Of a stretch of 44,245 nucleotides of DNA, positions 1-44,245 are shown piece by piece. How positions within the stretch are numbered: the first letter of the stretch is position 1; every line of letters starts with the position of its first letter. The notes below the pieces were generated by a model. That model ran no database searches and had not been told where the DNA came from. It worked only from the letters and a program-made list of their open reading frames with translations. The stretch comes from a virus, in IMG/VR virus record IMGVR_UViG_3300006789_000047, positions 1 to 44,245 of that record. The stretch is one strand, 5' to 3'. A program made the translations under genes and the position numbers.

Positions 1-126
1 AGTGCCATTGGCCTCGCTCCCCATCCCACCTTTAAGAAAGGAGGTTAATCAGATGTAAAATATAAATTCATTCTATTAATCTAATAAATATAAATTCCTA
101 TAATATAAATACCAAGGAGGTAAATA
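1..126 (+). other. Left-edge segment with start-stop element
   Basis: No complete gene is visible. Frame 1 is open from the window edge to a TAA at 46-48 and frame 2 to a TAA at 56-58, so either could be the tail of a gene cut by the edge. A perfect AAGGAGG at 38-44 precedes an ATG at 53 that is followed at once by TAA, a start-stop pair. CCTTT and AAAGG around 29-41 could fold and mask this ribosome site. The rest is AT-rich, with TATAAAT-like runs at 89-111. Confidence 0.25.
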
Positions 127-177
127 GTGGAATTACTTTTCTTCTCTTATTGCGTTTACAGGATTGTGGCATCCTGA
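127..177 (+). CDS. 16-residue hydrophobic micropeptide (copy 1)
   Basis: A GTG start lies 6 bases after a strong CAAGGAGG (113-120). The predicted peptide is MELLFFSYCVYRIVAS. It matters because a second ORF at 1603-1653 has the same length, the same CAAGGAGG and the same 6-base spacer, and a similar peptide (8 of 16 identical without gaps, both ending YRI, two aliphatic residues, then S). The codons differ widely between the two copies, which argues for selection on the peptide rather than recent DNA duplication. A terminator follows 5 bases after the stop. Function is unknown. It is hydrophobic enough to be a membrane micropeptide, or it could be a leader peptide. Confidence 0.5.
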   Translation: MELLFFSYCVYRIVAS

Positions 178-182
178 CACGC

Positions 183-208
183 GCCCCGCGTAAGCGGGGC
201 TTTTTTTT
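183..208 (+). terminator. Rho-independent terminator
   Basis: A perfect 7-bp GC stem (183-189 with 194-200) closed by a GTAA tetraloop of the GNRA type, followed by eight T residues. It ends the transcript carrying the first micropeptide. Confidence 0.9.
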
Positions 209-228
209 CTGCTATATTAGTATAAAAC

Positions 229-276
229 AAACTGATTTACATAACGGTGGCCGGTCACTGAAATGTAAAAGAGTTT
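229..276. promoter_or_regulatory. 48-bp nested palindrome, copy 1 (putative operator)
   Basis: Outer arms of 13 bases, AAACTGATTTACA (229-241) and TGTAAAAGAGTTT (264-276), are inverted with 10 of 13 positions complementary. A second palindrome, TGGCCGGTCA (248-257), lies exactly at the dyad centre. Two further copies of identical total length occur at 924-971 and 1679-1726, each upstream of a promoter for a small gene. A two-fold symmetric operator for a dimeric or tetrameric regulator is the likeliest reading. Confidence 0.65.
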
Positions 277-292
277 CGCGTTGTGAATAAGA

Positions 293-321
293 TTGCATTG
301 TGAAGATGATCATTATAGACT
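293..321 (+). promoter_or_regulatory. Sigma70-like promoter, cassette 1
   Basis: TTGCAT (293-298), a 17-base spacer and TAGACT (316-321), aligned with the clearer promoters of cassettes 2 and 3. TATAGA at 314-319 is an alternative -10 with a 15-base spacer. It lies 17 bases after the palindrome. Confidence 0.45.
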
Positions 322-330
322 ACCTTTAAT

Positions 331-364
331 CAACGCCCCCAGTAAGGGCAAGGAAGGACTAGCA
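331..364 (+). promoter_or_regulatory. 5' leader hairpin plus GGACTAGCA element, cassette 1
   Basis: GCCC (335-338) pairs with GGGC (346-349). GGACTAGCA (356-364) follows, two bases before the ATG at 367. The same element, preceded by a hairpin, occurs at 1071-1080 and 1811-1820, right before the other two cassette genes. It may act in translation initiation, since no classic Shine-Dalgarno is close to these starts. Confidence 0.5.
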
Positions 365-366
365 TT

Positions 367-786
367 ATGGATAGCACGTTTACATTCGAAGATCAGGCAA
401 TCAACCTCAACGAGCATTGCACTGTCTATGCACACGGCAAGTTGTATTATGAGGCGGATTGGCAGGATGGCACAACCAACACTCATTATGGCAAGATCAA
501 TTGCAGGATGGAGTTGCAAGGCGTTGAGATTGATTATGTTGACGTTACCGCTTACTCAATCTATGCAACTGCAACTGAGGACACGTTGCACACTCACATT
601 GCAGAGGTTGACTGTCACGCTCACAACAACGGCTCAACCAAAGAGTTTACTCAATGGATTGAGAGAGAGTTGAAGAAAATATTTGATGCGTCTAACGTGT
701 TAATGGATCATGCAGAGAGTCAGGGCGCACCCGATCCACAAGATCACGCGTTGAGTGCTTGTGGTGACGATCCACACGGCGATTAA
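367..786 (+). CDS. Hypothetical early protein, cassette 1
   Basis: A 139-residue protein that I do not recognise. It has no signal peptide or membrane segment, is rich in acidic residues and histidine, and ends in a His/Asp-rich tail (PDPQDHALSACGDDPHGD). The start is fixed by the GGACTAGCA leader shared with the other two cassette genes. It has its own promoter and terminator, with the 48-bp palindrome upstream. Base composition is visibly richer in G and C than the structural genes downstream. By position and gene style it may be an early host-takeover protein; that is inference only. Confidence 0.65.
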   Translation: MDSTFTFEDQAINLNEHCTVYAHGKLYYEADWQDGTTNTHYGKINCRMELQGVEIDYVDVTAYSIYATATEDTLHTHIAEVDCHAHNNGSTKEFTQWIERELKKIFDASNVLMDHAESQGAPDPQDHALSACGDDPHGD

Positions 787-818
787 CTTTTCTCAACGTT
801 CACCAAGGAGGAGGGGAA

Positions 819-847
819 AGGGGCTGCGAAAGCGGCCCCTTTTTTTT
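819..847 (+). terminator. Rho-independent terminator, cassette 1
   Basis: Stem AGGGGC (819-824) with GCCCCT (835-840), extended inward by TGC/GCG to a GAAA tetraloop, then a run of T to 847. Just upstream, CAAGGAGG (804-811) is an orphan copy of the micropeptide ribosome site with no ORF after it. Confidence 0.9.
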
Positions 848-888
848 GCGTAATAAATAATTATGTGAATAACTTTTGCTTGACTTCT

Positions 889-923
889 GCGGCGTGAGCC
901 GCGCCGCTGCGGCGCAGCCGCGC
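889..923. repeat. Pair of GC-rich hairpins
   Basis: GCGGC and GCCGC (889-893, 898-902) enclose a GTGA tetraloop. GCTGC and GCAGC (906-910, 914-918) form a second hairpin. An alternative pairing, GCGCCG (901-906) with CGGCGC (910-915), overlaps both. The block abuts palindrome copy 2. There is no T-run, so a simple terminator is unlikely. Confidence 0.5.
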
Positions 924-971
924 AAACTGATTTACAATTCGGTGGCCGGTCATCCTTTTGTAAAAGAGTTT
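924..971. promoter_or_regulatory. 48-bp nested palindrome, copy 2 (putative operator)
   Basis: Outer arms at 924-936 and 959-971 are identical in sequence to those of copy 1. The central TGGCCGGTCA (943-952) again sits exactly on the dyad, while the bases between arms and centre differ. That pattern suggests selection on the arms and the core. Confidence 0.65.
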
Positions 972-1012
972 GACGGTGTGAATAACCTATTTAAAAAAAC
1001 TTTAAAAAAACC

Positions 1013-1041
1013 TTGCGCTGATTAGGTAATTGAACTAATCT
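1013..1041 (+). promoter_or_regulatory. Sigma70-like promoter, cassette 2
   Basis: TTGCGC (1013-1018), 17-base spacer, TAATCT (1036-1041). An A-tract-rich stretch (about 990-1011), possibly an UP-like element, lies between the palindrome and the -35 box. Confidence 0.6.
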
Positions 1042-1046
1042 TTTTT

Positions 1047-1080
1047 CAGTCGCCCCCGTAAGGCGACACTGGGACTAGCA
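1047..1080 (+). promoter_or_regulatory. 5' leader hairpin plus GGGACTAGCA element, cassette 2
   Basis: CAG and TCGCC (1047-1054) pair with GGCGA (1062-1066) and CTG (1069-1071), with a CA bulge. The stem would lie at the very 5' end of the transcript. GGGACTAGCA (1071-1080) then leads to the ATG at 1083. Confidence 0.55.
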
Positions 1081-1082
1081 AA

Positions 1083-1508
1083 ATGAATAACAAGATCACA
1101 AAAGAAACGAAGGTTGAAATCCATTGTGGGCGTCAAATCAAGATCGTTCACCAAAACAATCAAGGTTGCATATATAGAGACAACAAAACCGTTTCTATCG
1201 ATCAACCTCCCGCCACTATTACTAGGGCGATGATTAATGAGATGGTAAAACAGGAAAAACGCTATCAGCAATTACGCAAGGAATACCAAGAAAACACGAT
1301 TGACAAGTCAACATTGTGGATGGCGTTTTGGGTAACTGTTTGCTCGATAGCTGCAGGGTTTTGCCTATCCTACTATTACAACCAACAAGGTTGGGAAAAT
1401 TACTATTGGGCGGGATTTTTGACCGTGGGCGTCATTGTTCCGATTCTGATTCTAGCTACCGTAAAGGTAACAGACTGGCTAAACTGCAGGACAGTCTCCA
1501 AACGGTAG
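1083..1508 (+). CDS. Small two-TM membrane protein, cassette 2
   Basis: A 141-residue protein of unknown family. Residues 1-75 are soluble and basic, with a short charged coiled-coil-like stretch (KQEKRYQQLRKEYQEN). Two hydrophobic segments follow at about 78-98 and 107-129, separated by a short polar loop with NQQGWENYYW. The end is short and basic. The layout fits an inner-membrane protein with both ends on the same side. Start chosen by the GGGACTAGCA leader. It forms a single-gene unit with its own promoter and terminator, so it is probably made early. It could alter the host envelope or exclude other phages; neither is shown. Confidence 0.65.
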   Translation: MNNKITKETKVEIHCGRQIKIVHQNNQGCIYRDNKTVSIDQPPATITRAMINEMVKQEKRYQQLRKEYQENTIDKSTLWMAFWVTVCSIAAGFCLSYYYNQQGWENYYWAGFLTVGVIVPILILATVKVTDWLNCRTVSKR

Positions 1509-1522
1509 CCTAGTCCCCACAT

Positions 1523-1551
1523 AAGCGGGAGGCGCAATGCCTCCCGCTTTT
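1523..1551 (+). terminator. Rho-independent terminator, cassette 2
   Basis: A 9-bp perfect stem (1525-1533 with 1539-1547), loop GCAAT, flanked by AA/TT that extends it, followed by a short T run. Confidence 0.85.
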
Positions 1552-1602
1552 AATTATAAATACGCACGATTTAAATACGTGCGCGTATCAAGGAGGTGCG
1601 AA

Positions 1603-1653
1603 ATGGTGTTAATGTTTTTATTATATATATATTATAGAATTATAGTTAGTTGA
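1603..1653 (+). CDS. 16-residue hydrophobic micropeptide (copy 2)
   Basis: The ATG lies 6 bases after CAAGGAGG (1589-1596). The peptide is MVLMFLLYIYYRIIVS, a paralogue of the one at 127-177 with the same length and ribosome site and a similar C-terminal YRI motif. A hairpin with a bulge (1560-1568 with 1578-1588) lies directly before the ribosome site and could control it. Palindrome copy 3 follows 26 bases after the stop. Like copy 1, it precedes a 48-bp palindrome. Function unknown. Confidence 0.5.
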   Translation: MVLMFLLYIYYRIIVS

Positions 1654-1678
1654 AGTAATGGAGTTTACTGGAAACGGT

Positions 1679-1726
1679 AAACTCTTTTACAATGCCCTGA
1701 CCGGTCACGCGTTTGTAAAACAGTTT
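1679..1726. promoter_or_regulatory. 48-bp nested palindrome, copy 3 (putative operator)
   Basis: Arms AAACTCTTTTACA (1679-1691) and TGTAAAACAGTTT (1714-1726) are complementary at 12 of 13 positions, the most symmetric of the three copies. The central TGACCGGTCA (1698-1707) is a perfect 10-bp palindrome on the dyad. Confidence 0.7.
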
Positions 1727-1748
1727 AGAAATGTTAGTAAGTAGGGTG

Positions 1749-1777
1749 TTGACTTTTTATTAAAAATGGACTAAATT
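1749..1777 (+). promoter_or_regulatory. Sigma70-like promoter, cassette 3
   Basis: TTGACT (1749-1754), 17-base spacer, TAAATT (1772-1777). It is the closest of the three to consensus and lies 23 bases after the palindrome. Confidence 0.65.
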
Positions 1778-1782
1778 TTTTT

Positions 1783-1820
1783 CAGTGCGAGACACTAACA
1801 AAAAAACAAAGGGACTAGCA
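1783..1820 (+). promoter_or_regulatory. 5' leader hairpin plus GGGACTAGCA element, cassette 3
   Basis: AGTG (1784-1787) pairs with CACT (1793-1796) near the expected transcript start. GGGACTAGCA (1811-1820) then precedes the ATG at 1824. The shared element shows that an in-frame GTG at 1785 is part of the leader, not the start. Confidence 0.5.
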
Positions 1821-1823
1821 AAA

Positions 1824-2126
1824 ATGAAAATCGACGAACTAAAAAACGGTGCAATCTACGCAATTATCGACGCACCGACTAAAGAGCAAACAATGGTGCG
1901 CGTTACTAAAGAGCGCGTTTTAGATAGTAACAATCGACGACTTCCAATAGTCAAAACATATCAGGGAAAAGAGTTGATTATCCCACAACGCAAAATCCGC
2001 CTTGCCGATGGCAATGAGGTAGAACAATTCATCTTGGCAATCCGCCTTGTGAAACAAAACGAACAAAACGCTGCCGCGCAAGTAATGGACGCAATGCACG
2101 AGGCAATTAACACCATCGACATTTAA
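1824..2126 (+). CDS. Hypothetical early protein, cassette 3
   Basis: A 100-residue soluble protein starting MKIDELKNGAIYAI. The frame is open further upstream to a GTG at 1785, but the GGGACTAGCAAAAATG context matches the other two cassettes, so the ATG at 1824 is preferred. The N-terminal half looks beta-rich and the C-terminal part (EQNAAAQVMDAMHEAINTI) helical. No known family or catalytic motif is recognised. It is a single-gene unit with its own promoter and terminator, probably an early small protein of unknown role. Confidence 0.65.
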   Translation: MKIDELKNGAIYAIIDAPTKEQTMVRVTKERVLDSNNRRLPIVKTYQGKELIIPQRKIRLADGNEVEQFILAIRLVKQNEQNAAAQVMDAMHEAINTIDI

Positions 2127-2153
2127 TATAAATTGAAAGGGGTTTTATACCTT

Positions 2154-2180
2154 CCCCGCCTAGCGCGGGGATTTTTTTTT
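2154..2180 (+). terminator. Rho-independent terminator, cassette 3
   Basis: CCCCGC (2154-2159) pairs with GCGGGG (2165-2170) around loop CTAGC, followed by A and nine T residues. Confidence 0.9.
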
Positions 2181-2182
2181 GC

Positions 2183-2428
2183 TTTATACTTTGCACCCCT
2201 AGGGGTATTTATGAAATAGTAGGAGTTTTATACTTTTCGTACTGTCGGGGGGGGTGTTTTTTCAATCTCCACAGGGTTTTGCGAATCTCCGTTTTTGCAA
2301 AGGTCGAAAAAATCGGCGGGGTGTCCCACAAAAAGGTGAAAATGAGACATAAAGACACTTTCGCGGCTAGAAAAAGCTGAAAAAGCAGGAGTTTTTGTTG
2401 GCATGGCTTATGCTGTTTATAAAAAGTT
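2183..2428. other. Intergenic region before hsp20
   Basis: No convincing gene. It holds a perfect 12-bp palindrome, ACCCCTAGGGGT (2195-2206), and a run of eight or more G near 2246. Phrases resembling GTTTTATAC occur both here (about 2225) and in the tail of the previous cassette (about 2142). It marks the change from the GC-richer cassettes to the AT-rich body of the window. Confidence 0.4.
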
Positions 2429-2818
2429 ATGTATAATTTAAGATTAAATTCTAACCTGTTAAATTTCGCTAATGAAATGGAAAAAGCTTTTTTTAATGAC
2501 GACTATTCTTCTAAGTTTTTGCCTCATTGGAGAATGAGTAATAGAAGACCTATTGAAAAAAAAGAGTCTGAAAATGGCTATACTTATTATATTCCTCTTC
2601 CGGGGTATAAAAAAGAGGATGTAAAAGCTTCGGTGCTAAAAGGAACTATCTTGGAAATTGTCGCTAAAAAGAAGGATAGAGAAGATTTGGTATATAATAT
2701 GGAGCTTCCTGATAATATTAATCTTAGCATAATCGAAAGTAAATTGGAGGATGGACTTTTGGAGCTAAATGTACCTAAAGATGACGAAAGTAAGGTAATA
2801 AATATTGATATTAATTAG
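2429..2818 (+). CDS. hsp20: Small heat shock protein (Hsp20/alpha-crystallin)
   Basis: A 129-residue ATP-independent chaperone of the Hsp20 family, a normal length for phage members. An N-terminal arm of about 40 residues precedes the alpha-crystallin domain (about 41-127). Visible hallmarks are the strand segment ending in YIPLPGYKKEDVKAS, and ELPDNINLS followed by a conserved stretch with DGLLELNVPK near 108-117. The C-terminal IxI-like tail is short (INIDIN). Members hold unfolding proteins in soluble oligomers, and T4-like marine phages often carry one, perhaps to help capsid assembly or buffer host stress. No strong ribosome site is seen before the ATG. Confidence 0.85.
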   Translation: MYNLRLNSNLLNFANEMEKAFFNDDYSSKFLPHWRMSNRRPIEKKESENGYTYYIPLPGYKKEDVKASVLKGTILEIVAKKKDREDLVYNMELPDNINLSIIESKLEDGLLELNVPKDDESKVINIDIN

Positions 2819-2847
2819 AATCTAGGGCTTCTATTTGAATGAAATGA

Positions 2848-2855
2848 GTGTATAT
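2848..2855 (+). promoter_or_regulatory. GTGTATAT motif (putative late promoter)
   Basis: One of a dozen GTGTA plus A/T-rich boxes found just before genes in this window. This one is 34 bases before the start at 2882. Confidence 0.45.
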
Positions 2856-2881
2856 TAGTTGTATAAGGGATTATTTAAATT

Positions 2882-3292
2882 ATGAAAGAAACTGATGCAC
2901 ACAACGTTCCCGTCATGGTTGATAAAACTAACCTAGACGTAGATAAGTATAAACACCTCCTAAAACTTTCATCGCAAAAAGAAGAAGTAGAGGTTCAGGC
3001 TCAAAAACCTTCTATTCATGTTCCTGTTGAGCAAGAGGGCATTAAGTTAATGTCACGAATTCAGGAAATCCATTGCCCTCATTGTGGGGAGCATGTAGGC
3101 CGTTGGACATTTTTCCATAGATTGGCTGCTAATGAAGAGTTGGACGAAACTAAAGCCTCAGAATTACTCGAAGAGAAAAAGGTATTAGAAGATCGACTAA
3201 ACAGTATCGATGAAGTTCTTGCGAGTCAAGATACTGTAGAAAAGTATAAAGAGGTATATGAAGACGTAAAGGAAGATAATAAAGATAAATAA
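2882..3292 (+). CDS. CPHC-containing hypothetical protein
   Basis: A 136-residue soluble protein. The middle holds one CPHCGEHVGRW motif (about 65-75), half of a typical zinc ribbon, so metal binding may need a dimer or a partner. The C-terminal 50 residues are strongly charged and probably coiled-coil (KASELLEEKKVLEDRL and onward). The N-terminal 45 residues look disordered. I do not recognise the family. It is the only gene between Hsp20 and the terminator at 3328, and has a GTGTATAT box upstream. A structural or regulatory binding role is possible but unproven. Confidence 0.6.
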   Translation: MKETDAHNVPVMVDKTNLDVDKYKHLLKLSSQKEEVEVQAQKPSIHVPVEQEGIKLMSRIQEIHCPHCGEHVGRWTFFHRLAANEELDETKASELLEEKKVLEDRLNSIDEVLASQDTVEKYKEVYEDVKEDNKDK

Positions 3293-3298
3293 TAATTA

Positions 3299-3306
3299 GT
3301 GTATAT
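3299..3306 (+). promoter_or_regulatory. GTGTATAT motif without an adjacent gene
   Basis: The same box as before other genes, but here it is followed after 22 bases by a terminator. It may start a short transcript, or be a chance or relic copy. Confidence 0.25.
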
Positions 3307-3327
3307 TTAGTTATCCTAAATCCCTAG

Positions 3328-3354
3328 CCCTGCTTTTATAAAGTGGGGTTTTTT
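3328..3354 (+). terminator. Rho-independent terminator
   Basis: A 9-bp stem with two G-T wobbles (3328-3336 with 3340-3348), loop TAT, then six T residues. It ends the hsp20 and CxxC gene unit. Confidence 0.7.
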
Positions 3355-3531
3355 GTCACTCACTAGTGAGCGGCTAAATAGTTTGTCGATCAAATATGCG
3401 TTATTATGATCGTCTATAGGATTATATGTGATCTAACTTAGATTCGGGGCTAGGAGTAAATAAGTAATAATCTAGAAAAAGCCACTAAGGAAAAAGAATA
3501 ACCTCTTGGTAAAGAAAAGAACTCTATAGAG
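3355..3531. other. Intergenic region with palindrome
   Basis: No gene seen. A perfect 12-bp palindrome, CTCACTAGTGAG, lies at 3359-3370, just after the terminator. The rest is AT-rich without clear promoter or repeat. Confidence 0.35.
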
Positions 3532-3810
3532 TTGCCCGTTGTATATTGTTGTATTTTTTTGTATATGAAAATCAATAAAGATACATCACAAAAATCTGGT
3601 AAACCAAATGGTGGTTGTATTTTGTTATATTGGTTTGTGCCCTTTACTTTTTTATTACTTTTTTTATTACTTAGATGTATACACGACCAGCCCCGATTTA
3701 AATCCCCGAAATCCACCCCGCCCGAAGCCGAATCGCTAAATCTACCCCGGCCCGAGGCCAAACCCCGAACCTGTACCGGCCCGAAGCCGGAACCATTTTT
3801 CACTAATTAA
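3532..3810 (+). CDS. Doubtful ORF: TM segment plus Pro-rich tail
   Basis: An open frame of 92 codons. If real, residues about 28-50 form one long hydrophobic segment (CILLYWFVPFTFLLLFLL) and the last 40 residues a Pro-rich tail with repeats of the form PxPEA or PKPEP. The tail is encoded by a GC-rich island (about 3685-3795) quite unlike its AT-rich surroundings, and an antisense frame is also open over 3450-3803. No ribosome site is convincing. It could be a small membrane protein, or a non-coding repeat island that happens to stay open. Confidence 0.25.
   Translation: MPVVYCCIFLYMKINKDTSQKSGKPNGGCILLYWFVPFTFLLLFLLLRCIHDQPRFKSPKSTPPEAESLNLPRPEAKPRTCTGPKPEPFFTN
3685..3800. repeat. GC-rich CCCCG/GCCCGAAGCC repeat island
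   Basis: CCCCG recurs at short, uneven spacing, and GCCCGAAGCC or close variants (GCCCGAGGCC) occur three times. The last two form hairpins: GGCC-CGA-GGCC, and CCGGC-CCGAA-GCCGG. The final hairpin is followed by a short T run, so a terminator role is possible. The island differs sharply in composition from both flanks. Confidence 0.5.
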
Positions 3811-3843
3811 AAAAAATAATCACAGACCTCAGCCCCAATTATG

Positions 3844-3851
3844 GTGTAATT
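3844..3851 (+). promoter_or_regulatory. GTGTAATT motif (putative late promoter)
   Basis: 28 bases before the phoH start at 3872. Confidence 0.4.
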
Positions 3852-3871
3852 ATAACTAGGTAACGATAGAT

Positions 3872-4609
3872 ATGGCTGCGAAGAAAAAAGACACTTCACC
3901 GAAAGTCCATCAAAGAGACAAGCTCTCAAGCTCTTTAAAAATTAAAGAATTAGATTGGACCGAAAAACAAAAAACATTCATAAACCAATCCTTACATAAA
4001 GATACTAAGATATCTTTTGTGGATGGCCCTGCTGGATGTGGAAAATCACTATTAGCGGTTTATTGCGCTTTAAGACTTCTAAACGAAAAGAAGGTTTCTG
4101 ATATCGTTTATATTAGGTCTGCGGTGGAAAGTTCCGATAATAAAATGGGGCATCTTCCCGGTGACGCTAATGAAAAGCTTCACTTCTTTAACTTGCCATT
4201 TATGGAAAAGTTAGACGAATTACTCCCAGTAACTCAAGTTAAAAAATTAGAATCTGATGAAAGAGTTTCTATATATCCAGTTAACTTTTCTAGAGGTATG
4301 AGTTGGAATGCTAAATGTATTATCTTTGATGAAGTTCAAAATAGTACAGAGAGAGAAATAGTAACAGTACTAACTAGATTAGGAATGTTTAGTAGATGCT
4401 TTGTTTTGGCTGACCCTATGCAAACAGATTTGCACCCAATTAAAGGTGGGGCATTCGAAAAGATGTATAAAATATTCTCAGATCAAGAAAGTTCTGATTT
4501 TGGTATAAAAACTTTCGAATTTGATGAAGATGATATTATGAGATCAGAATTAGTTAAATTCCTTGTTAAAAAATTCAAGGAGCTTAAAGAGCCCACGGAT
4601 AATCCTTAA
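3872..4609 (+). CDS. phoH: PhoH-like P-loop ATPase
   Basis: A 245-residue cytoplasmic NTPase of the PhoH family, very common in marine phages. Walker A is GPAGCGKS (52-59) and Walker B IIFDEVQ (150-156). The family segment before it (WNAKCIIFDE) and the ADPMQTDL motif (sensor-like, about 180-187) are present. Its length matches phage PhoH proteins that have only the ATPase core. The exact role is unsettled; it is often linked to RNA metabolism or phosphate stress, but phage copies are not reliably phosphate-regulated. Its stop nearly abuts the stop of the convergent minus-strand gene at 4612. Confidence 0.9.
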   Translation: MAAKKKDTSPKVHQRDKLSSSLKIKELDWTEKQKTFINQSLHKDTKISFVDGPAGCGKSLLAVYCALRLLNEKKVSDIVYIRSAVESSDNKMGHLPGDANEKLHFFNLPFMEKLDELLPVTQVKKLESDERVSIYPVNFSRGMSWNAKCIIFDEVQNSTEREIVTVLTRLGMFSRCFVLADPMQTDLHPIKGGAFEKMYKIFSDQESSDFGIKTFEFDEDDIMRSELVKFLVKKFKELKEPTDNP

Positions 4610-4611
4610 AA

Positions 4612-5511
4612 CTATAAAAGTTTCCCTTTAATAGGTTCCCATCCAGATATATCCATAAAGCTGTCTTGTTCCGGCGTATAGCTGGAATCTTCATAACCGC
4701 CAAATATGACTTGATTAGCTTGATCGTAATGACTAGCACCGGTTCCACCATCCCTTAACCAGTTACCCACATTATTACCTATAGATTGCAAAGCCATGAT
4801 GGAATCAGCTTCAATATGGATACGACCATGTAAACTATCGTGAGGCCACAGACCAAGCTCACTTACATAATCAATTGGATTATTATATATTCGATCATCT
4901 AAGCTGGGGAAACACATCGTAGCAAATCCGGGTGAATGATGCCACAAGGGAACAGTATATCTTCCGGTAGCTCTTTCAAATTGCCTGTATCTTTTGTACA
5001 AAATATAAAAATAAGGAAAGTCTTTATGAGCATTAACAGTTCTCGAAATTTGATCAAATGTCATATTACTTAATATGTCATCCGCGTCTATTCGAGTTAC
5101 GGAAACCGGCTTGTCGGCATATTTCGCTTTAAACTCTTCTGAGAAAAGAAATTTACATTTTAATTGATAAGGGTTATATGGAGTTTCTTCTTTAGTAGTG
5201 CTAAACCCCGGACCTCTATGGATAAGCTTTATATAATCAGGAAATTCAAACTGCTCTATGATAGGGAGATACTTTTGTCCATAAGAAACGTATACTTCAA
5301 ACGTATCTTGTTGTGTGTTCGGGGTTTGGAATTGAGTCTCATAAAATCTGCAACATTTTTTTACGTAATAATCTATAGTGTCATACAATCTATCTTCTTC
5401 AGATTCATAACGTATATAAGTAGAACGAAGGATTTCGTCTAACCTTGACCCATTCCATCCCGGCCTAATTGAAAGGTCTTCAGCTAAACTGGTAAAAAAT
5501 ACATGATGCAT
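4612..5511 (-). CDS. Glycosyltransferase-like protein (rhamnosyltransferase-like), copy 1
   Basis: A 299-residue protein, last gene of the minus-strand block. The N-terminus MHHVFFTSLAEDLS matches the next gene (MHHVFITPLAWDLS), so the two are paralogues. The motif VTRIDADDILSN (138-149) is like the Asp-rich DxDD site of GT-A-type transferases annotated as putative rhamnosyltransferases, where the acidic residues bind the metal and sugar nucleotide. The preceding FEVYVSYGQKYLP fits the family core. It has no signal peptide or membrane span, so it acts in the cytoplasm on an unknown acceptor. Family placement is by motif only. Confidence 0.55.
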   Translation of the reverse strand: MHHVFFTSLAEDLSIRPGWNGSRLDEILRSTYIRYESEEDRLYDTIDYYVKKCCRFYETQFQTPNTQQDTFEVYVSYGQKYLPIIEQFEFPDYIKLIHRGPGFSTTKEETPYNPYQLKCKFLFSEEFKAKYADKPVSVTRIDADDILSNMTFDQISRTVNAHKDFPYFYILYKRYRQFERATGRYTVPLWHHSPGFATMCFPSLDDRIYNNPIDYVSELGLWPHDSLHGRIHIEADSIMALQSIGNNVGNWLRDGGTGASHYDQANQVIFGGYEDSSYTPEQDSFMDISGWEPIKGKLL

Positions 5512-5519
5512 AATATTTC

Positions 5520-6284
5520 TTACACTTTTATAAAGTTAGAAGAATTAAAGTAGTTATCAATTTTTTCAGTCCATTTAGTATTACCTAAATTGCTCCCAAG
5601 CGTCTGTATAAAGGAGCATCTATACTCTTCGTAATGAACACACCTTGAAGGAAGTGTTGCGTGGAAGGCCAGTAAGTCTAAGCCTTTAATAAATTCATTT
5701 TCACTGGTGGTTAGACCCTCGGAAAAAGGATTTAAAATTAAGGTAACATTGCCAGAACTCCAATTATCTAAAGTAGTTATTTCCTCAGTGTATTCTTCGC
5801 TCCATCTTAAGTACTGTCTGAAGGTTTTGTATATTATTAAATAGTAAGGATCATCGTGAGACCTTTGATGTTGAGAAATTATATTAAAAATGTTATTTGA
5901 AAAAAAATCATCTGCGTCAGTTCTCGATATGGATATAGGGACTCCTTCATATTTTTTTTTAAAATCTTCATCAAAGTAATGAATGCAACTATCAGAGAAT
6001 ACTTGTTCACTAGAGCATTCGATTAATTTAGCCCACTTCGGAAAATAAAACATATCCAAAATACTTTTAAACCTTTTGCTGTATAATAAAAATACTTCAA
6101 ACGTATCTTTAGACTTTTGTTCTTCGTAAAATTTAGAAGTGTTATTAACCCAATAGTTTACTATATCGAAAATTCGATCTTCATATAGTTCGTAATTTTT
6201 ATTATAAATATTTTTTAATAAATCTTGCTCCGAATGATATTCTGACAAGTCCCAAGCTAAAGGAGTTATAAATACATGATGCAT
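5520..6284 (-). CDS. Glycosyltransferase-like protein (rhamnosyltransferase-like), copy 2
   Basis: A 254-residue paralogue of the neighbouring gene. Shared features are the MHHVFIT start, the FEVFLLYSKRF strand, and ISISRTDADDFFSN (117-130) with the DADD acidic cluster. The C-terminal third differs and is shorter than in copy 1, which may give another acceptor specificity. Its ATG shares one base with the stop of the methyltransferase-like gene upstream (TAATG), so the pair is probably translationally coupled. Likely a cytoplasmic sugar transferase; substrate unknown. Confidence 0.55.
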   Translation of the reverse strand: MHHVFITPLAWDLSEYHSEQDLLKNIYNKNYELYEDRIFDIVNYWVNNTSKFYEEQKSKDTFEVFLLYSKRFKSILDMFYFPKWAKLIECSSEQVFSDSCIHYFDEDFKKKYEGVPISISRTDADDFFSNNIFNIISQHQRSHDDPYYLIIYKTFRQYLRWSEEYTEEITTLDNWSSGNVTLILNPFSEGLTTSENEFIKGLDLLAFHATLPSRCVHYEEYRCSFIQTLGSNLGNTKWTEKIDNYFNSSNFIKV

Positions 6285-7063
6285 TACGTTGGGTCGTTTT
6301 TACTACTTTCTATTGCGGCGTATAAGTCTTTATATGTCCAACTTTTAGAATCCTTTAAAGTGAATAGGTATAAATTTTGAACGCTCTTTTCTATATTTAG
6401 AAAATTTTCTACAATATTATACTGAGGTCTCCAATTATGATCTTCCCCCGGCTTTGGGCCGAAATCATGAATTAATATTTTTGTATTAGGGGAATTGAAA
6501 TGACACCATTTTATGCAATTTAAAGCTGTAGCCGCCCGATACCTTCCATCTACTAAAATCAAATCTACCTTCTTATCTACTTCATAGATAAAAGATTGAT
6601 ATTTAATATGGCTTAAACCCTTTGAATTATTACAGTGCCCCCAATCATACTCTAGAGCTTCGCCCACTTCACCTCTTTCGGAATCTTCATTTATGTAGGT
6701 TGATTTAGAGTCTGTATCGTTAATTGGAACATGATACATCTCAAGTTTTTCTAATACTTCTTCTCCGAAGTCTACACCTATACAAAACTTAGTTCTTTCT
6801 ACCCACTCTTTATCATGCTCTATAGAATATATCTTTTTAACTCTATTTTTTTCTTCCGTCACATATGGGGATACATTTGCTAAGGGGTTGATATCATTTA
6901 AATGTAATACGTCGTTTAATTTGTATCTTATATTTCCACAAGCCATATAAGTACTGCCGCCTCCTCCAAACTCTAGATAAGTTTCACAGCTATTTAAGCA
7001 CTCACTAAAAAAAATGAGCTCATCTTCTTCCATAACTGGATGAACTATTGGATGCATTGACAA
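6284..7063 (-). CDS. Class I SAM methyltransferase-like protein
   Basis: A 259-residue protein with a Rossmann-type layout. Motif I is YLEFGGGGSTYMA (29-41), a glycine-rich SAM loop. YSIEHDKEW (79-87) ends the second strand with an acidic residue that would hold the ribose. DLILVDGRYR (167-176) is the motif-IV region, followed by ILIHDF. This arrangement resembles methyltransferases encoded among sugar-modifying genes. Its place beside two glycosyltransferase-like genes suggests it methylates a sugar, but the acceptor cannot be read from the sequence. Confidence 0.6.
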   Translation of the reverse strand: MSMHPIVHPVMEEDELIFFSECLNSCETYLEFGGGGSTYMACGNIRYKLNDVLHLNDINPLANVSPYVTEEKNRVKKIYSIEHDKEWVERTKFCIGVDFGEEVLEKLEMYHVPINDTDSKSTYINEDSERGEVGEALEYDWGHCNNSKGLSHIKYQSFIYEVDKKVDLILVDGRYRAATALNCIKWCHFNSPNTKILIHDFGPKPGEDHNWRPQYNIVENFLNIEKSVQNLYLFTLKDSKSWTYKDLYAAIESSKNDPT

Positions 7064-7064
7064 A

Positions 7065-7253
7065 TTAAGAGTCTTCTTCGAAGAGGCGTGACCTGTTTAC
7101 TACCTTTAAGCACTCGTAAGCTAAGTTATTAATTTTTTGAAAATCTATAGAGTCTTCAGAATCTGATTTGCAGTGCTTAAAAGAAACGTCAAGAATTTTT
7201 TCGATTTTTTGCTTTAACTTTTCTTGTTCTTTTTTTTGGCTTGAGTTCTTCAT
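7065..7253 (-). CDS. Small charged hypothetical protein
   Basis: 62 residues, lysine- and glutamate-rich at the N-terminus (KKEQEKLKQKIEK, probably helical), ending in an acidic EEDS. The start overlaps the 3' end of the metallopeptidase gene by 65 bases in another frame, which is long, so a later start is possible. Its stop lies one base from the next gene. No known family. Confidence 0.4.
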   Translation of the reverse strand: MKNSSQKKEQEKLKQKIEKILDVSFKHCKSDSEDSIDFQKINNLAYECLKVVNRSRLFEEDS

Positions 7254-7521
7254 TTTGCCTCCAACCTTGTTGGTATAAAAATTTGCTTACCGCATTCGCA
7301 AATTGAGTTACGTTAACTTCTGTCTTGTCCCAAAAAAATGCGTGGGTAAATTCATGTATGCAAGTATTAAGTAAACCTTTTTTCCCTCTAGGGTTTATAT
7401 ACATTTTAGGTTCCTTTTCATTTGGATTGTAACAAATCCCTTCGCATTCACGAGGTTTTTTCAGAAAAACAGAATATTCTACTTCTTGAGAATTTTTAAA
7501 CTTAAAGTCCGGTTTATCCAT
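7189..7521 (-). CDS. HExxH metallopeptidase-like protein
   Basis: 110 residues. HEFTH (56-60) is a zincin active-site motif: two zinc-binding histidines and the catalytic glutamate. It lies in a helix preceded by GLLNTCI, as in SprT-like and related small phage metallopeptidases. The third zinc ligand is not obvious. The last 20 residues are very basic (KPKKRTRKVKAKNRKNS), suggesting nucleic-acid contact. It is the first gene of the minus-strand block and diverges from the zinc-ribbon gene at 7587 across 65 bases. A protease or a structural zinc protein are both possible. Confidence 0.55.
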   Translation of the reverse strand: MDKPDFKFKNSQEVEYSVFLKKPRECEGICYNPNEKEPKMYINPRGKKGLLNTCIHEFTHAFFWDKTEVNVTQFANAVSKFLYQQGWRQNEELKPKKRTRKVKAKNRKNS

Positions 7522-7572
7522 ATTTTTTCCCTTACTTTCCGTCCACTTTTTTTTGATTTTTTGTAGTTTTTA

Positions 7573-7580
7573 CTGTATAT
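7573..7580 (+). promoter_or_regulatory. CTGTATAT motif (variant putative late promoter)
   Basis: 14 bases before the start at 7587. CTGTATATATG reads CATATATACAG on the other strand, so the shared divergent region may serve both directions. Confidence 0.35.
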
Positions 7581-7586
7581 ATGTAA

Positions 7587-8078
7587 ATGCTTAAAATTTA
7601 TTGCAAAAGTTGTGGCTCTCCAAGTGGGTATACACTTGAAAAGCCTAAGTTTTGCCAAGGATGTGGACAACCTTTTGGGGAATTAACTTCTTCCGCTAAA
7701 ACCTCTATACAAAAGCCCGTTAGAAAGTTTGAAAAAAGAAAAGTAGAGGTAGAAGTTGAAGAAGAGACGTTTATAGAAGAAAGTGAAGAGAGAGTTCCCG
7801 ACTTAGATCGTCTTGACGTGGAAATACAAGCTAAAGGACCAAGAACTCAAACTTTGCAGCAGCTTTCTGAAGCGGAAGTTAGCGAGTATGATCATTCGTT
7901 AAATTTACCCAGAGATGAAAGGTCTTCTAAGGAAATATTTGAAGAGTATCAAATGGAAGCGGGAAATAAAAATCCCAACAGAGACGCCACTTTTGCAAAA
8001 AGTAACACGGCTTCAAGTTCAGGCTCCCCCCCCAGAAGGTCTCCCAAAAAAAGAGGTAGACCTAAAAAAAATAAATGA
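7587..8078 (+). CDS. Zinc-ribbon protein with AT-hook-like tail
   Basis: 163 residues. An N-terminal zinc ribbon (C6, C9, C23, C26; CKSCG and CQGCG knuckles) is followed by a long acidic, probably disordered middle and a basic end, SPKKRGRPKKNK, whose RGRP core is an AT-hook that binds the minor groove of AT-rich DNA. It overlaps the sigma-like gene by ATGA, so the two are likely made together. A DNA-binding accessory to transcription or packaging is plausible from this pairing but not shown. Confidence 0.6.
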   Translation: MLKIYCKSCGSPSGYTLEKPKFCQGCGQPFGELTSSAKTSIQKPVRKFEKRKVEVEVEEETFIEESEERVPDLDRLDVEIQAKGPRTQTLQQLSEAEVSEYDHSLNLPRDERSSKEIFEEYQMEAGNKNPNRDATFAKSNTASSSGSPPRRSPKKRGRPKKNK

Positions 8079-8776
8079 ACAAAAGGGGAAGAAAGAGCAA
8101 AGATCACAAAGAGTTTGTTGATGTAATCGATCTCATAAATACCGAAATCTATAAGAGGAGAAATAGATGGAATCTCGGTATTTTAGCTTGGATGGATTTT
8201 GAAGACGTGGCTCAGATTATAAGGTTCCATATTTTTAAAAAGTGGCACTTGTATAATCAGAAGAGAAAACTCGCGCCTTGGGTAAATAGGATAATAACTA
8301 ATCAAATAAAAAATTTGATTAGAAATAATTATTCTAATTTTGTTAAACCCTGCGTAAAATGTGCTGCCGCAGAAGGAGACGACGATTGCGCTATATATAA
8401 AAAACAGTGCAATGACTGTCCTTTATTTAAAAATTGGGAAAGGAATAAGAAAAGCGCGTTTGAAACAAAAATGCCAGTTCCCCTAGAGCATTACTCTCAA
8501 GAATTATATGTTGCGTCTTCAAACGTTTCAATTGATATAGAAAAAGCTGCTAGTAATCTTCACGAAAGAATGCGTGAAATCCTTAAGCCAAATGAATGGA
8601 TCGCTTATAAATTTTTATATATAGAGAACAAAGACGAAGAAGAAGTCGCCTCTTTAATGGGATTTAAAACAACTGAAAAAAATCGAAGCCCCGGATATAA
8701 ACAAATAAAGAACTTAAAAAAATCAATCGTCAAGAAAGCTAAACTAGCTATTGAAAATGATGAGGTGGATATATGA
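8075..8776 (+). CDS. Phage sigma-like factor with Cys-rich insert
   Basis: 233 residues. Residues about 31-86 match sigma70 region 2: DFEDVAQIIRFHIFKKW, then APWVNRIITNQIKNLIRNN, the -10-binding helices of ECF-type factors. Residues about 152-225 look like region 4 (NEWIAYKFLYIENKDEEEVASLMG, then a basic helix). Between them lies C93, C96, C105, C112, C115, a zinc-finger-like insert unusual for sigma factors. Position between a DNA-binding protein and the packaging genes, with ATGA overlaps on both sides, fits a late-gene sigma analogous in role to T4 gp55. It probably directs host RNA polymerase to late promoters. Confidence 0.65.
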   Translation: MNKRGRKSKDHKEFVDVIDLINTEIYKRRNRWNLGILAWMDFEDVAQIIRFHIFKKWHLYNQKRKLAPWVNRIITNQIKNLIRNNYSNFVKPCVKCAAAEGDDDCAIYKKQCNDCPLFKNWERNKKSAFETKMPVPLEHYSQELYVASSNVSIDIEKAASNLHERMREILKPNEWIAYKFLYIENKDEEEVASLMGFKTTEKNRSPGYKQIKNLKKSIVKKAKLAIENDEVDI

Positions 8777-9870
8777 GCGATTCAATCGAGCTAACTGAAG
8801 AGCAAAAAGAATTAATACTAAACGAGTGGAATGGAAGACCAAACAGTCCGCCCGGAATAAAAGAATTAACGTCTTTAGCTTTCCCCGCTATAGAAGAAAA
8901 GTATAAAGATGGAAGAAGTAAGTACGGAAGAGCCGTTAAGACATTTCTAGCGACTAGAAAAATAAAAGCTCACGGTGCTCACGAATACCAAGGAAAAATA
9001 ATAGAATTAACTGAAGATCATAAACAGTTTATTGATAACAACGCTTCAATGATGAACGCTCAAGAAATGGCTAGAGTATTATTTGCCGATAATACATTAT
9101 CTAATCTTAGTTCTGAGGCTAGAGTAGTAAACGAATATATAAAAACTTTAAATAACACCCCCGTATTTTCAGACCCACAAGAAGTCCCTACTGGGATATA
9201 TCAACCACCGAAAGCTTTCGAAGAATGTCTGGAGAAAATACATAAATATGTTCCTATGGGAATTAAAAATGAGAAGCTCACCCCAAAACAAAAAAAGGAT
9301 GTTACGAGTCTCATAGGTTACTTAAGCACTCATAGATTCTCCCATCAAGTCAACAACCTACAAACAGAGCAAGATAGAGAATTGTTTGAAAGCAGCTTTG
9401 TCAGGTACACTTACGACAAGGGGGACTTATCTCAAGAAGAGGTGGACCAATATGTTATTTTGTCTACAGAAGTTATTATCGCTTCCAACATTCAAGCCCG
9501 AATAGAGCATTTACAAAATTTATTGGAAAACTCGGCAAACGATACTGAGGGAAGAAGAATTTCAATGTCGTTAGTTCAAGCTATTGGAACGGCTCAAACA
9601 GAGTATAATCAATGCGTTGGAAGACAGCAGAAATTATTGGGGGATTTAAAGGAAAAAAGAAGCGACAAATTAAAAAAAGAAATAAAAGAAAACGCTAGTA
9701 TTTTAAACTTAGTACAAATGTGGAAGGAGGAAGAATCAAGGAAAAGTATGATACAACTAGCAGAAATAAGAAAAAAGGCCGTAAAAGAAGAAGTGGAAAG
9801 ACTATCGACTTTAGATGAAGTAAAAGCTAGAATCCTCGGAATTAGTGAAGACGAGGTGTTAAATGGCTAA
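8773..9870 (+). CDS. Candidate terminase small subunit
   Basis: 365 residues, mostly helical. Residues 1-75 and 76-125 each begin with an LTEEQKE/LTEDHKQ phrase and look like tandem helix-turn-helix units, while residues 230-365 are long charged helices (oligomerisation). It lies two genes upstream of TerL in the same overlapping unit, the usual place for the DNA-recognition subunit. It is longer than most small terminases (often 100-200 residues). I assign it by context and helical repeats, not by a recognised motif; another DNA-binding protein is possible. Confidence 0.4.
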   Translation: MSDSIELTEEQKELILNEWNGRPNSPPGIKELTSLAFPAIEEKYKDGRSKYGRAVKTFLATRKIKAHGAHEYQGKIIELTEDHKQFIDNNASMMNAQEMARVLFADNTLSNLSSEARVVNEYIKTLNNTPVFSDPQEVPTGIYQPPKAFEECLEKIHKYVPMGIKNEKLTPKQKKDVTSLIGYLSTHRFSHQVNNLQTEQDRELFESSFVRYTYDKGDLSQEEVDQYVILSTEVIIASNIQARIEHLQNLLENSANDTEGRRISMSLVQAIGTAQTEYNQCVGRQQKLLGDLKEKRSDKLKKEIKENASILNLVQMWKEEESRKSMIQLAEIRKKAVKEEVERLSTLDEVKARILGISEDEVLNG

Positions 9871-10810
9871 ATGCGAAATTTGCGAAAAAGAATTTAAAAA
9901 TGATCGTGGTCTACACGCTCATATTAAGGCTCATAAGCTCACCGTAAAAGATTATTATTATAATCAGTTCCCAAGGAAAGATTTATATACTAATGAGTTT
10001 ATAAATTTCAAAAATAAAGATCAATATTTGAGCGCAGACTTTAATAATAAAATTAATATGAAGAAGTGGCTTAAAGCTCAGCCAGAAGATGAAGCTAAAA
10101 AGTATATAAAAAGTATTTTAACTAAAAGAAAAAGTAAAAAAAATTTAAAATTTTTACCATCACAAATAGAACTTAGAACTATCGTCGCTCCCCCAATACA
10201 ATACTATAATAATTTATTTAAGGATTATTACTCTTTGGCTGAAGAGCTTGGCTTTGACAATAAGTTCAAATTTTTACCAAAAGAGAAAATAATCAGAGGC
10301 TCAAAATATAAACATGACGAATATTCCATTCTCGTTGATACGAGAGAACAAAAGCCTTTAGACTTTAATTTTTTTATCGAAGTGGCTACCTTGCCGTTCG
10401 GAGACTATGCGTTTAGCGATTCAGAATTAAGTTGCAATTGTTACATCGAAAGGAAATCTTTAAATGATTTCATAGGAACCTTGAGCGGTGGATATGAAAG
10501 ATTTAAAAATGAAATAGAAAGAGCTTTAATTGAGGATTGCTATTTAATCGTAGTTGTCGAAAGAAATTTAAATGATTGTAAATCATTTAATTACTTAAGT
10601 GAAATAAAAAAGAAAATGTCTACCCTAAAAGTAACTCCAGAATATATTTTTTATAATGTAAGAGAGTTAATGCAAACCTATAAAAAGTTCCAATTTTTGT
10701 TTGTAGAAGATAGAAAAGAGTCCGTCAGAGTAATAGAAAAAATATTTACTTCTGGATGCGTATTTAAAGATATAGATTTACAATACGCTTACGACACTAA
10801 ATTATTATAA
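9863..10810 (+). CDS. C2H2 zinc finger-ERCC4 nuclease fusion
   Basis: 315 residues. A C2H2 finger (C4, C7, H20, H24) is followed by a basic linker and an ERCC4/XPF-type nuclease domain from about 152: VDTREQ (158-163), GDY (180-182) and IERKSLNDF (195-203) with E196, R197, K198 and D202. These match the family pattern GD...ERKxxxD, where the acidic residues bind metal and cut branched or flapped DNA. No helix-hairpin-helix domain is seen. It overlaps the previous gene by 8 bases and shares TAATG with TerL, so it is probably made with the packaging motor and may trim branches before packaging. Confidence 0.75.
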   Translation: MAKCEICEKEFKNDRGLHAHIKAHKLTVKDYYYNQFPRKDLYTNEFINFKNKDQYLSADFNNKINMKKWLKAQPEDEAKKYIKSILTKRKSKKNLKFLPSQIELRTIVAPPIQYYNNLFKDYYSLAEELGFDNKFKFLPKEKIIRGSKYKHDEYSILVDTREQKPLDFNFFIEVATLPFGDYAFSDSELSCNCYIERKSLNDFIGTLSGGYERFKNEIERALIEDCYLIVVVERNLNDCKSFNYLSEIKKKMSTLKVTPEYIFYNVRELMQTYKKFQFLFVEDRKESVRVIEKIFTSGCVFKDIDLQYAYDTKLL

Positions 10811-12627
10811 TGTGGTATGCGCCTGAAAAATATAATGACGATTTTAAAAACGTCAATGAAGAGCTTCTAAAACTAAAGGGCGACCTTAACAATAAAGAGG
10901 CTAAAATTTCTTTAGCCAAATTCCTATACGCTAACCCCGGATTAACTACAGAGTTAATTTCCGGAATTAAACTCGCGCCCTTTCAGGAGGTCACCTTGAA
11001 AGCGATGATGAATAGAAACTTTTCCATGTGCGTTTGGGGTCGTGGCGTTGGCAAGACTTTTATAGCTTCTATATTTTGCTTTTTACAATGCATATTTGAA
11101 CCGGGAACAAAGATACTTATCGCTGGTCCAACATTTAGAACTGCTAGGTTTATTTTTAATAATTTAGAGAAAATCGTTGATACAGAAGGGGCTAGATTAT
11201 TAGCTCAATGCTTCGGAGCAAAATCTAAAAGAAACGATCAGTATGAGTGGATAATTAATGGAGGGTCTATAACCGCGATTCCCCTCTCTGGAGAAAAGAT
11301 TCGTGGTTTTCGCGCTAATGTATTAGTCCTTGACGAGTATTTGCTCCTCCCCGAAGAAACAATTAAGACAATTCTCATGCCCTTCTTGGTAGCACCACAA
11401 GACATGAAACAGAGAATTGAAATTAGAGAGATGGAAGATCAGCTAATTAAAAGTGGAGATATGAAAGAGGAGGATAGAATGGTCTTTGAAAATAACTCTA
11501 AAATGATAGCTCTTTCTTCTGCTAGTTATACATTTGAAAATCTATATAAGACTTATAAAGATTGGACTACTAATATTTATTCTAAAGAGATGAATTCTGA
11601 AAGTAAATATTTTATTTCTCAATTAGCTTGGGACGCTATCCCAGAGCACATGATTGATAATACAATTATTGAAGAAGCTCAAGCTGGAGGAACTTCGGAC
11701 GCCATGTTTAGGAGGGAGTATTGCGCTGAATTTACCGATGGAAGTGATAGTTATTTTAGTGCAAAGAAAATGCATGAATGTACTATAGAAGATGGAGATT
11801 CCCCTACCGCAAAAATAGTTGGAGACTCAGATAAAAAATATATACTTGGAATTGACCCAAGCTTTAGTAATAGCCCCGCTTCAGATTATTTTGCTATGGC
11901 TATAATTGAATTAGACGACGAAACTCAAACTGGAACATTAGTTCATAATTACGCTGTGGCGGGAGGGGATTTAAAAGATCACATGAACTATATGGAACAT
12001 GTAATTTCCAATTTTAATATAGAGCTAGTAGTGATCGATAATGCCGGTTACCAATTCATAGATAGCTGTAATGAATCTGACAAATTTAAAAATAAATTAT
12101 CTTTCATAGACTTTAATAGTGATGCAGAAGGTATAGACTATGAGTTAATGATTAAAAAAGCTAGAAGGCAATATAATGTAAGCAATGGGGCTATTTGTTT
12201 TAAACAAGTTTTTACAACCAACTTTATTAGAATAGCCAACGAACATTTACAGGCTAACATTGACCATAAGAGAATTTGGTTTGCCTCAAGGGTAACCGCC
12301 AATAATGGAGCTTTTAATAAATATTCTTCCAAAAAAGTTAATTTAAAATTAATTTCAGAAGACTCAATTTTAGAATTTATAGAAACTCAAGACGCTTTAA
12401 TTCACCAAACAAAAAAACAATGCGCTTTAGTAGAGGTTAAAAGCACCGCTAAAGGGACTCAGACGTTTGACCTTCCACAACACTTAAAACGCTCAACAAG
12501 CGCAAATAGAGCTAGAAAAGATAATTATACGACTTTAATGTTGGCAAATTGGGGGGTAAAATGTTATTACGATATGATATCTGCCCCTAATGAAGAAGTG
12601 GCTACATTTATTCCTAAGTTAATTTAA
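10810..12627 (+). CDS. terL: Terminase large subunit
   Basis: 605 residues, a normal length. ATPase: Walker A WGRGVGKT (76-83), preceded by the adenine-motif region LAPFQEVTL; Walker B VLVLDE (171-176); coupling region near IALSSAS (233-239). RNase H-like nuclease: ILGIDPSFSN with D349, ELVVIDNAGY with D410, and RKDNYTT with D571 as the likely metal-binding acids. Both halves are intact. It drives ATP-powered DNA packaging into the prohead through the portal at 12650 and cuts the concatemer. Confidence 0.92.
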   Translation: MWYAPEKYNDDFKNVNEELLKLKGDLNNKEAKISLAKFLYANPGLTTELISGIKLAPFQEVTLKAMMNRNFSMCVWGRGVGKTFIASIFCFLQCIFEPGTKILIAGPTFRTARFIFNNLEKIVDTEGARLLAQCFGAKSKRNDQYEWIINGGSITAIPLSGEKIRGFRANVLVLDEYLLLPEETIKTILMPFLVAPQDMKQRIEIREMEDQLIKSGDMKEEDRMVFENNSKMIALSSASYTFENLYKTYKDWTTNIYSKEMNSESKYFISQLAWDAIPEHMIDNTIIEEAQAGGTSDAMFRREYCAEFTDGSDSYFSAKKMHECTIEDGDSPTAKIVGDSDKKYILGIDPSFSNSPASDYFAMAIIELDDETQTGTLVHNYAVAGGDLKDHMNYMEHVISNFNIELVVIDNAGYQFIDSCNESDKFKNKLSFIDFNSDAEGIDYELMIKKARRQYNVSNGAICFKQVFTTNFIRIANEHLQANIDHKRIWFASRVTANNGAFNKYSSKKVNLKLISEDSILEFIETQDALIHQTKKQCALVEVKSTAKGTQTFDLPQHLKRSTSANRARKDNYTTLMLANWGVKCYYDMISAPNEEVATFIPKLI

Positions 12628-12630
12628 TTT

Positions 12631-12638
12631 GTGTAAAT
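12631..12638 (+). promoter_or_regulatory. GTGTAAAT motif (putative late promoter)
   Basis: 19 bases before the portal start, directly after the TerL stop. No Shine-Dalgarno is seen in the remaining space. Confidence 0.45.
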
Positions 12639-12649
12639 AAAATAGAATC

Positions 12650-14629
12650 ATGAAAAAAGGCGATAAAACGAATAAAATTTCTGAAAACGAAACAAGTGGT
12701 TCTATCGAACCTAAAAAAACTACGAGAAGGAGGAAAAGCCCTGCTAACGCTACGCCACTAATGGCCTCTTTAGAGGAAGCTACCGCTTCTGCAGGAGACG
12801 GCACAAGAACGAGGAGAAATGCGGCTTCTTATATTGAGAGAACTAATAGGTTTACAAATATTGACCAAGGGATGATCCCTTTTAAGTATTCTGCAGGAGG
12901 ATACGGTAACACTTCTAATATTGACGTTAAAGACACGGTCATTTTGTGCCAAAAAGCTTATTACAACTTTGCTTCTTTTAGGAACACTATTGATTTAATG
13001 ACTGAATTTTCAGTTAACAATATCTATTTAAAGGGTGGAACTAAAAAGTCTAGAGATTTCTTTTATGCTTTTTTTGATAAAATAAATTTATGGGATTTTC
13101 AAGATAAGTTTTTTAGAGAATATTATCGTTCAGGGAATGTATTTATTTATACCTATTTTGGGAAAATGAATAAAGGAGAGATAAAAAAAATTACGCAGCT
13201 TTATGCTAAGGATAATTTAGACTTCCCTTTAAAGTATTCAATTCTTAATCCCGCAGATATACAATACGGAGGAAATACCGGCTACATGGTTGGTAAGTAT
13301 TTTAAAATTCTTAACGTTCACGAACTTCAAAGGCTTAGGAATCCACAAACCGAAGAGGACAAAAAGCTTTTCGAGGCTCTACCTAAAACGGCAAAGATAC
13401 AAATAAAGCAAAAAGCTAATATCGTATCTTTACCTTTAGAAGAGGATAAAATAAGTACCGTATTTTATAAACGGCAAGATTATGAACCGTTTGCTGTTCC
13501 TATGGGATACCCAGTAATGGATGACATTAACTGGAAAGCCGAACTTAAAAAGATGGATATGGGTATAGCAAGGACAATGCAACAAGCAATCCTTCTTGTG
13601 ACTATGGGGGCAGAACCAGAAAAAGGTGGAATCAATCAGCAAAATTTACAAGCGATGCAGCAGCTTTTTGAAAACCAATCAGTTGGAAGAGTTCTTATCG
13701 CTGATTATACGACTAAAGCGGAATTTGTAATTCCTAGAATTGCGGACTTATTAGACCCTAAAAAATATGAAGTAGTTGATAGAGATATCTTGAATGGGTT
13801 AAATAATGTTTTATTTGGTTCTGAAAAGTTCGCTAATCAATCTGTAAAATTAAATGTATTTGTCGCTAGACTAAACCAAGCTAGAGAATCTTTTATTAAT
13901 CAATTTCTTTTACCAGAAATGAAAAAGATTTCAAAAATGCTTGGGTTTAAAGGGTTTCCAGTTCCCCACTTCGACAACATTGATTTAAAAGATGACGTTT
14001 TATGGAACCGAATTATGGCTCAATTAATTCAATATGGTGTTCTTACTCCAGAAGAAGGAATTGAAGCTATCGATACTGGAAGATTACCTGACGCAGAAAG
14101 CTCTAAAATGTCTCAAGAGAAATTCAAGAACTATAGAGATGACGGTTTATACGAACCAATTACTGGTGGACCAAACACTCAGAAAGAATTGGCTCAAATA
14201 AGTCACGAGCAACAGGAAGAAAAAATTAACTCAAATCCAGTTGGAAGACCAGCGGGGACTTCAGCCCCCCAAACCACTAAAAAAGTTACTCCGATTGGAG
14301 AACGAGCCGCTAAAGAAGATAAATTTGTTTTTAACAGGGTGGTAGAAAATATGACTTTAGCTCAAAAATTGAGTTCAAAAGTAGAATCCTCCTTGAAAAG
14401 AAAGCACAAAGTAAAAGAGTTAACTGAAGCTCAAATTTCGATAGTCGAAAGTATTACAGAGTTAATCATAATAAACGAAGAGCCCGAAAATTGGGCTAAA
14501 AAAGTAAAAGCTTATATTGATAAACCTGAAGATAAAAATTTAGAAAGAGTTGAGCAAGTCACTTCTATAGCCTGTGAGCATCAAGTAAATCCATATTTAG
14601 CAGGAATTCTTTTAGCGAGTAGTAAATAA
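12650..14629 (+). CDS. Portal protein
   Basis: 659 residues, directly after TerL. Residues 1-60 are basic and low-complexity. The core (about 90-460) has the alternating helix and strand layout of portals, with a run after DRDILNGLNNVLFGSEKF typical of the stem and crown region in phage portals. The last 150 residues are charged and helical. It would form the dodecameric ring at the head vertex through which DNA passes. No catalytic motif is expected. Assigned by size, position and composition together; an adhesin or head-completion protein is much less likely. Confidence 0.8.
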   Translation: MKKGDKTNKISENETSGSIEPKKTTRRRKSPANATPLMASLEEATASAGDGTRTRRNAASYIERTNRFTNIDQGMIPFKYSAGGYGNTSNIDVKDTVILCQKAYYNFASFRNTIDLMTEFSVNNIYLKGGTKKSRDFFYAFFDKINLWDFQDKFFREYYRSGNVFIYTYFGKMNKGEIKKITQLYAKDNLDFPLKYSILNPADIQYGGNTGYMVGKYFKILNVHELQRLRNPQTEEDKKLFEALPKTAKIQIKQKANIVSLPLEEDKISTVFYKRQDYEPFAVPMGYPVMDDINWKAELKKMDMGIARTMQQAILLVTMGAEPEKGGINQQNLQAMQQLFENQSVGRVLIADYTTKAEFVIPRIADLLDPKKYEVVDRDILNGLNNVLFGSEKFANQSVKLNVFVARLNQARESFINQFLLPEMKKISKMLGFKGFPVPHFDNIDLKDDVLWNRIMAQLIQYGVLTPEEGIEAIDTGRLPDAESSKMSQEKFKNYRDDGLYEPITGGPNTQKELAQISHEQQEEKINSNPVGRPAGTSAPQTTKKVTPIGERAAKEDKFVFNRVVENMTLAQKLSSKVESSLKRKHKVKELTEAQISIVESITELIIINEEPENWAKKVKAYIDKPEDKNLERVEQVTSIACEHQVNPYLAGILLASSK

Positions 14630-14630
14630 G

Positions 14631-15989
14631 ATGCCACATCCCCCCCGCCAGATTAATAGAATTATATATAATGCTGAAGAGGTCTTCGTGGGCTCTGACA
14701 AAGCAAACGATGACCCAGCTTTTAATTTTATTCCCAATCATCAAATTTTAAAAAGGCTAAATCGAATACAGTCTGCAAATTATAGTATAAGCACACCTGT
14801 AGAAAATACATCTCTTATAGGAAGCAAAAGCATAATTGATACTCAAAGATTGGCTCCACCGGAAATACAACTGCAGTTGACCTACATGGTTCACGGTATA
14901 GAAAATGAAAAAAGAATTGGTTTTTACATTCAACAAGATGAAGCTTCTCCTAGAAAAAATTTTTTAAGTAAATTTGCCGACGCATCAAGAAACTATGATG
15001 CGAGAAATTATTATCTAGTAACTAATCAAGGCGAAGAAAGTATTAGAGATTCAAATGAAAGTTATATTAATGATATAGACTTAGATTACGATTTAGGGGA
15101 TTTACCCTTAATGAGTGATTACAAAAGTCCGCATTATGACGTTTTATGTTTTCAAAATTGCTTTTTAACTAGTTACGATTTTTCGATGAGCGTTGGAGAA
15201 ATGGGGACTTGCAATTTCAGTTTAGTGGGCGATTCTGCTTCATTTTTCCCTTCTGGCAGTGGGATAGGGGTTCCGGTATTTGAACCTAAGACTGCTACCA
15301 CAATTCACAGTGGGGAAAATTTTATAATACCTAAAAGATTTAAAGAAAGTGATAATAAAGACCTTCTTCAAGCTTTAATATTTAGAAATGGAGATGTGTC
15401 AATTGATATTACTAAGAAGGGGGCAGTAACTGAAAGTACCCCCACTTATCACAATGATAAAGTTCAATCATTTTCATTCGGAGCTAACATAGACAGAACT
15501 CCAATATCTTATTTAACTAGTAAAGGCTATGATGATAGAGCCCCAAAATGGCCATCAATAGCGAATGTCGAAGTTAGTTATTTAGCGGATATAGGAAATT
15601 CAGGTCATTTATCTTCGTCAACTGAAGAGAAATCAAATTACGACATTACTTTAAAATTAAAAAAAGACGGAAACGTTATCATTCAGTACGATATAGTAAA
15701 TGCTAGTTTAGTATCTACTTCATCAGAGGCGGCCATAGGTAAGAACAAAGGAACTTCAACTTCTTGGCTTGTTAATATGGATTTAGACAATAATTTAGAG
15801 GGGATTTTTATAAGTGGAGACGCCGACCAATCTCAGATTGGGATTACTGATGAGTACGGCAACTATATTAGTTATGGAAGCAGTACGTATGGTGTGGGTT
15901 CTGCTGGTACATACCCCAGTACCGATGGTAAATACGATAACTCAACTAGCCCAAATTTTTTAAATATTGGAGTAGTAGTACAGTATTAA
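14631..15989 (+). CDS. Structural protein, possibly tail tube
   Basis: 452 residues, beta-rich, starting one base after the portal stop. The stretch CFLTSYDFSMSVGEMGTC and the following FSLVGDS resemble the strand pattern of some phage tail tube proteins, which stack as hexamers to form the DNA channel. The protein is longer than a typical tube protein, so it may carry an extra surface domain. No signal peptide, membrane span or enzyme motif. A head-tail connector or baseplate part is the main alternative. Confidence 0.4.
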   Translation: MPHPPRQINRIIYNAEEVFVGSDKANDDPAFNFIPNHQILKRLNRIQSANYSISTPVENTSLIGSKSIIDTQRLAPPEIQLQLTYMVHGIENEKRIGFYIQQDEASPRKNFLSKFADASRNYDARNYYLVTNQGEESIRDSNESYINDIDLDYDLGDLPLMSDYKSPHYDVLCFQNCFLTSYDFSMSVGEMGTCNFSLVGDSASFFPSGSGIGVPVFEPKTATTIHSGENFIIPKRFKESDNKDLLQALIFRNGDVSIDITKKGAVTESTPTYHNDKVQSFSFGANIDRTPISYLTSKGYDDRAPKWPSIANVEVSYLADIGNSGHLSSSTEEKSNYDITLKLKKDGNVIIQYDIVNASLVSTSSEAAIGKNKGTSTSWLVNMDLDNNLEGIFISGDADQSQIGITDEYGNYISYGSSTYGVGSAGTYPSTDGKYDNSTSPNFLNIGVVVQY

Positions 15990-15997
15990 GTGTATTT
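15990..15997 (+). promoter_or_regulatory. GTGTATTT motif (putative late promoter)
   Basis: 33 bases before the fibre gene start, overlapping the last base of the previous stop region. AAGGAA before the ATG at 16023 is a plausible ribosome site. Confidence 0.45.
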
Positions 15998-16022
15998 TTA
16001 AAAAAGGAAAAAGGAACAAATT

Positions 16023-17885
16023 ATGCCAATAAGATTAAGAGATATTAACCCCGCGATATTTTTGCACCCGATGGCACTTGGTCATTCTGAGACGCCATTA
16101 GCTCATTTAGACGTTAGGCACAATGCAGACGAGAATAAATTGGTAGCTTCATTTACTAACCCTTCCAGCGCGTCAGATGGCGTTACAACCTCAATAAGAG
16201 TCGGCAAGGACGCAAGTGGTAATGTAGTGCTTGGATATATTCATGACACAACAAGTGGAGACGAAGAGTTAAGTATTTACCACCAAGGCGATACTATCGG
16301 AAGTGATGGATTAAATATTCGTAAAGGCGGAAACGTAGGAATTGGAAAAGTAAAATCCGACCATAAGCTTCATGTAGCTGGAACTTTAATGGTCGATAAC
16401 AAAGTAGTAGGGCAGTCTACCACTCTGCAGCTTGATACGGAAGCTGATGGAAATATATCTTTTAGATTAGCAAATTCTGAAAAGGCGGTTTTAAATGCAA
16501 ACGGTTTAGGAGTTGGAGTCACTCCAGCATCAAACGAAAAATTAATCGTTAACGGAAACGTTTATTTTAAAGGCGGTGGAATAATTCATAGAGTAGGAAC
16601 GACTGATTCGACTGTTATTAATAGTGATGGTTATGTTTTGTGGGATCGAATAACTGGAGAACCATCATGGTTAGATGGAACTCAAAGTAATGTTCAAGTG
16701 GGTAACTTTGGAGGAAATCTTGGATGGAGTAAAGTCGGCGTTACTGGAGACACAAAACCTTCTTGGATTGACAACACGCAATCAAATATCAGCTTATCAG
16801 GCTTTAATAATGACTTAGGCGCATCATCGCAATGGACAGATGTAAGCAGCACAATTGGCTCAACAGCTTATACGGGTATTTACTATAATGATTCTGACGG
16901 CACAAAAGCTAGAGTAACAATTGGTGACAATGCTGTGGCTGAACAAGCACTAATCGTAAGAGATGACGCGACTTGGCAATTAGTGTTAAAAAATTCTGCA
17001 ACTGGTGGTCAAGCTTGGTATGTGGGTGCTAATGCTACGGGGGTATTAAGGGGAGATGGAGGTAAACTTCTAATAAGCACCAGTAAAGATGCCGCAAATA
17101 CTAAATTTGTATTCAATAATACTGGAGCTTTATGGATTAATGAAGACCCTGCGACAACCGACTCTTTAATTACTAGTGCGGAAAAACTCGTCGTTAAGGG
17201 AGATTCTTATCATAAAGGAATTACATACGCATATAATAATACTGATCAATGGATCACAATAAACAATGCCTTTAATAGCGGTGGCCGTACCGGAGCAGAT
17301 TGGCAAACTTGGTGGTATTACTATACCACGGGAACAACCGACCAAAGCATTTATTGGTATAGAAGTGACTCTGGTGGTGACTGTATGGTTTTGACCGGAG
17401 ATGGCCACCTTGGAATAAACAAGGGAAGTGTTACTAATACTTACGCTTGTGACATTAATGGAACACTCCGTTGTCAAAGCTTAACCCAATATTCCGACAG
17501 AAATCAAAAGCAAGACATATTTGAAAGTGACTTAGGGTTAGAATTTATCAAAAAGTTAAACCCAGTTAAGTATAAGTGGAAAAACTATACTTCTACAAGC
17601 GTTTCGAAACGGGATGGCGCATCTCACACAAAAGATTATACGTTCAATAGAACTCACTATGGTTTAGTAGCTCAAGACGTAAAACAAGCTATAGATGATT
17701 TAAATGTAAATGACTTTGGTGGATATAAAGACACCAGCATCAAAGACCCCGATAAACCTGCAGAATACGGGCTAGATTATAATCAATTTATTGCTCCCTT
17801 AGTTAAAGCTGTTCAAGAGCTTTCGGTAGAATGTGAAGCCTTAAAGGTTGAAGTCGAAAACTTGAAAAGCACAGAAAACTCTTGA
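16023..17885 (+). CDS. Tail fibre with S74 intramolecular chaperone
   Basis: 620 residues. The N-terminal part has fibre repeats of the NVGIGK...KLHVAGT type (about 100-125), common in trimeric tail fibres and spikes. The C-terminal 130 residues form a peptidase S74 chaperone: YSDRNQKQDI with S491 and K496 as the likely Ser-Lys pair, then LNPVKYKWKN and a YGLVAQDV motif. In this family the C-terminal domain helps trimer folding and then cuts itself off between about residues 490 and 491. A final coiled coil (VKAVQELSVECEALKVEVENL) fits. It probably binds the host surface. Confidence 0.85.
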   Translation: MPIRLRDINPAIFLHPMALGHSETPLAHLDVRHNADENKLVASFTNPSSASDGVTTSIRVGKDASGNVVLGYIHDTTSGDEELSIYHQGDTIGSDGLNIRKGGNVGIGKVKSDHKLHVAGTLMVDNKVVGQSTTLQLDTEADGNISFRLANSEKAVLNANGLGVGVTPASNEKLIVNGNVYFKGGGIIHRVGTTDSTVINSDGYVLWDRITGEPSWLDGTQSNVQVGNFGGNLGWSKVGVTGDTKPSWIDNTQSNISLSGFNNDLGASSQWTDVSSTIGSTAYTGIYYNDSDGTKARVTIGDNAVAEQALIVRDDATWQLVLKNSATGGQAWYVGANATGVLRGDGGKLLISTSKDAANTKFVFNNTGALWINEDPATTDSLITSAEKLVVKGDSYHKGITYAYNNTDQWITINNAFNSGGRTGADWQTWWYYYTTGTTDQSIYWYRSDSGGDCMVLTGDGHLGINKGSVTNTYACDINGTLRCQSLTQYSDRNQKQDIFESDLGLEFIKKLNPVKYKWKNYTSTSVSKRDGASHTKDYTFNRTHYGLVAQDVKQAIDDLNVNDFGGYKDTSIKDPDKPAEYGLDYNQFIAPLVKAVQELSVECEALKVEVENLKSTENS

Positions 17886-17902
17886 TTTCAATACTTAATA
17901 TT

Positions 17903-17911
17903 GGTATAAAT
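17903..17911 (+). promoter_or_regulatory. GGTATAAAT motif (variant)
   Basis: A TATAAAT box 16 bases before the start at 17919. It is related to the GTGTA boxes and also resembles the T4-type late box, so its class is uncertain. Confidence 0.3.
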
Positions 17912-17918
17912 ATTGGAA

Positions 17919-18083
17919 ATGGAAAAGCCAAAAATGTCAGTTGAAAACGCCTTTAATCTAATCGTAGGTTTAACTAGGCAAGTTAAATTAAATTGGGAAG
18001 AGCATAAGGCTGTAGAAGAAGCTATTAATATTGTTCTCACCGAGTTAAACAAAGTAGAAAAAGAAGATGCTTCTCAAGAGTAA
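17919..18083 (+). CDS. Small helical hypothetical protein
   Basis: 54 residues (starting MEKPKMSVENAFNL), predicted almost all helix with a charged surface, as in short coiled-coil phage proteins. A second ATG six codons in (MSVENAF) is an alternative start. Its TAA shares a base with the ATG of the glycosyltransferase at 18083 (TAATG), so it is the first gene of the transferase island and is probably coupled to it. No known family. Confidence 0.55.
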   Translation: MEKPKMSVENAFNLIVGLTRQVKLNWEEHKAVEEAINIVLTELNKVEKEDASQE

Positions 18084-19156
18084 TGCCAAAAACTATATCT
18101 GTAGGCAATGATGATTGGTCTAGATATGATAAAGTTTTTTCTGAAAACGATGGTTCTAATTTAGGAAAAATAAACCTAAATCAACAACCAATATTTTCTA
18201 ATCATCGAAGCGGTTGGGAATACGCCGTAGACGCTTTAACCCCCTTACATAATCCAAAAGGGGTTTTTTTTGATGGGTTCTTAGAAAGGTGCTTCAGTTG
18301 GGAGTATAAAGCTTCTATAAATAAAAAGATTATTCCTTACGAAGAGCCTTGGGTCGGCTTTATCCATAATCCAGTTATTAATCCTTCTCATTTTTTTAGC
18401 AAAACATATTCTACAAAATCACTACTAGATAAAAAAGAATTTAAAGAAAGTCTTTCTAATTGTAAGGGGATTTTTACTTTATCTAAATATTTGTCAGATT
18501 ATATATACAAAAACACAAAGATAAATACCTGTAATTTAATTCACCCAACTTTAATCCCCGATTTAACTTTTAACTACGAAAAATTTAAAAGTAATAAAAA
18601 TAAAAAAATTATTAATATTGGGTATTGGTTAAGAAAATTAAACTCTATCTTTTTATTACCGTTAAATGATGACTCTGGTTATACGAAGATAAGACTACTC
18701 CCTTACGATAATAAAAATCCCATAGGTATAATTAATCAAATATTAAATATAGAAAAAAAAGAATTAAAATTAAATTTTGAAGAGGAGAATTTAAAAGACT
18801 ACAAATTAAACACTAAGACTTTCAGAAGGTTGGACGATCATATGTATGACGAAATGCTTTCTGAAAATTTAGTATTTTTAGACCTATATGATTCAAGTGC
18901 GAACAACGCAGTTATAGAATCAATTGCTAGAGCTACGCCGATTTTAATTAATAAAATACCAGCAACAGAAGAGTACTTAGGGAAAGAGTACCCTTTTTAT
19001 TTTAGCACGTTAGAAGAAGCCGCCAAAAAAGCTTTAGATTTTAAGCTGGTTAAAGAAACTCACGAATATTTATTAAATTGGGAAGTGAGAAAAAAGCTTA
19101 CTCAAGAATATTTTCGAGAATCATTTAAAAAAACTTCTATATATCAATCTTTATGA
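18083..19156 (+). CDS. GT-B-type glycosyltransferase-like protein
   Basis: 357 residues. The second half has GT-B features: IINIGYWLRKLNS (about 174-186) opening the C-terminal Rossmann domain, and LVFLDLYDSSANNAVIES followed by ATPILINKIPATEEYLG, which matches the donor-binding region of GT4/GT1-like enzymes (an acidic or polar EX7E-like zone with a small-residue turn). The N-terminal half carries GIFTLSKYLSDYI, as in acceptor domains. No signal peptide or membrane helix. A cytoplasmic sugar transferase with unknown donor and acceptor. Confidence 0.65.
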   Translation: MPKTISVGNDDWSRYDKVFSENDGSNLGKINLNQQPIFSNHRSGWEYAVDALTPLHNPKGVFFDGFLERCFSWEYKASINKKIIPYEEPWVGFIHNPVINPSHFFSKTYSTKSLLDKKEFKESLSNCKGIFTLSKYLSDYIYKNTKINTCNLIHPTLIPDLTFNYEKFKSNKNKKIINIGYWLRKLNSIFLLPLNDDSGYTKIRLLPYDNKNPIGIINQILNIEKKELKLNFEEENLKDYKLNTKTFRRLDDHMYDEMLSENLVFLDLYDSSANNAVIESIARATPILINKIPATEEYLGKEYPFYFSTLEEAAKKALDFKLVKETHEYLLNWEVRKKLTQEYFRESFKKTSIYQSL

Positions 19157-20004
19157 AGATAAAAATTTTTTACCATCTTTTCACGGAGAATTATTGGAAA
19201 GACATTTTTCAATCTCATCTAGAATCAATTGTTGAGTCTAAACTTTATGATTCAATAGAGGTAATGAAAGTATATGTAATCTGGAAAGAGAAAGAAGATT
19301 TACAAAAAGCCATTGACATGTGCCATGCTTACAAAAAAATAAAAGTTTACAATAGAAATTTTTATAAAGACCCACCATTTGGAATAAATCGCACAGTACA
19401 TAAAGTGGGATTAAAGTATACAAAAAAAGAAGACGGAGGGGAACGTTTTGAGATACAACTAGGGGAAGCAGAAACTATTTTAAAAATCGCTGATGACGCT
19501 AAAAAAAATCAAAACGAAGAAGTAAAATATTTATGTCTGCATTCTAAGGGGGCATCTTCTCAATGTATATCCAGACAAACAAACAAGAGGTGTGATGAAG
19601 TTAAAAATGATGAAATGACGTTTGAAACAAAAAATGCATTAAGGGTGGTAAAAGAATTTGTTTTAGATTGGGAATGGTGTGTTCAAAAATTGAAAAAGTA
19701 CAACTGGATTGGGCCAAAAAAAGGAGAACAATTTGCCCCAGTATACGGTACAACAATTAATATGTGGTGGGTAAATTCATCTCTTTTAAGACAATTTAAT
19801 ATGCAACAATTTTTAAAATGGCAATGTGAAGAAATGAAAAGGCAAGGCAAACCGAGTGATTGGAGAATAGCTAAAACAATTTTGTATAATGATTTAGGGC
19901 AAGAGTCTGGAGCTTTGTACGCCCCTAAAGAAAGACACGCTTTTACATTCTTTCCATACAAAATCGAACAAAGTTTAATAAATGCGAAAGGGAGTAGATT
20001 ATGA
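19153..20004 (+). CDS. Glycosyltransferase-like protein with HSKG motif
   Basis: 283 residues, overlapping the previous gene by ATGA. VKYLCLHSKGAS (about 124-135) resembles the YLHTKG phrase found in rhamnan or capsule synthesis proteins. The region after it, with INMWWVNSSLLRQF, fits a GT-A-like acceptor end. It lacks a clear DxD. It lies in the middle of a run of sugar-modifying genes, which supports a role there. Family placement is weak; a non-catalytic partner is possible. Confidence 0.45.
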   Translation: MKIKIFYHLFTENYWKDIFQSHLESIVESKLYDSIEVMKVYVIWKEKEDLQKAIDMCHAYKKIKVYNRNFYKDPPFGINRTVHKVGLKYTKKEDGGERFEIQLGEAETILKIADDAKKNQNEEVKYLCLHSKGASSQCISRQTNKRCDEVKNDEMTFETKNALRVVKEFVLDWEWCVQKLKKYNWIGPKKGEQFAPVYGTTINMWWVNSSLLRQFNMQQFLKWQCEEMKRQGKPSDWRIAKTILYNDLGQESGALYAPKERHAFTFFPYKIEQSLINAKGSRL

Positions 20005-20618
20005 AAAGATGGGAAATAATTAATCATCTCATTGAAGCTTCTGAAGCTAAGGAATATTTAGAAATTGGTTGGGGAAAAGGCATAAACTTTAAAAAGATTT
20101 CTTGCCCCTCAAAAACCGTAGTTGAGCCACGCGAAAAATTTTTAACCCCTGAATTTTTACCATCAGGAGCAAAAGTATTTAAAGGAACATCTGACGAATT
20201 TTTCGAACAAAATATAAAAAATTTTGATATTGTTTTTATTGATGGTTTGCATCGAGACTATCAAGTTAGAAGGGACGTTCTTAACTCTTTAAAATTTTTA
20301 AATGAAAAGGGGTATATAATATGTCACGATATTAATCCAGCAAAAGAAGAGGTGCAAAGACCTGAAGGAAGCCCACCAGAAATAAATAGCTGGACGGGTG
20401 ATTGCTGGAAAGCGTGGGTGAAGCTTAGGCAGGAAAGACCCGACTTAAAAATGTTCGTGGTTGATACTGATTCAGGATGTGGAGTCATTACCAAGGGTTT
20501 TCAATCTACGATAAACATTAACAAAGATTATAATAATTTATGTTGGGAAGATTTAGAGAAACATCGAGTAGAGTGGTTAAACTTAATCCAGAAAAAAGAT
20601 TTTTATAATGCGTTGTAA
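20001..20618 (+). CDS. Class I SAM methyltransferase
   Basis: 205 residues, the size of small Methyltransf_24-like enzymes. Motif I is YLEIGWGKG (19-27). The acidic residue after VVEP (40-43) would bind ribose. DIVFIDGLH (76-84) and the following DYQVRRDVLNSL are typical of this group, and YIICHD closes the sheet. A cytoplasmic O- or N-methyl transfer to a sugar is likely from the neighbours. It overlaps the sulfotransferase gene by 11 bases and is not closely similar to the minus-strand methyltransferase-like gene. Confidence 0.75.
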   Translation: MKRWEIINHLIEASEAKEYLEIGWGKGINFKKISCPSKTVVEPREKFLTPEFLPSGAKVFKGTSDEFFEQNIKNFDIVFIDGLHRDYQVRRDVLNSLKFLNEKGYIICHDINPAKEEVQRPEGSPPEINSWTGDCWKAWVKLRQERPDLKMFVVDTDSGCGVITKGFQSTININKDYNNLCWEDLEKHRVEWLNLIQKKDFYNAL

Positions 20619-21228
20619 AGAATTTAACATTTTATTTATAGATATTTGCAAAAACGCTGGGTCTTCTATCTCTAGGGGATTTAGAAAAAACTTTCCAAAA
20701 GTCTCCGCTAAAGGTAGACACCATAGCGTAAGAAATTTTACCGCAAAAGGATTCGATCCTGAAGACGGTTCAATTTGGAAAGCCACTTGTGATCCTGTAA
20801 CAGAGGAAGACTTAAACACTTACAGAACGTTTGCGGTAATAAGAAATCCATACGATAGACTAGTATCTTTGTATCTTTGGGGCGGTTACAAAAAGCACTC
20901 TTTTGAGCTTTTTATAAAAAAAATAAAAAATGAAGAGTATACAGAATTTAACAAGCATAGATACAGAACTCAATTAGAGTGGATTAGCGACTATAATAAC
21001 AACATTAGAGTTCAGAAGCTATTAAGGTACGAAAATTTAGATGAAGATTTTTATAACCTACTAAAGGAATGGGATGTCCCACAATACAAATTGGGAAAAG
21101 AAAACACAGCCGAAGACCGCAGTGGAAAAAAGCGGGAACATTATAGACACTATTATAATCCCGTAAGTAAAAAAATTGCAGAAGAGCTTTACAAAGAAGA
21201 TTTAAAATATTTTAATTATGAGTTTTAA
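20608..21228 (+). CDS. Sulfotransferase family protein, copy 1
   Basis: 206 residues. FIDICKNAGSSISRGF (10-25) stands where PAPS-dependent carbohydrate sulfotransferases have the 5'-phosphosulfate loop (usually PKxAGTS); here the Pro is replaced by Cys and the Thr by Ser. FAVIRNPYDRLVSLY (75-89) is the 3'-phosphate-binding RNPYDR motif. LLRYENLDEDF and YYNPVSKKIAEELYKEDL match the C-terminal part of the Sulfotransfer_2 family. It would move sulfate from PAPS to a sugar hydroxyl. Overlapping genes on both sides indicate one operon. Confidence 0.8.
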   Translation: MRCKEFNILFIDICKNAGSSISRGFRKNFPKVSAKGRHHSVRNFTAKGFDPEDGSIWKATCDPVTEEDLNTYRTFAVIRNPYDRLVSLYLWGGYKKHSFELFIKKIKNEEYTEFNKHRYRTQLEWISDYNNNIRVQKLLRYENLDEDFYNLLKEWDVPQYKLGKENTAEDRSGKKREHYRHYYNPVSKKIAEELYKEDLKYFNYEF

Positions 21229-22096
21229 TTTGTCAATAGTTAGTTGCATTAAAAGCTACTCTTCCAGAGAGTTACTTGAATGGTTTTTATGGCACAAATT
21301 TATTGGCGTTGACCATTTTTATATTTTTGACGATGATGGAAAAGTTAAAGTCGAAAACGTCTTAGAAAAGTATAAGAATAACATTACTTTAATCAACAAA
21401 TTAAATTTTGAAAAAAAAATTACACTCGTAGGATTAAAGAAAAATGCTTCACCGAACGATGTTCAAATAACTCCTCGGTTTGGATATAAACCCTCAATGT
21501 ATGCGGACATATACGATAAATATAAAAACGAGTCAGATTGGATGGCTTTCATTGACGATGATGAATTTATCTTTCCGCTAAGGGATAAGTCTATAAAAAA
21601 ATATTTATCAGAAGTTGAAGAAGAAAAAAGTTTAGTTTTACAGTGGAGGAATTTTTCCCCAAGCGGAAAAGCGAAAACTCCAACGGGAGGAGTAATTTTT
21701 GATCATTACAAAAGTCACAATCAAGGTACAACAATTAAAACAATTATAAATTGCAAAAAAGTAAATTCCATCTTCAAAAAGAATCATTTTTTAACTGATA
21801 GTGGCGTAGACGCTAACTATAATCGAGTTGAGTTAAATTCCTCGCAATTAAATTACGTAGTAGACAGTCCTTATTTTGTCTTAAATCATTATTGCGTGAA
21901 AAGTTTTGAAGACGCAATATCTAAACTACACAGAAGATACGAAGATAACGCTTTTAATCCCAAAAGTTTAGAGGTTGCGACACAAAGGTTATTAAAACAG
22001 ATTATTGGATTCTCTAATCAAAGGGTATACAATTGTCGTTTTAATTTTTCCAAAAAGTTAAAAAAAGCTTATTATGATTATAAATCACAAACGTAA
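21218..22096 (+). CDS. GT92-like glycosyltransferase
   Basis: 292 residues. LLEWFLWHKFIGVDHFYIF (19-37) then DDDG is the start typical of family 92 and related GT-A enzymes. WMAFIDDDEFIFP (108-120) holds the DDD metal and donor site. VLNHYCVKSFEDAISK (about 227-242) matches the conserved histidine-containing C-terminal region of such enzymes. No signal peptide. It overlaps sulfotransferase genes on both sides (11 and 23 bases). Likely a galactosyl-type transferase by family, but the true sugar is unknown. Confidence 0.75.
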   Translation: MSFNLSIVSCIKSYSSRELLEWFLWHKFIGVDHFYIFDDDGKVKVENVLEKYKNNITLINKLNFEKKITLVGLKKNASPNDVQITPRFGYKPSMYADIYDKYKNESDWMAFIDDDEFIFPLRDKSIKKYLSEVEEEKSLVLQWRNFSPSGKAKTPTGGVIFDHYKSHNQGTTIKTIINCKKVNSIFKKNHFLTDSGVDANYNRVELNSSQLNYVVDSPYFVLNHYCVKSFEDAISKLHRRYEDNAFNPKSLEVATQRLLKQIIGFSNQRVYNCRFNFSKKLKKAYYDYKSQT

Positions 22097-22718
22097 ATTT
22101 ATTTTTATTCACCTCCCTAAATGTGCGGGGACTTCAATAAAAAGGGCTTTGTACCCGTATTGCGATGAGTACGATCAATTCTTTGGGGGACACCCAGACG
22201 CTCCAGAAGGTAATAATGAAATTTCAAAACATAGTACCGCTATGGAAATAAAATCTTTTGCTACAGAAAAAAGATGGAATAATTATTTTACTTTTACGTT
22301 TGTAAGAAATCCAATAGACCGAATAACATCTTTATATAATTGGTGGCATCATACCAAGGGTCTTTTTGACATAAAGAAAAAAGAATCTATCTGCTCTATG
22401 ACTTTTGAGGAATTTGTTTTTTCAGAAGAGACCGGGCCTAGCATGTTAAGTTCGCTAATATCAAAAGATGTTAAAGATAGTTTTGTTTCAGATAAAAATA
22501 GAATTGAATTAGACTTTATTGGAAAACAAGAAAGTTTAGGTAAAGACTTTGGGTATATTTGCGGACTATTTAGGTTACCGAATATGCCTTTAAAAAAATA
22601 TAACGAATCAAAAGACCCTCTTGTATGCTCAAGCAAAATAGATGAAAAAATAACAAGAGAAATTAAAAGAAAGTATCACGAAGATTTTGAATGTTTTTAT
22701 CCTAATCTTTTAGATTAA
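22074..22718 (+). CDS. Sulfotransferase family protein, copy 2
   Basis: 214 residues. IHLPKCAGTSIKRAL (12-26) is a canonical PAPS 5'-phosphosulfate loop, and FTFVRNPIDRITSLYN (74-89) the 3'-phosphate motif. It is thus a more orthodox member of the Sulfotransfer_2 type than its neighbour at 20608. It ends the transferase operon; 67 bases without gene follow. Two sulfotransferases with different loops suggest two acceptor positions. Confidence 0.82.
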   Translation: MIINHKRKFIFIHLPKCAGTSIKRALYPYCDEYDQFFGGHPDAPEGNNEISKHSTAMEIKSFATEKRWNNYFTFTFVRNPIDRITSLYNWWHHTKGLFDIKKKESICSMTFEEFVFSEETGPSMLSSLISKDVKDSFVSDKNRIELDFIGKQESLGKDFGYICGLFRLPNMPLKKYNESKDPLVCSSKIDEKITREIKRKYHEDFECFYPNLLD

Positions 22719-22785
22719 ATTTCATCTTGCTTTTTCGTTTGAAGAGTCACATACTTATTCCACTGGCAATGCCAGATAATATATT

Positions 22786-23025
22786 ATGAAAAAACTAATT
22801 GTATTAAGTACGCTAGTAGTTATGGCTTCTGCCTGTTCAACTACTACCACACTACCTAGACCCACTGCTACTGTTGGGACTAAGGCAAATAAAGATGCCC
22901 TTTTGGGACTTTCCATTAAGAACGGCGTAGAAGTAACTGTTCCTCTGGCAAAAGTTGGAGTAACATTTCCAGAAGTAAACGCTGAACTAGCTAAACCTGA
23001 AGAAACCAACGTGGAGGTAAAGTAA
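22786..23025 (+). CDS. Small lipoprotein
   Basis: 79 residues with a signal sequence, MKKLIVLSTLVVMASAC, and a plausible lipobox (ASAC) giving C17 as lipid-anchored residue. The mature part starts with a Thr/Pro-rich linker (STTTTLPRPTATV). A CTGGC-AAT-GCCAG hairpin (22763-22775) lies just before the start. Placed before a tiny membrane protein, it might be part of a lysis set such as an outer-membrane spanin, though no enzyme of lysis is in the window. Function unknown. Confidence 0.6.
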   Translation: MKKLIVLSTLVVMASACSTTTTLPRPTATVGTKANKDALLGLSIKNGVEVTVPLAKVGVTFPEVNAELAKPEETNVEVK

Positions 23026-23026
23026 T

Positions 23027-23188
23027 ATGAAAGAATTATTAGATTTAAATACTCATTCTGGAAGATTACCTTGGCTTTTAGTTGTTCTAGGTCTTAATCA
23101 TGTAAACGGTTGGATGGGAGGAGTAGAAGTTCTTGGTTATGGAATCGTTTTAGTCGGCGTTTCCATGCTTATGGATAAACTGAAGTAG
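23027..23188 (+). CDS. Tiny membrane protein
   Basis: 53 residues, directly after the lipoprotein gene. GGAGG lies 14 bases before the ATG. Two short hydrophobic stretches (LPWLLVVLGL and GYGIVLVGVSMLM) fit one or two membrane passes, with a charged end (DKLK). Size and neighbours would suit a holin-like or spanin-partner protein, but no family is recognised. A strong terminator follows. Confidence 0.55.
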   Translation: MKELLDLNTHSGRLPWLLVVLGLNHVNGWMGGVEVLGYGIVLVGVSMLMDKLK

Positions 23189-23217
23189 CACTCATTGTCA
23201 TAGTTACATTATCCAAG

Positions 23218-23245
23218 CCCTACCTTTTAGGTAGGGTTTTTTTTT
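23218..23245 (+). terminator. Rho-independent terminator
   Basis: A perfect 7-bp stem CCCTACC/GGTAGGG (23218-23224, 23230-23236), loop TTTTA, then nine T residues. It separates the transferase and lipoprotein units from the capsid unit. Confidence 0.92.
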
Positions 23246-23262
23246 GTTTTATTTTTTATTAA

Positions 23263-23303
23263 GTGTATAATTGAAAGAGTAATTTTTATTTTTAAGTGTA
23301 ATA
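23263..23303 (+). promoter_or_regulatory. Tandem GTGTATAA and GTGTAATA motifs (putative late promoters)
   Basis: GTGTATAA (23263-23270) and GTGTAATA (23296-23303), 33 bases apart, just after a terminator and before the head genes at 23318. It is the only doubled site, which fits a need for high expression of capsid genes. Confidence 0.5.
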
Positions 23304-23317
23304 AATAGAACAAAGTT

Positions 23318-23656
23318 ATGAAGGATTATAAAACTACAGGTCAGGTAGCCCCTCAGAAAGTAAAAAGTCATAATAATAATTCCGCCGCTATGATAACTCA
23401 ACCGGGAGCGGGGCATCATATTGTCATTACAGACGTTCTTCTTAGTGCTACGGGTTCAGGCGGACAAAGTTTTCACGAAGGGGACGATTCCAGTAAAGAT
23501 TCTGACGTTTTATTTTATTTCCCCGATGAGGGAGTTTCTAACTTTGTTACCCCGATTATGCTAGGCGAAAATAAAGCTCTTTGGATGGGGACCGACTCTA
23601 TGAACGCAACCGTTTGCTATTATATTCAGAGAAGCACAAGTCTCTCAAGCAAATAA
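23318..23656 (+). CDS. Hypothetical virion protein
   Basis: 112 residues, no signal peptide, beta-rich (HHIVITDVLLSATG and onward), ending in a Ser-rich tail. It begins the head gene unit right after the doubled GTGTA boxes and before the prohead protease, so a head-decoration or head-fibre role is plausible. No family recognised. Confidence 0.55.
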   Translation: MKDYKTTGQVAPQKVKSHNNNSAAMITQPGAGHHIVITDVLLSATGSGGQSFHEGDDSSKDSDVLFYFPDEGVSNFVTPIMLGENKALWMGTDSMNATVCYYIQRSTSLSSK

Positions 23657-23679
23657 ACGAAACAAGAATTAGTTAAAAT

Positions 23680-25236
23680 ATGAAAGACTTTAAACATACT
23701 ACGATTTTTAGCTCTGAAATTAAACCATTAGTTCCAGAAGAAAAAGATAAATACCTAGCTCTAGCCAGTTTAACTGATATTGGAGGTTTTGTCCCAGACA
23801 TAGATACAGATAAAGAAATTGATCTGTTGCCGGTAGCTTTTAACGCTTTTGTCGCTAATAGAGTTAACAGAAATGATGACGTTATCAACACATCTACAGC
23901 TTTAGAGATTTACAAGAGTTTTATTAATAAGCCAATTAATATTGAGCATAATAGAGAAAGAGTCATTGGAGTTATTCTAAACGCTGGATTTTCCGAATTT
24001 GGTACAGATACCCCTTTGAAAGAAGAAGACATAAAAGATAAAAATACCCCTTTTAATGTTACGTTAGGTGGGGTAATATGGAGGGTTGCGAATAATGAAC
24101 TCGCCAATTTAATTGAGGATTCGAGTGATCCAACGAATGAAAATTATTTAAAAATTTCCGCTAGTTGGGAGTTAGGATTTAGTGAATACAATTTAGTTCT
24201 TCTAGAAGAAGATGAGAGAAATTTAGAAAATGCCGCTTATATTAAAGACGAAAATCAAGTCGAAGAAATGAGTCAGTACCTTAGATCATTAGGCGGCTCT
24301 GGTAAAACTGAAGATGATAAAAAAGTTTATAGACAGGTTATTGGAAGCGTAGTTCCCTTGGGAATTGGCTTAACTGAAACCCCCGCTGCCGATGTAAAAG
24401 GGGTAGCAACAGAAGAAACTGTTAAAAATCAAAAAACTGAACAAAAAGAACCAAATCTAGAGGGAAATGAAATTTTAGAAAAAAGTACAGAATTAATTTC
24501 TCAAAATAATGAAATAAATGTAGATACTAATCATAGGAATGTTATGAAAATTAATAAAATATCAGATATCACGGACGAGTCTATGAAGGAACTGTCCGCT
24601 ACTGCTATTAATGACTTTATTCAGGAGGAGTTAAAGAAGGCTTCTGATGAATATGTTACAGATAAGCAGAAGAGCGAAGACAACCTTAAGGCTGCTAACG
24701 AAAAGTATGAATCTTTAACTAAAGAACATGACGGCATTCTGTCTCAATTAGAAGACGTTAAGAATAGTCTGAGTGACCTTGAGCAAGAGAAGGCCGCGAG
24801 AGAATCTCTTGAGAGATTTTCTAGATTTATGGCCTCTCTGGACGAAGAGTACGCTTTAACTGAAGAAGACAGAAAAATTCTTGCTGCAGATATCAAAGAT
24901 ATGGACAGCGACTCTTTTGAATCTTACAGAGATAAGATGTCTGTTTTACTTGACCACAAGAAAAAGAGCAATCAGGTTGAAGCTTCCCAAAAGGAAGAAA
25001 AGGTTGTTGAAGTTTTGGCTTCTGAACAACCCAAGGAGCAACCCGAGCAAAAACTCGAAGAAAAGGTTGAGACTAAAGCAGAAGAATCAACACCAGAAGA
25101 AGTATTGGAGAACGTAGTTGCGGGAGAAGAACAAAACATTCCTAATTCCCAAACTGCTGAAGAACCAACCATTATGGAAAAATACAAAGATGCTTTTAGC
25201 ATCGATAATTTCGACATTAACATTAAAAAGTTTTAA
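23680..25236 (+). CDS. Prohead protease-scaffold fusion
   Basis: 518 residues. Residues 1-220 are a prohead serine protease: NIEHNRERVIG with H90 as the likely catalytic His, and YLKISASWELGFSEY with S160 or S162 as the nucleophile region. Residues about 290-400 are a charged coiled coil, as in scaffold proteins, followed by an acidic Pro/Glu linker and a conserved-looking end (KYKDAFSIDNFDINIKKF) that may dock on the capsid. The codons change from AAA-rich to AAG-rich near base 24550, where an internal start lies. The capsid gene follows two genes on. Confidence 0.82.
   Translation: MKDFKHTTIFSSEIKPLVPEEKDKYLALASLTDIGGFVPDIDTDKEIDLLPVAFNAFVANRVNRNDDVINTSTALEIYKSFINKPINIEHNRERVIGVILNAGFSEFGTDTPLKEEDIKDKNTPFNVTLGGVIWRVANNELANLIEDSSDPTNENYLKISASWELGFSEYNLVLLEEDERNLENAAYIKDENQVEEMSQYLRSLGGSGKTEDDKKVYRQVIGSVVPLGIGLTETPAADVKGVATEETVKNQKTEQKEPNLEGNEILEKSTELISQNNEINVDTNHRNVMKINKISDITDESMKELSATAINDFIQEELKKASDEYVTDKQKSEDNLKAANEKYESLTKEHDGILSQLEDVKNSLSDLEQEKAARESLERFSRFMASLDEEYALTEEDRKILAADIKDMDSDSFESYRDKMSVLLDHKKKSNQVEASQKEEKVVEVLASEQPKEQPEQKLEEKVETKAEESTPEEVLENVVAGEEQNIPNSQTAEEPTIMEKYKDAFSIDNFDINIKKF
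24544..25236 (+). CDS. Scaffold protein from internal start (candidate)
   Basis: An in-frame ATG at codon 289 of the protease-scaffold gene follows AGGA (24535-24538) with a 5-base spacer. It would give a 230-residue scaffold alone (MKINKISDITDESMKEL...), made in greater amount than the fusion, as lambda does for its protease and scaffold. Lysine codons are mostly AAA before this point and mostly AAG after it, like the capsid gene, which supports separate strong translation. Confidence 0.45.
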   Translation: MKINKISDITDESMKELSATAINDFIQEELKKASDEYVTDKQKSEDNLKAANEKYESLTKEHDGILSQLEDVKNSLSDLEQEKAARESLERFSRFMASLDEEYALTEEDRKILAADIKDMDSDSFESYRDKMSVLLDHKKKSNQVEASQKEEKVVEVLASEQPKEQPEQKLEEKVETKAEESTPEEVLENVVAGEEQNIPNSQTAEEPTIMEKYKDAFSIDNFDINIKKF

Positions 25237-25262
25237 ACATTAATTAAAGGAAACATAATATT

Positions 25263-25817
25263 ATGGCAACATTAAGACCATTCAGAGATTACAGTGAACA
25301 CGATGTAATCAACTTGTTCTGTTATGACGGAACTTCTCTAACTCGTGGTGCAATTGTCAAACTTGATAGCACTCAAGGCTGGGCGGCTGATCAGACTTTT
25401 AAAACAGAGTCTATGATCTCCAACCTAGGCTTAAGCAATGCTGTCAGTGATAGACACGCTCTCAAATCCAGAGTTGCTCTTAGCAACAGTGGAGATGCAG
25501 AAGTGTTGGGCATGGCACTTTATGACGTTGCTGAAGTTGACGAAAACGGTGAAAAGTTGATTTTTAACCCACGTAAAGCTGCTGAGATGCAGACTGTTTT
25601 GAGCGGACAGGCTTTGCCTGTTGTTACTGACGGTATCTTCTTAGTTAACGGCGTGACAAACCCATCCTTGGCCCTAGCAGGAGTGAAAGCTTATTCGCTA
25701 GACAATGGTGCAATCGGTGCTCTCCCTGCTGGTGAAGAGGGATTAGCAGTATCAGTTGGTAAGTTCCTTGGCGGCACTGCTGCTAATGGCGACGTACTAC
25801 TCAAACTTGAACTTTAA
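25263..25817 (+). CDS. Decoration-like head protein
   Basis: 184 residues, starting MATLRPFRDYSEHDVINLF. Glycine- and valine-rich beta sequence, no signal peptide, and a codon choice like that of the capsid gene next to it (25837). AAAGGA precedes the start. Size, place between scaffold and capsid, and probable high expression fit a capsid-stabilising or decoration protein. No specific family motif is seen. Confidence 0.6.
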   Translation: MATLRPFRDYSEHDVINLFCYDGTSLTRGAIVKLDSTQGWAADQTFKTESMISNLGLSNAVSDRHALKSRVALSNSGDAEVLGMALYDVAEVDENGEKLIFNPRKAAEMQTVLSGQALPVVTDGIFLVNGVTNPSLALAGVKAYSLDNGAIGALPAGEEGLAVSVGKFLGGTAANGDVLLKLEL

Positions 25818-25836
25818 TAATTAGGAGAATATAGAT

Positions 25837-26967
25837 ATGAAGTTAAAATTAAAACACACCCCGGAGCAGGTTGAGCTTATTAAAGCTATTGGCTCCAAGA
25901 ACAAATCTGTTTCTCAAGAAGCTCAGGAAGCATTTGCAGCTTTTATCGGACCTATTGTTCAAAAAGTTATTCAACAAGCCTCTACGGCTGGAATGATTTA
26001 CGCTGACGCAGAATACGATGAGGATGATTCTCCTTCGTATCCGTTAGATTTGTACTATAACGAGGGTGAAGGCTACGTTAACGTATGGTCCCAAACTATG
26101 GCTGGTGGCCTTCCGACCTCATTGGTCGAAGGTGTTAAAGAGATGAAAATCTCCACCTACCGTTTGGACAGTGCTGTTAGCTTCCTTAAGAAATACGCTC
26201 GTAAGTCCCGTTTAGACGTTGTGAGCAAGGCTCTTGAGAGAATGTCCCAAGAGGTACTTGTTAAGCAAGAGAGAAACGCTTGGGCGGTCATCTTAACAGC
26301 TTTAGCTAAGGCTAGTACTTCTCACGTTAACGACGCTGGTAATCCTACGGATAGCCACATCGTTCAAGGTGATATTAGTGATGGGCTTACTCTTGAGAAC
26401 TTAAATAGCTTAATGATTCTCATGAGAAGAATTAATCAATCGTGGGCTGGTGGTACTGCCTCTAACCATGATTCGTTTGGCGTGACTGACTTATTTGTTA
26501 GTCCCGAGCAAAAGGGTAAGATCAGAAGAATGGCTTATAACCCTCTTTCTACTGATAGTAAACCGCAAGGCACACAAGCTTTGCCTGATGGTGTTAAAGA
26601 AGATATTTATCGTGCCGCTGGTGCGAGTGAAATCTTCGGTATCAGAATTACTGATATGACCGAATTAGGTGTTGGACGTAAGTATAACAAATTGTTCGAA
26701 GAAATGGCCTCTGGAATTAATCTTTCCGGCGGTAGTTCTTTTGACGACTCCTCTAGTCACGAATTGGCCATCGGCCTTGACTTGTCTAAGGAAGCTTTCG
26801 TTCGCGCAGTTGCCCGTCAAGCTGACAGTGGTGGTACGTTTAGCGTTCTTCCTGACGATCAGTTTGTCGCTCGTTCTGACAAGACCGGTTTTTACGGATT
26901 CTTGGAAGAGGGCCGCGTTTGTATCGATGCTCGTGCCATTTCCGGTATCGTATTTGGTACTGCTTAA
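25837..26967 (+). CDS. Major capsid protein
   Basis: 376 residues, a usual size for the HK97-like fold. The start is helical (residues 1-55). A long spine-helix-like region lies around 115-160 (SAVSFLKKYARKSRLDVVSK and onward). It ends with domains rich in short strands. It uses codons such as CGT, CTT and AAG far more than the neighbouring AT-rich genes, the mark of a highly expressed gene. AGGAG lies 11 bases before the ATG, and a strong terminator follows. Several hundred copies would form the shell. Confidence 0.85.
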   Translation: MKLKLKHTPEQVELIKAIGSKNKSVSQEAQEAFAAFIGPIVQKVIQQASTAGMIYADAEYDEDDSPSYPLDLYYNEGEGYVNVWSQTMAGGLPTSLVEGVKEMKISTYRLDSAVSFLKKYARKSRLDVVSKALERMSQEVLVKQERNAWAVILTALAKASTSHVNDAGNPTDSHIVQGDISDGLTLENLNSLMILMRRINQSWAGGTASNHDSFGVTDLFVSPEQKGKIRRMAYNPLSTDSKPQGTQALPDGVKEDIYRAAGASEIFGIRITDMTELGVGRKYNKLFEEMASGINLSGGSSFDDSSSHELAIGLDLSKEAFVRAVARQADSGGTFSVLPDDQFVARSDKTGFYGFLEEGRVCIDARAISGIVFGTA

Positions 26968-26990
26968 GTCACGAAATAAAAAAATTCAAG

Positions 26991-27015
26991 CCCCGCCATT
27001 TGGCGGGGTTTTTTT
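26991..27015 (+). terminator. Rho-independent terminator after the capsid gene
   Basis: A perfect stem CCCCGCCA/TGGCGGGG (26991-26998, 27001-27008) around TT, followed by seven T residues. Confidence 0.92.
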
Positions 27016-27046
27016 ATATCTTTACTTTGAAAAATAAGAGATTATA

Positions 27047-27054
27047 GTGTATTT
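27047..27054 (+). promoter_or_regulatory. GTGTATTT motif (putative late promoter)
   Basis: 16 bases before the start at 27063, with no Shine-Dalgarno between. If it is a -10 box, the transcript would be nearly leaderless. Confidence 0.45.
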
Positions 27055-27062
27055 AAATAAGT

Positions 27063-28649
27063 ATGCCTGAAAGACGAGAAAGTAAGTATTTGTCTAGGAG
27101 AGTCTCTCACCCAGAGCCGCCTCACCGAAAATTGGGGAAAGATGGCAAAGTAAAAATTTATGATGATGGATCAATAAAAGCTACTAAGTTTATTGATGAT
27201 AATGATAGGGATATCAGTTTTGCAGAATTTAATAAAAAGATCGATAATGTAGAAGGTTATTATTTTGAAAGACCTATAGATGACGCTACAGTAGTACAAT
27301 ATATTCCTGATAAAACTACTAAAATATTTAAAACTAAAGTTTCTCAATCAGTTAAAATTAAAAACGTTTTTGCGGTTATCGCTGGAAGCGTAAAAAGGTT
27401 TGTACTTGAAAACCTAGATAGATATAAGCACGAAGATAGATTTGTTAAAAGAGAAATTGATAAAGTAATTAAAAGGGCTCAGAATTATCATTTCGCTCTT
27501 CAGGGGCAGGGAGAAAATTACTACAATAGAAGATATATAGATTCTACAAATTTTGGTCCATATAATTATGATGTTAAATTAAAAGTCACTGAAAGTGTTT
27601 TTAATATAAATGATATTTTAGTTATTAAAACTGGAAATTTCGCTGAACATAAAGTTGGTCACGGACTAATACCTTCAGGCGAAACAATTATCTTTGCCAC
27701 CCCAACTACTGTTAAAGTTTATACTGGATCAGGAGAATATTTGTCTACGGGAACGCATTGGACTTCAATAACTGAAACTGGATACAATGGTGTAACTGGA
27801 TATATGTATACGGGGACTTATTCGAATACGTATACTCAAAAATTTGGAGGAATGTCTAACTCTGTTGATATTTACTCAGTGTCTTCTAGTCACGTTTACA
27901 TTCCAAAAGGTACGACCTTAGAGACAAAATTACATTACACACATACCGCTGATGGACACCCAGACTCCGAACCTTTCACATTTGGAACAAGAAATCAAGA
28001 CCCTCTTGATGGACAAATCTTTAGTTGGGATTGCGGGACAGTAAGAACTAAAGGCAAAAGAAAACATGAAGTTTATACTGGTATTTGGGATGGAGTAATT
28101 CCATCGGGAGTTCCGTTTAAGTTTGAAACTTGGTCTACGAATCCTACCAACATAGGCTTTAACGGAGAAATTTCCGTAACGCCAATAGACGAAACAATAA
28201 CGTGTGATTTTGAAACTACATGCACAGCCGAAGGAATAGACGAAATATATGAAACGTCAATTTTAAAAGCCAAGAAAAAAGCTGAAGGTTTATGTTATAG
28301 AAAACTAAATAATTATTTAGTAGATAAAGGGGTAAAAAGTAAAAACGCTAAGATGAAAAAATTTGAGAGCATGATAACTAAAAATGCCCAAAATATTTAC
28401 GAAGGTCTTAGCTATATAAGAAACGAATCTTTACAAAAACAAAGAGGAATTGTATTTAGTCCTTTAGATTCTTTATATTATTATGATGGAACTTTAGAAA
28501 CGTATGGAGGATCAAAATTAAACGCCAAGTATTCTTATAAAGACATTATAGATGCGCTTGAAAATAATACAAAAGCTTCATTAATTAGCCCTTATTCTTC
28601 CCAAGGAGGAAGTAGTACTGCGACTAACACAAGTAATATGGGATATTAA
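27063..28649 (+). CDS. Large structural protein of unknown class
   Basis: 528 residues. Residues 1-150 are charged and helical. The middle is beta-rich with aromatic and Gly/Thr repeats (TGYMYTGTYSNTY), like receptor-facing or tail surface domains, and residues about 400-470 are helical again. It ends in a Ser/Thr/Gly-rich tail. No enzyme motif. It is followed two bases on by the cupredoxin-containing gene, so the two are probably parts of one structure. Confidence 0.55.
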   Translation: MPERRESKYLSRRVSHPEPPHRKLGKDGKVKIYDDGSIKATKFIDDNDRDISFAEFNKKIDNVEGYYFERPIDDATVVQYIPDKTTKIFKTKVSQSVKIKNVFAVIAGSVKRFVLENLDRYKHEDRFVKREIDKVIKRAQNYHFALQGQGENYYNRRYIDSTNFGPYNYDVKLKVTESVFNINDILVIKTGNFAEHKVGHGLIPSGETIIFATPTTVKVYTGSGEYLSTGTHWTSITETGYNGVTGYMYTGTYSNTYTQKFGGMSNSVDIYSVSSSHVYIPKGTTLETKLHYTHTADGHPDSEPFTFGTRNQDPLDGQIFSWDCGTVRTKGKRKHEVYTGIWDGVIPSGVPFKFETWSTNPTNIGFNGEISVTPIDETITCDFETTCTAEGIDEIYETSILKAKKKAEGLCYRKLNNYLVDKGVKSKNAKMKKFESMITKNAQNIYEGLSYIRNESLQKQRGIVFSPLDSLYYYDGTLETYGGSKLNAKYSYKDIIDALENNTKASLISPYSSQGGSSTATNTSNMGY

Positions 28650-28651
28650 TT

Positions 28652-29899
28652 ATGGGATTTAAAAGAGACATAAAAGTAAAGAAGGTTAATAGAACCTTTA
28701 ATATTAATGTAAGATTATATCATAATAGTGAATCTTATAATAGAACGTATGATGCTACCCCAAGGTATTACCTTGAGCCTGTAAAATTAAACTACGTAGA
28801 AAGAGCCGCTTTTACAGAAACTGGGGGTAAAGCTAAAGATTATATAAAAATTGCAAATAGGCAATGGGGAGGGATTCATGAAGATGACTTAACGGACGAG
28901 CAAATAGAATTTATTTATAGTCAAATCAAAAGCTCTTTTCCTTATGGCTATGTAACTGGTAATGAAGCGTCAGAAAAAAAATACTTAATAGATTTTAAAG
29001 GTAATCATAGTTACCAATCTCACTTAGAAGAATATTGGGTTAATCATCAAGACGAAATTGTTGAAAGAAAAAAAGATCATTTAGGAAATTATACGACCCC
29101 TTACCCTTACGTAGAAATAAGTAACATTGATGAAGTTATAAAATATAAATATACAGAAGGCACAGTTCCCGAAGTAATGAACGACGCTACCTATGACCCA
29201 TATACAACTTCTTCTTTCGGGGATGTACAAGCTAGAATTAATCCCACAACTAATTGCGCTCCAGATGTAATTAATATTTCAGTTGTTCCGTACCAAGGTC
29301 ATAACGTTTTTGCTCAAGGGTATATCGAAAAGCCAATTTACTCTTTCAAGGTTGGAGAAACTTACACTTTTAATATGGCTACGCCTTGGAGTGGGAATCA
29401 CCCACTTCAATTCAGTTCTACCTATGACGGGACACATACTTCAGGTGTCGGCTGGACAGGAGTTGAATATACTGACGGAGTAACTAAAAATACATCAGTT
29501 AGTGGGGAGGGCTACGCTTCATATAATGTCTCCATAGATATAACTAGTGATACTCCTGACCCTTTGTTTTTCTATTGCCCAAATCACGGCCAAATGGGTG
29601 GCTGGGGATTTATTGATAATAATTGCGATCCAACATTAGGTTTACCGCTTGTAGTAACTTCTCTCGAAAATGGAGTTCTTATTGGTGAAAGTAGTCTTAA
29701 TATACATAATAGTAATGGCTTTTATGCTGGTAACTCCATTGTTATTGAGTCGGGTAATGTAAATCAAGAAACAGTGACTGTAAAAACAGTAACTAACGGA
29801 ATTTTAAATTTATTGACACCTTTAACTAAAAATCATGATATTAACTCCGTAATTACTAGCCCAAATAGGTCTGGGGTAAATGGTGCTATGTCTTATTAA
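28652..29899 (+). CDS. Structural protein with cupredoxin-like domain
   Basis: 415 residues. Residues about 205-322 look like a cupredoxin (type I copper) fold: YSFKVGETYTF, then NHPLQF with H250, and FFYCPNHGQMGGWGF with C309, H312 and M315. His, Cys, His, Met in this order and spacing is the usual copper set. Similar CxxHxxMGG phrases occur in structural proteins of marine phages, where copper binding is untested. Residues 1-200 and 330-415 appear to be other structural domains. There is no signal peptide, so it is presumably part of the virion rather than an electron carrier. Confidence 0.65.
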   Translation: MGFKRDIKVKKVNRTFNINVRLYHNSESYNRTYDATPRYYLEPVKLNYVERAAFTETGGKAKDYIKIANRQWGGIHEDDLTDEQIEFIYSQIKSSFPYGYVTGNEASEKKYLIDFKGNHSYQSHLEEYWVNHQDEIVERKKDHLGNYTTPYPYVEISNIDEVIKYKYTEGTVPEVMNDATYDPYTTSSFGDVQARINPTTNCAPDVINISVVPYQGHNVFAQGYIEKPIYSFKVGETYTFNMATPWSGNHPLQFSSTYDGTHTSGVGWTGVEYTDGVTKNTSVSGEGYASYNVSIDITSDTPDPLFFYCPNHGQMGGWGFIDNNCDPTLGLPLVVTSLENGVLIGESSLNIHNSNGFYAGNSIVIESGNVNQETVTVKTVTNGILNLLTPLTKNHDINSVITSPNRSGVNGAMSY

Positions 29900-29921
29900 T
29901 TGTTGATATTTTAAATAAATA

Positions 29922-29929
29922 GTGTAATA
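29922..29929 (+). promoter_or_regulatory. GTGTAATA motif (putative late promoter)
   Basis: 21 bases before the Cys-rich lipopeptide start at 29943; TAAGGA (29937-29942) abuts the start. Confidence 0.45.
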
Positions 29930-29942
29930 TAATCATAAGGAT

Positions 29943-30095
29943 ATGAAAAAGATTTTAACAAGTTTAGCTGCAGTATTTTTTGCAATTGGGTGCAATTGGG
30001 GAAATTCCGGATGTACAGACTGTTCGTGTGAAGCGGGATGTTGCTCATCCGACACTTGTTCAGTAGTCGATTGTAACTGTAGCTGTAAAAAATAA
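29943..30095 (+). CDS. Cys-rich 50-residue lipoprotein-like peptide
   Basis: Signal-like start MKKILTSLAAVFFAIGC, whose AIGC fits a lipobox, followed by a short stretch with about 11 cysteines in 28 residues (CSC, GCC, CNCSC). Such density suggests metal binding or many disulfides. It ends in KK with TAA at 30093-30095. A group I intron core begins directly after, and part of this ORF (30045-30056) copies an intron segment. If the intron's 5' splice site lies inside this ORF, the mature product would differ; this cannot be settled from the sequence. Confidence 0.5.
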   Translation: MKKILTSLAAVFFAIGCNWGNSGCTDCSCEAGCCSSDTCSVVDCNCSCKK

Positions 30096-30101
30096 TTTGG
30101 C

Positions 30102-30301
30102 CGTATCGGATGAATTCGGTGGAACTCTTTTTTTGAAGACAATACCGAGCCAAGCCAGAAAGGGTATAAGTTTTCTGGAAGGTGTAGAGACTAGGTAGTG
30201 AGTCCCAACAATAATCTACCCAAGAGCGTCCGACACTTAAATAAAGTGAAGATATAGTCCGAACTGCATGGTGACATGCAGATGTTGTAATTAAAAAAAT
30301 G
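30102..30301 (+). ncRNA. Group I intron (ribozyme core)
   Basis: A self-splicing intron core close in layout to phage T4 td-type introns. P3 is TCGGATG (30106-30112) with CGTCCGA (30227-30233), 7 bp including one G-U. P4/P5 region: TCGGT (30116-30120) with ACCGA (30144-30148), containing the GACAAT phrase. P6: CCAGAAA (30155-30161) with TTTCTGG (30172-30178). P7: AGACTA (30188-30193) with TAGTC in AAGATATAGTCC (30249-30260). P8: CACTT/AAGTG (30234-30248). P9: CTGCATG/CATGCAG around a GTGA tetraloop, from about 30264. No homing endonuclease ORF lies inside. Exact splice sites are unclear. Confidence 0.85.
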
Positions 30302-30434
30302 ACGATAACAAATTGGATCAGTGGTCGGTGCAAAGTACCAAGCTGTAAGTATGCCCTTCCAGTCGCGGCGAACCAAACCACTAGTCGGCTAACCAAAAAA
30401 GGAATAAGATGGCAAATAGTAAAAAAAAGATAGC
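30299..30434 (+). CDS. Doubtful ORF, possible 3' exon
   Basis: An open frame of 44 residues beginning at the intron end (MTITNWISGRCKVPSCKYAL...), running past the start of the gene at 30409. It may be the 3' exon of a gene split by the intron, since the 5' exon is not identifiable, or a chance frame. A second frame gives a 15-codon stretch to a TAA at about 30347 that could also be the exon. Confidence 0.2.
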
Positions 30435-30795
30435 GAAAGGCTCAAAAACCAAAAAAGGGTTAAATAAAATGAGTCAAACTCATGCTATGGAACAGCCTAA
30501 GAAATATACTCCTTCCACTTTAGATCAAGTGTGGGGAGATACCGGGCTTTCAAAATATCAAACTTTAGATATTAAAGTTTATAAGCAACAATTAGATGAT
30601 TATAATAAATCTGATCTTCAAGCTCACGCTAAATACGTAGGTCTTCTTCCGTTAGATAACGCAACATTATTAAAAAATAGACTCATTAATGAGTTTGAAA
30701 GACATGTAGCAAGTTATCGGAGGCCACCCGATAACCCTAACGCTAACATAAAATTATCAGCGGAAGCAAAAAAAATCCTCTCTGAAGGTAGGTAA
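30409..30795 (+). CDS. Small protein with SAP-like region
   Basis: 128 residues. Residues 1-30 are very basic. YQTLDIKVYKQQLDDYNKSD, then LQAHAKYVGLLPLDNATLLKNRL (about 50-95), resembles a SAP-like helix-turn-helix that binds DNA. AAAAAAGGAATAAG before the start is a good ribosome site. It sits between the intron and the baseplate or fibre genes. The SAP assignment is by pattern only. Confidence 0.5.
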   Translation: MANSKKKIAKGSKTKKGLNKMSQTHAMEQPKKYTPSTLDQVWGDTGLSKYQTLDIKVYKQQLDDYNKSDLQAHAKYVGLLPLDNATLLKNRLINEFERHVASYRRPPDNPNANIKLSAEAKKILSEGR

Positions 30796-30829
30796 AGTTT
30801 AAAATCCAAATCTAATTTACCAATTATAG

Positions 30830-30837
30830 GTGTAATT
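30830..30837 (+). promoter_or_regulatory. GTGTAATT motif (putative late promoter)
   Basis: 21 bases before the start at 30851. Confidence 0.45.
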
Positions 30838-30850
30838 CTTAACAAGAGTT

Positions 30851-31216
30851 ATGCCTATTTACTATAATCTAGATGTCGTTCAGGGTTCTTCGTTTTCTGC
30901 ACGTTTAAACGCAAAAAATAGTGGCGGTACAGCTATAGACATTACTGACCACGCAGTAAGAGGTGCTATTAAGAATAGGTATTCTGATACCACAGCTTTA
31001 ATGACATTTACCCCCACAATTGTTGACGCTTCTGCGGGAACAGTTGATATTTATTTGAGTGGAATTCAAACAGCTACTTTGCCTATTACTCAAGCTGTTT
31101 ATGATGTAGAAATGTATAAAACTGGAGCGGATGGACTAGATGACAATAGCTATGTAGTAAAATTACTAGATGGAAAAGTTAACGTTCACCCAGAAGTTAC
31201 TACGAGTACTAGCTAA
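30851..31216 (+). CDS. Small baseplate or fibre-attachment protein
   Basis: 121 residues, all beta-like. Residues 4-40 (YYNLDVVQGSSFSARL) and the end (VYDVEMYKTGADGLDDNS, then VVKLLDGKVNVHPEVTTS) match small N-terminal-type baseplate domains that hold fibres, as seen in BppU-like proteins. Its stop shares one base with the ATG of the next fibre gene, which supports joint assembly. Confidence 0.6.
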   Translation: MPIYYNLDVVQGSSFSARLNAKNSGGTAIDITDHAVRGAIKNRYSDTTALMTFTPTIVDASAGTVDIYLSGIQTATLPITQAVYDVEMYKTGADGLDDNSYVVKLLDGKVNVHPEVTTSTS

Positions 31217-32337
31217 TGCCGGATGATCCAAACAAACTAAGCATTGATGTTGTATTAGGAAATCAAGTTTCTAGTACGGTTACTAATGCTGTGGGATACC
31301 CACAAAACGTAGCCGTTACCCTTCCGGGAAGCGCGGGAACTGCCGGAGCAGATGGTCAGGATGGGGCTCAAGGTCCGCAGGGCGAACAAGGCCCAGATGG
31401 AAGTTTTACTCCTGACGGTCCAGAAGGTTCAGTTCAATTTAAAGCTCTTGACGGGAGTAGCATAGACTTTAGCGGAATTTCTCAATTTCATTTTGATAAA
31501 ACTTCTCACTTTTTAACAATAAGCGGGGGAGGACTTTCAGTAAATGAAGGAAAAGTTCATATTACTGGTTCTTTATCTCAATCAGATAGGTTTTTAATAA
31601 ATGATGGAGATTCATCTTTATTAAAGGTGGATACATCAAGTAAAAAAATAACTTTTTCAGAAGATTCTGCTGTTAACGAATATTATCTTGGAGTTGGAAT
31701 CGAGAACCCAACAGAGAGATTACATGTAGGAAATGGAAATTTAAGAGTTGATGGAGAAATAAAAGCTGGTGGACATATTATACCCGTTTTAAGCGGAATA
31801 TATGATTTAGGAAGTGAAAGTCACCCCTTTAGAGATATTTATGTAGATGGAGAGTCGATTCATTTTGTTAACGCTCATTCTAAAATATCTTCTACAGCAG
31901 CGGGGGGCGTTCAGTTTTCGCAAACAGTCACCGGTTCATCAGGCCAACCAGAAACAAAAAATTTATTAAATATTGATACCCAAGGAAATATGATAATTTC
32001 TGGAATTATGTCCGGAGATTTACCTTACTCTAATATAACGAATGGGTTTTTATTTGTAGAAAAAAGCATCCAAATTGGAGAACAATACTTTCCGGTAGAT
32101 TTTGGAACCACTTTGTCATATAACCCTTCTGTAGTTGCTTCAGTTTCTGCTCCAGAATTAGCAAACGAGGTCTATGGAGTTAGCGTACTACAAGTAACTA
32201 CTACGGGATTTTGGGCATCTTTAACTGCTCCACCCCAACTTGCTAACGGATTTATACCAACATTAAATGAAAGTGGTTATACTTTAGCAGCGTTTATCTC
32301 CCCAAAGGCTGATGACGCCTCAATAATTAGATTATAA
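31216..32337 (+). CDS. Tail fibre with short collagen-like segment
   Basis: 373 residues. Gly-X-Y repeats occupy about 38-62 (for example GADGQDGAQGPQGEQG), a short trimeric stalk. Residues 160-185 contain LGVGIENPTERLHVGNG, the fibre repeat also found at 16023. YDLGSESHPFRDIY (196-209) is a motif shared with the fibre at 34095. The last 60 residues are a small distinct tip. It is likely trimeric and host-facing. Confidence 0.75.
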   Translation: MPDDPNKLSIDVVLGNQVSSTVTNAVGYPQNVAVTLPGSAGTAGADGQDGAQGPQGEQGPDGSFTPDGPEGSVQFKALDGSSIDFSGISQFHFDKTSHFLTISGGGLSVNEGKVHITGSLSQSDRFLINDGDSSLLKVDTSSKKITFSEDSAVNEYYLGVGIENPTERLHVGNGNLRVDGEIKAGGHIIPVLSGIYDLGSESHPFRDIYVDGESIHFVNAHSKISSTAAGGVQFSQTVTGSSGQPETKNLLNIDTQGNMIISGIMSGDLPYSNITNGFLFVEKSIQIGEQYFPVDFGTTLSYNPSVVASVSAPELANEVYGVSVLQVTTTGFWASLTAPPQLANGFIPTLNESGYTLAAFISPKADDASIIRL

Positions 32338-32380
32338 TTTTTTAAAAAAAACTAAAATTTTAAGACAAACTCATTATCTG

Positions 32381-32388
32381 GTGTATAT
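32381..32388 (+). promoter_or_regulatory. GTGTATAT motif (putative late promoter)
   Basis: 46 bases before the start at 32427. AAGGAGG directly after it has no start codon nearby; AAAGGAA before the ATG is the working ribosome site. Confidence 0.45.
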
Positions 32389-32426
32389 GATAAGGAGGAC
32401 ATTTAGCTAGAATAAAGGAATAATTT

Positions 32427-33728
32427 ATGAGCGTAAAAGTATTTTCAGTAGAGCAACTTAGGTTAAATGGAGAATTACTCAGCGGCGATTCTCTAGATAG
32501 ACTTTGGTATGCTGGTAACCAATTGTCAATGGGGGATTCCGCTGTTCCCACTGGGTTTAATGTAGCTGCCGGTCAAGGTCTTAGTGGCGGCGGAACGCTT
32601 GATGGCTCCAGTATTTCTATTGATGTCAATATTGATGCTGCAAGTGCCGGTGGTTTAACAATTGATACAGATAAGCTAAAAGTTGATAGTATTGTTAATT
32701 CAATGGTCGCTGATAATGCAGCGATTGGAGTCACTAAACTTGCCGCTAGTGGGGTAACCGTAACCGCTGGAGACGGTATCGCCATGACTCATGGTGGCGT
32801 AATTAATTTAGGGCAAAGCCAAGTAGCTAGTGTAGACTTACACGCTACTGATCCCGGACTTGATATTGATGGAGGAAAGTTAAGAGCTCAAGGAATTAAA
32901 GATAGTAATGTCGCTGAATTAGCCGCAATTCACCCGACTAAACTTCTTGCCAGTGGTGTAACCGTAACCGCTGGAAACGGTTTAGCAACAACTAAGGCAT
33001 TTATTGGCCTTGGGGAATCTCAATCATTAAGTGTTGACGCCGCTGACAGCACTATTGATGTCGCTTCTGCAGGAATTAAAGTTAATAATGTTCCTAACGC
33101 CTTAACTGCTGGTGAAGGTCTCTCTGCTGGAGGCACTTTCAACGGAGGAACAGCTAGAGAATTTAAGGTAGATAGTAGTGCGGTTGTAATGTTGACCGGT
33201 AATCAGACCATTAATGGTCTCAAAGATTTTGCTGGTGGAATTCACGTTCATGGTGACCTTACTGTTGACGGCACTACCACTACTGTTGACTCCACAGTCG
33301 TTAACATCGGTGACAATATTATCGTCCTTAATAATGACGCGACAGACGCAGCCTCAAGCACAGACGGTGGTATTTTAATTAAGAGGTTTTCTGTTGGAAC
33401 AACCCAACAAAACTCCTCACTGCTTTGGGATAATAGTGAAGACGAGTGGAGAATTGGTAAAGAGGGGGCGGAAGAATCCGCTGCTCGTGGTAAAGCATTT
33501 ACGGTATCGCTCGGTCTTGCTGATGATGAAGAAACCATCAGTATTGCTTCGGCCAATTTCCAAAGTACTCCGGTTGTTCACGCGACAGTTAAAAATACTA
33601 CAGACACCAACCCTGACCTTATTAGCTGTATGGTAACGGCAGTATCCTCAACCTCAGTAACCGTAGTATTATCAGCCAAACCCTCTTCAGGAAACTATGT
33701 TTTAGAATTAGTTTGTATGGCAACTTAA
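32427..33728 (+). CDS. Tail fibre repeat protein
   Basis: 433 residues. Repeats of a unit with ASGVTVTAG...GLG (about 108-140 and 172-200) give a beta-helix or beta-prism stalk. The stretch HGDLTVDGTTTTVDSTVVNIGDN (about 273-295) then SLLWDNSEDEWRIG is typical of cyanophage and marine phage fibres. The C-terminal 80 residues are a probable tip. Codons are GC-richer than in flanking fibre genes. It is followed by a terminator. Confidence 0.8.
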   Translation: MSVKVFSVEQLRLNGELLSGDSLDRLWYAGNQLSMGDSAVPTGFNVAAGQGLSGGGTLDGSSISIDVNIDAASAGGLTIDTDKLKVDSIVNSMVADNAAIGVTKLAASGVTVTAGDGIAMTHGGVINLGQSQVASVDLHATDPGLDIDGGKLRAQGIKDSNVAELAAIHPTKLLASGVTVTAGNGLATTKAFIGLGESQSLSVDAADSTIDVASAGIKVNNVPNALTAGEGLSAGGTFNGGTAREFKVDSSAVVMLTGNQTINGLKDFAGGIHVHGDLTVDGTTTTVDSTVVNIGDNIIVLNNDATDAASSTDGGILIKRFSVGTTQQNSSLLWDNSEDEWRIGKEGAEESAARGKAFTVSLGLADDEETISIASANFQSTPVVHATVKNTTDTNPDLISCMVTAVSSTSVTVVLSAKPSSGNYVLELVCMAT

Positions 33729-33758
33729 TTTTAAAGTTAAGTAAAACAGTCCTCAAAG

Positions 33759-33782
33759 CCCCCGTGAAAACGGGGGTTTTTT
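33759..33782 (+). terminator. Rho-independent terminator
   Basis: Stem CCCCCGT/ACGGGGG (33759-33765, 33770-33776) closed by a GAAA tetraloop, followed by six T residues. Confidence 0.92.
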
Positions 33783-33817
33783 ATTGATATTTTGAGTTAA
33801 AAAAAGTATTTTATACT

Positions 33818-33825
33818 GTGTATTT
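33818..33825 (+). promoter_or_regulatory. GTGTATTT motif (putative late promoter)
   Basis: 23 bases before the start at 33841, directly after a terminator, so it probably starts the next unit. Confidence 0.5.
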
Positions 33826-33840
33826 ATCACTGTTGGGCTT

Positions 33841-34092
33841 ATGACAGAGGAAGAAAGGAGAAAGGCGATTGAGGAAATGACTAATGACATTGTTAATAAT
33901 ATGTCTTTAGCTGAAATGATGGCAATAATTGTTCAAAAAGCCAAAGAATCAGCCACTTTAAAAGTTGATAATGCGGTTATACTTCATCCGACTCCCCCTA
34001 AAGAAAAAAAGAGCACTAAAACCTTTTGGCAAAAGTTTAAAAAATTTTTTACCAAGAAGAGGCATAAAGGATTTTCCACGAAAAAGAGTTAA
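33841..34092 (+). CDS. Small acidic/basic hypothetical protein
   Basis: 83 residues. The N-terminal half is acidic and helical (MTEEERRKAIEEMTNDIVNN), the C-terminal quarter strongly basic (KFKKFFTKKRHKGFSTKKS). Such polarity suits a linker or nucleic-acid contact. First gene of a new transcription unit before three fibre genes, two bases from the next start. No family recognised. Confidence 0.55.
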   Translation: MTEEERRKAIEEMTNDIVNNMSLAEMMAIIVQKAKESATLKVDNAVILHPTPPKEKKSTKTFWQKFKKFFTKKRHKGFSTKKS

Positions 34093-34094
34093 AG

Positions 34095-35294
34095 ATGGCG
34101 CATAAATCAAACAATAAAGTTTTTAACGCAGACGAACTTAAGACGGTACAGGTTGGGGTTCACCAAGACCCTTCTGGACCCGGACCATTAAGTTATGTTG
34201 ACGTAAGTGGGGACGTTTTTGCTAATCAATATCAATTTGGGATAAATGAAGTAGACTCAGCCCTAAGCATTTCTATAGATTTTGATAATGATATAGTCCA
34301 AACGATTGAGTTGGATAATGACGTTGTTTTCACAACCGCTAATAGAGCCAGTTTAAGTGATAGGTTGAAGGCGGCTACAGTTAAAATTAAAGCTATAAAC
34401 GGAAATAGAAAATTAACATTTGATAATGCTATAAGATTTTTAGGAAATATACCTACTGGGCTAGAACAAGATAAAATTGGAATTGTAAGTTTTAACTCTT
34501 TCGGGCCAAATGAAACAGACACGGTTGCGGTATATAGAACTGAAGGAGAATATCTTGTAGGCATACCCGAACCAGCAGTTTTATTTAATAGAGAAAATCA
34601 AATTACTGGAGAAGCCTGTTTTACTTACGACACCAACGAAAACGAGCTTCATGTTGGTGGGCATATATTACCCTGTACTCAAGAATCTGTTGCTGGGTCA
34701 TTTGATTTAGGAAGTTCTTCTGAATACTGGAGAAGCTTATATTTAGCTGGAAAAGAAATTACAATAGATAATGTAAATGCAAAATATTATGTTCCTAGAG
34801 ATACGGATGCGGTTGCTGGAAATCATGCCGCTCTCCCTGCTGGTGCTCAAAATACAGGCTCTTATACTGACTACGATAATTTTATTTCGAAAGAGATTAT
34901 ACTAACGACCAAAGAAATAGATTTTGGGTATACGGGAGAACACATTATCAATTTGCCAACTAGCCCAAGCGATAAAACATTTTACGTTGATGAAATCGGT
35001 ATCGTTATAACACACACAAACAGTATTCCCTCTGATGGGTCAGGAGGCATAAGCGTAAAATTTGGATATGAAAATACAGGACGAACAGAAACAGAAGCTT
35101 TAATGGATGAAATTTATATTGAAACACCGTTAGAGCTTTACGATAGAGAAAGATTTATGACTCCTAAAAATAGCTGCGGAATCACTAACAACTTAATGGC
35201 CACAATAACAACCGGGGTTAAAGAGTATAATATAAGTAGAGAGCTATATGGTAGATTTTATTACAAAGGAATTTTTATAGAAAATGAGTATTAA
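34095..35294 (+). CDS. Tail fibre-like protein
   Basis: 399 residues. FDLGSSSEYWRSLYLAGKEI (203-222), preceded by GGHILP, matches the motif in the fibre at 31216, so the two share a module. Residues 40-160 are beta-rich, and the last 150 form an unrelated globular tip. No signal peptide. It overlaps the LamG gene by 11 bases. A second fibre or a fibre network subunit is likely. Confidence 0.65.
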   Translation: MAHKSNNKVFNADELKTVQVGVHQDPSGPGPLSYVDVSGDVFANQYQFGINEVDSALSISIDFDNDIVQTIELDNDVVFTTANRASLSDRLKAATVKIKAINGNRKLTFDNAIRFLGNIPTGLEQDKIGIVSFNSFGPNETDTVAVYRTEGEYLVGIPEPAVLFNRENQITGEACFTYDTNENELHVGGHILPCTQESVAGSFDLGSSSEYWRSLYLAGKEITIDNVNAKYYVPRDTDAVAGNHAALPAGAQNTGSYTDYDNFISKEIILTTKEIDFGYTGEHIINLPTSPSDKTFYVDEIGIVITHTNSIPSDGSGGISVKFGYENTGRTETEALMDEIYIETPLELYDRERFMTPKNSCGITNNLMATITTGVKEYNISRELYGRFYYKGIFIENEY

Positions 35295-36456
35295 ACGACC
35301 CAGAATAAAAGTAGATAATCTTAGATTATTTGACAAGATAACTACAGGAGATGTTTATTATATAAACAATTCTCTTCTCTTGCATTTTAATGGGCCTAAT
35401 AGTTCAGCGAATATCGAAGATAATAGTAAATATGTTCATTCTATAACAGCTAATGGAGACGCTCAAATTTCTACAGGTAAATACAAATTTGGAAATAGCA
35501 GTTTACATTTGGACGGAACTGGAGACTACTTAACCTTTCCTTATCATGAATGTTTGGATTTTGATAACGGAGACTTTACTTTAGAGGCGTGGGTTAACTT
35601 TTCTTCTTTTAATTCGGGGGGTTTTGATTCGATTTTAATGTCAGGGGAAACCGTCTCGTGGCAATTTGATTATAAAAATTCAACAAATGAATTAAGAGTT
35701 TACGTCTATTATGCCTCAACTAATGATAACGTTACCGCTTCGTGGACCCCTTCTGTCGGAACATGGTATCATGTTGCGGCTGTAAGAAATGGTTCCGATT
35801 TAAAATTATTTGTTGATGGAACGCAAATTGGTTCTACAACAAATGTTGGGTCAAACACTTTAAAAAATTCTGCTGGAGAAGGATCAGTAGGGGCTCGTAA
35901 TAATGTGGGTAGCTTTGATAGACTCTTTAATGGGTATATTGACGAAGTAAGGATCACTAGGGGCGTAGCACGTTATACTTCAAATTTTGAAGCTCCCACA
36001 AAAGAATTTTCTGATAGCTCGGGGGACATTAATAAAAAAATAGTAGTAGACGAAGAGGCAAAAGGTTTAGGTATAGGTGAGGGTGGAGTAGATGAAAGCA
36101 GATTGGCTCACGCTTGGATAACTTTTGATGGACATGATCCAACCACTTCAGCCCCCAAAATAATTGATGGTTATAATATATCTTCTATAGCAGAAAATGG
36201 AGTAGGTGATTATACCATCCACTTTAATAAAGCATTACTTAATGAAAATAGTTGTGTAATTGCCACTGTCGAAGAGCCAAATATTACTGAAATATCAGGT
36301 GGAACTAATCCGAGAAGTCACCCAACGACGCAAAACGTTCAAGTGACAGTAGGAGATCATACAGTATCTAGCGTTGGAGTAAGGGTAAATTATGGATCAA
36401 CAATTAATCATAGATTTGATAGCAAAAGAATAAGCGTTGTTGTCTTTTCTAATTAA
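35284..36456 (+). CDS. LamG-domain tail protein
   Basis: 390 residues. Residues about 27-240 form a concanavalin-like LamG (Laminin_G_3) jelly roll: LLLHFNG, GNSSLHLDGTGDYLTFP, FTLEAWVNF, GTWYHVAAVRNGSDLKLFVDG, then GYIDEVRITRGVARYTSNF. Such domains bind sugars or other surface ligands. The rest (250-390) is a beta-rich end. It is likely a receptor-binding or accessory adhesin, in line with the sugar-directed theme of this window. Confidence 0.85.
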   Translation: MSIKRPRIKVDNLRLFDKITTGDVYYINNSLLLHFNGPNSSANIEDNSKYVHSITANGDAQISTGKYKFGNSSLHLDGTGDYLTFPYHECLDFDNGDFTLEAWVNFSSFNSGGFDSILMSGETVSWQFDYKNSTNELRVYVYYASTNDNVTASWTPSVGTWYHVAAVRNGSDLKLFVDGTQIGSTTNVGSNTLKNSAGEGSVGARNNVGSFDRLFNGYIDEVRITRGVARYTSNFEAPTKEFSDSSGDINKKIVVDEEAKGLGIGEGGVDESRLAHAWITFDGHDPTTSAPKIIDGYNISSIAENGVGDYTIHFNKALLNENSCVIATVEEPNITEISGGTNPRSHPTTQNVQVTVGDHTVSSVGVRVNYGSTINHRFDSKRISVVVFSN

Positions 36457-36470
36457 TAAGGAATATTAAA

Positions 36471-36935
36471 ATGAACAAACAAGTAGTATACAAAATGGAA
36501 GAAGGGGGAATAGGAAGGCTTATTCCACATGAAGCGAACCGTTTAGAGGGTGAATCTGACGAAGCATTTTGTTCAAGAATAGCTAATCTAAAAGTTCCTA
36601 AAGATTATCCGTGGGTCGTAACAGAAAACCCAATACCCTTAGATCATGAATTTAGATATGCTTGGGTATGGTCAGGCCATAAAAACCCAAAGCTTTATAT
36701 TGACATGGAAAAAGCTAAAGAAATTTGGATAAACAAATGGAGAACCGCTAGAGAGCCATTGCTTGAGAATTTAGATGTTGAGTACCTTAAAGCTGTCGAA
36801 TCGAAAAACGAAAAACTTCAGGAAGAGATAAGTCAAAAAAAGCAAGAACTCAGAGATATTACTAAGTATGATCTTTCTAGCGTAAATGATGTCGCTGAAC
36901 TAAAAAAAGTTTGGCCTTCAGCGTTAGAGGGGTAA
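36471..36935 (+). CDS. Tail fibre assembly-like protein
   Basis: 154 residues. WINKWRTAREPLLENLDVEY (about 84-103) and the end KKQELRDITKYDLS followed by VAELKKVWPSAL resemble the C-terminal pattern of phage tail fibre assembly chaperones (R..R..LL..D, then LRDI and WP). It sits directly before the giant adhesin gene (one base between), as expected for its assembly helper. A TAAGGAA ribosome site precedes the start. Confidence 0.6.
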   Translation: MNKQVVYKMEEGGIGRLIPHEANRLEGESDEAFCSRIANLKVPKDYPWVVTENPIPLDHEFRYAWVWSGHKNPKLYIDMEKAKEIWINKWRTAREPLLENLDVEYLKAVESKNEKLQEEISQKKQELRDITKYDLSSVNDVAELKKVWPSALEG

Positions 36936-36936
36936 C

Positions 36937-39900
36937 ATGCTTTTTAACCTTCAGAATCTGCCATTCCTAGCTAGTGTAATCGCTCCAAATACAAAAGGCG
37001 GTTGCAGCGAGGATTTTGTAACCACTTACCAAACGGGTGGTAACACAACCGGTCTAGAAAGTTATAATGATTCAACAGGCGAAACAAAAAATATACATCA
37101 CCTTACAGAATCTGGAGAAAGAATTGTTTATGGTTCGGGTGGAGATACTGATCCAACCATACATTTACCGGGAACTTCAAATATAGATTTCCCCGGAACT
37201 AATATACCCACCGATCTATATTATAGTGTTTTTCATATTGAATCAGACACTTGTTGCTCTAATATAACTTCTTCAAGCTGGGTTACGTTTAAAATAAGAA
37301 TTCCTGATTATTATTATTTAAAAAATTTTTCAAATCAAACTCATGAAGGTCAAATAATTAGTTATTGGAAAATATTTTATATAAAAGATATCAACACGAC
37401 AACCATTCAAAACAACGTTCAAGAAATAGAAGTAATTGATGCAGACCCTTGGTGGACAGATGTAGAAGTTCACAAAAAATCATCATCTCTTTCTACGCTT
37501 TGCGGCGGACATTTTTTTATAGCTGGATATTCCCATAGTGACTGTTTAATTTTTGTAAGCAACACCGCAGAATGGGAAAACCAAACTTCAAATTGTAGTG
37601 CTCATTGCATGTGCAGAGCTACTGGACAACAAATTTATACACATCGACGATATATAACTCCCGGAGGTTGGTGTTCTGAATCTGCTTACCCACAATGTAA
37701 ATGGAATCCTCCTTCTGTCACCACTCATTATGTTATGAGCTCGTGTGATGCGGTATCTGGGGGATCAAGGACTGTTCTTGTTCATGATCAACATGGCGTA
37801 TTGTCAAGTTATGGATGTGGGGGAGTTCTTGCGTCCAAAGTAGTAAAGTTAAGTAGTACTCCTCCCGGTTGGTCAAATAATTGTGCAATAGCTGCTCAAT
37901 GTATATCTTATATAGTCTCTCCAAGTAATCCAGCTTCATCAATTAAAATTGTTAACGAACAATCAAGTTGCACCGCATGTAATGGTTCAGTACCTCCACC
38001 CCCAAGGCCGCCGACTTTAAAAATAACCGCTCCAAGTATTCACGCGATGTTTCTTGGTAGCACTCATACGTCAAGACCCTATTTAATTAATTATGAAAAT
38101 GGTACTACGTCAGGTGGAATTAAAACAAGCAAAGGTTCTAATTGGACTTATACAAAATGGTACATAAATTTAAATGAAGGAGCCGGGTGGCAACAATTTT
38201 CAAACCAAATTCCATACGCAAACTCTGGCAAAAATTGGAGACCTAATGCCCCGTTACCGCAAAGCACTATACTTAATGGTACTTGGCCGAATGTTTCAAT
38301 TTATGCCGTAGGTCATAACCCAAGCCTTAACCCATCTTCCGTTAACTCAAACATCGTAAACATTAGCGGTAATACGCCCAAACCACCTTCGGGAAATATA
38401 ACTGCCCCAGTGCTTAGGGTATCCGCATTAACAAATAAAAAGATAGAAGTATATTTTCCGGGAGGTAAAGGGTTTGATAAAATAGAAATTTTTAAATGTT
38501 CTGCTGGTCAATCAACAGGAACGATATTAGTACATAGCGAAACTCAAAACGCGGGTAGGAGACACATTACTCCTACAATGCCTGTTGGAACTTATTGTTA
38601 CTCCTTAAAGGCCACAGATACTAATAGTGGAAACTATGCAGAGGTTGGATGTAAATGTGCAACAATTAACTCTGGAACAAACCCACCGCCTCCACCACCA
38701 GTAGGGAGTATAGTTTTACCTACATTTTCATTACAATCACAATATGTAACTTTGCCTATTGGACAAAAAAGAATATGCGGCGGACAAAGTCCAAGGTGCT
38801 ACTATTCTAGTCGTAGAGATTATGAATATAGAGTGCTTTTTACTTTTGAAAGCGAAGGTTTTGGTTTTAGCGAATACGAAATTTTAGAAGTAGACCCTTA
38901 CGACTATAACAAAACTAAAAGAGCTAACAGGGGTATTAATTCAATCTTAAGTCCATTTCATCATGGAAGTAAAACTCCATTTGTTATGCCAAAATGGAAT
39001 ACAGATTTAGCTCAATATGGGATATTTGGACTTAAACAAAAAACTGGCCTTGATTTTAAAAAGCACACGTTTTGTCATACGGACAGATATATAAATTTAG
39101 ACGCTTTACATAGAGTAAAGAAATATGGCACTAACCCGAATAATAATACTTATGGTCTTTGGTGGATGCCTGAACCAATTTTCACAAGCACTAAAAGATT
39201 ATGCAATTCAAACTGTTTTGATTGGGGGCCAAGTGACCCTTACAAAGATGATCCGAATCAATTACATCAAGGTAGTTCTAGCACTAATTGTAATCAACTA
39301 GACGGAAACTATTGCTACAAAGTTAGAGTAAGAGATGCTCAAGGAAAAACTGCCGAAACTGCAGTTAAATGCATTACAATACCAGTTGGAGGAAGTCAAT
39401 GTTTAGCTCCTAAACCAACAAGTACTCCGGGTGGGTGCTGGTGGGTGTGTGAAAATGGATCGTGGAAATTGAGATGTACTAATAACCCCATTAAGCCTAT
39501 AAATACAAAACCCGTAATTACTTTAAGGTACAATAATCCTTGTGATTCTGTATATTTTTGGGCAGACGTTCCGAAGGGTAAAACTGCGATTCTTGAATTT
39601 ACTCAAGACGGTAAAACGTACCACGAAGGAAATTTTGTCGCAGTAAGTACTCAGCCTTACGCTTCTAGCTCAACGCAAGGTGGCTTTATGATATTTTGTA
39701 CTTCAGCCACCCATTATTGTTCTACGGGGGGCACAAGGCTTACAACTGGGCATAGATATACTTTTAGGCTTAAATATAAAGATGGATCAACTTGGGTAAT
39801 GAGTGATCTTCTTAGCGTTAACGTCTCTAAATGTGGAAACGTAAACTCAAACAAGTGCGATTGTAAGTGTCCCAATACTGGAATTACGCTCAAGAATAAA

Positions 39901-42900
39901 GATTGTACTACCGAAGTAAATTCAGATGGAACATGTAAAACGGGAGTTGGGTGTCCAACTGTACCTTCTTCATCTAGCGTTTGTGGATCAACTATAGTGG
40001 CTCCATCGTTAGGGTTTAGAACTTTTGGCAAAAACTTACAGCTACTTATTGGTTCGGGCTCTGGACACACTGGCACGTTCGAAGTTAGAAAATATGATGA
40101 AAAACAAAACATTTGGATAACTATTGATCATACAAAAAGTAATTTTTACTTAATCAAAAACCTTAGTGGGGGTCAAAATTATAAATATTCAATTAGTGTA
40201 GAAAACACTATTAGTGGAGTCGTTGAAAAATGCTACTCAAATGTAATTTCCTATTCTCCACCTAAATTAAATCCGGGCTGCCCCACCCCACAAGAAGAAA
40301 TGCCTTCCATGCAATTTAAAGCGGAGATTATGACTTATACTTCTTGGCAAGGAGGTCAAAGGTCGCTAAGGGGTAATCATCCGAATGTAGTGCAGACTCC
40401 TTTTGGGCCAGTTAAAGGTTACGGGTCAACACCTCTTTGGAATAATACTGGGAGCCACATGCAAGACTGCTCAAGATTTGCTTTAATTAACGCTCAGGTT
40501 ACAAAATTGTGGACAACTGGAATTGATAGAGGAATAACTTATAAAATTTTATATAGTACGGACAAACTTAACGGTAAGTGGCTACCAATACCCAACGGAG
40601 GGCAAGAATATACTTATCTTCGCTCATCTAGCATATCTCATTTCGTTGATTCTAAAATGTGGTGCGAAAAAGATGTAAAATATTGGCACTTTAAAGTCGT
40701 AGCGACCAGAAATACTAAATGTGGAGTTATTGAATCTCATAGTAACGTTTTAACTTTTCCGTTTAACGATTGCTGCTGTGAATGTTCAGGGAATCCACCT
40801 TTTTCGGGAACAGATAGTGGAGGATGTTTTTATTTATGCTCGGCGGGTTCTTGGCAATTAGTTTGTCCGCAGAATATAGGCCCAAATAATTTGTCTGATC
40901 GTAAAAAATATCCATCTCATAAATTACATCAAGATACCCATCAATTCTGGAAGGATATAAATAATGTTGGTCTCCCCAGTTTTAATACTACCGTTGCTTT
41001 TAGTGATAACGCACCTAAGTCAGAAAATTTAATAAATTATTTCACGGCAAAAATTCCGACCTTTAAAATTGAGGGTGGCGATACATTATATAATCATGTA
41101 ACTGTTCAGTATAAACAGGCTAACGCTAAAGACTTATATCAAGGATATACTAATCCTGCTGAAAGTTTGTCGTGTATAGCTGAAAGCGGTTATTTAATAA
41201 CGGATGTTGTTATTAAAACTGGATATGAAAATCAAGTAACAATAAATACCCCGAATCGTTTAGAGATAAAAGATATTAATGATATTCCAGTTTTATCAAT
41301 AGACGCACCAAAAGAAGGCAAATATTATAATCTAGAAACAGAACAAATTGTATATGAAAATTATACAGGAATTTTAGATTTCACAGATTTAGGTGGATAC
41401 CTTTGGCACAGTATAAGAAAAACAGCTTCAGATATTACCGATGCATATCATTCTATAGGCGATGGAGTTGACGGAATACAAAACTTTTTAGGTGGAGGTT
41501 ATAGGGGTGGCTATGAAACAAATTGGAATACTCAAGCTCCTACAAAAGCTGAATTAATAGAAATAACAAACGACTTTGCATCTGTTTTAGGTTACCCGAA
41601 TTATACAAGTAGTAGGCCCCATATTCCATCCGAACCTTTAGATATCGACTTGTGTTGGGATATTAGCATAGCTAAATCTGCTAAAGTAAAAATTCAACAT
41701 AACTTTTTTAAAGATAAATGTGGTTATACAAATAGCATTGTTTCAACAGAAGTTAAGAAAAGAAAATACAATAGCGATGGAAGTTTAAGTGACGCTATTA
41801 GTCTTGGTAATTTAAGATATGTAAAAACTGGAGTAGGGGAATATCCAGAAGTATTAGCTGAAGCATTGTACGTCCACAAAAGCGGATTTATAGATTCTAG
41901 CCAACAGTCATCTTATGATGTTGGAAACAGTTCGACTTTATTTGCTTGTCCTTCTTGCGATAATGGATTTTTAAGCGGTCAAGCTGATGGTACTGAAAAT
42001 ATTAATCCAGAATTTATTTCTGATTCTGACATAAGCTCTTTAACTTTCGCTCCGGGAGAATCTGGAAAAATAGTATTTGAAAACACTATTGATGTTTACA
42101 ACTCAATGAGTTGTAACGAAGCAATTCCCGTATTCTCCGGAACAGTTACTTATGAAGAGTCTGTCGATTATAATATAAATCATGAATCGATAGAAAAAAT
42201 TTGCGTTAATTCGTGCTCTTTCGAGCAGCAAGAAAATTTAACTACTGATTTAATTGAGTTTACATTACCCAACGACTTAAAAGAGCCAAGCTATTATAAG
42301 TTTGAAATAGATAACCCAAATAGATTTGATGTTGACACAAATGTTGCTAGATACTCCAAAGAAAAATTAAGTAATAATTATCTTAATTATGGATATGGGC
42401 AGCCTTCTGCGGATTCCACTTTATTTAATGTCCTTTCTGGAACGATAGAAACTGGGTGGAGTGGAAATTACGACTACATAAAAGATTTTCCGTTTGAGAA
42501 TGATTATTTTGATTATTTTGTTTTTACTTCAAAAGATAAACGATCCAATTCTATTAGAAGGCAAATCAATTTAATCGGTAATCAAAGACTTCCTTCTGAA
42601 GATTGGGAAAATGTAATAAGAACGGGGTACAACAATTGGTTTGGTCCAAGTGGGGAAATTCTTGATGATTTATATATTTGTGGATTTTATAAAAATGAAA
42701 AGTATATATCATCTTTAATAGCCGATCCGATTCCATGCTGCGGGGAAATTGATATATCAGTCCAAGTCGATGACATTGGGTATTCTCCAGTAAGCTTAAA
42801 AATAGCAAATAAATCTAATTCTCGTATTAAATCTACAATCGCAGCAGGAACTAATAATTATATCTTTGGTGTTACTACTGGAATTGGCGGAAACGAATCT

Positions 42901-43755
42901 TGGAAAGACTTTAGTAATCCTGAGCTTATTGAACCCTTAAAAACTGGACTTACTTATTATTCTGATAAAAATCCAGAATACTTTATTGTTCAAGTAATAA
43001 AAGAGTTTACCTGTTCTGGGGTTGATGAAAATCAAGTAAGGGGAGTTGAAGACTTTTTTGTTATTTCTAATGGTGGGGTTAGTGAAGATGTAAAAAATCA
43101 TATCATAACAGGTCACGCAACCAAATTGGCAAGTATTGAAAACCCCGTATTAAAAGAGATTATTAACTCGGAGCCTTTTGACGAGGGAATGATATTTTCT
43201 TACGAGGAAACAGAGGAGTTTATTGAAAAAGTAACTGCAAAATTTGGAAATCAAAAAATACCAAATTTCTTTGGTCTTCCTGATGAAGTATTAGATTTAC
43301 CAAAAATATCCATTTCAGACATTAGATTTACAGCAACAAGTGGAGAACATTTTAGGTTTAAAATGGATGCTGGGATTATTAGAAATCAAAAATCTGAAAT
43401 TAATCCAAATATAGCTGATGGAAATGGCTATAGCATTAAAGCTCAATTAAATTGGAATGTTGCAAATATTGGTAATAACTGCCCAACCCCAACACCCACT
43501 TTTACAGTGACACCTACAGCTACAGTTACCCCAACACCATATACCCAAACAATTACTCCACAGACTCTTACTCCTACATCCACCCCAACAACAACTCCAA
43601 CGTACTCAGTTACTCCGACATTAATTACTCAAACACCTACACCTACAGTAACTCCCACCTTAATGACTCAAACGGTAACACCTTCGCCGGAAACACCCAC
43701 TCCTACACCATATACACATACACCCACAGTAACAGTAACTCATTCAAATCCATGA
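36937..43755 (+). CDS. Giant Cys-rich adhesin-like tail protein
   Basis: 2272 residues. AGAGGGG before the ATG is a good ribosome site. The first 1300 residues carry many cysteines and beta-sandwich repeats (FN3-like, for example around 490-580), separated by Pro-rich linkers (PPPPRPP, PPPPPP). Two Cys modules match: 833-847 and 1296-1310, pattern GGC-x3-C-x2-GSW-x-L-x-C. The part beyond about 1310 is less Cys-rich and globular. Residues 2181-2272 are a Pro/Thr tail (TPTPT, TVTPT repeats). No signal peptide or enzyme motif. Size, place and context suggest a tail tip or long adhesin; the Thr-rich tail could be a glycosylation target. Confidence 0.7.
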   Translation: MLFNLQNLPFLASVIAPNTKGGCSEDFVTTYQTGGNTTGLESYNDSTGETKNIHHLTESGERIVYGSGGDTDPTIHLPGTSNIDFPGTNIPTDLYYSVFHIESDTCCSNITSSSWVTFKIRIPDYYYLKNFSNQTHEGQIISYWKIFYIKDINTTTIQNNVQEIEVIDADPWWTDVEVHKKSSSLSTLCGGHFFIAGYSHSDCLIFVSNTAEWENQTSNCSAHCMCRATGQQIYTHRRYITPGGWCSESAYPQCKWNPPSVTTHYVMSSCDAVSGGSRTVLVHDQHGVLSSYGCGGVLASKVVKLSSTPPGWSNNCAIAAQCISYIVSPSNPASSIKIVNEQSSCTACNGSVPPPPRPPTLKITAPSIHAMFLGSTHTSRPYLINYENGTTSGGIKTSKGSNWTYTKWYINLNEGAGWQQFSNQIPYANSGKNWRPNAPLPQSTILNGTWPNVSIYAVGHNPSLNPSSVNSNIVNISGNTPKPPSGNITAPVLRVSALTNKKIEVYFPGGKGFDKIEIFKCSAGQSTGTILVHSETQNAGRRHITPTMPVGTYCYSLKATDTNSGNYAEVGCKCATINSGTNPPPPPPVGSIVLPTFSLQSQYVTLPIGQKRICGGQSPRCYYSSRRDYEYRVLFTFESEGFGFSEYEILEVDPYDYNKTKRANRGINSILSPFHHGSKTPFVMPKWNTDLAQYGIFGLKQKTGLDFKKHTFCHTDRYINLDALHRVKKYGTNPNNNTYGLWWMPEPIFTSTKRLCNSNCFDWGPSDPYKDDPNQLHQGSSSTNCNQLDGNYCYKVRVRDAQGKTAETAVKCITIPVGGSQCLAPKPTSTPGGCWWVCENGSWKLRCTNNPIKPINTKPVITLRYNNPCDSVYFWADVPKGKTAILEFTQDGKTYHEGNFVAVSTQPYASSSTQGGFMIFCTSATHYCSTGGTRLTTGHRYTFRLKYKDGSTWVMSDLLSVNVSKCGNVNSNKCDCKCPNTGITLKNKDCTTEVNSDGTCKTGVGCPTVPSSSSVCGSTIVAPSLGFRTFGKNLQLLIGSGSGHTGTFEVRKYDEKQNIWITIDHTKSNFYLIKNLSGGQNYKYSISVENTISGVVEKCYSNVISYSPPKLNPGCPTPQEEMPSMQFKAEIMTYTSWQGGQRSLRGNHPNVVQTPFGPVKGYGSTPLWNNTGSHMQDCSRFALINAQVTKLWTTGIDRGITYKILYSTDKLNGKWLPIPNGGQEYTYLRSSSISHFVDSKMWCEKDVKYWHFKVVATRNTKCGVIESHSNVLTFPFNDCCCECSGNPPFSGTDSGGCFYLCSAGSWQLVCPQNIGPNNLSDRKKYPSHKLHQDTHQFWKDINNVGLPSFNTTVAFSDNAPKSENLINYFTAKIPTFKIEGGDTLYNHVTVQYKQANAKDLYQGYTNPAESLSCIAESGYLITDVVIKTGYENQVTINTPNRLEIKDINDIPVLSIDAPKEGKYYNLETEQIVYENYTGILDFTDLGGYLWHSIRKTASDITDAYHSIGDGVDGIQNFLGGGYRGGYETNWNTQAPTKAELIEITNDFASVLGYPNYTSSRPHIPSEPLDIDLCWDISIAKSAKVKIQHNFFKDKCGYTNSIVSTEVKKRKYNSDGSLSDAISLGNLRYVKTGVGEYPEVLAEALYVHKSGFIDSSQQSSYDVGNSSTLFACPSCDNGFLSGQADGTENINPEFISDSDISSLTFAPGESGKIVFENTIDVYNSMSCNEAIPVFSGTVTYEESVDYNINHESIEKICVNSCSFEQQENLTTDLIEFTLPNDLKEPSYYKFEIDNPNRFDVDTNVARYSKEKLSNNYLNYGYGQPSADSTLFNVLSGTIETGWSGNYDYIKDFPFENDYFDYFVFTSKDKRSNSIRRQINLIGNQRLPSEDWENVIRTGYNNWFGPSGEILDDLYICGFYKNEKYISSLIADPIPCCGEIDISVQVDDIGYSPVSLKIANKSNSRIKSTIAAGTNNYIFGVTTGIGGNESWKDFSNPELIEPLKTGLTYYSDKNPEYFIVQVIKEFTCSGVDENQVRGVEDFFVISNGGVSEDVKNHIITGHATKLASIENPVLKEIINSEPFDEGMIFSYEETEEFIEKVTAKFGNQKIPNFFGLPDEVLDLPKISISDIRFTATSGEHFRFKMDAGIIRNQKSEINPNIADGNGYSIKAQLNWNVANIGNNCPTPTPTFTVTPTATVTPTPYTQTITPQTLTPTSTPTTTPTYSVTPTLITQTPTPTVTPTLMTQTVTPSPETPTPTPYTHTPTVTVTHSNP

Positions 43756-43765
43756 TAATAAACAA

Positions 43766-43773
43766 ATGTATAA
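43766..43773 (+). promoter_or_regulatory. ATGTATAA motif (variant)
   Basis: A related box about 100 bases before the start at 43868. Weak support. Confidence 0.2.
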
Positions 43774-43867
43774 ATTTTAATTTTAAGAAAAAAAGAGTAA
43801 TTTATTAAGTAATCAATGATCTTATTTAAGAAACATTTTAATAATTTGATGAGGAGTTTTAAGCGTT

Positions 43868-44245
43868 ATGCCGCCTAAAGAATCTCCAACTCCATCATTT
43901 TATACGCAACCTGCGCCGACAGAATCGCCGCATACGTTTACGCCGACGCCGACGCCGACACCAACGCCCACGATGTCACCGACGATGTCGCCCACGATGT
44001 CGCCCACGATGTCACCGACGATGTCGCCCACGATGTCACCGACGTATTCGATGTCACCGACACCAACGCCCACGATGTCACCGACGTATTCGATGTCACC
44101 GACAATGTCACCGACGTATTCGATGTCGCCTACGATGTCACCGACTCCGCATACGTTTACTCCGACGCCGACGCCGACACCAACGCCCACGATGTCACCG
44201 ACGATGTCGCCCACGATGTCGCCCACGATGTCACCGACGATGTCG
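43868..44245 (+). CDS. MSPT-repeat protein, truncated by window edge
   Basis: The frame is open for 126 codons from the ATG to the edge. It begins [20 protein letters not shown], then alternates PTPT stretches with tandem MSPT repeats and a few TYSMSPT variants. GAGGAG lies about 11 bases upstream of the start. Composition is like the Pro/Thr tail of the gene before it, but codons here are GC-rich (CCG, ACG). The antisense strand is also open but reads as GDIVG repeats and is a shadow. It is likely an extended, rod-like or surface protein; the rest is outside the window. Confidence 0.6.
43931..44026 (+). repeat. 96-base direct repeat, copy 1
   Basis: Identical except for one base to 44150-44245. 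It encodes HTF, then five TP units, then MSPT repeats built on a 12-base unit (ATGTCACCGACG and variants). Confidence 0.9.
44150..44245 (+). repeat. 96-base direct repeat, copy 2 (at edge)
   Basis: Differs from copy 1 only at one position (G to T at 44161). The window ends exactly where the matched stretch ends or continues, as happens when an assembly stops inside a repeat. Confidence 0.9.

Follow-up and report, generated by a model that had tools for sequence, protein, structure and literature searches.

Nested 48-bp palindromes before small orphan genes of a phage: candidate control regions of an early-promoter cassette

Three nested palindromes were found near the start of the phage DNA analysed here, a virus record of 44,245 bases taken at its whole length and called the window below. 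On balance, we lean towards reading them as the control regions of an early-promoter operator cassette, which would resemble the promoter early stem-loops (PeSLs) in its mobility. In the proposed mechanism the palindrome would be the upstream control region of a promoter cassette set before small accessory genes in this clade, and the unit that is read would be a box, some 12-13 bp long. The palindrome would consist of two such boxes head to head, and a third box, on the same strand, would stand between it and the promoter. The boxes would be occupied by a sequence-specific protein of phage or host origin, probably with one box per subunit, and the bound protein would turn the promoter up or down, so that the scattered small genes would obey one signal. 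In the window phage both boxes of the palindrome would have diverged to TGTAAAWSAGTTT, and TGRCCGGTCA at the dyad would form an extra symmetric site; the boxes could be bound singly or co-operatively, which would set the activity of the promoter. Both the binding of a protein to the boxes and the direction of the regulation are matters that we infer from the DNA.

The first-pass annotation had reported three elements of equal length, and all three were borne out in the sequence, each being 48 bp long.

229-276, no strand: palindrome 1, arms 229-241 and 264-276, core 248-257, 18 of 24 pairs self-complementary
924-971, no strand: palindrome 2, arms 924-936 and 959-971, core 943-952, 17 of 24 pairs
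1679-1726, no strand: palindrome 3, arms 1679-1691 and 1714-1726, core 1698-1707, 19 of 24 pairs

The 13-base inverted arms described for them are present in all three, but they are imperfect, with 11, 11 and 12 of the 13 pairs formed. Similarly, the 10-base core palindrome does lie on the dyad but is perfect only in element 3 (4, 4 and 5 of 5 pairs). TGRCCGGTCA occurs in the 44,245 bases only within the three elements, at three places of which one matches on both strands, and the mean expected by chance is 0.01. The bases between arm and core differ, as had been claimed, the 6-bp linkers being identical at 3, 2 and 6 of 12 positions in the three direct comparisons, while the geometry of the palindrome is constant. 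The arms, TGTAAAWSAGTTT, are exactly 22 bp apart in each element; the arm pattern was found only at the three elements of the window and in none of 100 shuffles. Four 48-mers of the window have at least 17 of 24 self-complementary pairs, three of which are the elements, and the fourth, at 39808, ties with element 2 at 17 pairs. In 200 Markov simulations the mean number of such positions was 0.32 and the maximum 2. The three nested palindromes are thus real and beyond chance, and their constant spacing together with the site on the dyad is indicative of a co-operative complex that spans about 48 bp.

The surroundings of the palindromes could be divided into three units, and the features found there, all on the plus strand, were the following.

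183-208, plus strand: intrinsic terminator directly before unit 1, GCCCCGCG-TAAG-CGGGGC region followed by T8
282-290, plus strand: box TGTGAATAA (reverse complement TTATTCACA), placed 18 bp behind the start of palindrome 1's right arm
293-326, plus strand: weak candidate promoter of unit 1, TTGCAT at 293, N17, TAGACT at 316, read from the sequence
TTGTGA at 298 and TACCTT at 321, plus strand: alternative promoter of unit 1, 16 and 39 bp from the box start
367-786, plus strand: orphan ORF 1, 139 aa, no Pfam or PHROG family, no relative in viral contigs
819-847, plus strand: terminator-like hairpin after ORF 1, AGGGGCTGC-GAAA-GCGGCCCCT and a T run, recognised by eye and not listed by the scan
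864-885, plus strand: exact box of the type of the relatives, TGTGAATAACTTT (864-876), with TTGACT at +16, then a GC-rich inverted repeat
977-985, plus strand: box TGTGAATAA, placed 18 bp behind the start of palindrome 2's right arm
1013-1041, plus strand: weak candidate promoter of unit 2, TTGCGC-N17-TAATCT, from the sequence, aligned with units 1 and 3
1083-1508, plus strand: orphan ORF 2, 141 aa, membrane-spanning by eye, no Pfam or PHROG family
1523-1553, plus strand: terminator after ORF 2, from the terminator scan
1732-1741, plus strand: degenerate box TGTTAGTAAG, placed 18 bp behind the start of palindrome 3's right arm and 17 bp ahead of the -35, from the sequence
1749-1777, plus strand: promoter of unit 3, TTGACT-N17-TAAATT, passes the consensus scan
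1824-2126, plus strand: orphan ORF 3, 100 aa, searched as 1821-2126, no Pfam or PHROG family

Each unit runs in the same order, from a terminator-like hairpin through the palindrome, the promoter region and a conserved leader, which ends with GGACTAGCA, 2-3 bases and ATG, to the ORF. The distance from the start of the right arm to the box is 18 bp in all three units, and the proposed -35 follows the right arm at 17, 42 and 23 bp. A sigma70-like promoter had been claimed behind each palindrome. In case of the third one, at 1749, this stands, but those at +17 and +42 are weak, since their -35s TTGCAT and TTGCGC match at 3 of 6 positions each and both are absent from the scan list; over 4 kb this consensus scan gave 16 matches, compared with 11.0 (sd 3.2) in shuffles. 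In unit 2 the box is 36 bp from the proposed -35, so the distance of 16 or 17 bp which is described below for the relatives is not kept there.

While the units have the palindrome, the leader and parts of the promoter region in common, the three ORFs look unrelated to each other by eye, and no relatives were found for them in the viral contigs scanned. Downstream of the units lie Hsp20 and PhoH genes, followed by a sigma-70 region 2 protein and a terminase-like protein; the small genes are presumed to be early. The window is probably a fragment, and since it starts close to unit 1, any earlier units would have been cut off. One of its proteins has baseplate-wedge-like PHROG matches, and the best match of the terminase, at 23%, is in SPbeta-like phages. 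Among named phages neither a DNA match for positions 1-8000 nor a protein match for the sigma factor was obtained.

That the palindromes act in read-through transcripts as RNA hairpins, in the role of an insulator, a terminator or a stability element, seems very improbable. Their folding is indeed better than the mean of their shuffles (z values of -4.3, -2.0 and -2.6, with 0, 13 and 3 of 200 shuffles folding as well), and each of them stands behind a terminator-like hairpin. However, position 6 of the arms keeps a G-G, G-G and C-C mismatch without compensation, which makes an RNA role less likely. Moreover, the palindromes lie upstream of the promoter and are not followed by a T-tract, and the single boxes of the relatives could not form a hairpin at all. 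None of the Rfam families reached the cut-off at the elements.

A scan with PhoH yielded nine related loci, none with a palindrome of the window type, and in viral contigs neither the arm pattern nor the core pattern was found. The core pattern had one match in genome contigs, inside a 551-aa ORF of Scalindua, which was taken as chance. When the arm pattern was relaxed, 10 stretches came up, and in the DNA available for these none of 16 window proteins had a tblastn match. The first-pass annotation had regarded a lack of copies in related genomes as an argument against its operator family. Such a lack was found for the TTTACA/CCGG form of the palindrome alone, whereas the box, in diverged form, does occur in relatives.

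One of the nine loci, L010, is part of a 116-kb contig, and its PhoH is 61% identical to that of the window. The small-gene array upstream of this PhoH has strong promoters, TTGACA-N17-TATATT, several of which are preceded by AGTTATTCACA-N-TGTGAATA pairs. When viral contigs were scanned by DNA alone for the inverted box pair, 56 stretches were obtained. Nine of these lie in seven contigs of the clade of the window: the L010 contig has three, and those of L027, L029, L035, L040, L044 and L052 have one apiece. The latter six carry relatives of PhoH, the sigma factor and the terminase, with the element 1.4-5.1 kb upstream of PhoH, and in all seven relatives the box pairs are situated upstream of PhoH among small early genes. 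The remaining 47 stretches, whose kinship to the window was not shown, were left out of the box counts; many of them look origin-like by eye. Since L027 and L035, as well as L029 and L044, are near identical by eye, the independent cases are fewer than seven, and L035 and L044 were omitted from the box, phasing and breakpoint counts. Among the nine relatives found by PhoH, boxes occur as cassettes only in L010; a single stray match was seen in each of L005, L006 and L007, and none in the other loci, some of which have little upstream sequence.

The box consensus, TGTGRATAASTT(T), was derived from 37 distinct contexts, 34 from five related contigs and 3 from the window, and the information is low outside these positions. 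The first eight bases served to select the sites, so that independent evidence comes only from the positions after them. With at most two mismatches, 37 distinct sense boxes and 15 antisense boxes were counted in the five related contigs. Of the 37 sense boxes, 14 have TTGAC downstream at 16 or 17 bp, compared with 2 of the 15 antisense ones, and at 25-28 bp it is present in 9 and 1, respectively, but tandem boxes have one promoter in common, therefore the 14 and the 9 are not separate promoters, and the relatedness of the contigs makes the box counts dependent as well. A -10 matching at least 5 of 6 positions was present at 38-40 bp behind 11 sense boxes, and none was found at 22-60 bp behind the antisense boxes. 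All seven boxes with TTGAC at 17 bp have their -10 at 40; the seven boxes with TTGAC at 16 have no passing -10, although TATCTT could be seen by eye at 39 in three of them, the other four having none. This phasing places several boxes just upstream of a -35. The boxes before the -35 are often in tandem, 9-11 bp apart, and in the paired cases the inverted box lies further upstream. In the relatives, the fixed distance and direction to the -35 speak for a contact with RNA polymerase or an interference with it.

An exact box of this type is also present in the window at 864, where the layout of box, TTGACT and GC-rich repeat is that of position 2298 of L010 (TGTGGATAACTTTAGCTTGAC). The arms of the window palindromes resemble the box modestly, at 9-10 of 12 positions, and random 13-mers reach 9 or more in 3.3% and 10 or more in 0.4% of cases (three registers either way, both strands). 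We infer that the arms are diverged boxes of common ancestry. The claim of an operator family before small early genes has gained from the repetition, the fixed geometry and the promoter-phased boxes at the same locus of the relatives. Its other part, a symmetric regulator, was weakened, because the half-sites in the relatives occur singly, in tandem or as inverted pairs mostly 14-15 bp apart instead of 22, while their position relative to the -35 is fixed. This looks like reading box by box and not by one rigid symmetric dimer.

The nine-base core of the box agrees with the DnaA-box consensus, TTATNCACA, which both TTATTCACA and TTATCCACA fit, and this makes host DnaA one candidate. Nevertheless, it is decidedly unlikely that the boxes are host DnaA sites which activate, repress or time the early genes or titrate DnaA from the host origin. 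The 13 TTATTCACA of the 116-kb relative are all located between 18.5 and 30 kb, as are 3 of its 4 TTATCCACA, so that they crowd in the early region, and the variable spacing and orientation of the boxes are as expected for binding of a monomer. The boxes of the relatives match TTATNCACA, as do those at 282, 864 and 977 of the window; these are three of its four sites, all within the first 985 bases, although four is not exceptional against the 2.13 expected, since 16 of 100 shuffles reach it. On the other hand, the conservation of the box runs three bases beyond the nine-mer, the 116-kb contig has neither TTATACACA nor TTATGCACA, and the window arms (TGATTTACA and the like) deviate from the DnaA box. 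The open-licence literature gave nothing on DnaA boxes at phage early promoters beyond a baculovirus study. The C-terminal domain of DnaA was absent from the 11 phage contigs searched, which are fragments; this absence does not bear on host DnaA.

No regulator was visible to the first-pass annotation, and our searches agree with it as far as three families in fragmentary contigs are concerned: besides the DnaA domain, no HTH_3 was detected in 10 contigs at E 0.1, all of them fragments, and no tyrosine integrase (PF00589) in 10 of 10 records, all possibly fragments. A Pfam scan of 20 of the 139 listed ORFs of the 116-kb relative revealed sigma-70 domains, a RuvB-like protein, a ligase and IMPDH, and no clear box-binding regulator among these 20. 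The lack of the tyrosine integrase domain in these 10 possible fragments also speaks against a site for a site-specific recombinase of att or invertase type, a reading that we find scarcely credible. The nested symmetry would suit it, and in the outer arms a flipped element 3 agrees a little better with elements 1 and 2 than a direct one does (25 and 23 of 26, respectively); over all 48 bases the flipped and direct comparisons of element 3 gave 38 and 34 with element 1, and 37 and 38 with element 2. The promoter phasing of the boxes in the relatives would be left unexplained.

Stoperators are 13 bp long and differ between relatives. Those of cluster A mycobacteriophages are described in PMC9283540 as many genome-spread sites of asymmetric sequence for a monomeric repressor. 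The likeness lies in repeated sites of one specificity, which are mostly directional here (37 sense and 15 antisense); unlike stoperators as described there, our boxes are located at promoters of the early region, inverted pairs occur, and neither HTH_3 nor tyrosine integrase was found in the 10 contigs searched.

The operator cassette has its nearest known kind, in layout and mobility, in the PeSLs of T4-type phages (Arbiol 2010 and Comeau 2014, as presented in sections of PMC4503421 and PMC3950731). In these accounts a repeated early promoter with an inverted repeat borders small orphan genes and is tied to module shuffling. The combination of promoter and inverted repeat in several copies was found here too, in the three units (two of them with weak promoters) and in the arrays of the relatives. 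In contrast to the PeSLs of these accounts, the inverted repeat is upstream of the promoter, is built of boxes and has no terminator tail: no T run follows the palindromes, and the terminators are separate hairpins. Because this feature is missing, the cassette works like a PeSL rather than being one, and the window phage is not demonstrably T4-type. The haloarchaeal virus HGTV-1 has, according to a passage of PMC3950731, a motif with a TATA box-like region and an inverted repeat before most of its left-side ORFs; its promoter is archaeal, and the likeness is one of layout as described. Nothing matching the palindrome operator was found in the open-licence literature, and as far as this literature goes the phage cassette appears to be undescribed.

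The mobility could be followed in the relatives. In G008 and G005 one ORF is preceded by a stem-loop-type promoter in the one and by a box-type promoter in the other (types judged by eye), and the next junction is at a box. In four comparisons of relatives, 10 of 36 alignment breakpoints lay within 40 bp of a box where 3.9 were expected; the P value of about 0.004 takes the ends as independent, which related contigs and paired ends violate. L010 and L011 have in common a second stem-loop and -10 cassette, GGTAGGAC..GTCCCACC or a close variant by eye. These observations, all from relatives, suggest that the cassettes are some of the borders at which gene modules are swapped. Together with the common palindrome, promoter parts and leader before unrelated-looking ORFs, they would also suit the explanation that the cassette serves shuffling first and regulation second, as a PeSL-like homology handle for accessory genes with no dedicated regulator. 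We consider this rather unlikely: such a handle needs neither a dyad, nor an exact 22-bp arm spacing, nor boxes phased to the -35, the other 26 breakpoints were away from boxes, and no relative covers the window's own units.

Within the operator cassette favoured here, the promoter and the operator may have separate histories. The L011 promoter TTGACAAGACCCCTTTTGTGTGGTATATT is nearly the same as TTGACAAACCCCTTTTTGTGTGGTATATT of L010 but stands behind a GC-rich palindrome, GCCGGGCTGCCCGGC, and no box within two mismatches was found in the 7.5 kb upstream of the L011 PhoH; one TTATCCACA core is present in L011 at 1810. Core promoters can therefore stay while the upstream element changes, and such an exchange of the operator part would so far be exemplified by very few promoters. 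It is possible, and we propose it only tentatively, that these are interchangeable early cassettes in which the core promoter is kept and the operators (TTATTCACA boxes, CCGG-cored TTTACA and GCCGGGCTGCCCGGC palindromes) are swapped, giving immunity-like, phage-specific codes on mobile promoters in phages without a recognisable integrase.

Host-takeover and anti-defence functions are known to be found among the small early genes of phages. A repeated and recognisable cassette would offer a handle for finding such genes in phages that cannot be cultured, and the cassette is a case in which the operator can be seen diverging while the promoter persists. If host DnaA were the reader of the boxes, the early transcription of the phage would be tied to the replication cycle of its host.

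The word TATAAATA, the late promoter word of T4-type phages, occurs 13 times in the window (a raw count), 10 of these being on the plus strand and two lying at 104 and 1555. The borderline Rfam match to isrJ at 26935-27012 (38.2 bits against a cut-off of 37) is probably due to chance.

In L011, one of the relatives, GCCGGGCTGCCCGGC-type palindromes were located at:
1250-1290
2940-2960
4090-4130
Strong promoters adjoin two of the three, and one of these two palindromes sits between divergent promoters. In L012, another relative, the ORFs upstream of PhoH (1390-9300) include, as judged by eye only, some resembling sugar-nucleotide enzymes and several subtilase-like proteases.

The phage contig of 116 kb that contains the related locus L010 carries a tmRNA gene (L010 8462-8889; ARAGORN, in agreement with Rfam) and two tRNA genes detected by ARAGORN, one of them also by Rfam.

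A second repeated cassette, common to L010 and L011, was recognized by eye: a TATACT-like -10 element comes after the stem-loop GGTAGGAC-N-GTCCCACC or one that differs little from it. Approximate positions, also assigned by eye, are:
L010 2620-2670
L010 2863-2910
L010 4440-4490
L010 5481-5525
L010 5700-5745
L010 7905-7950
L011 1668-1710
L011 4371-4412
As judged by eye, this combination of stem-loop and -10 element looks very much like the PeSL (promoter early stem-loop) of T4-type phages, in which an early promoter is combined with an inverted repeat.

Follow-up and report, generated by a model that had tools for sequence, protein, structure and literature searches.

The phage phiEco32 encodes gp36, an ECF-type phage sigma factor with the promoter consensus tAATGTAtA (PMC4331800). 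The late promoters of T4 have the sequence TATAAATA and work with gp55, gp33 and gp45 (PMC2988020). Leaderless middle and late mRNAs have been described for the Thermus phage phiYS40 (PMC3594737), and promoters of the '-10 adjacent to ORF' type for Deinococcus-Thermus bacteria (PMC12340547). Here, we describe an element, GTGTA followed by A/T letters (GTGTAWWW), that probably drives the genes for making the virus particle in a large uncultured phage family; no earlier report of this late motif or of the phage lineage was found in the open-access literature. We consider it very probable that the element is a late promoter made of a -10 box alone, read by the RNA polymerase of the host when this carries a phage sigma factor (a likely one is the product of 8075-8776), and that it gives leaderless mRNAs for the lead genes.

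The stretch of DNA analysed, hereafter the window, is a linear IMG/VR record of 44,245 bases. It covers the late region of a large phage, with terminase, tail, fibre, PhoH and glyco- and sulfotransferase genes and a protein (25837-26967, + strand, as are the motif copies, promoters, terminator-like hairpins and sigma-operon and terminase genes below) that is taken as the major capsid protein from its position and conservation, as it has no database name. This protein, the query with which the family was defined, has relatives in at least 268 contigs of IMG/VR and no match among the 50,697 phage records searched. The related contigs reach 178 kb and encode polymerase, DnaB helicase, ligase, clamp loader, RNR and RIIB. 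The relatives used are 80 related IMG/VR loci, which are related in sequence and not independent, and whose contigs may be partial; gene starts come from simple gene calls with a first-ATG caller. Relatives of the capsid protein also lie in contigs of one Rickettsiales MAG and one Flavobacteriales MAG (L157 and L158), different phyla that give conflicting host hints. The window also carries three copies of a 63-nt repeat (228-290, 923-985 and 1678-1740) with palindromic arms AAACTnnTTTACA...TGTAAAAnAGTTT, each upstream of a small orphan gene with no relative in any locus fetched; these repeats are possible operators.

On the + strand of the window, GTGTAWWW occurs 12 times in about 3.5 kb of intergenic DNA against once in 40.7 kb of coding DNA; on the - strand it is found three times in coding DNA and never between genes. 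The overall count of 16 is at the level of chance (16.3 expected), so that the signal resides in location and strand. The difference between intergenic and coding DNA is strong (Fisher P = 8e-13), 2,000 dinucleotide shuffles of the intergenic stretches gave a mean of 1.00 and a maximum of 5 copies against the 12 observed, and of the 8-mers found in six or more of 23 upstream segments, GTGTAWWW showed the strongest enrichment. That prediction had listed 11 sites 14-55 bases before a start; all 11 are where it placed them and at these distances, one further copy (3299) had been overlooked, and the equal frequency inside genes that it had named as an argument against a promoter is not seen. A scan with consensus promoters returned a number of hits at chance level and was set aside.

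The copy nearest the beginning of the window (GTGTATAT, 2848-2855) lies 34 nt from the ATG at 2882 of a gene for a small protein with a zinc-ribbon-like CPHC motif, and its predicted start is at about 2862-2863. The overlooked copy (GTGTATAT, 3299-3306) comes after a stop codon, leads to no gene and is followed, no more than 30 nt on, by a terminator-like hairpin (3326-3350); the unit 3299-3350 may give a short RNA or be a remnant. A PhoH-like gene (3872-4609) is preceded by GTGTAATT at 3844-3851 and a putative portal gene (12650-14629) by GTGTAAAT at 12631-12638, with a predicted leader of 4-5 nt in the latter case, and the tail-spike/fibre gene (16023-17885) stands 33 nt from GTGTATTT (15990-15997) and has a Shine-Dalgarno (SD) sequence. 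The capsid unit has a terminator-like hairpin (23215-23239) immediately upstream, a doubled element (GTGTATAA, 23263-23270, and GTGTAATA, 23296-23303), of which the second copy would leave a leader of 7-8 nt before the ATG at 23318, and another such hairpin (26988-27011) at its end. Beyond it, GTGTATTT (27047-27054) lies 16 nt from the ATG at 27063, with a predicted leader of 1-2 nt, GTGTAATA (29922-29929) precedes a small lipoprotein-like gene at 29943, GTGTAATT (30830-30837) a tail-assembly-like gene (30851-31216) and GTGTATAT (32381-32388), at 46 nt, a structural gene at 32427. A further terminator-like hairpin (33755-33780) is followed by GTGTATTT (33818-33825) upstream of the gene at 33841, where the predicted leader measures 8-9 nt.

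A place downstream of terminator-like hairpins, which had been noticed from the start, is thus real at several of these sites. So is the doubled copy, its two elements lying 33 bp apart, but no special role for it is supported: pairs of this kind are uncommon in the relatives and not shared between them, and it was discarded as a conserved capsid feature. Two supposed variants of the motif (7573 and 17903) fit better into another promoter class, of sigma-70 type (TTGATT-N17-TATATA, 7553-7581, and TTGATT-N17-TATAAA, 17882-17910, the latter assigned from its letters); both fit sigma-70 spacing, most relatives of the former have TATAAT, and neither was kept as a copy. The second of these promoters is followed by a small gene (ATG 17919) leading into a cassette (18083-22718) of glycosyltransferase-like, methyltransferase-like and two sulfotransferase-like genes.

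Over the window and the 80 related loci, both strands counted, 350 sites fall in 48 kb of upstream DNA against 314 in 2.7 Mb elsewhere, an enrichment of about 60-fold, and the position of the motif is kept orthologue by orthologue. The tail-assembly-like gene at 30851, which has a conserved N-terminus, carries it at 61 of 61 homologues, in 35 cases exactly 14 nt from the ATG. Operon-internal genes lack it, among them those for the capsid protein and for the large subunit of the terminase (10810-12627). No enrichment of the GTGTA motif was found in the control phages T4, HTVC008M and phiYS40, and a weak one, 6.5-fold with 4 sites, in S-TIM5. A single relative (L036) has no GTGTAWWW; a changed specificity was considered for it and rejected, as GTGTA still precedes its lead genes.

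The genes concerned fall into two groups when the window is compared with six large relatives. The motif lies upstream of homologues of the putative portal (6/7), PhoH (6/7), tail-assembly (6/6) and minor tail (4/5) genes and upstream of none of those of DNA polymerase, ligase, clamp loader, the large subunit of RNR and RIIB; the exceptions are the small subunit of RNR in two of six genomes and the helicase in one of four. Among genes without the motif that follow a gap of at least 40 nt, 21% have TTGACn-N16-18-TAnnnT, with a spacing between TTGAC and TAnnnT that peaks at 16-17, against 2% of motif genes, which points to two promoter classes that hardly mix. From the function of these genes we infer that the motif acts late in infection.

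The logo of 329 sites, in which GTGTA is fixed by the search pattern, continues with A (0.8) and T (0.8) and then with A/T, and contains no -35 box, in agreement with what had been said of the window. Upstream, maxima of A/T content lie at -4, -14/-15 and -25 relative to the motif, a rhythm of 10-11 bp whose phasing power at 10.5-11 bp is 1.8-1.9 against a maximum of 0.19-0.27 in randomly shifted controls. At the 133 sites with an ATG at least 20 nt away, purines reach 80-90% at index 14-15 and C falls to 0-1%. We take this purine peak as the probable transcription start, which falls on bases 15-16 when the first G of the motif is base 1, a position consistent with the T-A of GTGTA at about -12/-11. 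GTGTAWWW would then act as an extended -10 element, and the A/T maxima near -19, -29 and -40, which share one face of the DNA, would replace the -35 box, possibly as a contact for sigma domain 4 or the alpha C-terminal domains.

The ATG lies most often 14 or 15 nt from the motif, at the place of the presumed start, and the median distance is 14-15 in 19 of 67 gene families; the 30 sites at 12 nt belong nearly all to one family of 94 aa with a second in-frame ATG at 21 nt. Since the motif abuts the start codon at most genes, transcription would begin on or within a few bases of it, which would leave no room for a ribosome-binding site and make an SD dispensable. A strong SD is present at 0 of 133 sites with a distance of 12-17 nt, at 5% of those at 18-21 and at 53% of those at 22-45, and in 45% of operon-internal genes; counted by gene family, its absence holds as well (25 families, mean 0.001). 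By these spacings the mRNAs of lead genes should be leaderless or nearly so, and the downstream genes of an operon would keep their SD. The original suggestion of nearly leaderless transcripts at some genes would thus apply far more generally. Promoters of the TATAAT class in the six large relatives behave alike, with ATG distances peaking at 11-14 and an SD in 0 of 45 genes at 9-16 nt, which would make near-leaderless messages a property of lead genes generally and not a late-only switch. A phage IF3 was searched for in the relatives and not found; ribosomal protein S21 is encoded in one of 14 (L170, G003:96623-96781) and is annotated in HTVC008M, too.

A similar spacing is met in HTVC008M, a T4-like phage of SAR11 (Pelagibacter) that is unrelated to the family with the GTGTA motif. 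There (L166 and L168, 1-100000) six genes, five of them without an SD, have a TATAAATA-type motif, with any first base, at exactly 13 nt before the ATG; in T4 the same motif stands 20-43 nt before the ATG and 12 of 13 genes have an SD. By this spacing, a SAR11 phage that is available in culture would make leaderless late mRNAs. The presence of such a spacing at a T4-type motif in an unrelated phage may mean that leaderless translation arose by convergence in streamlined marine hosts.

The candidate late promoter originally proposed is thus supported by strand, intergenic place, conservation, preference for structural genes and a purine peak at fixed distance; these, with the motif itself, the A/T phasing, the SD contrast and the presence of sigma genes, can be read from the DNA directly. 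The phages carry one to three sigma genes each. One in the window (8075-8776) lies in an operon whose first gene (7587-8078) encodes N-terminal zinc-ribbon-like cysteines and is conserved in seven of seven genomes compared. Its product scores above the Pfam cut-off for Sigma70 region 2 (Sigma70_r2) and has a linker with conserved cysteines between its sigma2 domain and a helical, sigma4-like C-terminal domain; the top matches of a moderate fold model (pLDDT 70, pTM 0.53) are ECF sigmas, none of which passes E 0.001. Of 14 large relatives, 12 have an orthologue, and a thirteenth contig ends before that region. In the remaining one, G008, none was detected and the terminase, too, is missing in the stretches read, so that G008 is probably a fragment. 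The operon, preceded by TTGATT-N17-TATATA (7553-7581) in the window, has TATAAT in most relatives. Such a sigma-70-type promoter is in the order expected of a two-step switch, in which the sigma operon would be fired from it and the sigma would then read GTGTA as part of the host RNA polymerase. We regard the product of 8075-8776 as a likely late sigma.

This role could also belong to a second sigma of about 209 aa, which adjoins a dNMP kinase and is widespread in the family; that the same late promoter is read by this protein and not by 8075-8776 is a serious possibility, to which we give somewhat less than even weight. Second sigma and kinase keep their gene order in two divergent contigs (L148:2267-3449 and L163:8910-10080), within an early-type operon without the motif, and gp36 of phiEco32 is likewise encoded near a dNMP kinase. 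The best PHROG of the second sigma is phrog_351, and it matches phrog_1740, to which gp36 belongs, weakly but better (2e-6) than does 8075-8776 (1e-4), which has no other PHROG match. Neither sigma matched gp55 or gp36 in direct comparison, and a profile-sequence comparison of 8075-8776 with gp36 found nothing. Given its wide distribution and this match, either sigma may read GTGTA; contig G008, with the second sigma and the motif, would favour it further if it were not probably a fragment, and 8075-8776 has on its side a place in the packaging operon in 7/7 genomes and a sigma-70-type promoter in most relatives. A reader from the host, sigma-70 or an alternative sigma that takes GTGTA for an extended -10 with no phage sigma involved, appears improbable to us. 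The middle and late promoters of phiYS40 are reportedly read by the host sigma-A, according to a 2007 paper, and GTGTATAAT does resemble an extended -10. Sigma-70 promoters of Campylobacterales, moreover, have a periodic AT-rich signal in place of a -35 box (PMC3887049). Yet the same genomes contain a clean TTGAC-17-TAnnnT class that barely mixes with the motif (2% of motif genes), and each phage brings its own sigma genes.

A T4-type system of gp55, gp33 and gp45 with a drifted octamer would share with our proposal a -10 box without -35 and a sigma-family phage protein, and a clamp loader is present. It failed, however, on octamer, gp55 family and clamp, and we rejected it as highly unlikely: TATAAATA is enriched 0-2-fold in the window and three relatives against 51-fold in T4, a gp45-type clamp (PF02916) is absent from 14 relatives, which are possibly incomplete, and the gp55 of HTVC008M belongs to phrog_234, which neither sigma matches, nor did pairwise comparison find similarity. 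The tight spacing to the ATG in many genes might also suggest that the element is no promoter but a signal for translation or packaging placed before start codons. Such a signal fits poorly with spacings that reach 50 nt and more, with the return of the SD beyond 22 nt and with a motif that follows terminators, is absent from operon-internal genes and has promoter-like A/T phasing upstream, and we give it hardly any credence. A promoter read with a phage sigma remains the reading that we prefer.

Such a promoter serves as a code for recognising late promoters in a phage group that the capsid protein traces to at least 268 contigs of IMG/VR, so that late units and true start codons become callable in metagenomic contigs. 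The contrast between presumably leaderless lead genes and SD-led operon genes within one phage is a clean natural one for the study of leaderless translation, and HTVC008M, which is in culture, would allow the related claim to be tested at the bench. On a broader reading, this widespread uncultured lineage would have a phage sigma with a new specificity, for GTGTAAT and helically phased A/T in place of a -35, promoters fused to start codons and, for the most part, leaderless late units with SD-led downstream genes, and the spacing in HTVC008M would be convergence in streamlined marine hosts; here we find the balance even.

Among known systems, T4 shares the lack of a -35, many dispersed late units and a sigma2-type phage protein, and differs in its octamer, in the distance of its late genes from it (20-43 nt, with an SD in 12 of 13) and in gp45 and gp55, of which no family member was found here. 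The promoters of Deinococcus-Thermus also place a -10 directly upstream of the ATG and yield leaderless mRNA, with a cellular sigma factor and another motif, and those of Campylobacterales also have a periodic AT-rich signal for a -35 (PMC3887049), with a tgnTAtaAT core and a cellular sigma instead of a phage late system. In phiYS40, and probably here, the mRNA begins at or close to its lead gene, behind a single -10-like element, but GTGTAWW is absent upstream of phiYS40 genes, and the near-leaderless TATAAT-promoter genes and the missing IF3 set the present phages apart. The likeness to phiEco32 includes a single -10-like element without -35, a small phage sigma, downstream structural genes, a TGTA core, early genes on host -35/-10 promoters (here the TTGACn class) and the weak match of 8075-8776 to the PHROG of gp36. 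The differences are GTGTAAT in place of AATGTATA, more than ten dispersed copies in a 44-kb window with phased A/T upstream, lead genes that would begin at the transcription start, and a sigma whose linker is rich in cysteines and which shows no direct similarity to gp36. By analogy, the scheme may be described as one in which a small phage sigma and a single -10-like element, as in phiEco32, are combined with leaderless messages like those of phiYS40.
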